Position numbers and translations under genes: made by a program | Notes under the pieces: generated by a model | Seen by the model: only the letters and a program-made list of their open reading frames with translations | What the model was told of the DNA's origin: nothing | Databases searched by the model: none | Shown here: piece after piece, positions 1-44,389 of the stretch | Layout of the letters: each line of letters begins with the position of its first letter | Numbering within the stretch: the first letter of the stretch is position 1 | IMG/VR virus record: IMGVR_UViG_3300027708_000122 | Coordinates: 1 to 44,389 of that record | Length of the DNA: 44,389 bases | Origin: a virus | Strand: one strand, 5' to 3'

Positions 1-152
1 GGCCGCGAGGGTCCGTAACCTCATGGTCCGTGCGTGAGAGTCGGCGGAAAAGTACAACGTTGGACACTGCGCTCGCAGCGCCAGAGACAGGGCTAGTGCG
101 CTCTTCCCTGCCCCCGGCGGTGCTGCGATCATCGTCACTTCCCCGCGACGAA
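1..152. repeat. Terminal direct repeat, left copy
   Basis: Bases 1-152 match 44238-44389, with one mismatch (g at 127, a at 44364). The mismatch changes an Ile codon ATC to ATT in the helicase, so it is silent. The repeat lies inside the helicase gene and the frame continues across the joint. This fits a circularised assembly overlap or a circularly permuted, terminally redundant genome better than a fixed physical end, because an end inside an essential gene would break it. Confidence 0.9.
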
Positions 153-240
153 TGTGTGCTTGGTATGCCGCTAGGCTCCCGAACACGTCCGGTATGGATG
201 CCCCGCCCTTCTCTTCTGGGAGTCGGGAGAGCGTTCTCAT
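1..240 (-). CDS. RecA/DnaB-like replicative helicase ATPase, N-terminal part (cut by window start)
   Basis: This is the 5' end of the gene whose remainder lies at 43704-44389. Read on the minus strand from the ATG at 238-240 it gives MRTLSRLPEEKGGASIPDVF and continues in frame into VTMIAAPPGAGKS, the same Walker A stretch found at the right window end. Joining both parts gives about 257 residues. Its start lies directly next to the stop codon of the 158-residue gene (241-717). The first ~34 residues precede the ATPase core. This is the natural start; an internal methionine at 44375 is only the second Met of the protein. Circularity of the map is inferred from this continuous frame. Confidence 0.85.
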   Translation of the reverse strand, partial: MRTLSRLPEEKGGASIPDVFGSLAAYQAHIRRGEVTMIAAPPGAGKSALALSLALRAQCPTLYFSADSHARTMRLRTLAA

Positions 241-717
241 CTAGCGAATCCATACGATTTCTGCTTCTTGCTCACCCTTAGCGAAGGGCTTCGGTCCCTT
301 AGCAGGGTCCACCCATGCCTTGAGTGCCTTGCCCTGCTGACTAGTCCAGTCCTTACGGACGTACTTACCGCGACCGTCAGGCAGGGATGGTGCATCGTTT
401 AAACCGTAGGTAAAGCGGTTGCCGTACCTATCGTTCAACGTTTCTACTGTTCCCGGCTGGCTCCCATGTACCACGACGGACGGGGGAGTTGCGGAGGGCT
501 GCTCTGGCTGGCTTGGAGCGAGGGCGATCGTCTGCTCAACGTGTCCTCCGGCCTGTAGCAGTTGCTTGACAGCGAGGATGTGGGCGACGTTCTCGGTGAG
601 AGCATCGAGTTGCACAAGCAGGTCATCCCCGTTATCTGCGTACACGTTGATGAGTGCTGCGTCATGGCCCGGTCCCGTCTTGAAGTTGACCTGAATCTTG
701 GTGGTTTCACTAGCCAT
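241..717 (-). CDS. 158-residue replication-operon protein with small beta-type N-terminus
   Basis: Starts at ATG 717 behind an AGGAGG box five bases upstream, overlapping the Cas4-like gene by 8 bases. The N-terminal ~45 residues (KIQVNFKTGPGHDAALINVY) alternate polar and hydrophobic residues like a small beta-domain. A linker rich in Pro, Ser, Gln and Thr follows (~68-85), then a basic C-terminus with GRGKYVRKDWTSQQGKALKA. It sits between a Cas4-like nuclease and the helicase, so a DNA-binding or accessory replication role is plausible. It could be a single-strand DNA-binding-like protein, but I see no diagnostic OB-fold motif. Function is not assigned. Confidence 0.7.
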   Translation of the reverse strand: MASETTKIQVNFKTGPGHDAALINVYADNGDDLLVQLDALTENVAHILAVKQLLQAGGHVEQTIALAPSQPEQPSATPPSVVVHGSQPGTVETLNDRYGNRFTYGLNDAPSLPDGRGKYVRKDWTSQQGKALKAWVDPAKGPKPFAKGEQEAEIVWIR

Positions 718-1594
718 TGTGTCCTCCTGAGATGGTGTGACTTATGTTGATATTGGTGGGAATGGAAATGTCTGGGTTCTTTGCGTAACAAAAAGATTGG
801 ACTGAACAGAATCCACAGTCCATGGATAGGCGGGGGAGGAAGCGTCCTGCTTCGATCCCTTCCTTAGCGATGCGGAACCATGGGCCGAGCATGTCAGCGT
901 TCCACCTGTTTAAATCCATGGGCGCTGTGAGGTATGCGGTACGGGTCATGTAGTACGAGCCAAACTGTGGTCGGATACCTGTGGTGTGTTCGATTGCTGT
1001 GGCGTACACGGCCAACTGTGTTACGTCTGCTGGCTGGCGTGTCCCTGACTTGATGTCTACGACGGTGAGGTTGCCTACCTGATCTTCAAAGATCCGGTCG
1101 ATGAACCCGTGGGATGGTGTGTCATCACCAGCGAACGATGTGGTGAACGGGTATTCAATGGCAGGTCCGTGTGGTCCTACCCAGATGCTGAACTGTGGGT
1201 TGGCTTGACGCCATAGCGCATAGTTCTCTACCTGCAAGGGGCCGTTCTCTCGCCACCATGCTTCGTTCTCACGGTCAGGGTTTGCTTTAGTGGCACGTCC
1301 TCCCACTGACCATTCTTCGTCTGGGTGTTGTGCAAGTTCAGTATTGAACTTGTGTGTAAACCCGTTGATGGCACCCTTTACTGCTTCTTCGTGCGACAGT
1401 CCATCTACTGTTAGGCAAAGGTCATAAACCTCTGTGCCTGTGTGAACTGCTGTTCCCCCGGCTAACCAAAATGCTGGCTTCTGAGGTATTGATTCGATCT
1501 TGGTAAGACGGTACTTTTCACCACAACTCAAGTACGTGTTGAGGCTGGAATAGGAAAGGTATGGCTTTCCGGTTAGTTCAGTTAGCGTGGTCAT
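710..1594 (-). CDS. Cas4-family PD-(D/E)XK exonuclease (RecB-like, iron-sulfur)
   Basis: About 294 residues. A single Cys near the N-terminus (C24, YLSCGEKYRL) and a C-terminal cluster CGFCSVQSFC form the four-cysteine set that holds the Fe-S cluster in Cas4/AddB-like nucleases. Between them lie the catalytic GFIDRIFED, VVDIKSG (D and K of the PD-(D/E)XK core) and QLAVYA (QxxxY motif). The family degrades DNA from ends and often accompanies phage replication or recombination genes. I chose ATG 1594 because GGGGGTGA lies just upstream; the open frame runs further up to 1792 but would overlap the preceding gene by over 200 bases. No CRISPR array or other cas gene is present, so a replication/recombination role is more likely than spacer acquisition. 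Confidence 0.88.
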   Translation of the reverse strand: MTTLTELTGKPYLSYSSLNTYLSCGEKYRLTKIESIPQKPAFWLAGGTAVHTGTEVYDLCLTVDGLSHEEAVKGAINGFTHKFNTELAQHPDEEWSVGGRATKANPDRENEAWWRENGPLQVENYALWRQANPQFSIWVGPHGPAIEYPFTTSFAGDDTPSHGFIDRIFEDQVGNLTVVDIKSGTRQPADVTQLAVYATAIEHTTGIRPQFGSYYMTRTAYLTAPMDLNRWNADMLGPWFRIAKEGIEAGRFLPRLSMDCGFCSVQSFCYAKNPDISIPTNINISHTISGGHNG

Positions 1595-1853
1595 CTTCAC
1601 CCCCTGTGACATAGTGTGTTGGTTTGTTAACAGGCAAACAAAAAATCCAGCACTCGTCACCTGAATCGTGAAGTAGGTGGCGTACTGGGTAGGTGTTCCA
1701 TCGCATCCCCATGGTTGCCATTGCAACAATGGCCCAATCCTCGATAGTCCATTCTGCTTGTGCATCGGCAAATATGATGATGTGTTCATCATCCAGATGG
1801 GCAGTAATACCGGGCCTTTCAGCCACTTGTACTGCGTTGGTGTGTGTGCTCAT
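1578..1853 (-). CDS. Small acidic protein, first gene of the replication operon
   Basis: 91 residues from ATG 1853 (MSTHTNAVQVAERPG). It overlaps the Cas4-like gene start by 17 bases, typical of translational coupling. Hydrophobic segments alternate with acidic and His residues (HLDDEHIIIFADAQ, YPVRHLLHDSGDECWIF); there is no signal peptide or metal-binding motif. Longer starts exist (a TTG at 1934) but no Shine-Dalgarno sequence supports them. The ~260 bases upstream hold promoter-like sequence. I do not recognise the family. Confidence 0.6.
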   Translation of the reverse strand: MSTHTNAVQVAERPGITAHLDDEHIIIFADAQAEWTIEDWAIVAMATMGMRWNTYPVRHLLHDSGDECWIFCLPVNKPTHYVTGGEDDHAN

Positions 1854-1912
1854 ATGGTTAAAGTTACATGTGCCTCTGAAAAAGCGCAAGGGCTGCTCAA
1901 TAAAAACTTTAT

Positions 1913-1955
1913 GTTCTTGACATTGTTTAAACAAAAATGTTGTATGTACAAGAAC
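1913..1955. promoter_or_regulatory. Dyad with central GTTTAAAC, promoter-like, upstream of the replication operon
   Basis: Arms GTTCTTG (1913-1919) and CAAGAAC (1949-1955) flank a perfect GTTTAAAC at 1925-1932. On the minus strand TTGTTT followed 17 bases later by TAAAGT could serve the gene starting at 1853. On the plus strand TTGACA (1917-1922) is followed after 17 bases by TTGTAT. The overlap of promoter-like hexamers, a dyad and the genome's recurrent motif suggests an operator. Start sites were not measured. Confidence 0.4.
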
Positions 1956-2039
1956 ACGACACGCCGAAGGTGTGCTCAGCCCTTGTGCATCGGCAGTGTT
2001 ATATTGTTATACTATGAGCGTAGCGAATCAAACCACAAA

Positions 2040-2118
2040 GGCAGCCCTTTGAGGGGCTGCCAATGGATGGATGTATAGGCACCACGGGAGTGGTGCTGGG
2101 CAAACGCTCAGCGTTTGC
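2040..2118 (-). repeat. Three-hairpin module, locus 1, directly after the HTH gene
   Basis: Reading the minus strand from the HTH stop codon: hairpin A at 2118-2100 (GCAAACG, loop CTGAG, CGTTTGC), linker CCA, hairpin B at 2096-2079 (GCACCAC, loop TCCC, GTGGTGC), linker beginning CTAT, hairpin C at 2061-2040 (GGCAGCCC, loop CTCAAA, GGGCTGCC) followed by CTTTG. Hairpin C could end transcription, though its T run is short. The same A-CCA-B-CTAT-C plan recurs at 32645-32723 with different but complementary stems. Confidence 0.8.
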
Positions 2119-2574
2119 TTAGCGAGGATTTGTGTAAATCCTTCTGCGCCTAATAGGCGCTGGATCATCATTGTCTTTCAATGCTTGGTCGATGTAGTAG
2201 AACCCTTCATCTGAATCAGGGTCATATCCAACGACGGCTTGTTCGCGTTCCAACATGTCCAACCATGACCGCAGCCGTTGCGATTCATCTATGTTCAACT
2301 TGTCAGGGGTCTGTTCTTTGCGACCATAAAGTCGCAACATACGGGCGGCATAATGCGTGCCGTGTTCATCTCTTACACGCCATGGCAAAGAGTTCCGGTA
2401 GCGGGGTTTGTTCTCGGCCAGTCCATACCGGACCATTGCTCCACTGATACTTGCCCGTGAAACCCTGATCCCGGTTTCTTGTTCATGTCGTGCGACCATC
2501 TCAGCGTGGGTGAGTCCTTCACGCTGCCACCTTTGGAGGGTAGTCTTGTCTGGTACAAGCGTTGGCGGAGCCAT
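2119..2574 (-). CDS. Helix-turn-helix DNA-binding protein
   Basis: 151 residues from ATG 2574 behind AGAAGG. The N-terminal third (KTTLQRWQREGLTHAEMVAR, then RVSRASISGAMVRYG) reads as a winged or simple HTH: a helix, a 'GLTHAEM' turn, and a recognition helix ending SRASISGAM. The middle holds PWRVRDEHGTHYAARMLRLY; the end is basic (RRRR). Proteins of this type are common in actinophages. It is transcribed divergently from the integrase and followed by the three-hairpin module. In a temperate phage without a visible CI-like repressor, it is the best candidate for an immunity or early regulator, but that is inference from position; a recombination directionality role is an alternative. Confidence 0.75.
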   Translation of the reverse strand: MAPPTLVPDKTTLQRWQREGLTHAEMVARHEQETGIRVSRASISGAMVRYGLAENKPRYRNSLPWRVRDEHGTHYAARMLRLYGRKEQTPDKLNIDESQRLRSWLDMLEREQAVVGYDPDSDEGFYYIDQALKDNDDPAPIRRRRIYTNPR

Positions 2575-2599
2575 GGAACACCTTCTCTCGTGTGGTTAC

Positions 2600-2637
2600 T
2601 TGACAAGAGTTTGGCATAGGTCCGTGTTATGTGTCAA
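2600..2637. promoter_or_regulatory. Inverted TTGACA / TGTCAA pair between HTH gene and integrase
   Basis: TTGACA at 2600-2605 (plus strand) and its complement TGTCAA at 2632-2637 face each other across 26 bases. Each could be a -35 box for one direction of this divergent region, giving overlapping promoters for the HTH gene and the integrase. Good -10 hexamers at the ideal distance are not obvious, so the site may instead be an operator. Confidence 0.35.
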
Positions 2638-2696
2638 ACAAAATGATCAAGATGAGCGAAAATTGAGTATCCCTTGGAATACCCTGCAAACCCGCA

Positions 2697-2731
2697 GGTC
2701 GTGTCCGGGGGGGGACTTGAACCCTAGCCAA
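2697..2731 (-). other. Candidate phage attachment site (attP core resembling a tRNA 3' end)
   Basis: On the minus strand the segment contains GGGTTCAAGTCCC followed by a C-run and GGACACG. GGTTCAAGTCC is a textbook tRNA T-arm and the rest resembles a 3' acceptor end, but the upstream half of a tRNA is missing. Tyrosine integrases often use tRNA 3' ends as target, with the identical core in attP beside the int gene; here the integrase starts 80 bases away. The exact core limits cannot be set without the host sequence. Confidence 0.55.
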
Positions 2732-2758
2732 CACAACATGCACTTGTTGCATGTTGTG
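2732..2758. repeat. 11-bp perfect inverted repeat beside attP
   Basis: CACAACATGCA (2732-2742) and TGCATGTTGTG (2748-2758) are exact complements separated by five bases. It lies between the tRNA-like core and the integrase start. It could be an arm-type integrase or excisionase site, an operator controlling int, or a hairpin in the int leader. Confidence 0.7.
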
Positions 2759-2811
2759 CAGGTCATAGTGTAAGGTGTGTCATGTTCCAATCTACCTATG
2801 AGGGAGCGAAC

Positions 2812-3831
2812 ATGCCCAGAGCAATGAACCTGATCGAAGCGAAAGCCGAATACCGTGGACACCTGACAGCCCGAGGGTTATCAAAGTCCACAATCAAGAA
2901 CCACATGCAAGTGTTGAACCTTGCTCAACAAGAGTGGGGAGATGTACGCATCTCAGCCATCACCGGATCACACATAGACCGACTGTTCCGGCGAGCCACA
3001 TGGGTCGCCAGCACACGGAACCTGTACCTCAGCAACCTGCGCTCGTTCTTCCAGTGGTGTAGGCGTGAGAACTACATGGCCCGTGACTTCGATCCCACGG
3101 CTGGGTGGAACAACCTGACCGTGCCACGGCGAGACAAGATGCGCCTGCCATTGGCTGAGTTCCCAGCACTACTCGATGCGTGTAAACACCCACGGGATCG
3201 GATGCTGTGTGCTCTTGGGATCTACACGTTCTTGCGAGGGGGAGAGATCGCTACCTTGCAGATCAGTGCTCTCAACCTTGAGCGGTACGAATTGAATATC
3301 TATAGGCACAAGACACAAGAAGAAGATGTGCTACCGGTATCACTTGAGTTGGCCGCTGAGTTTGAACGGTACTTCCGGTGGTACAGGACAAACCAGAACA
3401 CACCACACTTACGCCACGAATGGTATCTAATCCCATCAAAGGCTCCAAACCCAACACGATACAACCCTGTCACCCATCGCATTGAAGTGTCAGGTGAGTT
3501 AGCACCATTGCGTCCGACGCGGAAGGTGTCTCACCCATACCGATCCGTTCAGAGGGCGCTGGTTGTGTTGGGCTACGACCCTCTGGGCGAGGGCGAACAT
3601 ACATTGAGACGAAGTGGGAGTCGGGCACTCTTCGATACTCTCCGTGATCAGGGATACGACGGAGCGTTAATGCGTGTCAGTTCAATGTTAGGACACAAGG
3701 ACACACGGGTAACGGAACGCTACATTGGGCTTAGCCTTGAGCGTACGCAGAGGAATGAAATGATATCTGGGAACGTCATGTTCCCATCGTTGAGTCACGA
3801 AGATGCCACTGTTGTGGAGATTGCGAGATGA
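2812..3831 (+). CDS. int: Tyrosine recombinase (phage integrase)
   Basis: 339 residues from ATG 2812, preceded by AGGGAG; the open frame begins earlier but without a better site. An N-terminal SAM-like core-binding domain (LTARGLSKSTIKNHMQVL, ~18-100) is followed by the catalytic domain. The catalytic set is visible: R142 in LRGGEI, H263 and R266 in HTLRRSGSRALFD, H295 in LGHKDTR, and nucleophile Y304 in ERYIG. It integrates and, with a directionality factor, excises the phage. A tRNA-like attP candidate lies just upstream. It makes the phage temperate, at least in origin. Confidence 0.93.
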   Translation: MPRAMNLIEAKAEYRGHLTARGLSKSTIKNHMQVLNLAQQEWGDVRISAITGSHIDRLFRRATWVASTRNLYLSNLRSFFQWCRRENYMARDFDPTAGWNNLTVPRRDKMRLPLAEFPALLDACKHPRDRMLCALGIYTFLRGGEIATLQISALNLERYELNIYRHKTQEEDVLPVSLELAAEFERYFRWYRTNQNTPHLRHEWYLIPSKAPNPTRYNPVTHRIEVSGELAPLRPTRKVSHPYRSVQRALVVLGYDPLGEGEHTLRRSGSRALFDTLRDQGYDGALMRVSSMLGHKDTRVTERYIGLSLERTQRNEMISGNVMFPSLSHEDATVVEIAR

Positions 3832-4049
3832 GAATGGCTACTGTAAACCGGCTGGTGTGTGACATCGACCAGCGTGAAGACAACGTATTCACAGTTGTAA
3901 TCGACATCAACGGTCGTGGTGGTGTCGTAGACATGTGCGGTAGGTGCCGCTCGTCGGTCCCTGTGGACGAAGCGTTCGCCCGTGTCAGGCCAGAAACACG
4001 CAAGAGGAAACAGGAGTTCGTCAAGATTGAACTACCCCCACAACCATAA
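3828..4049 (+). CDS. 73-residue CxxC protein coupled to the integrase
   Basis: The start ATG overlaps the integrase stop (ATGA), so translation is probably coupled. The protein has an acidic, hydrophobic N-terminal half (LVCDIDQREDNVFTVVIDIN), a MCGRC pair and a basic C-terminus (RVRPETRKRKQEFVKIELPP). One CxxC pair plus C11 could bind zinc in a dimer. By position it might be a recombination helper or excisionase, but there is no recognisable excisionase fold. It is followed by terminator structures. Confidence 0.65.
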   Translation: MRMATVNRLVCDIDQREDNVFTVVIDINGRGGVVDMCGRCRSSVPVDEAFARVRPETRKRKQEFVKIELPPQP

Positions 4050-4089
4050 GGCAGTTACCACGACCATTAGACGCTCAATGGCATTTAAA

Positions 4090-4155
4090 GGCCCCTCAGG
4101 GGGCCGTAGAGACACGAATAGGCCCCCCCGGTGGTTTTATCCACCGAGGGGGTTT
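4090..4155 (+). terminator. Hairpin plus intrinsic terminator after the integrase operon
   Basis: Two stem-loops follow the 73-residue gene. The first is GGCCCC, loop TCAG, GGGGCC (4090-4105). The second pairs GGTGG with CCACC around TTTTAT, extended past a bulged A by a C-run and GGGGG (4123-4152), and is followed by TTT. It separates the rightward int operon from the leftward virion operon that ends at 4390. Confidence 0.75.
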
Positions 4156-4389
4156 CGTTGTTCTATGGAGCGTGTGGTGCTAAACGGGAATAGCGGGGTA
4201 GATATTCCTGTTTCGGGCCGTCTCACGCTACCGTTTCGGGATTGTGCACATATCAACACAATAGGCACAATGGTGCCGATGTTCACATTTTAGCACACTA
4301 TTCTGACTTGATTCACTACTAATAAGTACGAACCTGCCGGTTATGACCCGTCCAAAAGTCGCATAAGAGACCGTCCAAAAGTCGCATTG
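4156..4389. repeat. Gene-free convergent spacer with a 17-bp direct repeat
   Basis: No gene is seen between the int terminator and the end of the 639-residue gene. CCGTCCAAAAGTCGCAT occurs at 4348-4364 and 4371-4387, start to start 23 bases apart, the second copy ending two bases before the stop codon of the convergent gene. The repeat could be a binding site or a relic of slippage; the rest shows nothing I can name. Confidence 0.6.
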
Positions 4390-6309
4390 CTAGAGCAACC
4401 GCAACGTTGCCATCAACACACCACCAACATTGTCCTTCTCCCGAGACGGGGGAGTAGTACGTGTAAACGACAACTGCTCGATAAGAGCAGCACGGTTCTC
4501 ACCAGACGTATAGTCCTGCCACGTAATCACAGAGCCAAGATCCTCCGCAGACTCCAGAGCAGACAACCTGTCCCACGCTCCACCGTCATACCCACGAACC
4601 ATGCCATTGCGGTCACGCTCATGGTCGAAGCACAGCAAAGGAACCTGCACGATCCGAGTACGCTTTGGCGCAGGATACGCACGCACACTCATCGCGTTTA
4701 CAGTAGGCCGAGCAGACCCAGTACCCGTTAGACGCAGAGCCACGTACAGATCCCTCGTCGGGTTTGGTGCAGGGGCAGACAGTGAGAACTCACCATCAGT
4801 AGCCGATGAAGTTAACGTGCCAATGTTCACCCACGTAGACGGGTTACCCGTACCAGTCGTAGACGCATGAACCTCAATGGTCGTACCCGTGGGTACGTCA
4901 GCACGCAGAACGATAGACCGCCATGCTTTGAGTTCTTGAGTTGAATAGTTGATACGTCCATACTCAATCCACCCGTCAGTTGCATAAGCAACTGTTTGAG
5001 GTTGAGCGATCAGGCCGAAACCGGGAACCGTGTAATACACCTGAGACCCTGAGTAGGTCACAGAAGATGGAGCACTGCTACCAGAACCGTAAGCCTCTTG
5101 AGCGTAAGCGTACCGATACTTCTCAACGTCCACAGACAAGTCAATACGGTAGATACCGGGAGCACTGGACCCATCCAGAGCAGTCGTATCTGTACCACCA
5201 GTTGCGTACAGGTAACGGTCAACGCCTACGAAATCGTAGGCTCCACCAGCCGTGTAGACGATGATTGGGCCTACTGTAATAGTCGAATCAGCAGCGATTT
5301 CCGCTACTCTAATACCCGAACTGGTAGCAATAGCCAGATAATTGCCAAGGTACGAGTAGATATTCAGTACCTTTTCACCACGGGGCATCTCAGCGATAAC
5401 CACGGGGGCTGCTAGAGAGACCGTGCCAGCACTAGACGTGATGCTTGTCCGGTAAATAGCCGACACGTCATTGGCGTAGCCAGAGAAGTAGATGGCACCG
5501 GGGCCATCAGCGATACCTGTCCATACCCATGCAGTGTTCGGGTGATCCCACCCTGTTCCAGCAGAAGTCAGTGTGGTTGATGAAGGGTTCAACTCGTAAA
5601 TAGAATTGTTTACACACGTCATCAAACGTTGCTTAACCCAGCGAACCAAAGCCCTGCTAGACGTGGCCGCATAATCAGCAGTCAACATCTTCACACCCGT
5701 ACCCGTGGGCAAGGTGCCTTTCCAAATGTTGGTTGCCGTAGCAGCGTAGTAGTTTGTGCCATCAGTGGTGAGTGACAGGATGTTACCGGTCGCAGCCGTC
5801 AAAGAAACAGCGTTAACCGTTCCCGATGGAGTCACCTGAGACAGGCTGGAATCCGTTACATGTAACACACCATTAGTGGAACCGATACCCACCGAATACT
5901 GGGAAGTAGCAGACGTAGAACGCAACGTTGAAACACTCTTAGCAAGAGTGAACGATCCAGCAGTCCACACATCAACGTTCGCTGAACGGTAGAACCGGAA
6001 CCGGGCAACCTTCGGATCAACTTCCAAAGATTCCACAGCACGCTGACCAGCACCATAATGACCAGAGGCAACAGACCTCAGCCACACACCCTGATCTAGC
6101 GAGTTCTCACCGGGGTCACGTTCTTGGTCGATACGTTGGCGACGGAACTGAGACGTGGCCCGGTCCATCGTCCGAGTCTGATCCGTAGCAAACATGAAAG
6201 GCAAGCCACCAATGGAACAATCCCATGCGGCATCTGACGGGAAGTAGGCCGAACCAACCACAGTAGAAAGGTTGATTACCGGCCTTTCGGTAATATCAAA
6301 TCCAGCCAT
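4390..6309 (-). CDS. Beta-propeller-like virion protein, last gene of the structural operon
   Basis: 639 residues. An N-terminal ~100 residues (TQFRRQRIDQERDPGENSLDQ region) precede a long stretch of repeated short beta units (NGVLHVTDSSLSQVTPSG, TDGTNYYAATATNIWKG, YEYGRIN-type segments), looking like WD/propeller-type blades. A beta-sandwich-like segment follows near 470-560 (TTIEVHASTTGTGNPSTWVN), then a C-terminal TWQDYTSGENRAALIEQLSF module often seen in minor tail proteins. It follows the lysis genes, an unusual place for a tail component. Most likely a tail or appendage protein contacting the host surface; exact role unknown. Confidence 0.75.
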   Translation of the reverse strand: MAGFDITERPVINLSTVVGSAYFPSDAAWDCSIGGLPFMFATDQTRTMDRATSQFRRQRIDQERDPGENSLDQGVWLRSVASGHYGAGQRAVESLEVDPKVARFRFYRSANVDVWTAGSFTLAKSVSTLRSTSATSQYSVGIGSTNGVLHVTDSSLSQVTPSGTVNAVSLTAATGNILSLTTDGTNYYAATATNIWKGTLPTGTGVKMLTADYAATSSRALVRWVKQRLMTCVNNSIYELNPSSTTLTSAGTGWDHPNTAWVWTGIADGPGAIYFSGYANDVSAIYRTSITSSAGTVSLAAPVVIAEMPRGEKVLNIYSYLGNYLAIATSSGIRVAEIAADSTITVGPIIVYTAGGAYDFVGVDRYLYATGGTDTTALDGSSAPGIYRIDLSVDVEKYRYAYAQEAYGSGSSAPSSVTYSGSQVYYTVPGFGLIAQPQTVAYATDGWIEYGRINYSTQELKAWRSIVLRADVPTGTTIEVHASTTGTGNPSTWVNIGTLTSSATDGEFSLSAPAPNPTRDLYVALRLTGTGSARPTVNAMSVRAYPAPKRTRIVQVPLLCFDHERDRNGMVRGYDGGAWDRLSALESAEDLGSVITWQDYTSGENRAALIEQLSFTRTTPPSREKDNVGGVLMATLRLL

Positions 6310-6322
6310 GGGCTAGTCCTTC

Positions 6323-7102
6323 CTAGACGGGACGAGCAAGAGCCTTATACGTCTTCGGTCCAACAACACCATCAAAAGGCCACAATGAGATGTGTAAACG
6401 TTGATACCGCTTCACAGCAACAACAGTTGCCGGATCGAATACGCCACTAGGTGTGAGACCTAGGCCCTTCTGGATTGCCTTAACGTGATCGCCCTTAGTA
6501 CCAACACTGAACTTGCCGGGGAAAACCGGGATCGTGGGTACGTGGACTGGTTTCGTTGAAGGCTTCGTAGGAACCTTGACAGGTTTAAACGCAGGGGCAA
6601 CAGTCCCGTCAGGACGGATGCCGAGTTCCTTGATGACTGCTTCAACCTGAGCGATGCTCGTACCCGGCTTCAAAGCGAAGTGCATGGGGTCCCAATTACG
6701 ACTGGCAACGTAGTCGCCACCGCGTCTCTTATCCCCACCCCAAATAATGATTTTGTACTTCTTCTTCAATGCGACACACGCTGCGATCTGAGCGGATGAC
6801 ATAGTGCTCATACCACCATGCGGTCCCTGAGCGCCCTCATGGGCGCTATTGCAGTCAATGGCAGTCCCAGACGAATGATCCGACCACGATGCACTAGCCC
6901 TCGCTGGACGGTAATCATGCGACCACACTTCTTTAGGGCGCAGCGGGGCAACAGTCTTGTGATAGTCAGCAGCCAACGCAGCGAACAAAGGAGCCGCCAC
7001 ACTCCGCATAGACAGTTTAATCTTCGTACCCGGTACGACGATCTCTTTCAGGCGTGGATCTCCCCAATTCAGGACAGCCCACCCGTTTATACTCGCTGGC
7101 AT
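6323..7102 (-). CDS. Endolysin: M15 D-Ala-D-Ala carboxypeptidase-like domain plus peptidoglycan-binding domain
   Basis: 259 residues. The N-terminal domain carries the peptidase M15 zinc set: SDHSSGTAID (H76, D83) and WDPMHF (H141), the pattern of VanY / L-Ala-D-Glu peptidases that cut peptidoglycan stem peptides. A Pro/Lys/Thr-rich linker (~168-192) leads to a C-terminal PG_binding_1 type domain (VGTKGDHVKAIQKGLGL, then FDGVVGPKTYKALAR). No signal peptide is seen, so export would rely on the holin encoded just upstream, with which it overlaps by one base. It cleaves host cell wall at lysis. Confidence 0.88.
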   Translation of the reverse strand: MPASINGWAVLNWGDPRLKEIVVPGTKIKLSMRSVAAPLFAALAADYHKTVAPLRPKEVWSHDYRPARASASWSDHSSGTAIDCNSAHEGAQGPHGGMSTMSSAQIAACVALKKKYKIIIWGGDKRRGGDYVASRNWDPMHFALKPGTSIAQVEAVIKELGIRPDGTVAPAFKPVKVPTKPSTKPVHVPTIPVFPGKFSVGTKGDHVKAIQKGLGLTPSGVFDPATVVAVKRYQRLHISLWPFDGVVGPKTYKALARPV

Positions 7103-7335
7103 CAGATGCCCTCAGGATTCGAACCGACACCGTAAGCAGTGTCAGCCGGATTAATAGCACGGACGAGAGCAGTACCCGCAGCAATGAGGACAGCCTGACC
7201 GAGAGCGTTCAGGTCGATCGTTCCACCTGAGATGTTCCCAATCACATAGGAGACAGCAGCGGCGAACGCTGCACCCACAACGACGTTAATGATTGTTCGG
7301 ATCGGTGCGGGAATGGATTCCCAAAATTGTGACAT
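7102..7335 (-). CDS. Holin-like membrane protein
   Basis: 77 residues. Two hydrophobic stretches are visible, IINVVVGAAFAAAVSYVIG (~14-32) and ALGQAVLIAAGTALVRA (~44-60), with short polar ends, as in small two-span phage holins. The stop overlaps the endolysin start, so the pair is coupled. Its ribosome site is GGAG followed by ATGTAAAC and the start codon, one of several genes where the recurrent TGTAAAC motif fills the spacer. It would form membrane lesions to release the endolysin. Confidence 0.82.
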   Translation of the reverse strand: MSQFWESIPAPIRTIINVVVGAAFAAAVSYVIGNISGGTIDLNALGQAVLIAAGTALVRAINPADTAYGVGSNPEGI

Positions 7336-7346
7336 GTTTACATCTC

Positions 7347-8195
7347 CTAAGCAGAAGCAAGCGAGAGAGCGGATTGGAGAGCAGACCGGAAGCCTGCACT
7401 GGTGTACGTGGCACCACTGACCGTGGCTACGTTGCTGGTGGACCCGCCGACAGCCTCGTCGATCAAAGTCCCATTGCCAGCATTGTTCATGCTGGGAGTT
7501 GTTGAAACATAAAACTTGCCAATCGACTTCGATGTCGGATCAGCAGCAGTGAACGTGGGAACAGTGATCCCCGTGATCTTCCCACCGAGAGTCGTAACTG
7601 ACAGACCGATCTGGTATTGGATTCCCTCACCGGCCACGTTGATTGGAGCATTACCCGCCCAAGTTCCGTCTTTGATTACGGTTGGTGTAGGAGAAGTAGT
7701 GGCACTTGGAGACACAGATGGTGTAGGCGAAGCACTCGGGGCAGCAGTCGATATGACCGGAGTGGCTTTCACCGTTGCGGCGTTCGTTTGGTCCTTGAGG
7801 ACTGTCGTGCTGCATTTGTAAACCCACACTTCTCCTTGGTTCAAGTTTGGGTCAGCATCATTCCCAGTAGGCCCAGTGATCGGTGAGCATTTGTCATCAG
7901 TGATTCGTATGTTGCTGTAATCCGTGTTGCCCGTGTTCTTCAACGTGTACGTGTACGTGATCTTTGACCCAGCAGTTACAACGCTCTTATCTGAGGAAGT
8001 AACAAGAGACAAGGTTGGGTTCCGCACGTACACGGACGTGTTCGTGGTGACGCTCACGTCGGGAGCGGTCTCAAGGTTCGTATCAGGGGGGAGTGGAGCG
8101 GAGTCTGTGGCACCGGCTGATTGGACAGCACCGATGATTGCGAGGCCGAGCACAGTACCGGATGTAAACGCTACTGCTTTAATCTTGGGGATCAT
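7347..8195 (-). CDS. Secreted protein with DUF11-like domain and C-terminal FMN-binding domain
   Basis: 282 residues. An N-terminal Sec signal peptide (basic start, then SGTVLGLAIIGAVQSAGA) is followed by a DUF11/CARDB-type beta domain (SKITYTYTLKNTGNTDYSNI, ~75-130) with two Cys, a Pro/Ser/Thr linker (~143-168), and an FMN_bind-type domain: GTWAGNAP, the middle ISVT-type strands, and VSGATYTSAGFRSALQSAL at the end. In that family the Thr/Ser of the SGAT motif receives covalent FMN from the host ApbE transferase. Start ATG 8195 has AAAGG at good distance; ATG 8201 is the alternative. It sits between a membrane gene and the holin. A redox cargo gene delivered by the phage or a surface-exposed lysis factor are both possible. 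Confidence 0.78.
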   Translation of the reverse strand: MIPKIKAVAFTSGTVLGLAIIGAVQSAGATDSAPLPPDTNLETAPDVSVTTNTSVYVRNPTLSLVTSSDKSVVTAGSKITYTYTLKNTGNTDYSNIRITDDKCSPITGPTGNDADPNLNQGEVWVYKCSTTVLKDQTNAATVKATPVISTAAPSASPTPSVSPSATTSPTPTVIKDGTWAGNAPINVAGEGIQYQIGLSVTTLGGKITGITVPTFTAADPTSKSIGKFYVSTTPSMNNAGNGTLIDEAVGGSTSNVATVSGATYTSAGFRSALQSALSLASA

Positions 8196-8454
8196 CCTCA
8201 TCCTTTATTAAGTGTTCGATTACGAGGTCTAACTGGCGTTCGATACGGTCCACACGACCGTGTAGGTCTTTTAGTGATTGACCGCCGTTAGCGTTTGGTT
8301 GAATCTGTGATGTGCGTCTTTCAATCTCGCTCATAAGTGGACGCATAACGAGGTAGCGTCCAGCAGCGGCGAAAGACGTGATGATGGTAATGAGAACAAT
8401 GAGTACACCCCCGTAATCATTGAGTGCATTTATTATTGTTGGAGTCGTATACAT
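8179..8454 (-). CDS. Single-span membrane protein with coiled coil (second lysis-type membrane protein)
   Basis: 91 residues. A transmembrane segment near the N-terminus (YGGVLIVLITIITSFAAAGR, ~14-33) is followed by a charged helical stretch with heptad-like spacing (LKDLHGRVDRIERQLDLVIE). It ends in an acidic tail. This topology fits a holin of the one-span type, an antiholin or a spanin-like factor. It overlaps the start of the FMN-binding-domain gene and is part of the lysis block. Confidence 0.72.
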   Translation of the reverse strand: MYTTPTIINALNDYGGVLIVLITIITSFAAAGRYLVMRPLMSEIERRTSQIQPNANGGQSLKDLHGRVDRIERQLDLVIEHLIKDEDDPQD

Positions 8455-8457
8455 GGC

Positions 8458-10476
8458 TTACGGCTCTGACGAGAAGGCGATGAACGAGTTAGCACCGGCG
8501 ACTATCATCACGCCTTGGCCAACATTGGGGTAGGCAGGGTTAGTAGTAGTTGAGACGGTGATTGCCTGCGGTGAGGCAATACTCAGAATGAGTTGCATCT
8601 TGTTCACACCAAGGGGAACTATTGTCTGATAGTTGGTAATGCTCGGACCAGAGACGTATGTGGCAGCCAGAGAAGTAAATGTTCCTGCGGTCCAATACTG
8701 GCTTAATCCACCCGCAGCGGGACCAAACACTGCGACTTGTGTTATCGCAGTGGGTGCCGCTGTTGTGAAAGTAGCAAAGTTGTGTGAAAGTGTTGGCGTA
8801 CCAATCATCGTGGTGGGGAAGTTGATGGGTGCTCGGACCACAGCGCCTGATGCTGATGCAACATATTGGCTTACCCATCCTTCAAACGCCATGACGCCAG
8901 ATGATGAAAAGATGTTGTAATACTTTTGGCACCGTCGCAGATCATCATGAAATGCTGGTGGTATGAACGCAGTAGCAACTGGGCCAAGTTCCAGTTGGGC
9001 ATCGGCCACATTCACACCCATTGATGTGGCGTTGGTGTAGTCCTGTTCAAGAACCAGTGACACGTAACCATCAGAATTAGATCCCCACGTTCCCGAAAAA
9101 CTAGGTAGCGTCGCTGTGACTGATTGACGCGAAAACGTGCCCGTCGATCCAGTGGAGAAAGTTAACGATCCGAGCGATGTGGTCGTAGTAGCCGAAGGGC
9201 TACCACCCGTCCCGTAGTTAACAACCCAGCGAACGTTCAGTTTGTACGAAGTAACAACTGCGGCAGAAAGAGAAAATGTAACCTGCTTGCCAGATAGTGC
9301 AAACGGGATATCTCCAAAAGCGAATCGCTGTTCAACGGTATACATAGATCCAGCAGTAGCCGAGCCTAGGGTCGTAGCGGGAGTATTCCAATATGCGTAT
9401 GACCCTGATGCTGTGCTGGCTCCATTGGAGAATCCACTACCGCCAAAACCTGTGTTGCCAACGGGTGAAATGGGTGTGTAGTACCAGCGATCCATTCTGT
9501 ATTGGGCAGCGCCAATACCACCACGATTACCGCCGAACTGGTTAATCAGGAAACAAGGATTGTCAAGGAAGTTGTTACGTTGAAAGTTTGATGTAGCGAA
9601 CAGTGTGCCCGGTCCTGCTGGCAAGGTCAGAGCACCACCAGAACCTGAGATTGCAGGCGTAGTCAAAGCAAGGTTCGTTAATGAACCAGTAGCCGTGCCA
9701 GATACTGATGGGTTACTGATGGACGGTGAAGTCAACGTCTTGTTGCTTAGTGTTGCAGTACCCGTGGTTGTTACAACAGGTACGCCAGCCTGTGTAATCG
9801 AAGGCATGTCAACGACTGGCGTCGCTCCGGGGACAACAGTGATGGCCTGCACGCCATTAGCGATATCGCGCACATATAGGTTCGGTTGTGTCGTATCAAG
9901 CGAGTAGATTTTCCATTTGGCCGTGCCGTTCTTTAATAGCGTTACGCCTTCTTCTCCACCAGATGCAGTTCCACCATCAAGGTACAGCGTTCCTGAATTG
10001 GTGCCGCTGCCCCCAAGCCCGATGGTTGTTCCGGTTGGTAGGGCTGTGCCAAAAGTTGGAGAGTTCAACGTAGGCGCAGTTAACGTCTTATTTGTGAGGG
10101 TCTGACTATCAGTCGTTCCAACAACAACAGAACCAACGCCAAGGCTATGTACGTTTGAGGTCGAAGAGACTGCATGGTTTTGAGCCTCCCTAAAGTCAAC
10201 ACCAACCACCATGTGTTGGACGGTTCCACCCGCATTGTGCGAGACAGCAGCCGACGAGTCATAGCCACGGGTAACAGATGACCACGATGTACCTGCCGCA
10301 GCACTAACGAGGACGATCTCTTCGTTGACCGTGTTCGGATCTAGGACAGCGATGAACGGGGCAGCAGGCCAACCGGTGTTCGCCGCAATATTGAATGCTG
10401 TAACTGACGAGTTGATGCCAGCGGATAGGGTTGTCGCTACGGCGACAGATGAATAGTTGCGAGCGGTGACAGCCAT
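8458..10476 (-). CDS. Tail fibre / receptor-binding protein
   Basis: 672 residues. The N-terminal ~100 residues form a module (NEEIVLVSAAAGTSWSSVTR, then VDFREAQNHAV) shared in pattern with the adaptor gene upstream. Repeats of the type SQTLTNKTLTAPTLNSP and TLSNKTLTSPSISNP follow, the common phage-fibre repeat. The C-terminal half (RNNFLDNPCFLINQFGG onward, ~300-672) looks like a jelly-roll plus globular tip. It probably binds host surface glycans. The ribosome site GAGG is followed by TTTAAATG, the recurrent AT motif touching the start codon. Confidence 0.82.
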   Translation of the reverse strand: MAVTARNYSSVAVATTLSAGINSSVTAFNIAANTGWPAAPFIAVLDPNTVNEEIVLVSAAAGTSWSSVTRGYDSSAAVSHNAGGTVQHMVVGVDFREAQNHAVSSTSNVHSLGVGSVVVGTTDSQTLTNKTLTAPTLNSPTFGTALPTGTTIGLGGSGTNSGTLYLDGGTASGGEEGVTLLKNGTAKWKIYSLDTTQPNLYVRDIANGVQAITVVPGATPVVDMPSITQAGVPVVTTTGTATLSNKTLTSPSISNPSVSGTATGSLTNLALTTPAISGSGGALTLPAGPGTLFATSNFQRNNFLDNPCFLINQFGGNRGGIGAAQYRMDRWYYTPISPVGNTGFGGSGFSNGASTASGSYAYWNTPATTLGSATAGSMYTVEQRFAFGDIPFALSGKQVTFSLSAAVVTSYKLNVRWVVNYGTGGSPSATTTTSLGSLTFSTGSTGTFSRQSVTATLPSFSGTWGSNSDGYVSLVLEQDYTNATSMGVNVADAQLELGPVATAFIPPAFHDDLRRCQKYYNIFSSSGVMAFEGWVSQYVASASGAVVRAPINFPTTMIGTPTLSHNFATFTTAAPTAITQVAVFGPAAGGLSQYWTAGTFTSLAATYVSGPSITNYQTIVPLGVNKMQLILSIASPQAITVSTTTNPAYPNVGQGVMIVAGANSFIAFSSEP

Positions 10477-10483
10477 TTAAACC

Positions 10484-11359
10484 TCAGCGGGTGTAGTGGA
10501 CACGGACGGGATACTGCTGGTTTAAACGAGCAGCCTCTTCTTGAACGCGGATACGGAACTGTTGATACAACTGCCTCGATAAGGCAGCAGCAGATGTTTG
10601 AGATATGCGAGCGTTAGCAGCGAAAGAAGCATCAGCGGCGATGATTGCCGAGTTCGGGATCTCCACGTAAGGCAAGAGACGAATGATTGAACCGAGGCGG
10701 ATCACATCAGAACAAGAATCTGGTAATCCTGTGGACAGGATTGTGGACGCATCAGTAGCGAACGTTGATGGGGGAGACGAGTAAGAAATGTATGCCGTGT
10801 ACCCGGTCGGTAACGAATCCCAGATCACGATTTGATCTTGATACTTGTCGTACTTCCAACGTCGGATCGGTGCATACTCAAGCGAGTAAGGGTTCCGGTA
10901 CGAGACATCCATGATGTCCCCAACCTGTGGGGTTGGGGTTAACGAGTACGAGGTTTGTCCTGCGATAAGGACCTGTGTGGCACTAGCCACCTGCCACAAG
11001 TCAGGGTAGAGAGCGTTGACTGTTTCGTTGATCGCTCGTTTAATCGCCGCTCGGGGAAACAGCGGAGAGTTCACAGCCTTCACGTTGATCGCGTGAGCCA
11101 CAGCCGTAGTCCCACCATAGCCACGACCAAACGGTGCAACAGTCAGAATGTTGCTGGACCTGTCAATCGTTGTCACGTACACCAGTTCGTCTTCGATCTC
11201 TACAACACCGTGAGAGAAGTTAGACGCATCGGCTACAGGGATCGACGTGGCTGAAGAAGTGATAGCCGCCGTAGTGTACGAAGCCTGCTCCTGAGTCTGG
11301 GTGTAACCAGACAGTTCAAGAGTGATCGCATTAGTCAGATCAGTGAGGCTCAGACTCAT
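10484..11359 (-). CDS. Head-tail adaptor / tail tubular-like protein
   Basis: 291 residues. An N-terminal beta insert (TSIPVADASNFSHGVVEIED) resembles the start of the 672-residue fibre. The rest has helical segments typical of connector or adaptor proteins: FPRAAIKRAINETVNALYPD, a central beta part (YRNPYSLEYAPIRRWKYD), and a C-terminal helix (LSRQLYQQFRIRVQEEAARL). The motif NETVNALYPDLW is commonly seen in phage adaptor proteins that sit below the portal. It overlaps the 113-residue gene by four bases (ATGA). Function is inferred from pattern and place. Confidence 0.68.
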   Translation of the reverse strand: MSLSLTDLTNAITLELSGYTQTQEQASYTTAAITSSATSIPVADASNFSHGVVEIEDELVYVTTIDRSSNILTVAPFGRGYGGTTAVAHAINVKAVNSPLFPRAAIKRAINETVNALYPDLWQVASATQVLIAGQTSYSLTPTPQVGDIMDVSYRNPYSLEYAPIRRWKYDKYQDQIVIWDSLPTGYTAYISYSSPPSTFATDASTILSTGLPDSCSDVIRLGSIIRLLPYVEIPNSAIIAADASFAANARISQTSAAALSRQLYQQFRIRVQEEAARLNQQYPVRVHYTR

Positions 11360-11697
11360 AGCATCCCTGCCTGAGTGGCCACGGTCGCTGTCCTCTGGTT
11401 AGGGATAGCCGCAGTAGGTGGCATCGTGTCAGCGTTGTAAGGCTTACCGATCAACTCAGAAGCCCGGTACGCTTCGTTCACTGCTTTCTGCGTGGTAGCA
11501 GCAGGCTGCAAACCGTCACGTCGGGCCTGTGCGTAAGCGTTCAGTTCAGCCTCATGCAACTTCTCCCCACGTAGCGAGTAGCCACCATTACTTGATGCTG
11601 CCCAACCAACACGTAGAGAAGCGTGACGAGCACACTCACCCCACGTTGCATGGTCGCGTGTGAGGCATCCACTTCTACAATTATCACCGAGCGCCAT
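11356..11697 (-). CDS. Small virion-operon protein with Cys/His cluster
   Basis: 113 residues from ATG 11697 (MALGDNCRSG); an ATG at 11721 would overlap the upstream gene and has no ribosome site. AAGGGG precedes the chosen start with TAATGTAAAC as spacer. The N-terminus has C7, C11, a His and C21 (CRSGCLTRDHATWGECARHA), which could bind a metal. The remainder is helical and rich in Ala and Gln. It lies between the beta-helix spike and the adaptor gene. Unrecognised family. Confidence 0.65.
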   Translation of the reverse strand: MALGDNCRSGCLTRDHATWGECARHASLRVGWAASSNGGYSLRGEKLHEAELNAYAQARRDGLQPAATTQKAVNEAYRASELIGKPYNADTMPPTAAIPNQRTATVATQAGML

Positions 11698-11711
11698 GTT
11701 TACATTACCCC

Positions 11712-13184
11712 TTAGTGCCATGGTGAGACAGCGGTCTCAACCCAGTTGGTGCCGTCCCAAGCGAATGAGATGGAGGCACGCTGACTTGCTGTGCCCGATG
11801 CGGCTAGAGAAGTTGAGCGTAAGAAAATTGCGTTCCACGTAATAGCACGACCACCCGTTGCATCCTGCGTCAGCAGGAACGTCATCTGCGTACCCGAAGG
11901 GATCGTTGAGGTGTAACCGGGGTTGCTCGTTGGTGCGTTAATCGTGATTGCAGCGGTGAGCACACCAACGTTCGTTGTCCTACCGTCACGCCAGTTAGGT
12001 GTAAACGATGCGTTGAATGCTGGCGACAACCAACCGCTGATCGAGGTTTGCTGCAATGCGGTCAGGACACCGGGGCTGACAGGAGTCTTGTCAGTGTAAA
12101 TGTTGCCGTACCAAGCGTTCCAGTATGGGCTTGGCTCAGTGATACGAGTTGGACCGTTAATGGAGTTGTTGACAAACGTATTGTTGATGACCGATAGGCC
12201 CGAGGTGTGGTACTGGCCGTTGTTGCCATCCACGATGATCAGCGTGTACGGACCACCTGACAGGTAGTTGTTCAGGATGGTCACAGGGCCGGGACCGGCA
12301 GGTCCAATGTCAGGGGAGACGAAGACCGCTGACGTGACACCCAGCAGGGTGGTTGGGGCGATGATCGTATTGTGGTTAATGATGACATTGCTGACACCAG
12401 TCTGGATCTGGATGCCGTCACAGTGTGAGTTAGCAGCAGAACCGGCAGCCGTAGCCTGTGCTACACCAGAAGCGTTTGTTACCTCAAAATAGTTGGAACC
12501 AACTGCTGTGACTGTAAACGTTCCATTGTTACCACTTGCCGTACAACCAGAGACAACAACCGAGTTCGTGGCAGCGAATGGCATCGCTGTACCTAGAGCG
12601 GTAGGAGCAACCACGTAACGCCACGTTGAGCCTGACGTGTTAGAGATCGACTGGACTTGCACGTTGTTATTGGCAAGGTCGTAAATGTAATTGTCTTGGA
12701 TTGTCCAGTTGGAAGATGGCTTGATGCCATCCTCGTAACCCCAAATCTTGCAGTTCTTAACTACCACGGCACCACTGCCAGCACCGGCTAGAGCCGCACC
12801 GTTGTAGTTGTTTGTTGGTCCAGTAATCTCACAGTTTTGGAGTGTCACCGAGGCAGTAGACGAAACATACAAACCATAATTGACGCTACCCGTGATGCGA
12901 CAGTTCGTGAACGTGACACCCGTAACACCACCGGGGATCGTTACCTGACCGGTAATGTCCAAGGCTGTAAACGTTGCATTGTTAACAATGCTCAGAGCAC
13001 CAGCAGTTGTGGCTGTCAGAGATGTTGAACCGTAACCCGTCGTGGTCGCGCTGGGAAAGGTCGTGGAGGGGGAAATAGCAGCCTCTAGGGCTTCTACGCC
13101 AACCTCGATAGCGTTGATGACTGTCGTCGCGGCAGTTGCCCCAGTGGTGAAAGAGTCGGTTGACGTGACACGTTGGTAAGCCAT
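11712..13184 (-). CDS. Right-handed beta-helix tail spike-like protein
   Basis: 490 residues. After a short trimerisation-like N-terminus, the sequence shows stacked short strands with N/V/I ladders typical of pectate-lyase-fold spikes: FTNCRITGSVNYGLYVSS, LQNCEITGPTNN, VKNCKIWGYEDGIKPSSN, IQDNYIYDLANNNVQ, VIINHNTIIAP, ILNNYLSGG, VINNTFVNN. The end is a beta module (NAIFLRSTSLAASGTASQRA). Such spikes bind and often cut surface polysaccharide; a depolymerase role is possible, but catalytic residues cannot be assigned by eye. The start has GGGG then TTAAACA before ATG. Confidence 0.82.
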   Translation of the reverse strand: MAYQRVTSTDSFTTGATAATTVINAIEVGVEALEAAISPSTTFPSATTTGYGSTSLTATTAGALSIVNNATFTALDITGQVTIPGGVTGVTFTNCRITGSVNYGLYVSSTASVTLQNCEITGPTNNYNGAALAGAGSGAVVVKNCKIWGYEDGIKPSSNWTIQDNYIYDLANNNVQVQSISNTSGSTWRYVVAPTALGTAMPFAATNSVVVSGCTASGNNGTFTVTAVGSNYFEVTNASGVAQATAAGSAANSHCDGIQIQTGVSNVIINHNTIIAPTTLLGVTSAVFVSPDIGPAGPGPVTILNNYLSGGPYTLIIVDGNNGQYHTSGLSVINNTFVNNSINGPTRITEPSPYWNAWYGNIYTDKTPVSPGVLTALQQTSISGWLSPAFNASFTPNWRDGRTTNVGVLTAAITINAPTSNPGYTSTIPSGTQMTFLLTQDATGGRAITWNAIFLRSTSLAASGTASQRASISFAWDGTNWVETAVSPWH

Positions 13185-13187
13185 TGT

Positions 13188-15995
13188 TTAACCCCATGTT
13201 GTTGGTGATGCCCACGTAGACGGTGATGCCCATGTAGAAGGTGAACTGGACGAAGAACTGCTCCAAGTTGATGGAGTGCCCCATGTAGCAGGGCTGCTCC
13301 ATGTAAACGATGAACCAGAAGATGAGCCACCCCATGTAGTTGGAGTGCCCCACGTTGCTGGTGTGCCCCACGTATAAGAGCCAGACGGAGTTGACGTGGT
13401 AGCGATAGCAACCGCGACACCAGATCCGGTAAGAGAACCAGAAGCAGCAAGTGTTGATCCGGTCAAAACAGATGCAGACCCGGTAAGAGAACCAGAAGCA
13501 ACAAGTGTTGATCCGGTCAAAATAGATCCAGACCCACTGGAAGATGCTGTACCCGTTATCGTTGGCAATGCAGACAGGCCAGACACGCTGTAACCAGAAG
13601 CATATAAACGGAGTGCTTCATCGTAGGAAACTTCGTAAGTGAACCCACCCCGGTAAACCATGTCAGCAGTTGAATAATCTTCTGACGTTGGGTAAGAACT
13701 CTCCGTGTAAACAGTTCCCTTTTTAATGATCGAATACTGGTGGACAGGTCCAGTCTTAAAGAAGAGACGATCCTGTAAGAACTGCCGACTCCCACTGAAC
13801 ATGTACTTAGTTGCTACAGCCTGTGTTGTTGTCCCAGTCGCAGTGGCTACACCAAGACCCGAAACAATCGCAGCCCCATAAACAGAACTAAGGTTCTGTC
13901 CAGTAGCCACACCAGCACCAGTGCTGGTAGCAGTAGACCGCAACGCGACTGAAGAGTTACTAGCCGAGCCAGCACCAACAACAGTGGCAGATCCAAGAAC
14001 AACAATCGAACTGGCAGCCGTTACAACACCACTACCTGATGCAGTGGAACCAGCGACGGTTACCGCGTTAGAAGTAGCAGTACCTGCACCAGTGACAGTG
14101 GATGTGCCAGAAGCAGAACCGCTCGTATTAGCAGTGACAGACCCAGCACCCACTGCCAGAGCGGTGGCAGAAGTAACAGTGTTCGTGTTGCTGGCAACAC
14201 CAGCACCAGTCGATGTAGCAGGAGCAACCGTTCGTGGGCTTGCACTGGTAGCAACACCAGCACCAACCGCAGAAGTTGTAGCACTCGTACTGTTTAAACC
14301 AGTTGCTACACCAGCACCCGTACCGGGTGCAGCCGCTGACACTGTAGATAGTGCAGTAACAAGACCAGCACCAATGAGTGTTGCAGCACTGTTAGATGCA
14401 GACCCAGAGGTGGCTGTTCCAGCCCCTGTGGAGGTCGCTGTCGCTACCGTTACCGTGTTACCAGTAACAAGTCCTACACCCACGCTAGAACCCGTGGAAC
14501 CCGTTGTAGCGTTAGCCGTTATCTGGCCTAAACCAGTTGCTGTACCAGTTGATCCACCCGAGACAGAAGAACCAGTCGCAGTGGGGATAGACCCAGCACC
14601 AATAGCCGTACTACCAAGGGTTCCTTGGACAGGTTTCGTCCCGATCGGGTAAGCATTCAGAGATGCTGATTGTTCTACGAGGAACGCATCGTAAGTGATC
14701 GTGTCAAGGTTCTGCCAGAGGACAGAACCACCAGCCGTATTAGTCCAAATGTTGACGTTAATGTTTGTCGAACCAGCAGGTGCTGTACCCGATGCAGTAA
14801 GACGAGTCCATACGCCAGCATTAGCCGTCGTAGCCGTGGACGTAGCGGAAGCACCCGCACCAACCCAGTCCACACCCATCAAGAACACGTTCGTTCGAGA
14901 AGGTTTCACATACACGCTAAACGTGTACGGGAGACCGGGAACGATAGTTCCAGCAGGAGTAGCACCGTTGATACTCATGCCATGGTTAGTGGCAATAGTT
15001 TGAGTACCAGTGATGCTGGCTACAGCAGTGAACTGTCCATCAACAGGAAGAGTGGAACCTTGGCTAACAGTTGCGGGAGCACCATTGGTTTGTTGCTGCC
15101 ACGTCCAACCCGTAGTACCAGCCTCAAGGCTTGGGTTGGTAGCGAAGTTAACTTGTCCCGTAGGAGAAGTTGATCCTGCACCGACTGATCGTGCTGACGG
15201 GTTAACGATGATGTTGCTGTTAGTTGCAGCACCGGCACCTGTCGCAGTTGCAGTACCGTTAACCGTTGTGCTGTTCGTTCCCGCTGGGAAGTAAGCGATC
15301 AGGCCATTAGTCTGGCCAGCATCTGTCCATGAGCCAGTGGATGCCAAGGTGCGCGTGGCACCAACGCCAGTCCAGTACGTTGTTGCGGTGTCGGGGAATG
15401 CGATACCGGCAGATGCTATGTACGAATCGTCGTTATCTATGCCATTAACGTAGTAACAGCCTTTATAAAGTGACAGCATCCCATCAGGCGTATACGCGCT
15501 GGGGTACGGAGGCTGACCCCCGCTAGCGGCCGCATCATGATAATCAACAACGGAAATAACAACACTACCCGCAGGAGCAGTCAACGTGTTAATGGCACCT
15601 GAGTTAACTACAGAAAACCCAGCAAGCGATACGCCAGATAGTTCGACGTAAGAAAGCGCAGCAGTAAAATACCCCGTTACGGCTGTGAACGTCTGATCGG
15701 CAGCGCCCACTGATACTTTCGCAAGCACCGTTGACTGGCTTGCTGTGACCGTAGTCCAACCACTTGGAGTAGGAAAACCGTAGTTCAAACTTGCAACAAT
15801 GACGAGCAGATTTCCCGCCGTTGGCGGCTTCGGCAGCGAGATTGAAGTCCAATAAGTCGGACTTGGACCTTGGTCAAAGCCAACCGAATTAGACTGGACG
15901 AGTTTAACTGGAGAGGCTGGTTGTGGAAGATTAGGCCGACCGAACGGTGGTTTCAACCCAACGGGAACACCCCTAGTGGGTGTAAACGCTGGCAC
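13188..15995 (-). CDS. Very large repeat-rich tail fibre with CBM-like domain and Trp-repeat tail
   Basis: 935 residues from GTG 15995. The N-terminal ~250 residues form a beta domain. Next comes a CBM4/9-like module (NFATNPSLEAGTTGWTWQQ, ~283-450), a fold that binds sugars. Residues ~460-730 are about a dozen or more short repeats, each ending in GAG followed by A/V-T (TSTGAGVATS, TSAVGAGVAT and variants). A non-repeat segment (YMFSGSRQFLQDRLFFKTG) follows, then a Ser/Gly region, then a C-terminal series of TW-x-x-P units (SPATWGTPSTWSS). It lies between the 177-residue protein and the beta-helix spike. Likely a long flexible fibre. Confidence 0.78.
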   Translation of the reverse strand: MPAFTPTRGVPVGLKPPFGRPNLPQPASPVKLVQSNSVGFDQGPSPTYWTSISLPKPPTAGNLLVIVASLNYGFPTPSGWTTVTASQSTVLAKVSVGAADQTFTAVTGYFTAALSYVELSGVSLAGFSVVNSGAINTLTAPAGSVVISVVDYHDAAASGGQPPYPSAYTPDGMLSLYKGCYYVNGIDNDDSYIASAGIAFPDTATTYWTGVGATRTLASTGSWTDAGQTNGLIAYFPAGTNSTTVNGTATATGAGAATNSNIIVNPSARSVGAGSTSPTGQVNFATNPSLEAGTTGWTWQQQTNGAPATVSQGSTLPVDGQFTAVASITGTQTIATNHGMSINGATPAGTIVPGLPYTFSVYVKPSRTNVFLMGVDWVGAGASATSTATTANAGVWTRLTASGTAPAGSTNINVNIWTNTAGGSVLWQNLDTITYDAFLVEQSASLNAYPIGTKPVQGTLGSTAIGAGSIPTATGSSVSGGSTGTATGLGQITANATTGSTGSSVGVGLVTGNTVTVATATSTGAGTATSGSASNSAATLIGAGLVTALSTVSAAAPGTGAGVATGLNSTSATTSAVGAGVATSASPRTVAPATSTGAGVASNTNTVTSATALAVGAGSVTANTSGSASGTSTVTGAGTATSNAVTVAGSTASGSGVVTAASSIVVLGSATVVGAGSASNSSVALRSTATSTGAGVATGQNLSSVYGAAIVSGLGVATATGTTTQAVATKYMFSGSRQFLQDRLFFKTGPVHQYSIIKKGTVYTESSYPTSEDYSTADMVYRGGFTYEVSYDEALRLYASGYSVSGLSALPTITGTASSSGSGSILTGSTLVASGSLTGSASVLTGSTLAASGSLTGSGVAVAIATTSTPSGSYTWGTPATWGTPTTWGGSSSGSSFTWSSPATWGTPSTWSSSSSSSPSTWASPSTWASPTTWG

Positions 15996-15998
15996 GGC

Positions 15999-16532
15999 TT
16001 ATGCCAAAGTTGAAAGGTTTTCGATCAACACATGATCACATGTGATCGTTACGGGACCAGTAACCTGAGAAAGAGTCGCAGCAATGTTGATCGTCTTATT
16101 CACCGTTGTATCGACTGAGATCGCTGCGTTGGTTACAGATGGGATCGGATAGTGCGTCGTAGCGGTCAGCGATGTTCCGAGGTCAACCCACCCATGCCCA
16201 TATACAGTTCCAGCCGTACCGATGCTACGAACCGTGAACAGATACTCCAAATGCCATGGAGCGTTCGTCTGGCTGATCGTCATTGCTGTGGTTGCAATGC
16301 CAGCGAGCAACAGCGACGTACCACCATAATAGACGCCAAGAGTTAGGTTGGTGGCCGTCGTACCCGTCGTGTAACGACCATAAGCGGTGACACGATACGT
16401 AGAACCAACGGTCAATGTTCCAGCAGGAATCGTGTAGACGGGAACAGGGGTGATGTCCGTGATCGTGGTTGTGGTTGCAGTAACAGCACCCGCGATGGGT
16501 GGGAAATTAACGAGTGAATCGTAACCGGGCAC
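15999..16532 (-). CDS. Beta-rich minor virion protein
   Basis: 177 residues, starting with GTG 16532 after GAGGGG and the spacer TTAAACC. Nearly all strands, with TTTTITDITPVPVYTIPAGT, GSTYRVTAYGRYTTG and TCDHVLIENLSTLA, giving a jelly-roll-like look. It could be a capsid decoration or fibre-associated protein. Short spacing to both neighbours shows it belongs to the virion operon. Family not recognised. Confidence 0.65.
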   Translation of the reverse strand: MPGYDSLVNFPPIAGAVTATTTTITDITPVPVYTIPAGTLTVGSTYRVTAYGRYTTGTTATNLTLGVYYGGTSLLLAGIATTAMTISQTNAPWHLEYLFTVRSIGTAGTVYGHGWVDLGTSLTATTHYPIPSVTNAAISVDTTVNKTINIAATLSQVTGPVTITCDHVLIENLSTLA

Positions 16533-16545
16533 GGTTTAACCCCTC

Positions 16546-16977
16546 TTAGGTAAGTTGGAGGGTGATGCCACCCACGGCGATCTGGAACGTATTACCGTTA
16601 GCAACAAGAACGGGCTGACCATTGAAAGGTCCCCACCAAGTACGCACACCAGTGCTATCAGTCAGATCGAAAGACACGATTGACCACTGACCACCAGAAC
16701 CATTCGTCCACGACAAGGCTGTCGTAGTAGGCAACGTCACGTTCGATCCGGCTGAAGAGGCCGCGCTTGCAGCGGAAAGTGACTGACCACCAGCGGTGTA
16801 ACCCGCACCCGTGATCTCAGTACCAGCCGCTGACGCGGTAGACAATGTTGAGTTTAAACGCACCTTCATGGCCGCAGCAGTAAGCGCAGTCAAAGCCGTA
16901 CCGGGGACACCACCAGTACCAGTAGGTGACGTAGCATTCAGGATCTTACTTACGAGAGCAGCGTCAATGGCAGCCAT
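16546..16977 (-). CDS. Minor virion protein with Thr/Ser/Ala-rich first half
   Basis: 143 residues. The first half is low complexity (ALTALTAAAMKVRLNSTLST) and includes GTEITGAGYTAGGQSLSAAS, a pattern seen in phage fibre and structural proteins. The second half is beta (SWTNGSGGQWSIVSFDLTDS, TWWGPFNGQPVLVANGN, FQIAVGGITLQLT). It follows the 43-residue gene and the capsid gene. A head or fibre-accessory function is the likeliest reading. Confidence 0.65.
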   Translation of the reverse strand: MAAIDAALVSKILNATSPTGTGGVPGTALTALTAAAMKVRLNSTLSTASAAGTEITGAGYTAGGQSLSAASAASSAGSNVTLPTTTALSWTNGSGGQWSIVSFDLTDSTGVRTWWGPFNGQPVLVANGNTFQIAVGGITLQLT

Positions 16978-16979
16978 TG

Positions 16980-17111
16980 TTAGTTCCCTTCAGGGTTAAT
17001 TTGTTCGACCAGTTCAGCGGTCATGTGAGCAATCGTCAAAGGTCCTGATTCCACAACGTTTCCGTCAGGATCAACGACCTGCCAACCAATTTCAGTTAAA
17101 GGTAAAGACAT
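16980..17111 (-). CDS. 43-residue peptide gene between capsid and virion genes
   Basis: The reading frame from ATG 17111 gives MSLPLTEIGWQVVDPDGNVV followed by ESGPLTIAHMTAELVEQINP and EGN, then TAA. GGAG lies upstream with TTTAAAC as the spacer to the start codon, the same arrangement as the genes at 37293 and 37592. The composition is that of a compact small protein, with a beta hairpin (DPDGNVVESGP) and a helix. It fills the gap between the capsid gene and the 143-residue gene. Function unknown. Confidence 0.65.
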   Translation of the reverse strand: MSLPLTEIGWQVVDPDGNVVESGPLTIAHMTAELVEQINPEGN

Positions 17112-17138
17112 GTTTAAACTCCAAGAAGGGGATGGTTA

Positions 17139-17166
17139 GTGGGGGCCAGCAAAAGCCAGCCCCCAC
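17139..17166 (-). terminator. Stem-loop after the capsid gene
   Basis: GTGGGGGC (17139-17146) pairs with GCCCCCAC (17159-17166) around a 12-base loop, 18 bases after the capsid stop codon. There is no T run, so it may be a partial terminator or a 3' RNA stabiliser that sets the high capsid to downstream-gene ratio. Confidence 0.6.
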
Positions 17167-17183
17167 CATGTGATCCAAATGGA

Positions 17184-18344
17184 TCAGCCGCCACGTACCG
17201 AAGAGGTAGAACGGATGAGCCACGATGCCTGTGGGCGGTACAAGGTCCAACCCATCAAGCCGTACCAACCGATTGGTCGGTTACGCATGAGAGCATCAAC
17301 AACCGGACCCACGACAACGTGTGGTTCGATAGCGGTAGCCTCAGCAAGAGCCTGCTGGCCCACAACGTACGTGTTGTAAACACGGGTCGCGGTGAACGTG
17401 TACGAACCGGTAGCACCAGTCGTCAAGTTAGCCGACAGGGAGATCGTCGTAGAAGTAACAGCAGTGACCGTGGTGCTTGCAGGTACACCAGTACCAGTGA
17501 CGGTCATACCGACACCAACACCCGTAGTGGCCGAGAAGCCGATCACGTTCGTACCCGAAGTACCAGACGATGAAGTCAGGGTAGCCGGGGTTGAACCAGT
17601 GAGACCGTTAGTCACACGCGGCGTCTCAATGAAGTATGCGCCATGAACAATACCAGTGACACCAGTGAGAATGTTCCCAACAGTGTCATCGTTGTACTTG
17701 CGGATATCTTCAAAGTTGTTCGTACCTGATTCAGCACGAAGATCGTAAGCGACCTCGGGGTGAATGTAAGCACCGAACAGCAGACCCCAACGCGGAACCG
17801 CGTTGTTGGCACGGAGACCAGTGGTTGCACGACGAACGGTTGCACCAGTCATGGTGTTAGCCGAAGTGATACCAGCAGCCGTTGCAAAACCACCAACGTT
17901 GGTAACGTTGGTGGTAATACCATCCAACTTGGTAGCCACAATCTTGTCCAGCGAATCAGCCATGTTGAACGCAATGATGTTTGCGACAGCAGGATCAACG
18001 TCAGACAGCGAAAGCGCATCCAACTGGCGAGTGGTCGAAACAACGTTGCCGTACTCAGCAAGAGAAGCAGTAACCGTCGTTGGACCCTTCAGGGTTGCAG
18101 GGGAAAGGTCAGTACCATCCGTAAGGTTGGCTGACGTAATCGCGTCGATGTCTTGATGGATGCTGAAGACTACAGACGAACCCGGTGAAGTGGGCTGTAC
18201 TGGACGCTTGTCAGCGAGACCACGAAGCAGTGGCTGTGAACGCAAAGCGAACTCAACATAGCGATCGTAAGCGGGGCCGACGAGACCAGCACCACCAAGC
18301 GAACCAATCGGGAAACCCGATGTAGAGGCGGTAGTAATTGCCAT
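17184..18344 (-). CDS. Major capsid protein (HK97 fold, N4-gp56-like) with inserted beta domain
   Basis: 386 residues. Typical phage capsid elements: YDRYVEFALRSQPLLRGLAD near the N-terminus, SSVVFSIHQDIDAITSANLT (E-loop-like region), SLAEYGNVVSTTRQLDALSL, a long spine-like helix NIIAFNMADSLDKIVATKLD, and RWGLLFGAYIHPEVAYDLRA. Between ~258 and ~335 an extra beta module (NVIGFSATTGVGVGMTVTGT, TTISLSANLTTGATGSYTFT) interrupts the fold, then QALAEATAIEPHVVVGPVVD returns to capsid-like sequence. GGAGG upstream gives a strong ribosome site. It lies after the scaffold gene, as usual. Forms the icosahedral shell. Confidence 0.87.
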   Translation of the reverse strand: MAITTASTSGFPIGSLGGAGLVGPAYDRYVEFALRSQPLLRGLADKRPVQPTSPGSSVVFSIHQDIDAITSANLTDGTDLSPATLKGPTTVTASLAEYGNVVSTTRQLDALSLSDVDPAVANIIAFNMADSLDKIVATKLDGITTNVTNVGGFATAAGITSANTMTGATVRRATTGLRANNAVPRWGLLFGAYIHPEVAYDLRAESGTNNFEDIRKYNDDTVGNILTGVTGIVHGAYFIETPRVTNGLTGSTPATLTSSSGTSGTNVIGFSATTGVGVGMTVTGTGVPASTTVTAVTSTTISLSANLTTGATGSYTFTATRVYNTYVVGQQALAEATAIEPHVVVGPVVDALMRNRPIGWYGLMGWTLYRPQASWLIRSTSSVRGG

Positions 18345-18370
18345 AAGAGATCAACACCTCCTTTCATTTT

Positions 18371-19000
18371 GAGTGGGATCAAAGAGTGCTAACGGAGCAT
18401 TGGCCCGTTAACATTTCCGAAGAGAAGCCTGTTCAACTCTTCAGGGCTTGTCGCTCCAAGGATTTGCTGCTCCAAGTTTTCCGCCTTAGTAGACGAAGAA
18501 GTCTGGGCTGCTTGTCCACCGCTGATACGCTGCAATGCTGCAAGGTTCGGGTCCAACGACATGCCCATGGCAGTCTCAGGGTTCTCCTGTGAACCGTTCT
18601 CATTGCTGGCGCTGACACCAAACACATCTGCAAAATCATCTAAGAAAGCATCTAGTTCCTCAGCGGGAACGTCTTTCGCTAGACGAGCGATCTTCGGGTT
18701 CAAACCCTTTTCACGAATGGCATCAGCGATCTTCCGTTCGTGTAGTTCCTTGCGCAAAGCAGTGAGTTCATCAGAAGCAGCCTTCGCTGCTTTAGCATTA
18801 CTCTTTGCTGCACGTCGGGCTTCACGTAACGCATCAGAATTAGACGGACGAGTTTCTTCGTTGTCATCATCGTCATCGTCGTTGAGCCAGTTGTATTCAG
18901 CCATGATTGGCTATCTCCCTTTGTGTTGTGTTTACATAGCCCACCAAGAACCTCGGGGAAGAGAACTTGGGCTGCTACTACCGGTCTTTTGATCCCACTC
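18371..19000. repeat. 13-bp inverted copies flanking the scaffold gene
   Basis: GAGTGGGATCAAA at 18371-18383 and its complement TTTGATCCCACTC at 18988-19000 sit in the two spacers bordering the scaffold gene. In the operon mRNA the two could pair and loop out the scaffold gene, or they may be duplicated regulatory elements. The spacer 18905-19032 otherwise holds only a short GGCC-TTTA-GGCC hairpin. Confidence 0.6.
18389..18904 (-). CDS. Capsid scaffolding protein
   Basis: 171 residues. The N-terminus has a run of seven acidic residues (LNDDDDDDNEE), followed by a long charged helix (ALREARRAAKSNAKAAKAAS, then LTALRKELHERKIADAIREK) predicted to be coiled coil. The centre is acidic (AEELDAFLDDFADVFG) and the C-terminus is short and less charged (SPEELNRLLFGNVNG), the part that usually contacts the shell. 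It lies directly upstream of the capsid gene. It helps procapsid assembly and is later released or cut. Confidence 0.82.
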   Translation of the reverse strand: MAEYNWLNDDDDDDNEETRPSNSDALREARRAAKSNAKAAKAASDELTALRKELHERKIADAIREKGLNPKIARLAKDVPAEELDAFLDDFADVFGVSASNENGSQENPETAMGMSLDPNLAALQRISGGQAAQTSSSTKAENLEQQILGATSPEELNRLLFGNVNGPMLR

Positions 19001-19032
19001 TGGGCCGGTCGATCAGAGGGTGTCTAAGGGGC

Positions 19033-19875
19033 CTAAAGGCCAGAGGTAGTACCAAGCGACCCAGAGGCCGTCCCAGCACTACCAGAGAAACGAGCGGCTT
19101 CACGCTCAGCACGCTTCTGAGATTCAAGTTGCTTAGTCAAATCGTTGCGAAGGTTCGCGTCGATAGCGTCCTTCTGGTTGTACGACTTGCCCTCAATCGC
19201 GGAGAGACGAGTGTCCTGCTGGGACATAGCGTTCGCCTTAGCGAAAGCATCGTTGATCGCATTCGGATTGTAAGGATTGTTGAACAGTCCACTCGCGTAT
19301 GGATCAGTAGCCAACGATTCGGCTTGAGCCTTATCCAACTGCATGTTGTTACGACTAGCCGCAGCACCAGCCTGAACGGAACGCATCTGCTTGTCGATCA
19401 GGGGAGCAGCAGCATTCGGGTCAAGAACATGTGCGAGTAAGTGGTCACGGTCAACACCGTAATAATTCTTAGCCGTGTTAATCAACGTAGGGTCAGCAGT
19501 ATCGAGCACTTGCTGTGCTCGTCGAACACGGGAAGCGATCTCATCGGGGCTGACACTGTTTGCCATCCACTGGCCGATGTTTGCGTGTGAATCGTAGAAC
19601 CCAGAGGGCAGACCTGCTGCACGCATAACATTCAGATAAGACTCTTCTTGACGCATATAATCTTGCTCGTTATGAATGCCAAGAGTCTTATCCTTCCTGT
19701 ACTGATCCATCGCTGGGAAGCGAGCCTTGTACTGGGGCGTCTCGTAAACTTTCGCTAACGCTTCAGCCTGAGTAAGAGTCGTGTCTGCTGCGATCTGTAA
19801 GATCGCCGGGGCTAGATCAGCAAGACCATACGATCTAAACAAGTCAATAAGAGTTTGAGTAGCCGTGTCTGCCAT
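19033..19875 (-). CDS. Internal virion protein candidate, helical
   Basis: 280 residues, nearly all helix. It shows a motif series (LFRSYGLADLAPAILQIAAD, ETPQYKARFPAMDQYRKDK, MRQEESYLNVMRAAGLPSGF, YGVDRDHLLAHVLDP). YKxRFPAM with following acidic and basic helices is a pattern of internal/ejection proteins in short-tailed phages. Its start codon overlaps the peptidase-bearing gene by one base. It is probably packed in the head and ejected with the DNA. Confidence 0.68.
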   Translation of the reverse strand: MADTATQTLIDLFRSYGLADLAPAILQIAADTTLTQAEALAKVYETPQYKARFPAMDQYRKDKTLGIHNEQDYMRQEESYLNVMRAAGLPSGFYDSHANIGQWMANSVSPDEIASRVRRAQQVLDTADPTLINTAKNYYGVDRDHLLAHVLDPNAAAPLIDKQMRSVQAGAAASRNNMQLDKAQAESLATDPYASGLFNNPYNPNAINDAFAKANAMSQQDTRLSAIEGKSYNQKDAIDANLRNDLTKQLESQKRAEREAARFSGSAGTASGSLGTTSGL

Positions 19876-21362
19876 TACGACATCACTCCGAACTTCTTCA
19901 AAACACTAGACCCGAAATCGGTGTACTGCTGCTTCGCATTATCAGTGCGCTGCCAGCGAGCATCCTTCATGATTTCTTGACGGTACTGCCACAACGGCTT
20001 CGTCGTCATCTGCCCAGTTTTCGGATCAACTGTTTGGAATGCTTTCCCATCTTTAAACAGTGGATCGTTCCATGTCACAGAATCAGGGTTGACCTCTAAC
20101 AACTGTGCTGTCATGTCACGGTAAGGCTTAGTCAAATCACGAAGGTTCTGACCGGCACGGATCTGATCAGCGAACACTGAATACTGAGTGGCTGCATGGT
20201 CACGCAACATCTTCTCGTAATCCTGCGTCGTCTTGTTTCCGTTAGCAAGGTCGCGTTCCCAAGCGAGACGATCACCGCCAGAGATTTTCACACCGTTCTG
20301 CTCAGCCAAACCGTCAAGGTATTGGAGCGAGTTACCGATGGTTCCACCACCCGTGAACCCAACACCCTTAGTGGCAGTAGCCCTGTCCATGATCTGCTCA
20401 TTACTGAGGCCATAGACGAAAGCATCACGGGAAAGTTTGGCCAGATCCTTGTCGCCAAGTTTGATACCAGCAGAAGCAAAAGCATTCTTCAGTTCAGCCT
20501 GCTTCTTAGCGACGTTCTCTTTAAACGCTCCAAGACCGTTCGCTTCCGCTGCAAGATTCTTCGTTACATCAGCACCGTGAGTTTTGAACCAGTCAGTCTG
20601 AGCAAGAATGTTCGCAGCACGCATCGGGTCTGTGATCGCAGCACCAGTACCCTTAACCTTCTTACCGTTGACGTAATAGTCTCCGCCAGTGCGGATAGCG
20701 GTGAAGGCTTCCGTGAGAGTGAACCCCTTCTTCGGATCAGTCTTATCAAGGCCCAACAGGTTCGACGTGAGACCGAACTCGGCCTGCAAGTGATCCCAAA
20801 CATCTGAAGCGTCAGCAGCCTGAAAGCCTAGAGTCCCACCGCCACTAACACCACCACTTGTCGTTGACGTGGAGTTCGTTGAGTTACCTGCCACTGGGAC
20901 ACCTCCATCACCAACGGGGTGCGTGGCACCCCTGAGAATTGTTTTGTTGTTAATGCTTGACGACCAACCCCGGTACTTCATGTTGCCCAACCAGTGGATG
21001 ACATCTTTCAAGGGGACTTCGCCGATCTTGCCCATGGTTGGAAAGTCGGTGGTGATCACGTAGGGCTGGCCATCTACATACTTAGAGACCATTGCAATGT
21101 GACCGTTCTTACCACCCGTGAACCAGACCGGAGCGCCCAACGGGGGCATCATGTCTGAGTGCATTTGATCCGGTGGAACAAACGAAATGTTTGTGTTCGG
21201 ATTACCACCCATCCCGGCTGCACCCCAACAGGTACGGATGAACTGTAAACACCGGTTCGGTTGATACGACATACCAATGTAGGCGCGAGCAGCGTCTAGT
21301 GCTTTTTGAGCATCATCGGTGATCTGTAGGACGGAACCGCCACCAGCGTTAGGTGCTGTCAT
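19875..21362 (-). CDS. Virion-associated NlpC/P60-like cell-wall peptidase with internal-protein tail
   Basis: 495 residues. Residues ~18-130 resemble an NlpC/P60-CHAP peptidase: ARAYIGMSYQPNRCLQFIRT gives nucleophile C38 and KNGHIAMV gives H88, spaced as in the family, plus GAPVWF. After a Ser/Thr/Gly linker, ~180-495 is helical and resembles neighbouring internal proteins (DVWDHLQAEFGLTSNLLGLD, LAKLSRDAFVYGLSNEQIMD). The peptidase would open peptidoglycan locally during genome entry. The fusion of peptidase and structural part, in an operon of ejection-type proteins, supports a short-tailed virion. Confidence 0.78.
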   Translation of the reverse strand: MTAPNAGGGSVLQITDDAQKALDAARAYIGMSYQPNRCLQFIRTCWGAAGMGGNPNTNISFVPPDQMHSDMMPPLGAPVWFTGGKNGHIAMVSKYVDGQPYVITTDFPTMGKIGEVPLKDVIHWLGNMKYRGWSSSINNKTILRGATHPVGDGGVPVAGNSTNSTSTTSGGVSGGGTLGFQAADASDVWDHLQAEFGLTSNLLGLDKTDPKKGFTLTEAFTAIRTGGDYYVNGKKVKGTGAAITDPMRAANILAQTDWFKTHGADVTKNLAAEANGLGAFKENVAKKQAELKNAFASAGIKLGDKDLAKLSRDAFVYGLSNEQIMDRATATKGVGFTGGGTIGNSLQYLDGLAEQNGVKISGGDRLAWERDLANGNKTTQDYEKMLRDHAATQYSVFADQIRAGQNLRDLTKPYRDMTAQLLEVNPDSVTWNDPLFKDGKAFQTVDPKTGQMTTKPLWQYRQEIMKDARWQRTDNAKQQYTDFGSSVLKKFGVMS

Positions 21363-22156
21363 TACAGACCCGACAGAATCTTCATGGCCTGATCGAACAC
21401 ACCATTGGTCTGGTACGCCTGACCCTCAGCACTGTTGTTTGCAGTGTTAGCGATCAGAGCCTGCTCGCCCGTAGAGGATACTCCACCAGTCGTAGTCTTT
21501 GTCTGATTGCCGTTAGCGTCTTGATGGATATGGTCAATGATCGGATTGGCCCTGTCGTAAGACTGAATAGCCGACGTGTAACGCTTGACCTCATCAGGTG
21601 AAGCCTGACGGCCCAGAGCAGCCGTAAGAACGCTTTGCGTCAACGCTAGAGCCGTTGCAGGATCTTCAATCGTGTACGTCGTATTGGTTACATCCTTGAC
21701 CATAGACTGTGCACTGGCCTTGGCTTGCTGAGCAGCCAATGCCCCACTCTTTCCAGCCATAAACGCAAGGATCTGCATAGGAGTCATCTTCTTGCCAGAC
21801 TCACTTGCCACTCCAGAGGCCTGTCCCAACGTGTCCCAAAATTTAAACATTTTAAAACCATCAAGGGCATCTGAAGGGGTGTTACCCAAAGCGATGTACC
21901 CAGAAATCAACTTAGTGCGCCATGCAGGGTTCGCGTTCCAGTTGTCCCAAAACGCAGCCATGTGCTCCGCACCAGTCTGGAATACATCTCGGACGTTCCA
22001 GTGATGTTGTTCTTCTCGGCGGCTACGTGGAGAAAAGTTGTCAGCCCTTGAGCCGTTGTAAACGTTGTACGCAAAAGATGACTGCTGTTGTTGGCTTTGC
22101 TGCTGTTGGTCAGCGGCCTCAGTTGCCGAACTAGCCTGTCCATCGCCACCTGCCAT
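21362..22156 (-). CDS. Internal virion protein candidate with Gln-rich N-terminus
   Basis: 264 residues. A Gln/Ser-rich N-terminus (AADQQQQSQQQQSSFAYN) precedes a helical body (ISGYIALGNTPSDALDGFKM, MTPMQILAFMAGKSGALAAQ, LALTQSVLTAALGRQASPDE). Start and stop overlap the adjacent genes by one base, so it is translated with them. Its composition and place between the 1,897-residue protein and the peptidase protein suggest a component of the ejected DNA-transfer apparatus. Confidence 0.68.
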   Translation of the reverse strand: MAGGDGQASSATEAADQQQQSQQQQSSFAYNVYNGSRADNFSPRSRREEQHHWNVRDVFQTGAEHMAAFWDNWNANPAWRTKLISGYIALGNTPSDALDGFKMFKFWDTLGQASGVASESGKKMTPMQILAFMAGKSGALAAQQAKASAQSMVKDVTNTTYTIEDPATALALTQSVLTAALGRQASPDEVKRYTSAIQSYDRANPIIDHIHQDANGNQTKTTTGGVSSTGEQALIANTANNSAEGQAYQTNGVFDQAMKILSGL

Positions 22157-25100
22157 CAGAGCACCACCGGATCGTTAGTAAAGTATCGGTCATACCATTC
22201 AGAGAACCCAAGGTTCTGGTTCTTCAACGCCACAATCTGCTGCAAGTAGTCTTGAGCCATCTGATAGTTCGACTTCGCCGTAAGGCGATTAGAACCACCA
22301 TTCGCTTTGACATCGTTAAGAGCATTAGACATTTGGCTACGAAGATCCAAGAACGAGCCAATCGCTTGAATCGTCTGATCGTCCTTGTGATCACCACCGA
22401 ACGCCGGGTCAGCAAGAGCCTGCTGGAAGAAATCTGCACGCTTCTCAAAGCGAGCACGATCAGATGATTTAAACTCTTCATACCAAGCAGCATTGGACTT
22501 GTCTTGGTTCAAGAACGCCACAGCACCACTAAGCATGGCCTTGTTGATTGCTGGATCAGCAGTGTTTAAACCACGGGCCTGATAGTTGGCTGTGATCTCG
22601 TCCATGGCCTGATTGAAACGAATCCAACCACGGTTAACCAGAGCGTCCTGCATGACCTCTTGTGGGTTCTTCTGTGTACGGAAGTTCGTCCCACCCGGTA
22701 CAGGAGAGTGGGTCAACTGCCAGTTGTAAGAAGCCGACGAGAAGTTCTTTTGGTCGTAAGGCCCTTGCCCATAGTTAGCCAACCAACCGACCATTTTCGG
22801 ATCACCAGATGCGGAAGCAATAGCAGCAAGATCACTGTACTTCTTAATGTTAGACACTGACTGCTGAGTAGCAGTAGCACCAAACTGGTTCTTCGACAAC
22901 GGTTCCATGACGACAAAGTAATCAGGATTGTCCTCAAGGAACTTCTGATCCGCATCATTACCATCTGGGTACATCGTCTGATACTTGCGATACAACTGCT
23001 GGTAATAGTTGACATCATTCGTGTACTGGACAGACGTTGGAGACAACAAGTTCGTCAAAGTTTTCAACGAGTACAACTGGTTCGTCTTCTCAGTCAACTC
23101 AGATTGAGACGGCAAATCTGACCGCTTGCCCTGCTGGAACAGAATCATTTCGTGCATGGCGATACGGTTCATATCGTTCATGTACGCCTGATCCTGATTG
23201 TGCATACTCCGCAACTTGTTAATAGAAGCAGGCAGCCACGTACTCAGAGCATCGCGCGGATAGCCAGCAGGGAACGCCCAGTTAAGGACGCCCTCAGCCT
23301 CTGGCCTCTCAGCCACAATCTTTGACAACGGCAACGCAACAAACGGACCAATGCCGGGGTTCAACGGTTGACCTTGGAAGATCACATCCATAGAAGCCAC
23401 TGGAATGTTCACGTTCTGACCGCCGACCTTCCATGGGAAAACCATGGACAAGTCTTGTGCAGAATCGTTGTACGGGTCTCCACGCTCGCCAGTCTTATTA
23501 TTAACGAGGGTCGCATTGTTCATAAACCGTTGCTTCAACATGAGACCATACGCAATGTTTTCCGTGTTGTTTACAGCAAACGATCCCCAACGCTTCATCA
23601 CGTTCTCCCACGCCGCGTAGAACGGGGAGATCAGACGGAACGATTGGCTCGCACCAGTACGACGAGTGAGTGTAAACAGTGTCTTGTTAACAATGAGGCG
23701 TGCTTCCTCGCGGGAAGACTTAGCCAACGTGTTCACTTCTTCAAGGCTTAACTTGCCACCCTTCTCCAACTCGGCCTCACGAACAGCCTTATCAAGGTCC
23801 CTGCGGAACGCAGCAACATAAAGTGGATGGCGAGCAAGAGCCGTCTCAGGTGCCGCTCCAAGAGCGTGCATGAGCCTACGAGTTGAAGCCTCAGCCGCAT
23901 TGCGAATAGTCATCGCATCGCGGAACTCACGGGACTGAGGGACACGCAACCCGACAATCTCAGGAAGATCCCGTGGGTCCACTGCACGCTGCAACATGTC
24001 TGAAGTTACGGTGCCCTCAGCCCAAGCGTCACGGATTCCCTCGGGAACGTACTGGTGGAAAGCCTCATCCATTGTCGCAGCAGCATGAGGAATGTCAGCG
24101 TCTGTCCAACCCATTTCGTCGGCATAGCCACGGCCATCACCCTTCAGCCAAGCCTCAACTTCTTGTGGAGTGCTGCCCTCATGCACTAGGCGTGCCATTG
24201 GGTCAAGACCATCACGGCCAGCGACCGTTGGGTCGCGCCAGTGGAAGTTAAGAACGTTTGCCCAAGATGAGAAATACTCTGGATCATTCTTATGCACAAC
24301 AACCTTGTCATAACCTGACATGTTGTTTCCGATCTGCTGACCATCGCCAACAAGACCGTTTACAAACGCAACATCACCATGTGTACGAGTCCAGTTGATC
24401 TCACCCTGCGAACCACCGAAAGCAGTAACGTGAATGACACGACCATCGTCAAGAGTGACAGGGATGCCCTTCTTGCCGAACGTGCGATCATTCGCATGAA
24501 CATCAGCAATACGAGCCTCAGTTTGCTGGCGACGGAACACAGCCTCAGCATGATCTGCGCGAGCCTGCTCACGCTTCCTGACAGCATCTTTGATGGCTTG
24601 CAAACCATCATCGCTTGCCATCTGAGCAATCTTGTCCCGTGAATACTTTTTAGAGACATCCCACTCGTTAACAGTCTTTCCATAACGGCGAGCATCTGCA
24701 CGAAGTTTACGGTTCGCACGACGATCAGCACTCGTAGCATCACGACCAGTGCGACGTACCACACCAGCGTAACCCTCACTAGCCGCCTCGCCCATTACGC
24801 GCTCGATCTCAGCATCAACACTGGCTAATGCTCCACGGCCACCGTAACCAGCCACATTGTTCTTAATGACCCGAACCGTCGTACCCCACTGGCTATCGGG
24901 AAGGATGATGCGACCGATGCCGTTCTCTTTCGCATACGCGGTCAGTTTCGCAGCAACCTCGGGATCATTCCACGATTCCGCTTGCACCCACTCTTTATGG
25001 CTAGGCTTGTTCTTACGCTTAGCAGCAGTCTCGCGGGGACGAGCCGAATGAATGTTCAGGATCTCTTTAAGGTCATCAGGAATGTTGGCGTGCTTAGTCA

Positions 25101-27849
25101 GATCAAGTTCATGCCCATACGAAACAATGTTATGCACCTTCGGTGCAGGACCATTCGGACGGACACGGAACTTACGGTTCGCATCACCACGGAGCATCGT
25201 CCGGCTGCGCTGAGCCGTCAAGTATTCTTCCGACCGTGTTTTCCAAACGCGACCAACCAACTCTTCAACTGTGTACCCGTTCATCGAATGTTCGATAGCG
25301 GCATCAAGAAGATTCTGATAACCCTCACGCAACTTCGCAGGGATCTCAGAAGGACGCTCAACAAAAACTTCCGACGATGACGGATCAGACTTGCGTGGTT
25401 TGTTGTACTGCCATGTTGTCGGATTCTTATCTACAGTGGTCTGACGAGTATGGTTCACGTTCTCAAAGTTCAACGGTTCATACGGATCATCCATACGCAA
25501 CTTAGCGACCATTGAATGAGGCGTAGTGTCAATGAAATCACCCTCGATGGTGGTGAAGTCACTTGTTCCCCGGTGATACGTTTGACGAGCCGTAGTCTCG
25601 TTACGCAGACGTGCCATATCGGCAGCAATCTTCCGCAACTCCAAAGCCCGTTCGCGTTCCTTTGGCGTCAACGGCACATGGTCTGGCCGACGAGACAAAG
25701 GCAGATAGTCTGCTGCGTTCTCAGTCTGGTAACGCTCAAGAATGTCACGGTCAACAGACGAAAACTTAAAATCAGCAAGTTTAAGTTGAGCCTCCCGCAA
25801 GTTGCGGAGGTTCTTCTCTGCGACACTCAAACCCGCATATTTCAAGGCTTCTTCTCGGTAAGCCGCCGCTGCACTTAGACGTGTACCTCTGGCAACACCA
25901 ATGTTCTCGATCGTATGGTTGTACGTGTTCTTCGTGAACTGGAGGAGGTTATGTTCGGCAAGAGCCGACAATACGGTGGCATGTGCCATGCCTGTAGCAG
26001 CAATAGATAAGCCAGCCTCAGCCAAGTTACGCATCGTGTAACCAAGACGAAGAAGGACCGACGTTTTCCAAATGTCGTTAACTACGTCAGCAGCGCCAGT
26101 CACCATGTCCTTGGTCTGGCCGATACCCCTGAGCATAGAATTGTCATGGCGAGCAAGAGCCTCAGCCAGTTGACCCATATCCATCAGGGGGAGGGCATCA
26201 ACGTTCTCACGTTCAAGGAGAGGAAGTTTCGCGTACACACTATTATCGCCAAGGGCGTACGAGACAAAGTTCTTCGTCTTGTACTGGGCCATGGCAGCCG
26301 CACGGCGAGTGTTACCTGCTTCCCACAACGAACGGGCATGTTCAGGGTCAAGACCCCTCTTCGCCGAGATTAGTTCAAGGCCACGCTGTTCAATGAGTTG
26401 AGCAATCTGAGACTTCTCAGTGTTTGTTTCAGCGGCAAGGTACTGGTTGATCCACTCGCGGCCTTCGCCGCTGGACACCATGTGTCCACCTGTCTCACGG
26501 TTAATGTCGCTGACAAGGGCTGAGATTTCTTCAACAGAATCTGAATCGTTGAAGTTAACCCAACCACTGCCACGCTCTTTGCCCATGAAGTCCACGATTG
26601 CCATGATCGGGTGGATGCGACTGGGCTGAGAAAGAAAGACTCGCGGTTCTCTACGACCGATCTGCTCGCCAAGACGATTAGCAGTTCTGGCAGCCTTAGC
26701 GTTCTGAAAACCGACAGCATAATCAGTACCAAAGCCACGCTGAACAACCTGACGTTTCGCTGCCTCATCGAGGGTGCGTTGCCACGCACGGGACAAGGAA
26801 CCGTTTTCATCAGTCAAGTGTGCAATAAAGGTAGCGTCAAGGGTTTCCTGAGAGCGGGTTCCGTTTACAGCGGCTTCAAGCCCCAGCCTGCGATCCGCAG
26901 CAACTGCTCCAGAGATTTGTTCAGCCTCAACAGAGAGACGTTCGTAAGCGGTCTCCCAGCCGGGAGTGCGGCTGAGCACATGCAGAACATCACCAGCCTG
27001 CTGAGCAGTCGTTGTCCCGCCAAGAAGGTTGGAGATGAGAGTACGGTCAGAACCTTTTTGCTTTTTCACCCATGGATGGTTCATCGCATAGGCCGCATCA
27101 TTGTCTGCAAAGTTCTGAATCATCTGAGACGTGTGCGTCATATCAGTTTTTTCAGTTGCCTTGGTGACACTCTTGTCGATGAGTTCACCAAAACTTTTAG
27201 CAGTTACTTGAGTAGCACCCTGACTCAAAGAGATGGAAGCCGCTTGGGTTAGTTCTTTACCAGAGTAGGCAAACCGGGCAGCCTTACCAGCAGGACCAAC
27301 TAGGAGCGTTGGATCAGCAATCATTGTGTTAGTAAAGTCGATGGACCCTGTGAAGTATTCTGCTGGCCCTGAACCGAAGGTACGGTCCCGCTCTTCTGGA
27401 GTCATCTCAGCAGCAGAATCATTGCCTTTAAACAATGTGTTGAACATGCTTTGGCCGAGAGTGAACGACTGAAACGGATCACGGTTCCCACGCTGGATAG
27501 CGCCGAAAGCACCTTCAAAGTTTGTGTCCCAGTTGGTACGCCAATCCGGTGAAGATCCTTGATCGTGAAGTTCTGCCCAACCAAATCCAGCACCAGCAGC
27601 AGTGTACGAAGCAGCAGTACCAAGGTTTTCGAGCAGGTGAGCACCAAGGTTCACAGGAGCGTGGAGAGCCGAACCAAAAGCAGAAAGGATCTGCCTGTTG
27701 GTCGAATCATCCTTCGGCTTACCTAGCGCATCAGACACGCCACTGTAAGCAACACTGAGATCATGCCACGCATCGGTAAGACCACTGAGGTCTCCAACCT
27801 TGCTGACAGTTTCTTGAGCCATATCACCAAGAGTGTCCAGAAAACTCAT
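22156..27849 (-). CDS. Giant internal/ejection-type virion protein (1,897 residues)
   Basis: The largest gene. The N-terminus is helical and membrane-friendly (LGAHLLENLGTAASYTAAGA). Other parts include a helical block around an ISPFYAAWENVMKRWGSFA segment (~1,450), typical of very large polyvalent phage proteins, and mixed alpha/beta segments (IGRIILPDSQWGTTVRVIKN; QIGNNMSGYDKVVVHKNDPE) that could be enzymatic. Long charged coiled-coil-like regions lie between (KREQARADHAEAVFRRQQTE). No protease or methylase motif can be assigned with confidence. It replaces the set of smaller core proteins of T7-like phages and probably forms the DNA-injection conduit. It overlaps both neighbours by 1-4 bases. 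Confidence 0.75.
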   Translation of the reverse strand: MSFLDTLGDMAQETVSKVGDLSGLTDAWHDLSVAYSGVSDALGKPKDDSTNRQILSAFGSALHAPVNLGAHLLENLGTAASYTAAGAGFGWAELHDQGSSPDWRTNWDTNFEGAFGAIQRGNRDPFQSFTLGQSMFNTLFKGNDSAAEMTPEERDRTFGSGPAEYFTGSIDFTNTMIADPTLLVGPAGKAARFAYSGKELTQAASISLSQGATQVTAKSFGELIDKSVTKATEKTDMTHTSQMIQNFADNDAAYAMNHPWVKKQKGSDRTLISNLLGGTTTAQQAGDVLHVLSRTPGWETAYERLSVEAEQISGAVAADRRLGLEAAVNGTRSQETLDATFIAHLTDENGSLSRAWQRTLDEAAKRQVVQRGFGTDYAVGFQNAKAARTANRLGEQIGRREPRVFLSQPSRIHPIMAIVDFMGKERGSGWVNFNDSDSVEEISALVSDINRETGGHMVSSGEGREWINQYLAAETNTEKSQIAQLIEQRGLELISAKRGLDPEHARSLWEAGNTRRAAAMAQYKTKNFVSYALGDNSVYAKLPLLERENVDALPLMDMGQLAEALARHDNSMLRGIGQTKDMVTGAADVVNDIWKTSVLLRLGYTMRNLAEAGLSIAATGMAHATVLSALAEHNLLQFTKNTYNHTIENIGVARGTRLSAAAAYREEALKYAGLSVAEKNLRNLREAQLKLADFKFSSVDRDILERYQTENAADYLPLSRRPDHVPLTPKERERALELRKIAADMARLRNETTARQTYHRGTSDFTTIEGDFIDTTPHSMVAKLRMDDPYEPLNFENVNHTRQTTVDKNPTTWQYNKPRKSDPSSSEVFVERPSEIPAKLREGYQNLLDAAIEHSMNGYTVEELVGRVWKTRSEEYLTAQRSRTMLRGDANRKFRVRPNGPAPKVHNIVSYGHELDLTKHANIPDDLKEILNIHSARPRETAAKRKNKPSHKEWVQAESWNDPEVAAKLTAYAKENGIGRIILPDSQWGTTVRVIKNNVAGYGGRGALASVDAEIERVMGEAASEGYAGVVRRTGRDATSADRRANRKLRADARRYGKTVNEWDVSKKYSRDKIAQMASDDGLQAIKDAVRKREQARADHAEAVFRRQQTEARIADVHANDRTFGKKGIPVTLDDGRVIHVTAFGGSQGEINWTRTHGDVAFVNGLVGDGQQIGNNMSGYDKVVVHKNDPEYFSSWANVLNFHWRDPTVAGRDGLDPMARLVHEGSTPQEVEAWLKGDGRGYADEMGWTDADIPHAAATMDEAFHQYVPEGIRDAWAEGTVTSDMLQRAVDPRDLPEIVGLRVPQSREFRDAMTIRNAAEASTRRLMHALGAAPETALARHPLYVAAFRRDLDKAVREAELEKGGKLSLEEVNTLAKSSREEARLIVNKTLFTLTRRTGASQSFRLISPFYAAWENVMKRWGSFAVNNTENIAYGLMLKQRFMNNATLVNNKTGERGDPYNDSAQDLSMVFPWKVGGQNVNIPVASMDVIFQGQPLNPGIGPFVALPLSKIVAERPEAEGVLNWAFPAGYPRDALSTWLPASINKLRSMHNQDQAYMNDMNRIAMHEMILFQQGKRSDLPSQSELTEKTNQLYSLKTLTNLLSPTSVQYTNDVNYYQQLYRKYQTMYPDGNDADQKFLEDNPDYFVVMEPLSKNQFGATATQQSVSNIKKYSDLAAIASASGDPKMVGWLANYGQGPYDQKNFSSASYNWQLTHSPVPGGTNFRTQKNPQEVMQDALVNRGWIRFNQAMDEITANYQARGLNTADPAINKAMLSGAVAFLNQDKSNAAWYEEFKSSDRARFEKRADFFQQALADPAFGGDHKDDQTIQAIGSFLDLRSQMSNALNDVKANGGSNRLTAKSNYQMAQDYLQQIVALKNQNLGFSEWYDRYFTNDPVVL

Positions 27850-28277
27850 AGAGTTCCCCGCAAATACCGGATGGCATTACGGGTCGCAGGACTCGTTGTT
27901 GGGAGGTCAGCGAGTTTCAACAATGTTGGTAACGCGGCACGCAACTGTAAACGTGGATCATCTTGAGAAGCCGGGACTACTGAGGGGCCGGGGCCGGGAC
28001 CAACAGGCGAACCCGCAGTCACTGGCTCTTCCGGCCTCTCAGTAGGTGCCCCCATAGGGGTGACGGGTGGAGCAGTCGGCGCGGTGCTTGTGGGGGTTGG
28101 CGTCGATGCAGCAGCCATCGGAGCCGAACGCTGAAGGTCCATCATTTGCTGGCCTTCACCGTAGGGCAAACCTGAAATGTATTGAGCGGGTTGACCATCA
28201 GTACGTTGTGACATTTTACCGGGACCACTCACAGGAGCAGGCTTAGAAGGCTTCCGGTAACCACCATGTTCAGCCAT
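27846..28277 (-). CDS. Pro-rich structural-operon protein
   Basis: 143 residues from ATG 28277, overlapping the previous gene by 8 bases; AAGGAG lies upstream. The middle is a Pro/Thr/Ala linker (ASTPTPTSTAPTAPPVTPMG) and the C-terminus forms helices (LQLRAALPTLLKLADLPTTS, ATRNAIRYLRGTL). The stop overlaps the giant gene start by four bases. It resembles small head-interior or portal-associated proteins, but no family is recognised. Confidence 0.65.
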   Translation of the reverse strand: MAEHGGYRKPSKPAPVSGPGKMSQRTDGQPAQYISGLPYGEGQQMMDLQRSAPMAAASTPTPTSTAPTAPPVTPMGAPTERPEEPVTAGSPVGPGPGPSVVPASQDDPRLQLRAALPTLLKLADLPTTSPATRNAIRYLRGTL

Positions 28278-28515
28278 CCTCTTCAACTCCTTCTGTCATA
28301 GTCTCAATAGCAAGAGAAACGTCTACCGAGAACTCTTCAAGTTCTACAAGGTAGTTATTGTGTTGTTGGGTTATAACTTTGAAACCGTCTATAACCCGTG
28401 CAGCCTCACCAACAACGTTGGCAAGAGAGTGCAGGAGTAAGACGGCAAGGTCTAGCCGGGTTACACGGGATGGGGGTAACGGGTCACCCTCGTCATCAAG
28501 CCATCGAGTTCGCAT
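28270..28515 (-). CDS. 81-residue acidic helical protein
   Basis: The N-terminus MRTRWLDDEGDPLPPSRVTR is followed by two helices (LDLAVLLLHSLANVVGEAAR and NYLVELEEFSVDVSLAIETM). Acidic overall. It lies between the 50-residue gene and the Pro-rich gene and overlaps the latter, so it is part of the virion operon. A head-completion or assembly factor is possible; unrecognised. Confidence 0.62.
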   Translation of the reverse strand: MRTRWLDDEGDPLPPSRVTRLDLAVLLLHSLANVVGEAARVIDGFKVITQQHNNYLVELEEFSVDVSLAIETMTEGVEEDG

Positions 28516-28538
28516 AACCCGGCCTTTCCTCGTTGTGG

Positions 28539-28691
28539 TTAGTGCGCTCCGGGAGTCGTACCGCGTACGCCGGGGGTGTAGATAGGAGCAACGATTCCGT
28601 TTGCAATCGGGTCGGGGCCGTATCCACTGGTTGGCATCGGTTCTGCGGGGGAGGACGAAGCCTTTCCACCATTCATTACTGATTCAGCCAT
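28539..28691 (-). CDS. 50-residue Pro/Gly-rich peptide downstream of the portal gene
   Basis: ATG 28691 with GGAGG at good spacing opens a frame of MAESVMNGGKASSSPAEPMP, TSGYGPDPIANGIVAPIYTP and GVRGTTPGAH before TAA. Strong ribosome site, short spacing to the portal stop (10 bases) and to the 81-residue gene support it. The sequence is flexible and Pro/Gly-rich with no clear fold. It is probably a small virion-associated peptide. Confidence 0.65.
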   Translation of the reverse strand: MAESVMNGGKASSSPAEPMPTSGYGPDPIANGIVAPIYTPGVRGTTPGAH

Positions 28692-28701
28692 GATTCACCT
28701 C

Positions 28702-30558
28702 CTAACCTGCTGGGCGGGATCTTGATACGGAAGCCCTCAATGAGGGCGCACCTGCGGAAGTAAGACCGGCTAGAAGGTTTTGGATGTCCCCACCAGAACC
28801 TTGTGGTGGCCCACCGGGTAGACCGGGCATAGGACCGCCACCGGGGGGAGCACCAGAGGCGTCAGGCACCATCCCAGAACCCGACATGTCCATCCCCGGC
28901 TGCTCAACCCCCGGCGACATTTCACCCGCCTCAGACGTTTCCGTTGCCTCCTGTGCTGGAGGTTCAAACGCTTCCAAGACGAGGGCTTCTAGGGTTTGGC
29001 CCTTGCCACGACCGTCAATGATTTGAGCGATCTTTGTAATACCTGACGTCGGGTCCATGCCCTGTTGAACCATGGCCGGTAACGACTGTGCATAGGCTTG
29101 TATGAACTCTTTGAGCGACTCACGCAAGTCCTCAATATCTGTCTTGGCTTCTTCCTCCGTCGCATTAACGGCGAAAGGCATTTGACGACGTAGGAAGTCA
29201 CGACTAATCAACTTGTCACCACGGGCTTGAAGGCCAAAGACGAGAGCACGGTTCGGGTCAAGACCTGCCATGAGACCGTATTGGACATCAACAGTGTGCT
29301 CACCCTTAATGTCCCGAGCAGCCTTGTAGGTCAATTCATACTTGACCCCATCTAGGTCGCCACGGAGTTTCTTTTCCATGTCAGGCCAGATGGCCTCATC
29401 GAGAGCGAAAGCCATCGACAGTAGGTCTGTGAACGCATCGGCGAAGAGTGCCTGTCCAGTACGAATCTGAGTATCAAACCCTGACATGAGGGCTTCCACA
29501 CCACGTCCAGTAACGATGCTTCCATCGACCTGACCCGTGCGAGGACCGGGGTAACGTGAACCCTTGGCTAGATCCTGATCCATACTGGACTGTTGGGCGA
29601 ACACTTCGCGTGGCACATCGAGACGTACCCGACCGATTTTCTCTGGGTTCGCTGAACGAAGTACAGCATCAGGCCCAATGTTTAGTTCGACAACATCCTG
29701 CGGAAGAGCAATCGGGGCTTCCACCGATTTCGTCGCGGCTTCAAGTGTGAGCAACGCGAACCGGGATTTAGCCACCTGCACTGCAAGCACGTCATCGAAC
29801 TGTCCTCTAGGGAGGTCCGTGACACCGGGGCGCTCGATGATGCGAGCAAGACATTTACCAAGAGGATTCCGTGCGCTCTCAAGATTAAAGCCGCCTCCTT
29901 GCGGCAAGAACAAAATATCGTGATCCTTATCGTGATACCGGACCACCTCGATGCGGTGTAAACCACTCGCATAGTTCGTTTGAACGAACCGTTCAGCCTC
30001 TGGGTAGGCAGCAATCAGTTCGTCACGATCCCACATACGTGACATGAACACGCACTGGGTGATACCCCAACGGTTCTTTACGCCATACGAACCCATGGGG
30101 GAGTAGAACTGGATACGCGGCATGTTGTCATCAAGGTCTGCTTCGACCATAGCGATGACATAACCGAACGATAAGAACCAGTCTGCTGCTTTAAACATCT
30201 GGATCTGCAACTTGCTATGGCTTACATAGCCGTTAACGATCTTTGTACGCTTCTCAGCGACCTTACGTTGATTGTCTGTGGTCATCGCTGTTGAAGCACA
30301 GTTAAACGCAGGTAGGGGTGCTAATACTTCAGCGATATCACGGGCAGCCACATCAACCATGTTCGCCACAATGCCCTGCGAATAAGGGCCATCAGGGAAC
30401 AAATCACGGTACACGTCACTCATACGACCATCACGGACAGCCATAACATCGTTCATTTTGGCTTGACGGACGGTGCTCTTGTCACGTAGCCGGTAGTACA
30501 GGTTACGAATATCAGGGAAATTGAAGGCAACACCACCCGGCATAATGTTCATATCCAT
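28702..30558 (-). CDS. Portal protein (head-tail connector)
   Basis: 618 residues. The N-terminal half (RDLFPDGPYSQGIVANMVDV, AADWFLSFGYVIAMVEADLD, RIQFYSPMGSYGVKNRWGIT) and helical centre (LFADAFTDLLSMAFALDEAI) fit portal proteins. The C-terminus ends in a Met/Gly/Pro-rich flexible tail (GGGPMPGLPGGPPQGSGG). It lies one gene downstream of the terminase, the standard order. It forms the dodecameric DNA channel at one capsid vertex and docks the terminase during packaging. Confidence 0.82.
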   Translation of the reverse strand: MDMNIMPGGVAFNFPDIRNLYYRLRDKSTVRQAKMNDVMAVRDGRMSDVYRDLFPDGPYSQGIVANMVDVAARDIAEVLAPLPAFNCASTAMTTDNQRKVAEKRTKIVNGYVSHSKLQIQMFKAADWFLSFGYVIAMVEADLDDNMPRIQFYSPMGSYGVKNRWGITQCVFMSRMWDRDELIAAYPEAERFVQTNYASGLHRIEVVRYHDKDHDILFLPQGGGFNLESARNPLGKCLARIIERPGVTDLPRGQFDDVLAVQVAKSRFALLTLEAATKSVEAPIALPQDVVELNIGPDAVLRSANPEKIGRVRLDVPREVFAQQSSMDQDLAKGSRYPGPRTGQVDGSIVTGRGVEALMSGFDTQIRTGQALFADAFTDLLSMAFALDEAIWPDMEKKLRGDLDGVKYELTYKAARDIKGEHTVDVQYGLMAGLDPNRALVFGLQARGDKLISRDFLRRQMPFAVNATEEEAKTDIEDLRESLKEFIQAYAQSLPAMVQQGMDPTSGITKIAQIIDGRGKGQTLEALVLEAFEPPAQEATETSEAGEMSPGVEQPGMDMSGSGMVPDASGAPPGGGPMPGLPGGPPQGSGGDIQNLLAGLTSAGAPSLRASVSRSRPAG

Positions 30559-30564
30559 GTGGTG

Positions 30565-32463
30565 CTATCCAATCTGTCGGAAAAGTTGTTGAACTTCATA
30601 ATCCATAACGTTCACGCTCTGCCGACGACTGATGTCATACCGGGTAGCGAAGTTGTTCTTAATGTGTGACGAGTTGTACGAGGTCATAGCCACGATCCGG
30701 TCCCTACAGGCCAGTTCGGTGAACCAGAACGCCATCACCGTGTCAGTTTTCTGACTCTTGGGAGCGTCTGCGTGCCACGTAACTAACTGCTCGATGAACG
30801 ATTTAGCCATCTCATGGTCCGTGGTACGAGGCAGTTCAACGAGTTGGTTACCGTTTTCCCACCCTTGAAACAGCATCGTGAGGCTCGTAACACCATAATC
30901 AGAGTCCCACTTGGAGGCTCCGGTGAAGTGTTCCCTGAGAACAGCACCACGACCCGCTAGATACTCTTTGACCTCACGGTCCTGAGTGAGCATGGTCTGG
31001 AAAGCGTTCTTTTCAATACGCCACTCGGTAATGTTGTACTTGTCTGTCCAATCACGGATCAGAGCACGAATATCGTCAGGGGTCATCCCTGTCTTATTCC
31101 AAATATCGAGCACGTACCGCTTCTGAGTGCGGATGTCTAGCCCAATACAGCAAGCACCAACATACCCAGCAGGACTAGCAGGGTCCAGACCAGCCATAAC
31201 GAGCAAGCCATCCATGCCCTCTTCCCTGTTACCGGGCATACCACGGGGGATAAGACCGGGGCGACGAGCCATATTCATAGACGCTTGCACAGCGTCAACG
31301 GAGAACAACTCCGTACCAGACACTTGTTGCTGCTGGTACACCCTCGCCCAATGGGAGGGAGACATGCGAGCACGCTTCTTATGGAGAGCAGGCCCATCCC
31401 ACTTCGGGAACAAGCCATCAGCATCAGGTTCCCTGAATGCTCCCTTAGTAATCTCAGGCATGTTCGACTTAGGCCATAAGGTTTCCCACTTCAACGGGTC
31501 ATCATCAGCCTGTAAGACGGCTGGCATAGCCAGATACGTCCATGGGGATTCACCGTCAGGGTAATACTCGGCCTTGCGTAACTCGGAGTACAGGTCACGG
31601 GCTGCGAGACGAGTACCCACGACGAGTAACTTGCCACCAGCACCGATACGGGACAAGACCTCAGTCTGAATCCAGTCGATCTGCTTGGCGTACTCATGAG
31701 CGTTCGTATTGTCCACACAGTCGTCAAGGACGATCAGGTCAGCACGGGCACCATAAATGTGTCCACGTACACCCAGAGCCTCCGCTGTGGGGTCTTTCTC
31801 CCCAGAGTCACGGATATCCCCAGAAACGTAGATACGGTCCTGAGACCACGACTCAGAGTTCTTATCAAACCCACCGGGGGGACCATAAGCGATGATCAGG
31901 TCCTGATACTTGGGATGGGTGAGACGGTTCTTAATGGCGGAAAGCATTTTCCGTGCCATAGCCTGAGTCTTAGAAACGATCAAGATACGAACGTTCGGAT
32001 CAGTTGCAATCCGGTAGGTCACATAGTTGATGGTGATGGAGGTGGTTTTGGAATGTTCTGGGGGCAGGTTAGCGATGATGAGGTCAGGATCAGACTTCTC
32101 ATAGACAATCCCACCCGGCAGCCAAGAAGGATCTCGGCCTTCAAGGACGTCCACGATATTTCCGATATGAGGGAAGACGCGCGCACCCAGATACTTCTCG
32201 GAGAACGCGCCAAACCCGACATCCTCACCCTTCTGGTGGCCGGTCTTTCGGCCCATGCGGATACGGTCAACGGCAACTGAGAACTCGGTGTCCGTTTTCT
32301 TCCACAACTCGTACGTTTTGATGGAGCGTCCAGCGAAATCACATGCTTGCTGGTTCGTGTACCCGTCACCGATCTTCTCCAAGAAGATCCGCTTCGCTTC
32401 CACCACTGAATGTCTCTTGGCATTAGATCGCTCGAACGCCCGTGCGTCTCGCTCCTGTGCCAT
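30565..32463 (-). CDS. terL: Terminase large subunit with N-terminal HTH
   Basis: 632 residues from ATG 32463. An N-terminal HTH-like segment (GYTNQQACDFAGRSIKTYEL, ~35-55) is of the type usually found in small terminase subunits; no separate small subunit gene is seen. The ATPase has LPPEHSKTTS as a divergent Walker A and DLIVLDDCVD as Walker B. The nuclease part has MAGLDPASPAGYVGACCIGL and YGVTSLTMLFQGWENG. It cuts and pumps DNA into the prohead. The frame is open back to an ATG at 32559, whose ribosome site would lie in hairpin H2; I prefer 32463 (GGA at 7 bases). Confidence 0.87.
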   Translation of the reverse strand: MAQERDARAFERSNAKRHSVVEAKRIFLEKIGDGYTNQQACDFAGRSIKTYELWKKTDTEFSVAVDRIRMGRKTGHQKGEDVGFGAFSEKYLGARVFPHIGNIVDVLEGRDPSWLPGGIVYEKSDPDLIIANLPPEHSKTTSITINYVTYRIATDPNVRILIVSKTQAMARKMLSAIKNRLTHPKYQDLIIAYGPPGGFDKNSESWSQDRIYVSGDIRDSGEKDPTAEALGVRGHIYGARADLIVLDDCVDNTNAHEYAKQIDWIQTEVLSRIGAGGKLLVVGTRLAARDLYSELRKAEYYPDGESPWTYLAMPAVLQADDDPLKWETLWPKSNMPEITKGAFREPDADGLFPKWDGPALHKKRARMSPSHWARVYQQQQVSGTELFSVDAVQASMNMARRPGLIPRGMPGNREEGMDGLLVMAGLDPASPAGYVGACCIGLDIRTQKRYVLDIWNKTGMTPDDIRALIRDWTDKYNITEWRIEKNAFQTMLTQDREVKEYLAGRGAVLREHFTGASKWDSDYGVTSLTMLFQGWENGNQLVELPRTTDHEMAKSFIEQLVTWHADAPKSQKTDTVMAFWFTELACRDRIVAMTSYNSSHIKNNFATRYDISRRQSVNVMDYEVQQLFRQIG

Positions 32464-32486
32464 GTTTGAATCCAGACTGCCTATAG

Positions 32487-32803
32487 GCAAACGCTTCGCG
32501 TTTGCTAAGCCATGGCGTCTGTAAGTTAGCCATGGCAGATGAGTTAGGGTCGTTACCATGCACCCTTATAGGGTGCAATCATCCGGGTTTTAACCCGGTT
32601 CATTGGTTAAACCACATGTAGCAAACTTTTTAGTTTGCCTATAAGCAATCGTCTGAGACGATTGCCCAGCACCCCTCTCGGGGTGCCTATCTATTAACTA
32701 TTATGGGCGGCTTAAGGCCGCCCTTTTAATGTATTTATTAGGCAATTCCTTGGGGGAATTGCTGGATAGTGTGAGGGAGCGTTCGGTCGCTTCGCTCCCT
32801 CAC
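32487..32803. repeat. Array of nine consecutive hairpins upstream of the terminase
   Basis: Perfect stems in order: H1 32487-32505 (GCAAACGC, 8 bp), H2 32559-32577 (TGCACCC), H3 32583-32598 (CCGGGTT), H4 32621-32638 (GCAAACT), H5 32645-32665 (GCAATCGTC, 9 bp), H6 32669-32686 (GCACCCC), H7 32705-32723 (GGGCGGC), H8 32742-32762 (GCAATTCC), H9 32770-32803 (about 11 bp, loop 11). H1, H4, H5 and H8 share ends GCAA...TTGC but differ inside, with the partner arm changed to match. H4-CTATAA-H5-CCA-H6-CTAT-H7 repeats the linkers found at 2040-2118. On the minus strand the loops are mostly purine-rich (GAA, GAGA, AAAA). Confidence 0.85.
32705..32729 (+). terminator. Intrinsic terminator-like hairpin H7, plus orientation
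   Basis: GGGCGGC and GCCGCCC (32705-32711, 32717-32723) followed by TTTTAA form a textbook terminator on the plus strand. No plus-strand gene lies upstream of it before position 4049, so its job is not the usual one; it could shield the terminase leader from read-through or be part of the hairpin module. Confidence 0.65.
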
Positions 32804-33064
32804 TTATAGGGAACTAGAGTTTAAAACATCTATCGAAGGTATCGGGCAAAAAATCATCCGAAAGGACTATGTGTAACTGGTGCAAACTAGGACATACATA
32901 CCATCAACCGGGGTCAAGGAGACCGGGGTCAAACAATGGCAACAATGCAAAAAGTCGATAAAAACAATAGAATGGTAGGCCAAAAACTATCCACACTTTG
33001 GAGGTGGTAGACATACACACATATACGCGCGCAAAATTAAAATGCCCCCCGGTCAAGATTGGGT
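32804..33064. repeat. Gene-free AT-richer stretch with direct repeats ACCGGGGTCAA
   Basis: No coding frame is convincing here. ACCGGGGTCAA occurs at 32907-32917 and 32922-32932 (15 bases apart), and CCGGTCAAG near 33050 is a partial copy. On the minus strand each reads TTGACCCCGGT, containing a -35-like TTGACC, so the leftward promoter of the virion operon may be here. The tract 32937-32995 is A-rich. Confidence 0.55.
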
Positions 33065-33185
33065 CGTTTGGGTCCAAACGTTTGGGTCCGAACGATCGGG
33101 AGAGGGCAGACTGGCCGTCAAGTCCACCAATGGAGGCCCATCTTGATCGTCTCACTATGTGAGACACCGTTCCACCATGTGGGAC
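33065..33185. promoter_or_regulatory. Two pairs of dyad-symmetric operator-like sites
   Basis: Pair 1: CGTTTGGGTCCAAACG (33065-33080) and the overlapping CGTTTGGGTCCGAACG (33079-33094), a 14-base tandem of near-palindromes. Pair 2: GTCTCAC-TAT-GTGAGAC (33149-33165) and GTTCCAC-CAT-GTGGGAC (33169-33185), centres 20 bases apart, about two helical turns. Such spacing suits dimers binding the same face of DNA. They lie between the leftward virion operon and the rightward accessory operon. Confidence 0.7.
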
Positions 33186-33220
33186 AGGGTGAGGGATGGC
33201 GGAGACTACACCTCACGCAT

Positions 33221-33382
33221 AGTGTGTATACACAATGTGGCCTGTTTACACGGTGAGTGTGTATGCAGACTTGCATCCCGTTTACACGTTGTTTGGTGTC
33301 CTGTTATGTCCGTGTTTGTGCCTATGTGACGGGCTGTCAGTTTGGGAGTGTGTATACACAATTGTGTTCGGTAATGCCGAAC
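33221..33382. promoter_or_regulatory. Repeated 16-bp palindromic site AGTGTGTATACACAAT and promoter elements
   Basis: AGTGTGTATACACAAT is at 33221-33236 and 33347-33362; its core TGTGTATACACA is a perfect palindrome. A degenerate copy starts near 33255. Two GTTTACAC motifs lie at 33244-33251 and 33280-33287; the second offers TTTACA (33281-33286), 17 bases, TTATGT (33304-33309) as a plus-strand promoter. GTTCGG-TAATG-CCGAAC forms a hairpin at 33366-33382. The region looks like the switch between lytic leftward and rightward transcription, or an origin; neither is proven. Confidence 0.6.
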
Positions 33383-33527
33383 CTAAGATGAACGGGAAGT
33401 GACTTGGCTCAAGGTTGGCTCACGATATTGGGATAAACGGCCAACACAACTAGACACATTCAGCACGGGGGCCTTACGTTCATCTCGTACGCAAGACCAC
33501 CCAACACAACACACGGAAGGCGAGAAC

Positions 33528-34082
33528 ATGACACGCGAGGAATGGCTCCAACTAGCGGCGCAAGCCCTGACCGATCGGGCAATGTGCGCCCGTGTAAACA
33601 CCGGAACACGTTTCAGCGTCGGCAACCCGGCGCGACCGGGCCGACGTATGGCGCGACTTTGGGACGTTGCCACGGACACCGATGGGCACCGTCAGGTGTT
33701 CATTTCACCCCTGCTAGATGACAAGACGTCAGTGCTTGCCGTGCTTGCTTTCGCTTGCACCCGTGCCCGTTGGGAGCCGACCGGCGAGCGTGTGGCCGGT
33801 GGCCGCTGGCAGGCGTTGCACGGAACGTTTGGTTTCGTTTACACGGGCACCGATTACGCGGTAGTCCCGTCGGACACGTTCACGGTTCGCCTTGCCGAAC
33901 TAGCCGACACTCTGCCCGATTACCCGCATGACGCCACCACGGTACGGGCCACACGGACCCAAACTACCCGCATGATCAAACTCTCTTGCGCTTGCGGCTA
34001 CGTGGTCCGTACGACCCGTACACACATTCTGACGGGCCTCCCGTACTGCCCCAACGGGCACACGCTCACTCAGTCCGTGTGA
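33528..34082 (+). CDS. SprT-like zinc protein lacking the HExxH metal-protease motif
   Basis: 184 residues from ATG 33528 (GGAAGG seven bases upstream). The frame matches the actinophage SprT-like family: MTREEWLQLAAQAL, RFSVGNPARPGRRM, QVFISPLLDD, VLAVLAFACTRARWE, LAELADTLPDYPHD, TQTTRMIKLSCACGYVVRTT and LPYCPNGH, the zinc ribbon. Where the family has VLAVLAHELVHA with the catalytic HELVH, this protein has FACTR (residues 75-79). The two His and the Glu are all lost, while the flanks and the zinc ribbon remain. It is likely a catalytically dead relative that binds DNA or protein. First gene of the rightward operon. Confidence 0.8.
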   Translation: MTREEWLQLAAQALTDRAMCARVNTGTRFSVGNPARPGRRMARLWDVATDTDGHRQVFISPLLDDKTSVLAVLAFACTRARWEPTGERVAGGRWQALHGTFGFVYTGTDYAVVPSDTFTVRLAELADTLPDYPHDATTVRATRTQTTRMIKLSCACGYVVRTTRTHILTGLPYCPNGHTLTQSV

Positions 34083-34098
34083 CTTGCATCGGGCACCG

Positions 34099-34127
34099 TT
34101 TACACGGTGTCCGGTGTTGGCTAAACG
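34099..34127 (+). promoter_or_regulatory. Promoter candidate for the amidoligase gene
   Basis: TTTACA (34099-34104, part of a GTTTACAC motif), exactly 17 bases, then TAAACG (34122-34127). The following leader (GGCCAG...AAACACAACACAAGGAAGG) resembles those before 33528 and 36009, and TAAACGGCCA also occurs at 33434. Moderate match to vegetative sigma boxes. Confidence 0.45.
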
Positions 34128-34162
34128 GCCAGAACCAAACACAACACAAGGAAGGTAAGACC

Positions 34163-35014
34163 ATGACACTACGCACTCTCCCGGCCCTAACTTTCGGGGT
34201 GGAAATCGAAACCGTGAACGCTAGCGAGTCCTCGCTAGTTCGCGCCCTACAGGGCGCCGGACTTATGGCTAATCAGTCCGAACGTCTAGGACGCGGCTAC
34301 ACGCAATGGCAAGTCAAGTACGACGGGAGCCTGACCCCAACGTCTGGCCGTGATCATCACTACAGTGCCGAAATCGTCTCTCCCGTTCTCCGGTGGGGCA
34401 ACCCTGACGATATGCGCCAGATCGAACGGGCGATGAACGCCATTAACAACATCGGCGGGGGCATGGAGGCCCGTGTCAACAAGACGACCGGCCTGCACTG
34501 TCACGTAGGCATCGCGGGGTTCTCCCGTACTGAAATCCTAGGGATTGTGGATGTTTACACGGCATACCAGACCATGATCGAGCGCGAGGTCTTGGCACCG
34601 TCGCGCATTGGGGGCCGTTGGGCTAAGTCGTACGCCTCATGGGACCGGGAGACACGGGCACGCCATGACGAGAGGTTTATCGAGTCGGGCCGGGTTTCCG
34701 ATCGTTACATGACCGTGAACCTCACCCGTGTAAACGACATTGGCACGGTGGAGTTCCGCCAGCGTCAGGGCACGACCAACGCCCGTAAAATCCTGACGTG
34801 GGCCGGTATGTGTGTAAACATGGTGGCGCAGGGGCGCGACGTGGCCAACGGTGGGGCAGTTCTGCTAGGGAGTGACCTAGCCTCATCCCTACGGGCACAG
34901 CGCGTCGATTCCATCCTTGAGGCCATGTTGTCCGGTGAGTTCTCCCTCGCGGGTCTACCGACTCCTACGCCTAGCCTGTCGCAATTGCTCCGCCTGCAAG
35001 GTTTGGAGGGATGA
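34163..35014 (+). CDS. Amidoligase (glutamine-synthetase-fold, Amidoligase_2-like)
   Basis: 283 residues from ATG 34163 after GGAAGG. Family signatures: LTFGVEIET near the N-terminus (acidic metal/ATP-binding pair), SAEIVSPVL (the second acidic strand), GLHCHVGIAG (His motif), and GTVEFRQRQGTTN (Arg motif) near the C-terminus. These enzymes use ATP to join a carboxylate to an amine, forming amide or isopeptide bonds on peptides or small molecules. In the same operon are a class II glutamine amidotransferase and a gamma-glutamylcyclotransferase-like protein, a set known from comparative genomics of amidoligases. The substrate is unknown; cell-wall peptide or protein modification are candidates. 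Confidence 0.85.
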   Translation: MTLRTLPALTFGVEIETVNASESSLVRALQGAGLMANQSERLGRGYTQWQVKYDGSLTPTSGRDHHYSAEIVSPVLRWGNPDDMRQIERAMNAINNIGGGMEARVNKTTGLHCHVGIAGFSRTEILGIVDVYTAYQTMIEREVLAPSRIGGRWAKSYASWDRETRARHDERFIESGRVSDRYMTVNLTRVNDIGTVEFRQRQGTTNARKILTWAGMCVNMVAQGRDVANGGAVLLGSDLASSLRAQRVDSILEAMLSGEFSLAGLPTPTPSLSQLLRLQGLEG

Positions 35015-35018
35015 GGGG

Positions 35019-35168
35019 ATGTCACAACACACGCCACAACATAAGCCCGTGCTATCCTTGCCCTGCTATTGGTGCAACGCTACGGCGTTCTATCAAGCCT
35101 ACGTGGAACGGGAAGGGGTGACGATGCCTCACTGCCGGGACTGTTACCTAGACTCCGGCCACGACTAG
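35019..35168 (+). CDS. 49-residue zinc-ribbon peptide
   Basis: ATG 35019 four bases after the amidoligase stop, with GGAGGG upstream. Sequence MSQHTPQHKPVLSLPCYWCN continues to AYVEREGVTMPHCRDCYLDS. Two CxxC pairs (CYWC, CRDC) about 20 residues apart make a small zinc ribbon. Longer frames upstream overlap the amidoligase and have no ribosome site. It may bind nucleic acid or act as a small partner of the amidoligase. Confidence 0.72.
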   Translation: MSQHTPQHKPVLSLPCYWCNATAFYQAYVEREGVTMPHCRDCYLDSGHD

Positions 35169-35176
35169 CACGGCCA

Positions 35177-35223
35177 GCCATGCCCCGGTGGGCACCGGTG
35201 GGGTTCGACTCCCCACCATGGCA
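35177..35223 (+). ncRNA. tRNA-like structured element with T-arm, lacking D and anticodon arms
   Basis: An outer stem GCCATG / CATGGC (35177-35182, 35217-35222) encloses CCGGT-GGGC-ACCGG and a T-arm-like hairpin GGTGGGG-TTCGACT-CCCCACC. TTCGA with its closing G-C matches the invariant T-loop of tRNA. A complete tRNA cannot be drawn: there is no room for D and anticodon arms. It fills the 86-base gap between two genes. It could be a tRNA mimic, an att-like relic, or a leader structure. Confidence 0.45.
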
Positions 35224-35254
35224 CGCACATATCAACCAACGAAAGGAGCACGTC

Positions 35255-35941
35255 ATGGAGTGTGTAAACACATGCGGGTGCGATGTCGCACCATGCGAGG
35301 GTCAGTATCACGATCAAGACCCGTGTGGGAACTGTCGGGAGTGTTGTAACTGTTTCGACGTGGCACTACTGGCCGTGATAGATCAAGCCCGTACCGGGGT
35401 GACCGGCATAACGTGGACCGATGTCCTCGCGTGCATGATCAATGCAGACTTTGACGCCAACGATATCGCGTGCCTATGGCGTGGGCAGGGCTTGCCGGGG
35501 CAGGTGTTCCACAACTACCGGCGAGGGCTGGGAGCATGTTCGGTCGGATGTTTAAACAATGAGTTCTTCCGTAGTGGTCTTGTTGTTGCCGACAACGTGG
35601 AAGACCTGCCCGAACATGTTCGCGGGTGGTATTGCGAGTGTGGCGACTACCTAGACCCGAACTATCAACCCTCTGAGGGTGAATGCCGATCATGCTGGAA
35701 CGATGGGTATTACGAGGACCGGGACGCGCAACTATGCGAGGACTGTGTAAACCAACGGGACTACCCGGAGTGTGACTGTGGCGATAGCCACGCGGTGGGG
35801 GATGGGACGGCCTGTGCTACGGCTGCCGATGTCCTACCCGCCGAGTTCTGGACGCATATCTCACGTTTAAACATCCCGTGTCAGTTAGTTCTCTGGACTG
35901 AGGACGAAATTGTCGGCGTCGATCAACTCGTCTTGATCTGA
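35255..35941 (+). CDS. Cysteine-rich acidic protein with several putative zinc sites
   Basis: 228 residues from ATG 35255 after GAAAGGAG. About 30 Cys, in pairs and triplets: CVNTCGCDVAPC, CGNCRECCNCF, YCECGDYLDPNY, ECRSCWND, CEDCVNQRDYPECDCGD. The middle has a helical stretch (VLACMINADFDANDIACLWR). This resembles a series of zinc ribbons or knuckles. No enzyme family is recognised. It lies between amidoligase and glutamine amidotransferase and may be a scaffold for, or target of, that pathway. Confidence 0.72.
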   Translation: MECVNTCGCDVAPCEGQYHDQDPCGNCRECCNCFDVALLAVIDQARTGVTGITWTDVLACMINADFDANDIACLWRGQGLPGQVFHNYRRGLGACSVGCLNNEFFRSGLVVADNVEDLPEHVRGWYCECGDYLDPNYQPSEGECRSCWNDGYYEDRDAQLCEDCVNQRDYPECDCGDSHAVGDGTACATAADVLPAEFWTHISRLNIPCQLVLWTEDEIVGVDQLVLI

Positions 35942-35942
35942 T

Positions 35943-35971
35943 TTGACATCATCACAACATGCCACTAGACT
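35943..35971 (+). promoter_or_regulatory. Strong vegetative-type promoter before the amidotransferase gene
   Basis: A perfect -35 box TTGACA (35943-35948), exactly 17 bases, and -10 TAGACT (35966-35971). The expected start near 35978 would begin a leader CCAACACAACAAACGAAAGG like those of the genes at 33528 and 34163. It begins right after the stop of the Cys-rich gene, so it drives the amidotransferase and downstream genes separately. Confidence 0.68.
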
Positions 35972-36008
35972 GGACCCAACACAACAAACGAAAGGACGGT
36001 GAGGCCAC

Positions 36009-37025
36009 ATGTGTGGAATCGCTGGATACATCATTGCAAGGAACGAGCGAGTCGATACGGCTAGGCTCATGCGCGAACTACATAACGGCATCGACCCTCG
36101 CGGGGGTGACGCTACCGGTGCAGCGTGGGTGACCACGGCTGGCAAGATCGAACATCACACGGTGACAGGACGGGCAAAGCAATTCCGCAGTGCCCATCCC
36201 AACGCTGGCGTGGGTGCTGTCATGGCTATCCTGCACACGCGCTATGCCACGCAAGGTAGCGCGGATAACCAACTGAATAATCACCCGATCAAGTCGGGCC
36301 GGTTCATCGGCGTGCATAACGGGCACATATCGAACGACTCCGAAATCTTTGCCACCGTACCGTTTAAACGACACGGGCAGGTTGATTCCGAGTCGATCAT
36401 CGCGCTCATCCGTCACGCCCACATGAAGGGCACTCACCCGGCTAAGGAACTGGAACGGCTGGACGGTAGGGCCGCAGTCGCATGGTTCGACACGCAAGCC
36501 AAACACCCCGTCCTGCACCTAGCGCGGGGCAGTGCATCACCACTTATCGTGGCGATGACTGAGAAGGGCAGCACCGTGTTCGCCAGCACTGAGATGGCCT
36601 TGCTACAGGCTATGAAGGCCGTTGGCATGATCCCGTTCACCCTCTACACCGTGGGCGAGGGAACATATCTCAAGTTCACACGGACCCGACTAGTGGAGAC
36701 GACTACGTTTACACTACCTAAGCGTGTCCACTTTGGTTATGCTCCCGATCAAGGCACGGGCAAGCGCAAGCCTGCCGTGGGCAAGTCTGTGGTCAAGGCT
36801 AAGGCCGTCAAGGTTAAGACTCCGGTCAAGGCGTATGACCCTAACGTTTACACGTCAGTGTGGGATGAGGTCGAACCTGCACCTGCATCGCTACATGATG
36901 TGAGCATGGACATGGGTCCGTATGGGAATGATCCCGATCAGTGGCCCGACTGGACGTGGGACAACGACGACATGCTGCACATGTCACTCAAGAACTCAAA
37001 CCGAACCCGAGCATGGGAGTTTTAA
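36009..37025 (+). CDS. Class II (Ntn-type) glutamine amidotransferase
   Basis: 338 residues. Cys2, exposed after removal of Met1, is the N-terminal nucleophile (MCGIAGYI). Other class II signatures: ILHTRYATQGSADNQLNNHP (substrate Arg and His-Pro), GVHNGHISND (oxyanion Asn-Gly), and QVDSESIIALI (Asp). It releases ammonia from glutamine for transfer. No sugar-isomerase, phosphoribosyl or synthetase domain follows; the last ~100 residues are a Lys/Val-rich linker (KSVVKAKAVKVKTPVKAYDP) and an acidic, Trp-rich tail. Without an acceptor domain it must work with a partner, most plausibly the amidoligase upstream. Confidence 0.88.
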   Translation: MCGIAGYIIARNERVDTARLMRELHNGIDPRGGDATGAAWVTTAGKIEHHTVTGRAKQFRSAHPNAGVGAVMAILHTRYATQGSADNQLNNHPIKSGRFIGVHNGHISNDSEIFATVPFKRHGQVDSESIIALIRHAHMKGTHPAKELERLDGRAAVAWFDTQAKHPVLHLARGSASPLIVAMTEKGSTVFASTEMALLQAMKAVGMIPFTLYTVGEGTYLKFTRTRLVETTTFTLPKRVHFGYAPDQGTGKRKPAVGKSVVKAKAVKVKTPVKAYDPNVYTSVWDEVEPAPASLHDVSMDMGPYGNDPDQWPDWTWDNDDMLHMSLKNSNRTRAWEF

Positions 37026-37026
37026 G

Positions 37027-37290
37027 ATGACACTATTCACTCAACCAACAGACTCTGAGACACGTATTTCTATCGAGCCGGGGGAGGTTGCCTACTTGAT
37101 CGCTGACCTCGCGCTGGCGATGAGTCGGGGAGAGCAGATATATATCTCTGTCCGTACCGAGTCGTACCAGTGGCGTAATGGCGCGGCAGGTGGCTTGATC
37201 GAAGTTTACACACCGAACCACAGGTCCCCCGGTGGGGGACGTGAGGCTACGTTCATCCGACAGTCTATTGAGTTAGGCGAAGGAGTTTAA
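37027..37290 (+). CDS. 87-residue small beta protein
   Basis: ATG 37027 directly follows the amidotransferase stop (TAAG ATG), with GGGAG seven bases upstream. Mixed acidic and beta sequence (ETRISIEPGEVAYLIADLAL, GEQIYISVRTESYQWRNGA, EVYTPNHRSPGGGREATFI). The start-proximal part looks like a small alpha/beta fold. Unrecognised; likely coexpressed with the amidotransferase. Confidence 0.65.
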   Translation: MTLFTQPTDSETRISIEPGEVAYLIADLALAMSRGEQIYISVRTESYQWRNGAAGGLIEVYTPNHRSPGGGREATFIRQSIELGEGV

Positions 37291-37292
37291 AC

Positions 37293-37589
37293 ATGGCCAC
37301 ACTAACGCGAGAAGAAGCCACCGCTGACGCCATGCGCCATGCCCAGAGTTGGACGCGAGTCAAGTCTGGCTCATACATCTGGCTGGACCGTGGGCTGAAC
37401 GCGACGTTCAGCATTGAACGTGTTGAAACATACCCGGTCAGGCGTGTCCGTGGTCACCATGTGTGGGTGGGCTGGGATCACCGTTCAGGTGAGCCGGTCA
37501 AGGTGACGGGTGACTTTCTGCCAACGTTTGAACGCGCTCGTTACATGGTTGCCTACTACTACCTACAGTCCATCACACAGGAGGTTTAA
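37293..37589 (+). CDS. 98-residue basic, aromatic protein
   Basis: GGAG-TTTAAAC-ATG marks the start, two bases after the previous stop. The protein is basic with many Trp/Tyr (SGSYIWLDRGLNATFSIERV, VRRVRGHHVWVGWDHRSGEP, ERARYMVAYYYLQSI). It looks like a small beta-barrel followed by a helix. No family is recognised. Confidence 0.65.
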   Translation: MATLTREEATADAMRHAQSWTRVKSGSYIWLDRGLNATFSIERVETYPVRRVRGHHVWVGWDHRSGEPVKVTGDFLPTFERARYMVAYYYLQSITQEV

Positions 37590-37591
37590 AC

Positions 37592-37867
37592 ATGCCGAAG
37601 AATGGTTTCGATGTCATGCGTGAAGCACAACTGTCAGTGCGTGCCATTGGCGAGAACAACGGGGGAGGATGGGCTATGCAACTGTCACCCGGTGACCCCG
37701 AAGAATGGGTTCAGCGTGCCGACAAGTGTGCAGACAACCTACGCACTCTGCTAGGGCACCATATCAAGTTGACACAACTCATCACCGATGCAATGATGGA
37801 CCTACACAGGGCACGACGGTGGTTAGAAATGTGCGAAGAAGAGGACGGTGCAAATTGTGACGACTGA
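37592..37867 (+). CDS. 91-residue helical protein
   Basis: GGAGG-TTTAAAC-ATG at the start, like the previous gene. Mainly helical, acidic C-terminus (WVQRADKCADNLRTLLGHHI, LITDAMMDLHRARRWLEMCE). The stop overlaps the next gene. Unrecognised. Confidence 0.62.
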   Translation: MPKNGFDVMREAQLSVRAIGENNGGGWAMQLSPGDPEEWVQRADKCADNLRTLLGHHIKLTQLITDAMMDLHRARRWLEMCEEEDGANCDD

Positions 37868-38141
37868 AGATTACGTCGAATGGAAACTAGCGTTCCACGG
37901 GGGTGGCACTTACCACGGTGTCACTCCCGAACGACTACTACGCAACCTAAGCAAGCGACAGTTCGACGAAGAGGACGCGAAGAACATTAAGGCCGCGCTC
38001 GCATGGCGAGCATGGGTGTGGTCCGAAGTGTTGCTCGATGTAAACATGCCAGACCTAGAGTTCTTGATCGCTTACGCGGCCACTGGCACCGCAGACCTAA
38101 GCGCATACAGTGAAGGGAGAGACGAATGGCTGACGTTTTAA
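37857..38141 (+). CDS. 94-residue helical protein
   Basis: GTG 37857 chosen, 11 bases after GAGGA; GTG 37848 in the same frame is the alternative. The sequence MTTEDYVEWKLAFHGGGTYH, ERLLRNLSKRQFDEEDAKNI and LEFLIAYAATGTADLS suggests a compact helical fold. It overlaps the previous gene by 11 bases and the next by 16, so these small genes are translated as a block with the gamma-glutamylcyclotransferase-like gene. Confidence 0.58.
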   Translation: MTTEDYVEWKLAFHGGGTYHGVTPERLLRNLSKRQFDEEDAKNIKAALAWRAWVWSEVLLDVNMPDLEFLIAYAATGTADLSAYSEGRDEWLTF

Positions 38142-38551
38142 CACGCGATGACCTGAACCACCTACTGAACTCATCACCTACCCCGGTGGCGTTCTTTGTG
38201 TACGGCACGTTGCGACCGGGGCAGAGCAACTCTGGCTACTGGTCAGTGGAGTCTCACGTTAAGGGTTCTGTCTATGGCTACGGCTTATACGGCAGGCCCG
38301 GTCACGCCTCATACCCGTGGATGGTGGACACCATGTACTCGGAGGTCAAGGGTGATCTGGTGTGGGTGAAACCTGATGCTCGTATGCACAGCATAGTGAG
38401 CATGGAAGAGAACGCCGGTTACAAAGCACGCATCATCCGCGTTTACACGGAGACGATGGACGAACCTATCCCAGCGATTGCGTTCATCTACCCACATGTT
38501 CCGTTGGGTACGGAACAAATCACCTCAGGTGATTGGACTATTCCTAACTAG
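38126..38551 (+). CDS. Gamma-glutamylcyclotransferase-like (GGCT / AIG2) protein
   Basis: 141 residues. The family's glycine motif is clear: FFVYGTLRPGQSNSGYW (residues ~22-38), followed by strands VKGSVYGYGLYG and VKGDLVWVKPDA, and IVSMEENAGYKARIIRVYTE with the conserved acidic/Tyr region (E near residue 93). These small beta-barrel enzymes cyclise gamma-glutamyl amines to release 5-oxoproline and a free amine. In operons with an amidoligase and a class II amidotransferase such proteins are thought to trim or reverse the amide bonds formed. The start overlaps the previous gene. Confidence 0.85.
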   Translation: MADVLTRDDLNHLLNSSPTPVAFFVYGTLRPGQSNSGYWSVESHVKGSVYGYGLYGRPGHASYPWMVDTMYSEVKGDLVWVKPDARMHSIVSMEENAGYKARIIRVYTETMDEPIPAIAFIYPHVPLGTEQITSGDWTIPN

Positions 38552-38571
38552 ATCCCTTGGGGGGGAGCCAT

Positions 38572-39021
38572 ATGCAAACAGCAATCTATTTCGGTTCGGT
38601 ACGTCAGTTAGTTGCCATGCCAAAGTTCGATGGGTCTCAAAATTGTGCGTCGGTTGGCGGCTTCGGATATCCCGAAGAGAACATCTCGTCTGGTGGGGCA
38701 GCCACAGTTAACGCTATGTTTAAACGTGTCTGTCAGGGCTGCTCGTACATTGACGAGTGCAAAGAGTATGCGCTGGCCCATGAGTTACATGGCGTGTGGG
38801 GTGGGACGACACCACATGAACGGGATGCCATGCGCCGGAAGATGGGCATCACAGTCACGTCACCCGATGAGATCCACACCGTGTTCTATCGTCGCCTTAA
38901 TCGAAACACAACACAAGCAAAGGGGGAGTCCGATGGACTCAATAGCATGGATGATCTTGTTCCTTTCGATGTTCTCTGCCATCCACTTGATAGTGACACT
39001 CCTGACTTTTACGTCGCTTAG
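38572..39021 (+). CDS. WhiB-family iron-sulfur transcription regulator
   Basis: 149 residues from ATG 38572 after GGGGGGGAG. Cys set C25, C54, C57, C63 (CQGCSYIDEC, C-x2-C-x5-C) and the loop HGVWGGTTPHERDAMRRKMG are diagnostic of WhiB/Wbl proteins, which bind a 4Fe-4S cluster and act with the host vegetative sigma factor. WhiB genes are found in actinobacteria and their phages. The last ~55 residues extend beyond the usual domain and overlap, in another frame, the 42-residue membrane peptide gene. It probably retunes host or phage promoters. Confidence 0.88.
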   Translation: MQTAIYFGSVRQLVAMPKFDGSQNCASVGGFGYPEENISSGGAATVNAMFKRVCQGCSYIDECKEYALAHELHGVWGGTTPHERDAMRRKMGITVTSPDEIHTVFYRRLNRNTTQAKGESDGLNSMDDLVPFDVLCHPLDSDTPDFYVA

Positions 39022-39061
39022 CCAGTTCATCGAGAGGCATGAGCACAACGATGAAACATAG
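38933..39061 (+). CDS. 42-residue single-span membrane peptide overlapping the WhiB gene
   Basis: ATG 38933 follows AGGGGGAG by five bases, inside the WhiB gene but in another frame. MDSIAWMILFLSMFSAIHLI and VTLLTFTSLSQFIERHEHND show one long hydrophobic span (~5-32) and a charged tail. The excellent ribosome site and the leader-like AACACAACACAAGC upstream support translation. It could be a holin-like or exclusion peptide or a regulator of membrane function. No homology can be named. Confidence 0.62.
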   Translation: MDSIAWMILFLSMFSAIHLIVTLLTFTSLSQFIERHEHNDET

Positions 39062-39374
39062 GCCAACTGAACTCAAAGCAGTGATCGCTCTGCTAGAGCG
39101 TGAGCATGAATCAGTGGACGATCTAGCACAAGAACTACTGGACCTACTCGTTGATATCAAGTGGAGTCGGGGCGGGTGGATCGCTATTCAGCGACACGAC
39201 ACAACCATCCAACCTGACTTCACAGCATGGGGTCCATACGCAACGAAAGGGGAGGCTGAACGAGATGTAGGAAAAAGGATTGTTGGTGTAAACGCACGCG
39301 AGGTGGCTTACTTTGCGCACGTTGTAAACAAGGATGTAACCGGGGTGTTGCACCCCGACTTGGAGGACGCATGA
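39039..39374 (+). CDS. 111-residue protein, acidic N-terminal helix
   Basis: Start at ATG 39039 (alternative ATG 39051). It overlaps the membrane peptide gene by 23 bases and the next gene by four. The N-terminal half is helical (LKAVIALLEREHESVDDLAQ, LLDLLVDIKWSRGG), the second half beta (IAIQRHDTTIQPDFTAWGPY, GEAERDVGKRIVGVNAREVA). No family is recognised. Confidence 0.6.
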   Translation: MSTTMKHRPTELKAVIALLEREHESVDDLAQELLDLLVDIKWSRGGWIAIQRHDTTIQPDFTAWGPYATKGEAERDVGKRIVGVNAREVAYFAHVVNKDVTGVLHPDLEDA

Positions 39375-39748
39375 TTGAACAAATTGCAGGGGCTGTGCTG
39401 GCCGTATCGTTACATGGCACAACACAACCCAACGTGGTGCCAACGTGGAAACGTGTACACAACACGTACTATGACGCACGCTACGAGAAGTTCCGTAAGT
39501 GTGTAGTCAAACGGGAGAGTGAAGGTATTCCTACGGTTGTGAACAAGCACAGCCACGCTCAGGGGCTGTATCAGTTCCTCCCTACATGGACTAAGAGTTT
39601 GTCACGCAAACTCAATGTCCGACCGACACCCATTCACACATGGCCTGCCAGTGTGCAGACAGCGGGGTTCTGGTTCGCTTTGAACCATGGACGTGGCGCT
39701 CACCACTGGTCGGGTGGCAGGTGGGATTGTTCCCGCTTGCTCCCATAG
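39371..39748 (+). CDS. Lysozyme-like / Rpf-type transglycosylase domain protein
   Basis: 125 residues. The N-terminus has a short hydrophobic stretch (IAGAVLAVSLHG), a possible weak export signal. The core FRKCVVKRESEGIPTVVN, HAQGLYQFLPTWTKSLSRKL and GAHHWSGGRWDCS matches the small lysozyme-like fold of resuscitation-promoting and transglycosylase proteins, with the Glu of KRESEG as likely catalyst. Located at the end of the accessory operon rather than with the lysis genes, it may act on the host wall during the lysogenic or early stage. ATGA overlap with the previous gene. Confidence 0.75.
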   Translation: MIEQIAGAVLAVSLHGTTQPNVVPTWKRVHNTYYDARYEKFRKCVVKRESEGIPTVVNKHSHAQGLYQFLPTWTKSLSRKLNVRPTPIHTWPASVQTAGFWFALNHGRGAHHWSGGRWDCSRLLP

Positions 39749-39761
39749 GTATAAACAAGAA

Positions 39762-39788
39762 GGCCCCGGCACAATCGCCGGGGCCTTT
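39762..39788 (+). terminator. Bidirectional terminator between convergent operons
   Basis: GGCCCCGGC (39762-39770), loop ACAATC, GCCGGGGCC (39777-39785), then TTTCC. On the minus strand the same stem is followed by TTCTTG. It ends both the rightward accessory operon and the leftward replication operon. Confidence 0.88.
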
Positions 39789-39789
39789 C

Positions 39790-39885
39790 CTATTCACCAT
39801 GTAGTTTCTTGCGACAGTTCTCGGAGCAATAGTTATGCCCCTTAAAGACGATGATCTGAACGTACCGTTTACACGCATCACACAT
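39790..39885 (-). CDS. 31-residue zinc-finger peptide, last gene of the replication operon
   Basis: ATG 39885 overlaps the sigma-like gene stop by one base (TAATG), with GGGAG upstream. Sequence MCDACKRYVQIIVFKGHNYC and SENCRKKLHGE. CDAC and C-x3-C (CSENC) with basic C-terminus make a very small zinc ribbon. Too short to find by length alone, but the coupling, ribosome site and metal motif support it. Possible nucleic-acid binder. Confidence 0.65.
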   Translation of the reverse strand: MCDACKRYVQIIVFKGHNYCSENCRKKLHGE

Positions 39886-40550
39886 TACTGCTCCCTCAAT
39901 TCTGATTGGGCTGACGCATTAGTCCTAGCCTTACGAGCACCCGGTCCACCCCACCACGGTGGCTCACCACCCAGAGCACGCACCACCTTAGACACAGTGC
40001 GTTGCACACGCTGCCGTGCAGCAGCCTCAGTCACGCCACCCAACTCCACGCCGATAGCCTCATTCGTTAAGCCCTCACGAAACTTCATGTGCAAGATGGC
40101 TACATCCTCTGGCTTCAATGACCAGAGTGCTGTTTTAACGTCGATGAGCATGGCTGCCCGGTTGTTACCCTCAGCAGGATCACCACCAGTGGACGTTGAA
40201 ACGTACGCCGGGTTATCCGCAGTCAGATACCAGTCGTCATAGTCCCAACATGCTGGCAACAGTTCCTCTACCTGACCGGGAGAGTAGTAGTGCAAGTCAC
40301 CATGCGCAGCACCAGTCTTACGCAATCGTTCCTCGTATGTAAACCGTTGCCCTGCACGGTATAACTCCTGCCGTAACAGTTTGCTGCCCTCGTCCACCTC
40401 TCGGAGTTCGAGCACACCATCATAGTGTTTACACATCCACTCGAAGATCGCGCCAAGGATCTCGTCTTTGTCGATGTAACCCTTGTTGTTCTTGAAGTGT
40501 GTCTCAGCCATGGACCGTGCAGTTCGGTACTCAACCTCGTTGAACTCCAT
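39885..40550 (-). CDS. Sigma-70-like factor (region 4 HTH)
   Basis: 221 residues from ATG 40550; the stop of the exonuclease gene overlaps it. The C-terminal ~70 residues read as sigma region 4 (ALWSLKPEDVAILHMKFREG, LTNEAIGVELGGVTEAAARQ, RVQRTVSKVVRALGG). The N-terminal part (KDEILGAIFEWMCKHYDGVL, LLRQELYRAGQRFTYEERLR) could be a region-2-like helical domain. Proteins of this kind in phages direct host RNA polymerase to late genes or act as DNA-binding regulators. The large late virion operon lacks a clear standard promoter, which would fit. Basic Pro/Gly tail. Confidence 0.75.
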   Translation of the reverse strand: MEFNEVEYRTARSMAETHFKNNKGYIDKDEILGAIFEWMCKHYDGVLELREVDEGSKLLRQELYRAGQRFTYEERLRKTGAAHGDLHYYSPGQVEELLPACWDYDDWYLTADNPAYVSTSTGGDPAEGNNRAAMLIDVKTALWSLKPEDVAILHMKFREGLTNEAIGVELGGVTEAAARQRVQRTVSKVVRALGGEPPWWGGPGARKARTNASAQSELREQ

Positions 40551-41293
40551 CACACACCCCGTACCGTGATACCTGACTCACGGGTCACTGATCGTGACCA
40601 GCCACCACACTCAGAGCACACGAACCGTTGATACTTCCCCGTAGTGAGGAAGGAGTAGCCCCGCTTGACGAGGTTGTACGAACCACAACGGTTACAAGTG
40701 GGGATGTTCTCGTCCACCGACAGGGCATACGAAGGGTGGTTGGTGATGTACGGGAGCAGGCGTGTGTAAACCTTCTCCGTCAGGATCACGTCACCCTTGT
40801 TGTAGGACCTCATCTTGTTGGCTGCTTGCTCATCACCATCGAGGTAGCGTTTCCACAGGGAGAATCCAGCGTGAGATACCTTCGCACCGATGCCCAGATA
40901 CTGAGCCACATAGTCCAGTTTGTTGGACGTTAAACGGAAGTTCTTCTTAACCACTCGCAACAGGTCTATCTCCACGATGGGTGGTAGCGGTGGCATCTCA
41001 TGCTTGATGAACTCTCGCTTGATGTGGGGCATATCGAAACTGGTCCCGTTGAAATGACACACTGCCGTGGCCTCGGAGAGTAGGTCGTGTAAACGACCAA
41101 GCATCTCGTCCGTTCCATCATGGAAGTCTGATGCGAAGTGGACCTTCTTCTCGCCCACCCACTTCGCTGCCCAGCAAATCATTCGCGTGGGTTCGATGAT
41201 CTGCCCAATGCTGATATCTTGTTTAAACAATCCCCATGTGTAACAAATGTTTGGACTGGTCTCGATGTCTAAAACAAGAATACGCTGTGTCAT
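40550..41293 (-). CDS. DEDD-type 3'-5' exonuclease (RNase H-like) with C-terminal zinc ribbon
   Basis: 247 residues. LVLDIETSPN (D9, E11) begins the exonuclease; VCHFNGTSFDMPHIKREF, DLLRVVKKNFRLTSNKLDYV, and SYNKGDVILTEKVY supply the later acidic residues of a DEDD nuclease, as in the RNase_H_2 group. CNRCGSYNLVKRG and FVCSECGGWSR near the C-terminus form a zinc ribbon (two CxxC pairs). It probably edits or degrades DNA ends during replication; there is no polymerase in the window to proofread for. The start codon follows GTAAAC. Confidence 0.82.
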   Translation of the reverse strand: MTQRILVLDIETSPNICYTWGLFKQDISIGQIIEPTRMICWAAKWVGEKKVHFASDFHDGTDEMLGRLHDLLSEATAVCHFNGTSFDMPHIKREFIKHEMPPLPPIVEIDLLRVVKKNFRLTSNKLDYVAQYLGIGAKVSHAGFSLWKRYLDGDEQAANKMRSYNKGDVILTEKVYTRLLPYITNHPSYALSVDENIPTCNRCGSYNLVKRGYSFLTTGKYQRFVCSECGGWSRSVTRESGITVRGV

Positions 41294-41295
41294 GT

Positions 41296-42057
41296 TTACT
41301 TTTCCCCGTTGATTCGGTCATACTCCGAATAGTCCATCGGCCACTGACGCCTTAGTACGAGCACACCAATCAGCGCATAGTTCCCAAGGTCAATGAGCGT
41401 GTCCTCAAGGGACTCATAGTTAGCCGCAGTGTTGCGGTCCATGAGGTTAGACAGCCGACTGATCTTGTCCCACATGCGTACACGTAGACCGTTTAAAGGA
41501 CCACCCGGTGCCATACTGATGTTCTTCGGCCCGTAATCATGGTGCTTCCTCAACAAGATGTCTTGTGCTTCTTTAAACGTGTGAGCAACAGCCTTCTCAA
41601 ACGGCTCCTCTGACTGTGGTTCGATGGCATCCTTCACATACTGAGGAAGGTACGATTCAAACGTGTTAGTTCGCTCAGACAAGAACGTATCCATGTACGC
41701 AACCAAATCTTCTTCTTCGTACAGGACCGTCAAGCCAAGAGCATTAGCCAACTCAAACTCAGCCGATGCTCCTTCTGAATCCCACCACTCGCGCATCATG
41801 TAAACATGTGTAGCGTGCGTGCAGATCCAATCCATGTTCATTGCCATGGCTTCACGCAGATCGAACTCGGGTACGTCCTCAAGTTCACCGGTCTCAGATT
41901 CCAACCAGTAACCCAAGCGTAAGTAGTCAACCCGTGATGGGTTGTAAACGATCGCATCTGGATGGGTGCGCTCCAGTTCCGCTTCTGCCTGTTTAAATGC
42001 TTCACGGTTAAAGTTACGTCGGCCACGCATTGGCCCCGCGATGTAAATCTTGATCAT
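41296..42057 (-). CDS. DUF4406 / DUF1599 fusion (nucleotide-modification-associated)
   Basis: 253 residues. Residues 1-~115 match DUF4406 (IYIAGPMRGRRNFNREAFKQ, then EFELANALGLTVLYEE), a nucleoside 2-deoxyribosyltransferase-like fold. Residues ~155-245 match DUF1599, the 'nucleotide modification associated domain 1' type (ILLRKHHDYGPKNISMAPGG, RMWDKISRLSNLMDRN, LEDTLIDLGNYALIGVLVLR). Both halves are thought to act on nucleotides. The fusion could be part of base-modified DNA synthesis or of dNTP pool control. It overlaps the 60-residue gene by four bases. Confidence 0.78.
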   Translation of the reverse strand: MIKIYIAGPMRGRRNFNREAFKQAEAELERTHPDAIVYNPSRVDYLRLGYWLESETGELEDVPEFDLREAMAMNMDWICTHATHVYMMREWWDSEGASAEFELANALGLTVLYEEEDLVAYMDTFLSERTNTFESYLPQYVKDAIEPQSEEPFEKAVAHTFKEAQDILLRKHHDYGPKNISMAPGGPLNGLRVRMWDKISRLSNLMDRNTAANYESLEDTLIDLGNYALIGVLVLRRQWPMDYSEYDRINGEK

Positions 42058-42236
42058 GCTACGTCAGCCGTTGCATACAACTGGACCTCAGAGCCACGCT
42101 GCTCAGCGCCAACCTTCGGATTGTTTGTACCGAATATCGTCAACGCTGCACTCACAAACGATTGCACTTCTTCCAACGTGGTGAACTCGTTCAAAGGGAT
42201 CGACACCCGCTGCACAACTGTTACTTCGCTACTCAT
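42054..42236 (-). CDS. 60-residue small protein between primase and nucleotide-enzyme genes
   Basis: MSSEVTVVQRVSIPLNEFTT and EEVQSFVSAALTIFGTNNPK suggest a beta strand, helix, beta small fold. It overlaps both neighbours by four bases (ATGA), indicating coupling. No known family. Confidence 0.62.
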   Translation of the reverse strand: MSSEVTVVQRVSIPLNEFTTLEEVQSFVSAALTIFGTNNPKVGAEQRGSEVQLYATADVA

Positions 42237-42865
42237 AGCCCAACCTTCTTTCGTAGACCCTCAGCACCGTGCATGAGGATGTAGTCGTTTACATCCATGC
42301 CATCGGGCATGGACACTGGTACTGCTGTTTCAATCTCTGATGCGATCCGCTTACCCCACTCACGACCCGGTGAGTCTCCATCACACAACAAGAACACACG
42401 GTCGTAGTCTTGAAATGCCCTGTGATAGAACGGTTTCCAAGCGTTAGCCCCCGGCACTCCCACGGATGGGAGAACCTGTGATGCGACGATGGTGTCCATC
42501 TCGCCCTCTGTGATAGCGATGATGGGGGAGTCCTCACCAAACGCTGACACGTTAAACAGGTGACCCGTTGCCCCTGTGCGTGACATGTACTTCGGGCCAT
42601 CGTCCATACCCAACGTGCGGAACCTAATGTCAATGACACCAGCCGGTGTGACGTAAGGGATTGACAACCTGTTTACATACTGCTCATGCCCCAGAACCGG
42701 CTCTGCCACGTAGCCGAGGCGGAACGTAGCGGCCACCGTTACGTCGATCCCGCGACCCGCCAGATACGCCAGTGCCTCTGGTGCTTCCATGAGTGCTGTT
42801 TGATAGGTGAACGTTGCTTGCTCCAACGATTCCCTCAGCGATAGCGATAGCACGTTTAAACTCAA
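42233..42865 (-). CDS. DNA primase, Toprim catalytic part
   Basis: About 210 residues from TTG 42865; GTG 42853, spaced 12 bases from GAGGGGG and touching GTTTAAAC, is an equally good start. It has the primase core LAYLAGRGIDVTVAATFRLG, the substrate strand YVTPAGVIDIRFRTLGMDDG, the Toprim IIAITEGEMDTIVASQ (catalytic Glu) and VFLLCDGDSPGREWGKRI (DxD). It makes RNA primers together with the zinc part encoded in the overlapping upstream frame. The 182-base overlap with that gene is far longer than needed for coupling and suggests frameshifting or a split of a single ancestral gene. Confidence 0.82.
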   Translation of the reverse strand: MSLNVLSLSLRESLEQATFTYQTALMEAPEALAYLAGRGIDVTVAATFRLGYVAEPVLGHEQYVNRLSIPYVTPAGVIDIRFRTLGMDDGPKYMSRTGATGHLFNVSAFGEDSPIIAITEGEMDTIVASQVLPSVGVPGANAWKPFYHRAFQDYDRVFLLCDGDSPGREWGKRIASEIETAVPVSMPDGMDVNDYILMHGAEGLRKKVGL

Positions 42866-43070
42866 CCCCCTCGTAGTGCATGATTACTGCTAGTGCGTCA
42901 CCCTTAAACCCACATGCGAGGCAAGCGACGTAGCCTAGTGCGGAGTTCGCTCGACAGGATGCGCGTGACTCTCCATGTATGTGACAACGCACGCTCTGCC
43001 AACGCTCTAGGTCTGCTGGTAGTTGCCAGCCGTAGTGCTCCAGCACGGGCCAGAGTGGAACCGATGTCAT
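42684..43070 (-). CDS. DNA primase, CHC2 zinc-binding part
   Basis: 128 residues. WQSVRCHIHGESRAS and YVACLACGFKGDALAVIM provide C29, H32, C50 and C53, the CHC2 zinc site that recognises template DNA. HYEGVEFKRAIAIAEGIVGA closes the usual domain at about residue 85. The last ~43 residues (TRGTGVSGGSRDRRNGGRYV) are Gly/Arg-rich and lie where the Toprim frame is clearly coding, so they may be a readout of the wrong frame, with the true product continuing by a +1 shift into the Toprim gene. Confidence 0.78.
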   Translation of the reverse strand: MTSVPLWPVLEHYGWQLPADLERWQSVRCHIHGESRASCRANSALGYVACLACGFKGDALAVIMHYEGVEFKRAIAIAEGIVGASNVHLSNSTHGSTRGTGVSGGSRDRRNGGRYVPPRLRGRAGSGA

Positions 43071-43073
43071 CTT

Positions 43074-43424
43074 TCACCTCCGCACCAACCGGACGAACTC
43101 GTCTACCGTCATAACCACGTAAGCCTTACTGACTCGATGATTGCGACGCTTCACAATCGCTGCCCAGAAAGGAGTCTTAGCCTTGCGTGACTTCGCCCAG
43201 TTGTCGGCTTCAGCCTCAGCCTCAGTGACGTACCGTGCTAGGTCGATGGCTCTCTCGTTCTTCGCTTCGATAACAAACGAGTGACCGTCGTGTGTAAACC
43301 ACAGGTCACCTTCATCGTTGGCACCGTTCAGTGCGAGCCGTTCACAATTACCGAACTCGTCACGGAATGCTTGCACTAACGTGGACTCCCATGCTGTGCC
43401 CTTCTGCTTGGCTGGGTTTGTCAT
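43074..43424 (-). CDS. Holliday-junction-resolvase-like PD-(D/E)XK nuclease
   Basis: 116 residues from ATG 43424 (ATGA overlap with the upstream gene). Motifs: KGTAWESTLVQAF (E13), NDEGDLWF (D40), and SFVIEAKNE (E53-x-K55), the E...D...ExK core of archaeal-type Hjc and related phage nucleases. It probably resolves branched replication or recombination intermediates before packaging, in line with its place between helicase and primase. Confidence 0.82.
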   Translation of the reverse strand: MTNPAKQKGTAWESTLVQAFRDEFGNCERLALNGANDEGDLWFTHDGHSFVIEAKNERAIDLARYVTEAEAEADNWAKSRKAKTPFWAAIVKRRNHRVSKAYVVMTVDEFVRLVRR

Positions 43425-43711
43425 ACCCAACCCAATGCTTCTGGGTTTGATGGGTGGTGTTCGTCCACGTAAACTTCTTCTGGCTCAAGGATTTCCAGTT
43501 TCGTGAAAGGGTGCAGGTGTAAACGAACCTCATCGTTCGGATACCAATCATCAACATCGAGGATGATCGTTACCTGTTCGTTGACATCAGCGTTTACATC
43601 GAATGAGATGTAACCCACGGTGCCAGTGGTGACGACACCTTCATCGTTTGCATGACGTACTAGGAGACCCAGATCCATGAGACCGAAGTCACCTGCAATT
43701 TTGTTAGGCAT
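43421..43711 (-). CDS. 96-residue acidic beta protein next to the helicase
   Basis: ATG 43711 lies inside the end of the helicase gene. The sequence MPNKIAGDFGLMDLGLLVRH, VTTGTVGYISFDVNADVNEQ and TIILDVDDWYPNDEVRLHLH is beta-rich and acidic. An upstream GTG (43717) is possible. It overlaps the resolvase gene by four bases. Not recognised; probably a helicase partner or regulatory protein. Confidence 0.65.
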   Translation of the reverse strand: MPNKIAGDFGLMDLGLLVRHANDEGVVTTGTVGYISFDVNADVNEQVTIILDVDDWYPNDEVRLHLHPFTKLEILEPEEVYVDEHHPSNPEALGWV

Positions 43712-44389
43712 CTCCACTGTCCTTAATTGTCATACTTGCTGGATCGAATGAGAGGTAGTGAGCGGTCGTACCGCTCTGATCTGCTGGGCCGTAACGGTTT
43801 TTGACTACAGCCACTGGCATATGTCCCGGTGTCACACCGAGCGTAAGAATCATGGCTGGGGTCTGGTTGACTTTGCCGTGGATTGCTTTACGTGGTGGGC
43901 ACGGATTCATTTCTGTGCTTTCACTGGTGTGGTGCAGGGCTAAGAGCGCAGCCCCTGTATCTCTTGCATAACCTTTCAATTCCCGTAGCAGGGAACGCAG
44001 GCTCTGGTACTCGTCACCATCTATAAACGCTACGTCGATCAGGTTGTCTATGACGATGAGGTGTGGGTCATCACCCATCACTTCCCTGTAAACAGCGATC
44101 TCTTCTTCGATGTCTTGCAGGCCCGGTGATGAATCAAAGTTCCACTTAATATGGTTCGCGTAAGAGAGCGTGTCTGTCACCCACTCAGGACGTGTCTCCA
44201 TCCAACGTGCAACCTCATGCTGCGGCGTCTCCGTCAGGGCCGCGAGGGTCCGTAACCTCATGGTCCGTGCGTGAGAGTCGGCGGAAAAGTACAACGTTGG
44301 ACACTGCGCTCGCAGCGCCAGAGACAGGGCTAGTGCGCTCTTCCCTGCCCCCGGCGGTGCTGCAATCATCGTCACTTCCCCGCGACGAA
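43704..44389 (-). CDS. RecA/DnaB-like replicative helicase ATPase, main part (continues at 1-240)
   Basis: The right-hand piece of the gene split by the window ends. APPGAGKSALALSLAL is Walker A, HLIVIDNLIDVAF Walker B, and GAALLALHHTSEST a DnaB/RecA-type sensor strand. The core then runs to VVKNRYGPADQSGTTAHYLS. About 257 residues in all when joined to 1-240. It lacks the N-terminal domain of cellular DnaB, as many phage AAA_25/RepA-like helicases do. It would unwind DNA next to the primase. The whole gene is intact across the circular joint, so nothing is missing. Confidence 0.88.
   Translation of the reverse strand, partial: RRGEVTMIAAPPGAGKSALALSLALRAQCPTLYFSADSHARTMRLRTLAALTETPQHEVARWMETRPEWVTDTLSYANHIKWNFDSSPGLQDIEEEIAVYREVMGDDPHLIVIDNLIDVAFIDGDEYQSLRSLLRELKGYARDTGAALLALHHTSESTEMNPCPPRKAIHGKVNQTPAMILTLGVTPGHMPVAVVKNRYGPADQSGTTAHYLSFDPASMTIKDSGDA
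44238..44389. repeat. Terminal direct repeat, right copy
   Basis: Same 152 bases as 1-152, offset 44237, one silent mismatch at 44364. Together they show that the sequence closes on itself. The unique circle is 44,237 bases long. Confidence 0.9.

Follow-up and report, generated by a model that had tools for sequence, protein, structure and literature searches.

Clustered hairpins and paired hairpin elements described previously

Clustered hairpins near the stop codon make up about two thirds of the predicted termination units in a study of 13 genomes (PMC8355165), and compensatory stem changes have been documented for terminators of Bacillus cereus, in which stem pairs switch on both sides and the hairpin is kept (PMC5381666). 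A different arrangement is found in the temperate phage HK022, whose genome carries two similar two-hairpin elements, putL and putR, in two places. These elements are about 70 nt long and conserved in sequence, are read in the sense direction in both early operons, and contact RNA polymerase (PMC9378689).

Here we describe a phage genome in which two adjacent hairpins, A and B, are present at two distant loci, each followed by a third hairpin, C. The bacterial terminator clusters stand behind a stop codon, which is true of locus 1 but not of locus 2. The switching of stem pairs resembles that in B. cereus, although there the comparison is between orthologous terminators of different strains, whereas here it is between two loci of one genome and among phage leaders. 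Unlike the put elements, the two A-B copies lie in opposite orientations relative to their predicted transcripts and have a private sequence, such that the copies are alike but are not found in relatives. The closest counterparts of locus 2 are leaders that precede the terminase genes of Streptomyces phages in the Beephvirinae, including Manuel, Immanuel3 and FlowerPower, whose terminases are 43–47% identical to that of our phage. These leaders share with it a TATATATA..GGGG site and a pair of hairpins that covary, both located ahead of the terminase gene, but they have fewer hairpins and other sequences. Their hairpins are not annotated in the phage records, and PMC11536984 makes no mention of them.

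The phage genome

The window analysed is the entire 44,389-nucleotide stretch of IMG/VR record IMGVR_UViG_3300027708_000122. It encodes terminase, portal, major head, tail, endolysin, integrase, repressor, replication and WhiB-like genes, and is thus a temperate-type phage genome. Both ends are bridged by near-identical contigs, which indicates that the genome is circular or permuted. The terminase is 75% identical to that of one relative (L004) and about 60% identical to those of many environmental contigs. Its relatives at 43–47% identity are Streptomyces phages, mostly Beephvirinae, and therefore the host is probably an actinobacterium. Among sequenced bacteria, terminase relatives were found at three Streptomyces loci, which are very GC-rich and uninformative regarding the A-B module. 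Rfam and tRNA searches of the window returned no match. Beside the integrase gene, at approximately 2705–2760, there is a stretch similar to the 3′ portion of a tRNA gene (GGTTCAAGTCCCCCCCCGGACACGA, minus strand) that adjoins an 11-bp palindrome, and this site is a candidate attP.

Two copies of a compensated hairpin pair

The original prediction was of a three-hairpin module repeated at two loci, and its coordinates and the individual hairpins A, B and C are correct at both. At locus 1, on the minus strand, hairpin A occupies 2100–2118 (GCAAACGC TGA GCGTTTGC), hairpin B occupies 2079–2096 (GCACCAC TCCC GTGGTGC, followed by CTATA) and hairpin C occupies 2040–2061. The homology is narrower than the proposed module. 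It comprises hairpin A, the linker CCA, hairpin B and the bases CTAT, spanning 46–48 nt for A-B (2120–2075 on the minus strand versus 32643–32690 on the plus strand), whereas hairpin C has no sequence homology between the loci and is a similarly placed GC hairpin. When locus 1 is locally aligned with the rest of the genome, the top hit is locus 2 with a score of 33, compared with 19 for the next best hit and at most 15.5 for 12 shuffled locus 1 queries.

The stem of hairpin A has 8 bp at locus 1 and 9 bp at locus 2, with two pairs doubly changed and one pair inserted, and the stem of hairpin B has one double change (A-T versus C-G). The copies therefore differ by three compensated base pairs and one inserted pair, and no pair is broken. 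If the A-B alignment is correct, a hand estimate puts the probability of this compensation arising by chance at about 1e-4 (three changed positions, out of 15, falling on exact partners with the right base; 1/455 × 1/27). The covariation that was originally proposed thus stands, but the companion claim of fixed loops and linkers does not hold for loop B, in which one base differs (TCCC/TCTC). The folding energy is −44.3 kcal/mol for locus 1 (z −5.5) and −160 for the complete locus 2 region (z −8.8), and none of 200 and 100 shuffles, respectively, folds as well.

A search of 94 related loci with a covariance model built from the two copies yielded a single match, a weak one to hairpin A alone in L004 (E 0.009). 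A hairpin-A pattern search over viral contigs gave 26 matches, none of which is a paired hairpin, and querying phage records with the DNA of the locus 2 region gave no match. Genome-specific sharing between the repressor end and the leader was likewise absent from the seven relatives that have both loci, so exchange or trans pairing between these sites is not a general trait. Going by these searches, A-B is a private sequence of this phage, and the notion of a single conserved three-hairpin module is not borne out. Judged by the refuting condition set originally, a lack of further copies in relatives, the module fails. What recurs in relatives is not the module itself but the presence of hairpins at both positions, as described below.

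Locus 1 is a putative terminator cluster behind the repressor gene

Hairpin A of locus 1 begins right behind the stop codon of a repressor gene (2119–2574, minus strand; phrog_3929, E 2e-25), as had been noted originally. Downstream, and in the same direction, is an operon whose first gene encodes an exonuclease (710–1792, minus strand; phrog_1870). A GC-rich hairpin close behind a stop codon is an attribute of intrinsic terminators, and hairpin C, which carries a T-rich tail (TTTGTGGTTT), is terminator-like. This T tract is weak, with five T residues in the first eight positions, and the corresponding number in relatives is 3–5. The locus 1 region holds seven terminator-like sites, which is mildly above the 3.9 ± 1.9 expected by chance.

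All seven relatives with a homologous repressor have a strong hairpin within about 140 bases past the stop codon, and the stems of these hairpins are unrelated. Two of them (L104 and L107) have a hairpin whose TGA loop is the stop codon, then a CCTATA linker, a second long hairpin and a T-rich tail, which is the plan of locus 1 minus hairpin B. In two relatives, G006 and G016, hairpins are clustered at the end of the repressor gene as well as in the terminase leader. Given these hairpins in relatives, the known clusters near stop codons (PMC8355165) and the stem compensation known for terminators (PMC5381666), locus 1 is most simply read as a putative terminator cluster that precedes the early operon.

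Two further features were observed in this region. The sequence CGACACGCCG is present at 1957–1966, between the repressor gene and the exonuclease operon, and one or two copies of it occupy the same place downstream of the repressor in several of the relatives L101–L107. It is a candidate operator for this repressor family. In L103, about 30 GA repeats directly follow the repressor stop codon, and these repeats are absent in its close relative L101.

Locus 2 lies within a predicted terminase leader

Locus 2 is a divergent intergenic site, and neither side has a gene that ends there. The original statement that there is no gene to end is valid if the plus strand is considered. On the minus strand, however, this region is the predicted 5′ leader of the gene for the terminase large subunit (30565–32463; phrog_38; start codon at 32463 set from relatives). 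In addition, the locus consists not of three hairpins but of a run of nine (32487–32803), located in the approximately 340-nt leader of this predicted late operon. A late-promoter-like TATAAG (32803–32808, minus strand) stands before GTGAGGGAGCG and is unique in the window, as is TATAAGTGAGGGAGCG, which is located upstream of the hairpin array. From this arrangement we infer that transcription would run leftward from about 32800 into the terminase gene.

In the order of this putative minus-strand transcript, the first hairpin (GTGAGGGAGCG...CGCTCCCTCAC, 32771–32803) is at the predicted transcription start and corresponds to hairpin P1 of the leaders of relatives. The second (gcaattccc CCA aggaattgc, 32742–32762) is in the position of P2. 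Next are the hairpins originally noted on the plus strand: C (32705–32723), which has a T run on the plus strand only, B (32669–32686) and A (32645–32665), which on the minus strand is followed by TTATAGG as in leaders of relatives. There are additional hairpins at 32621–32638 (gcaaact AAAA agtttgc), 32583–32598 (ccgggt TAAA acccgg) and 32559–32577 (tgcaccct ATA agggtgca). The last one before the terminase gene (32487–32505) has the same stem as hairpin A of locus 1 with a different loop. Read on the minus strand, in the direction of the terminase gene, none of the leader hairpins of the window is followed by a T tract.

Farther upstream, at approximately 33040–33065 on the minus strand, is a block (TTGACCGGGGGGCATTTTAAT) similar to TGACCCCAGGGTTTTTAAA. 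Nearly all relatives, including the Streptomyces phages, have a block of this kind upstream of their late promoter, and these blocks are candidate packaging (cos/pac) sites. A palindrome, GTCTCAC TAT GTGAGAC, is also located upstream of the terminase gene in the window (33149–33165) and in L046, where the orientation of the loop is reversed.

Terminase leaders of relatives covary

The region upstream of the terminase gene was compared in 73 loci, of which 46 are non-redundant, and most of these 46 have a TATA..GTGAGGG site and hairpins. The TATA site often stands behind GTGTCC...GGACAC. In the best-sampled clade, the leader has P1 at the predicted transcription start, followed by P2, P3 and P4, with the last located just before the start codon. 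In an alignment of 26 environmental phages that was made without structure information, 98.7% of the P1 and P3 cells are paired, compared with 92.2 ± 0.6 in shuffles. There are 32 double-change cells versus 7.7 in shuffles, and slid controls are at most 59% paired. The leaders of 10 Streptomyces phages, aligned separately, have two covarying hairpins (93.1% paired versus 80.5). The P2 and P4 stems vary widely while retaining pairing, and P4 takes the form of 10 different stems in 34 distinct segments, although these listings are illustrative, being biased towards pairing by the search for pairing through which they were found. A helix suggested by RNAalifold (67–69/86–88) was rejected, as it results from misalignment of P2.

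A covariance model of the clade leader, termed R2, was built without the window and was then used to search it. There is a single match up to E 5, located at 32811–32678 on the minus strand (E 0.0043), and its score of just 19.3 bits, which is similar to the lowest-scoring reverse-strand matches of other loci, indicates that the window leader is a distant member. The P3 motif (CCTAACCTWCGG) is not found in the leader of the window, where the P3 block is unaligned in the R2 match and a GC hairpin occupies its place.

Unlike the freely changing stems of the other leader hairpins, the sequence of P3 is strongly kept, and the motif is present in 108 stretches of viral contigs. Among the 80 stretches examined, the terminase gene is on the same strand in 78 and the other two end too soon. 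Thus, every one of the 78 testable contigs has terminase downstream of the motif, in nearly all cases at a distance of 66–68 nt. The possibility that P3 masks a ribosome binding site was set aside because the terminase start is about 50 nt further on. The loops of the leader hairpins mostly have 3–5 bases, and in relatives at least five T residues in eight bases are found beside only 2 of 82 hairpins on the terminase side and 2 of 82 on the opposite side.

Four relatives (L005, L054, L055 and L008) are without the standard leader. L008, a 45% relative, has about 17 perfect hairpins arranged nearly end to end over 600 bases upstream of its terminase gene (6572–7164). In the L006 leader there are repeats in the linkers (ACATGTTAAC-type words) and not in the hairpins, which is the reverse of the usual picture. 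In L044, L058, L073, L090 and other environmental relatives, an inverted repeat (GTGTCC...GGACAC) is located directly upstream of the late-promoter TATA site and is a candidate activator or repressor site. No Rfam match was found in the window or in the leaders of 19 related loci, and a literature search for such terminase leaders found nothing relevant.

Possible functions and alternative explanations

We consider it fairly probable that a single explanation covers these observations, wherein locus 1 is a terminator cluster of the repressor gene, locus 2 is part of a cis-acting late leader, and the A-B stretch was copied from one to the other. The repressor transcript would end at locus 1, in a hairpin cluster whose last member is terminator-like, and transcription would thereby halt before the exonuclease and replication operon. 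The hairpins of locus 2 would work in cis within the late mRNA, where they would most likely protect the 5′ end and the long untranslated leader against nucleases and early termination. The small loops, the rarity of T tracts (2 of 82) and the free variation of the stems argue for a physical role of this sort, for example protection from nucleases or termination factors, over sequence recognition. A possible exception is P3, the sequence of which is conserved. Copying within one genome, between two sites that would both favour compact hairpins, is the simplest account of the shared stretch, and the stems would since have drifted with compensation. Because the copies are oppositely oriented relative to their most likely transcripts, they do not support a dedicated two-copy RNA gene.

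The T-rich tails present on both C hairpins in the A-B-C direction, and the fact that this direction faces an operon at both loci, might instead suggest insulator terminators, with locus 1 shielding the exonuclease operon from read-through and locus 2, on the plus strand, shielding the rightward operon. We regard this as unlikely because no gene at all precedes locus 2 on the plus strand, the leader model indicates the minus strand, and T tracts beside the leader hairpins of relatives are as scarce on one side as on the other. It is somewhat harder still to favour a regulatory RNA that alters RNA polymerase or its own termination, as in late control of the put-like or Q type, in which A-B would serve as a put-like element of two hairpins, present in two copies. 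The two-stem put RNAs at the two early operons of HK022 (PMC9378689) offer a parallel, and the leaders do begin at the predicted transcription start and have a strongly kept P3. However, put functions in early operons, A-B is private to one phage and oppositely oriented in the two transcripts, the leader hairpins are without T tracts, and their stems vary freely, as a fixed polymerase contact would not.

The inversion of one copy relative to its likely transcript also means that the two RNAs would be antisense. The two would be complementary over A-B. Their cofolding yields about 17 kcal/mol over separate folds, versus 3.5 for a plus-strand control, and thus an RNA from the repressor 3′ end could in principle pair with the late leader and keep late genes down in the lysogen. 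We judge this the remotest of the possibilities: seven relatives with both loci lack genome-specific inverted similarity, and selection for trans pairing would hold the stems identical, whereas the stems are precisely what differs. There is also very little reason to view the whole array as a functionally silent mutational by-product, with the compensated changes arising by template switching between hairpin arms. Perfect palindromes are known to stay perfect through arm-to-arm correction, such correction during replication could produce compensated changes without selection, and the hairpins of the array do resemble decayed copies of one another. However, hairpins with different sequences recur at both positions in diverged phages, the sequence of P3 is kept as well, and an association with terminase would not be expected of a by-product. 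The hairpins at both positions appear to be under structural selection, as was originally proposed, and the hairpins of relatives support this more than the two copies do.

The duplicate is real and structural selection is supported, and the eye-catching duplicate can now be told apart from a conserved feature that underlies it, the covarying late leader, which is the more interesting object. This apparently uncatalogued RNA leader is found in about a hundred contigs of environmental phages, where it precedes the packaging genes, and the version carried by Streptomyces isolates is testable at the bench. We think it rather doubtful, but worth stating, that the terminase leaders (P1–P4, with the sequence-conserved P3) represent a new structured RNA class that licenses late expression through RNA polymerase or ribosomes. 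If true, this would constitute an RNA-based late-gene switch in actinobacterial phages, of which the window would carry a distant, hairpin-enriched version.

Follow-up and report, generated by a model that had tools for sequence, protein, structure and literature searches.

Why a phage genome should carry a dense run of hairpins directly in front of its terminase gene is the question raised by positions 32487-32803 (317 bp) of the window, i.e., the whole 44,389-nucleotide stretch of viral DNA analysed here, which constitutes one IMG/VR record. The two record ends share a 152-bp overlap with a single mismatch, and near-identical sister contigs span their join, so that the record is most simply regarded as a complete genome, about 44.2 kb long and closed into a circle. 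On account of genes for an integrase, a repressor, a DnaB-like helicase, a split primase, a RusA-like resolvase, a RecB-type exonuclease and a sigma-K-like factor, the phage was marked as temperate with ordinary replication genes; a rolling-circle initiator was not found among the window proteins tested. The primase is encoded in two overlapping reading frames, a zinc-ribbon part (42684-43070) and a Toprim part (42233-42865). An amidoligase, a class II glutamine amidotransferase and a gamma-glutamyl-cyclotransferase-like protein, encoded early and rightward (33986-38551), possibly form a host-takeover or peptide-modifying set. The hairpins sit in the non-coding interval between divergent operons, a long leftward structural operon headed by terL and rightward genes that start near 33529. 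If terL were read from the more distant start at 32559, the reading frame would run into the first hairpins; alignments with homologues, however, begin at about 32463, and the array edge lies 24 nt upstream of this likely start. The principal features outside the array are:

30565-32463, minus strand: terL, terminase large subunit (phrog_38)
32998-33058, minus strand: predicted packaging-terminus motif TTGACCGGGGGGCATTTTAA plus GT-rich tail (nhmmer E 6.7e-5)
2040-2160, minus strand: array 2, a second mini-array behind the repressor gene (2119-2574)

With a fixed rule (perfect stem of at least 7 bp, loop of at most 12 nt), an inverted-repeat scan in which both strands were read yielded ten non-overlapping perfect hairpins with stems of 7-11 bp in 32487-32803. 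The preliminary description had listed nine distinct perfect stems, all of which exist there, while the rule counts ten. Its four stems with common GCAA...TTGC ends were recovered at 32487, 32621, 32645 and 32742, whereas its wording "almost no spacer" slightly overstates the packing, given gaps of about 3 to 22 nt. Of the minus-strand loops that it named, GAA, GAGA and AAAA are present and TAAA arises when the inner TA pair of 32583-32598 is open. The individual hairpins are as follows:

Hairpin 1, 32487-32505, minus strand: GCAAACGC-GAA-GCGTTTGC with a cGAAg loop, then CTATAGG
Hairpin 2, 32509-32536: direct and inverted repeat AGCCATGGC / GCCATGGC, 12-nt loop
Hairpin 3, 32559-32577: TGCACCCT/AGGGTGCA, at a site matching the -120 hairpin of aquatic relatives
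Hairpin 4, 32583-32598: CCGGGTT/AACCCGG, overlapped by an alternative TTTAACC/GGTTAAA (32589-32611)
Hairpin 5, 32621-32638: GCAAACT/AGTTTGC
Hairpin 6, 32645-32665: GCAATCGTCT/AGACGATTGC, opening the module common to array 2
Hairpin 7, 32669-32686: GCACCCC/GGGGTGC, minus-strand loop GAGA, second part of the module common to array 2
Hairpin 8, 32705-32723, plus strand: GGGCGGC/GCCGCCC, then TTTT; the sole array hairpin with an immediate T run
Hairpin 9, 32742-32762: GCAATTCC/GGAATTGC, resembling the GCAATTCCCC/GGGGAATTGC hairpin of relative L020
Hairpin 10, 32771-32803: 11-bp stem GTGAGGGAGCG/CGCTCCCTCAC, then TTATAGG on the plus strand

Such a density is not matched by chance or elsewhere in the genome. 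Dinucleotide shuffles of the interval (n = 1000) never gave more than two hairpins, and 2164 other segments of the same genome held 0.47 on average and six at most, the maximum being array 2, the sole other dense place. Folded as a single strand, the array reached z values against shuffles of -13.7 (DNA, minus strand), -11.5 (RNA, minus strand) and -12.4 (RNA, plus strand). Its two borders are flanked by CCTATAGG and TTATAGGG, and TATAGG/CCTATA words cluster beside hairpins at window positions 32480, 32567, 32638, 32805 and 2074. The minus strand of array 2 (2118-2040) is a copy of the plus-strand module 32645-32727, with 86% identity over 47 bases and a fixed order of parts: a GCAA..TTGC hairpin, CCA, a GCACC..GGTGC hairpin, CTAT, about 13 nt and a terminator-like hairpin. 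Differences in the module stems fall on both arms and are thus compensatory, which indicates that pairing was kept since the duplication. Beside the integrase gene, at 2680-2760, a tRNA-3'-end-like sequence GGTTCAAGTCCCCC (minus strand) and a hairpin with an 11-bp stem, CACAACATGCA/TGCATGTTGTG, mark a candidate attP or operator.

Among isolated phages, the Streptomyces Beephvirinae are closest in terL, with about 45% identity. Near-DNA matches were absent from the phage records; profile searches led to many uncultured relatives and also to Streptomyces prophages. Soil relatives whose sequence reaches far enough upstream mostly hold 6-12 hairpins per 350 nt in front of terL, compared with means mostly below 1.5 per 350 nt in coding controls, and arrays are nearly universal in this group. 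Aquatic relatives mostly have 1-5 hairpins upstream of terL, and Beephvirinae 2-3 between genome end and terL. Among diverged sisters the cluster ranges from 2-5 hairpins to about 28, the latter in L009, where an RHH-type gene intervenes between array and terL. Two near-identical sister contigs searched for the array returned the array-2 copy alone, so that the place upstream of terL is apparently not covered in them. The hairpin cluster is real, it is family-wide and it is located in the interval between packaging terminus and terL. Since relatives keep such clusters, the earlier view of a dedicated feature and no stray terminator is borne out.

Where the terminus lies could be derived from isolated relatives, whose deposited ends were taken as the edges of their direct terminal repeats (DTRs). 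In seven Beephvirinae with DTRs of 253-276 bp (7/7 isolates analysed), GACCC..GGGTTGTTAA precedes by exactly 23 nt the right DTR edge, which falls between GAGTG and AGTCCC. The deposited ends of phage Abafar differ, yet the motif is present there and is accompanied by GAGTGAGTCCC at equal spacing. A weight matrix built from the Beephvirinae isolates and the soil arrays scored highest upstream of terL in almost all of the roughly 100 uncultured relatives. Among the soil copies of the motif, a conserved GGTCTCC-type loop is found 23-25 nt after TTAA in 31/44, i.e., at the predicted cut, and forms the apex of a stem that is variable in sequence but paired.

In the window, the ungapped matrix gave no match near terL, while a gapped nhmmer profile, made from the motif and adjoining flank of aquatic relatives, found 33058-32998 as the best and only significant match in the genome. 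This copy is located at -535 to -595 from terL, in the place and on the strand expected, 195 bp from the array; it is diverged by a 2-nt insertion, and the GT-rich tail supplies part of its score. The match predicts a genome end at about 33013-33014, 23 nt after TTAA, and would place the array some 210-525 bp inside this predicted end, between the end and terL. First guesses for the motif, at 32583-32598 and at TGACCCCGG repeats in 32907-32932, were dropped since 33058-32998 scores better. Tandem near-palindromes, CGTTTGGGTCCAAAC / CGTTTGGGTCCGAAC, occupy 33064-33095 just upstream of the predicted motif and within the predicted terminal repeat. With regard to the packaging site proposed earlier, the array does adjoin a predicted terminus whose motif is tied to the DTR edges of seven isolates, albeit with a diverged copy 195 bp off; the predicted cut, however, falls outside the array, which matches no known RNA or packaging family.

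Across 34 non-redundant soil relatives, hairpins are densest between -500 and +250 relative to the motif, with 0.9-2.4 per 100 nt against a background of about 0.3. In aquatic relatives the peak is found at +200 to +300, near the +250 to +570 that holds almost all hairpins of the window, in which the two-sided array of the soil type is not seen.

Loop composition bears on the nature of the folding strand. The loop-closing pair is C-G in 394 and G-C in 56 cases in soil arrays (control hairpins, 224 vs. 175) and C-G in 61 and G-C in 7 cases in aquatic leaders (control, 18 vs. 18), an excess over control hairpins which implies that a single-stranded fold matters. On the terL-sense strand of soil arrays, GNA outnumber TNC triloops (38 vs. 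20) and GNNA outnumber TNNC tetraloops (27 vs. 7), so that GNA/GNNA loops total 65 on this strand and 27 on its complement, which fits the earlier proposal that the minus strand, perhaps as single-stranded DNA, is the working form. Loops of the cGNAg and cGNNAg type are stable in DNA. GNRA loops number just 10 in the soil arrays and UUCG is lacking. In Streptomyces telomeres, a sheared G:A pair closes the GCA loops (PMC4513846). G.T and A.C pairs are about equally frequent in stems of the family (77 vs. 61), as compared with 52 vs. 12 in a tRNA positive control tested in a similar way, and RNA folding energy gave no sense-strand gain beyond coding controls. Taken together, C-G closure, GNA/GNNA loops, the balance of G.T and A.C and the missing gain in RNA energy make us lean to DNA rather than RNA. 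Each of these signals is averaged over the family; taken by itself, the window is too small a sample for a decision, with GNA or GNNA loops in two hairpins only, too few to judge telomere-type loops, and with likewise too few mismatched pairs (G.T = 3, A.C = 0).

Ranking the explanations by likelihood, we place first, tentatively and with somewhat less than even confidence, that the hairpins fold as single-stranded DNA in genome-end processing. The array would then represent an expanded version of a cis-acting hairpin cluster kept by the virus family around its packaging terminus. Terminase would cut concatemers 23 nt past GACCC..GGGTTGTTAA, in the window at about 33013, leaving the hairpins just inside the genome end, between the end and terL. 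They would take up their fold in DNA, chiefly in the terL-sense strand, once the end region became single-stranded through resection, strand displacement or the fill-in that may give each genome its terminal repeat, and the folded hairpins would block or position a polymerase, a nuclease or terminase. Analogous roles of hairpins may be seen in the T7 concatemer junction and in Streptomyces telomeres.

Several observations speak against this explanation. The window array occupies the terL side alone, whereas soil arrays are centred on the motif. The two clusters may therefore not share one function and may represent distinct features, one surrounding the motif (soil phages) and one lying between it and terL (window). 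Furthermore, virulent Beephvirinae package well with just 2-3 hairpins at this place, array 2 is found downstream of the repressor gene and a long way from the terminus, and the phage encodes DnaB, primase and RusA-like proteins and no rolling-circle initiator among those tested. A more far-reaching version, which we regard as rather unlikely, holds that telomere-like DNA hairpin arrays surround the terminase cut site, that in temperate soil members the cut coincides with the apex of a conserved hairpin and that folded, partly single-stranded DNA is the substrate from which packaging ends are formed.

Comparison with described systems gives partial likenesses. With the DTR region of the Beephvirinae (cluster BF) the window has in common a related terL (about 45%), the operon layout, an upstream terminus motif and hairpins between end and terL, whereas the Beephvirinae are virulent, lack a dense array and have an intact motif in place of the diverged window copy. 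Temperate soil and Streptomyces relatives (L009, L102, L103, L108-L168) resemble it in a site upstream of a related terL, in consecutive perfect hairpins and in C-G-closed loops, but their arrays are motif-centred, with up to about 28 hairpins. T7, a DTR phage, has a hairpin near its end, at the concatemer junction, with a proposed part in end making; it is a single hairpin as opposed to about ten in the window. Streptomyces telomeres (Tap/Tpg) feature tightly packed palindromes at the DNA end, GCA-loop hairpins with sheared G:A in 3' overhangs (PMC4513846), whereas the window array has other sequences and is placed inside a circularly closed record.

After end processing, the next most likely explanation, possible though on balance unlikely, is a structured 5' leader of the terL/late-operon mRNA, in which RNA hairpins control translation, stability or termination. 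The array stops 24 nt short of the terL start and has the right orientation, and TATAGG follows hairpins directly on their 3' side in leaders of several relatives (7 observed vs. 0.5 expected). Aquatic relatives, furthermore, have a conserved leader hairpin with a covarying stem at about -120, upstream of an RNA-like CCTAACC..GGTTAGG element (about -100 to -60). The latter belongs to a conserved structured element, CCCTAACCTTCGG..GGTTAGG, at about -120 to -40 from terL in L038-L097, which is without an Rfam match and possibly constitutes an undescribed RNA leader motif; its profile found no match in the window. The family as a whole shows neither the G-U excess nor the sense-strand stability gain of a structured RNA, in L009 the RHH-type gene separates array from terL, and soil arrays extend across the predicted cut site, all of which disfavours a leader. 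Rfam searches (GOLLD, ROOL and others) gave nothing above gathering score at the array places, and sub-threshold matches (MicX etc.) were taken as chance. Ornate phage RNAs of the GOLLD/ROOL type are likewise large, hairpin-rich non-coding phage regions (PMC12286853), whereas the array is located away from tRNA islands and lacks an RNA-type wobble signal.

It appears improbable that the hairpins act as a series of transcription terminators or insulators separating the divergent early and late operons. In favour of this, hairpin 8 resembles a terminator on the plus strand, the common module closes with a terminator-like hairpin in both arrays, and T-tails can be missing from actinobacterial terminators. 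Tested hairpin by hairpin for intrinsic terminators, only hairpin 8 passed on the plus strand, with hairpin 7 added under a lax rule; an immediate T run follows one array hairpin, T-rich tails follow 4/95 aquatic leader hairpins, and because the flanking operons diverge there is little to stop at the array.

Improbable as well, and ranked behind terminators, is the absence of any selected function, in which case template switching would create and perfect palindromes in a non-coding segment that evolves fast. Sequence turnover is indeed fast and a module was copied within the window. In hairpins retained across aligned arrays, 439 double Watson-Crick changes far exceed 80 G.T or A.C intermediates and 131 other changes, counted over pairs of related sequences, such that events are not independent. 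The excess indicates that pairing is kept; quasi-palindrome repair from a template could also yield double changes, but would leave loop preferences and fixed place unexplained. C-G closing bias, GNA/GNNA loops, constant position and near-universality in soil relatives require selection. That the hairpins are promoters for a virion RNA polymerase in the style of coliphage N4, whose promoters consist of a small hairpin with a sheared G:A pair closing its three-base loop (PMC4496689), is very improbable in spite of this likeness of form and of an Abafar capsid annotated as N4-type, as stem sequences are not conserved and no RNA polymerase was found, a 1897-aa protein lacking such Pfam or PDB matches and a PF00940 search being silent, as was its control search.

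In the open-licence literature we found neither hairpin arrays in bacteriophage nor work joining the telomere and terminase themes, and we could find no described system in which dense hairpin arrays are centred on the cut site of a terminase. Little is understood so far of how DTR phages come to duplicate the terminal repeat when their DNA is packaged. A motif tied to an exact genome end, present in about 100 relatives and often bracketed by arrays, offers a concrete site and structure for this process, and one that can be tested in culturable Streptomyces prophages. On the sequence comparisons presented here, the hairpin clusters appear to belong to the site at which the DNA of this virus family is cut into genome lengths, which suggests a role for them in the making of genome ends.
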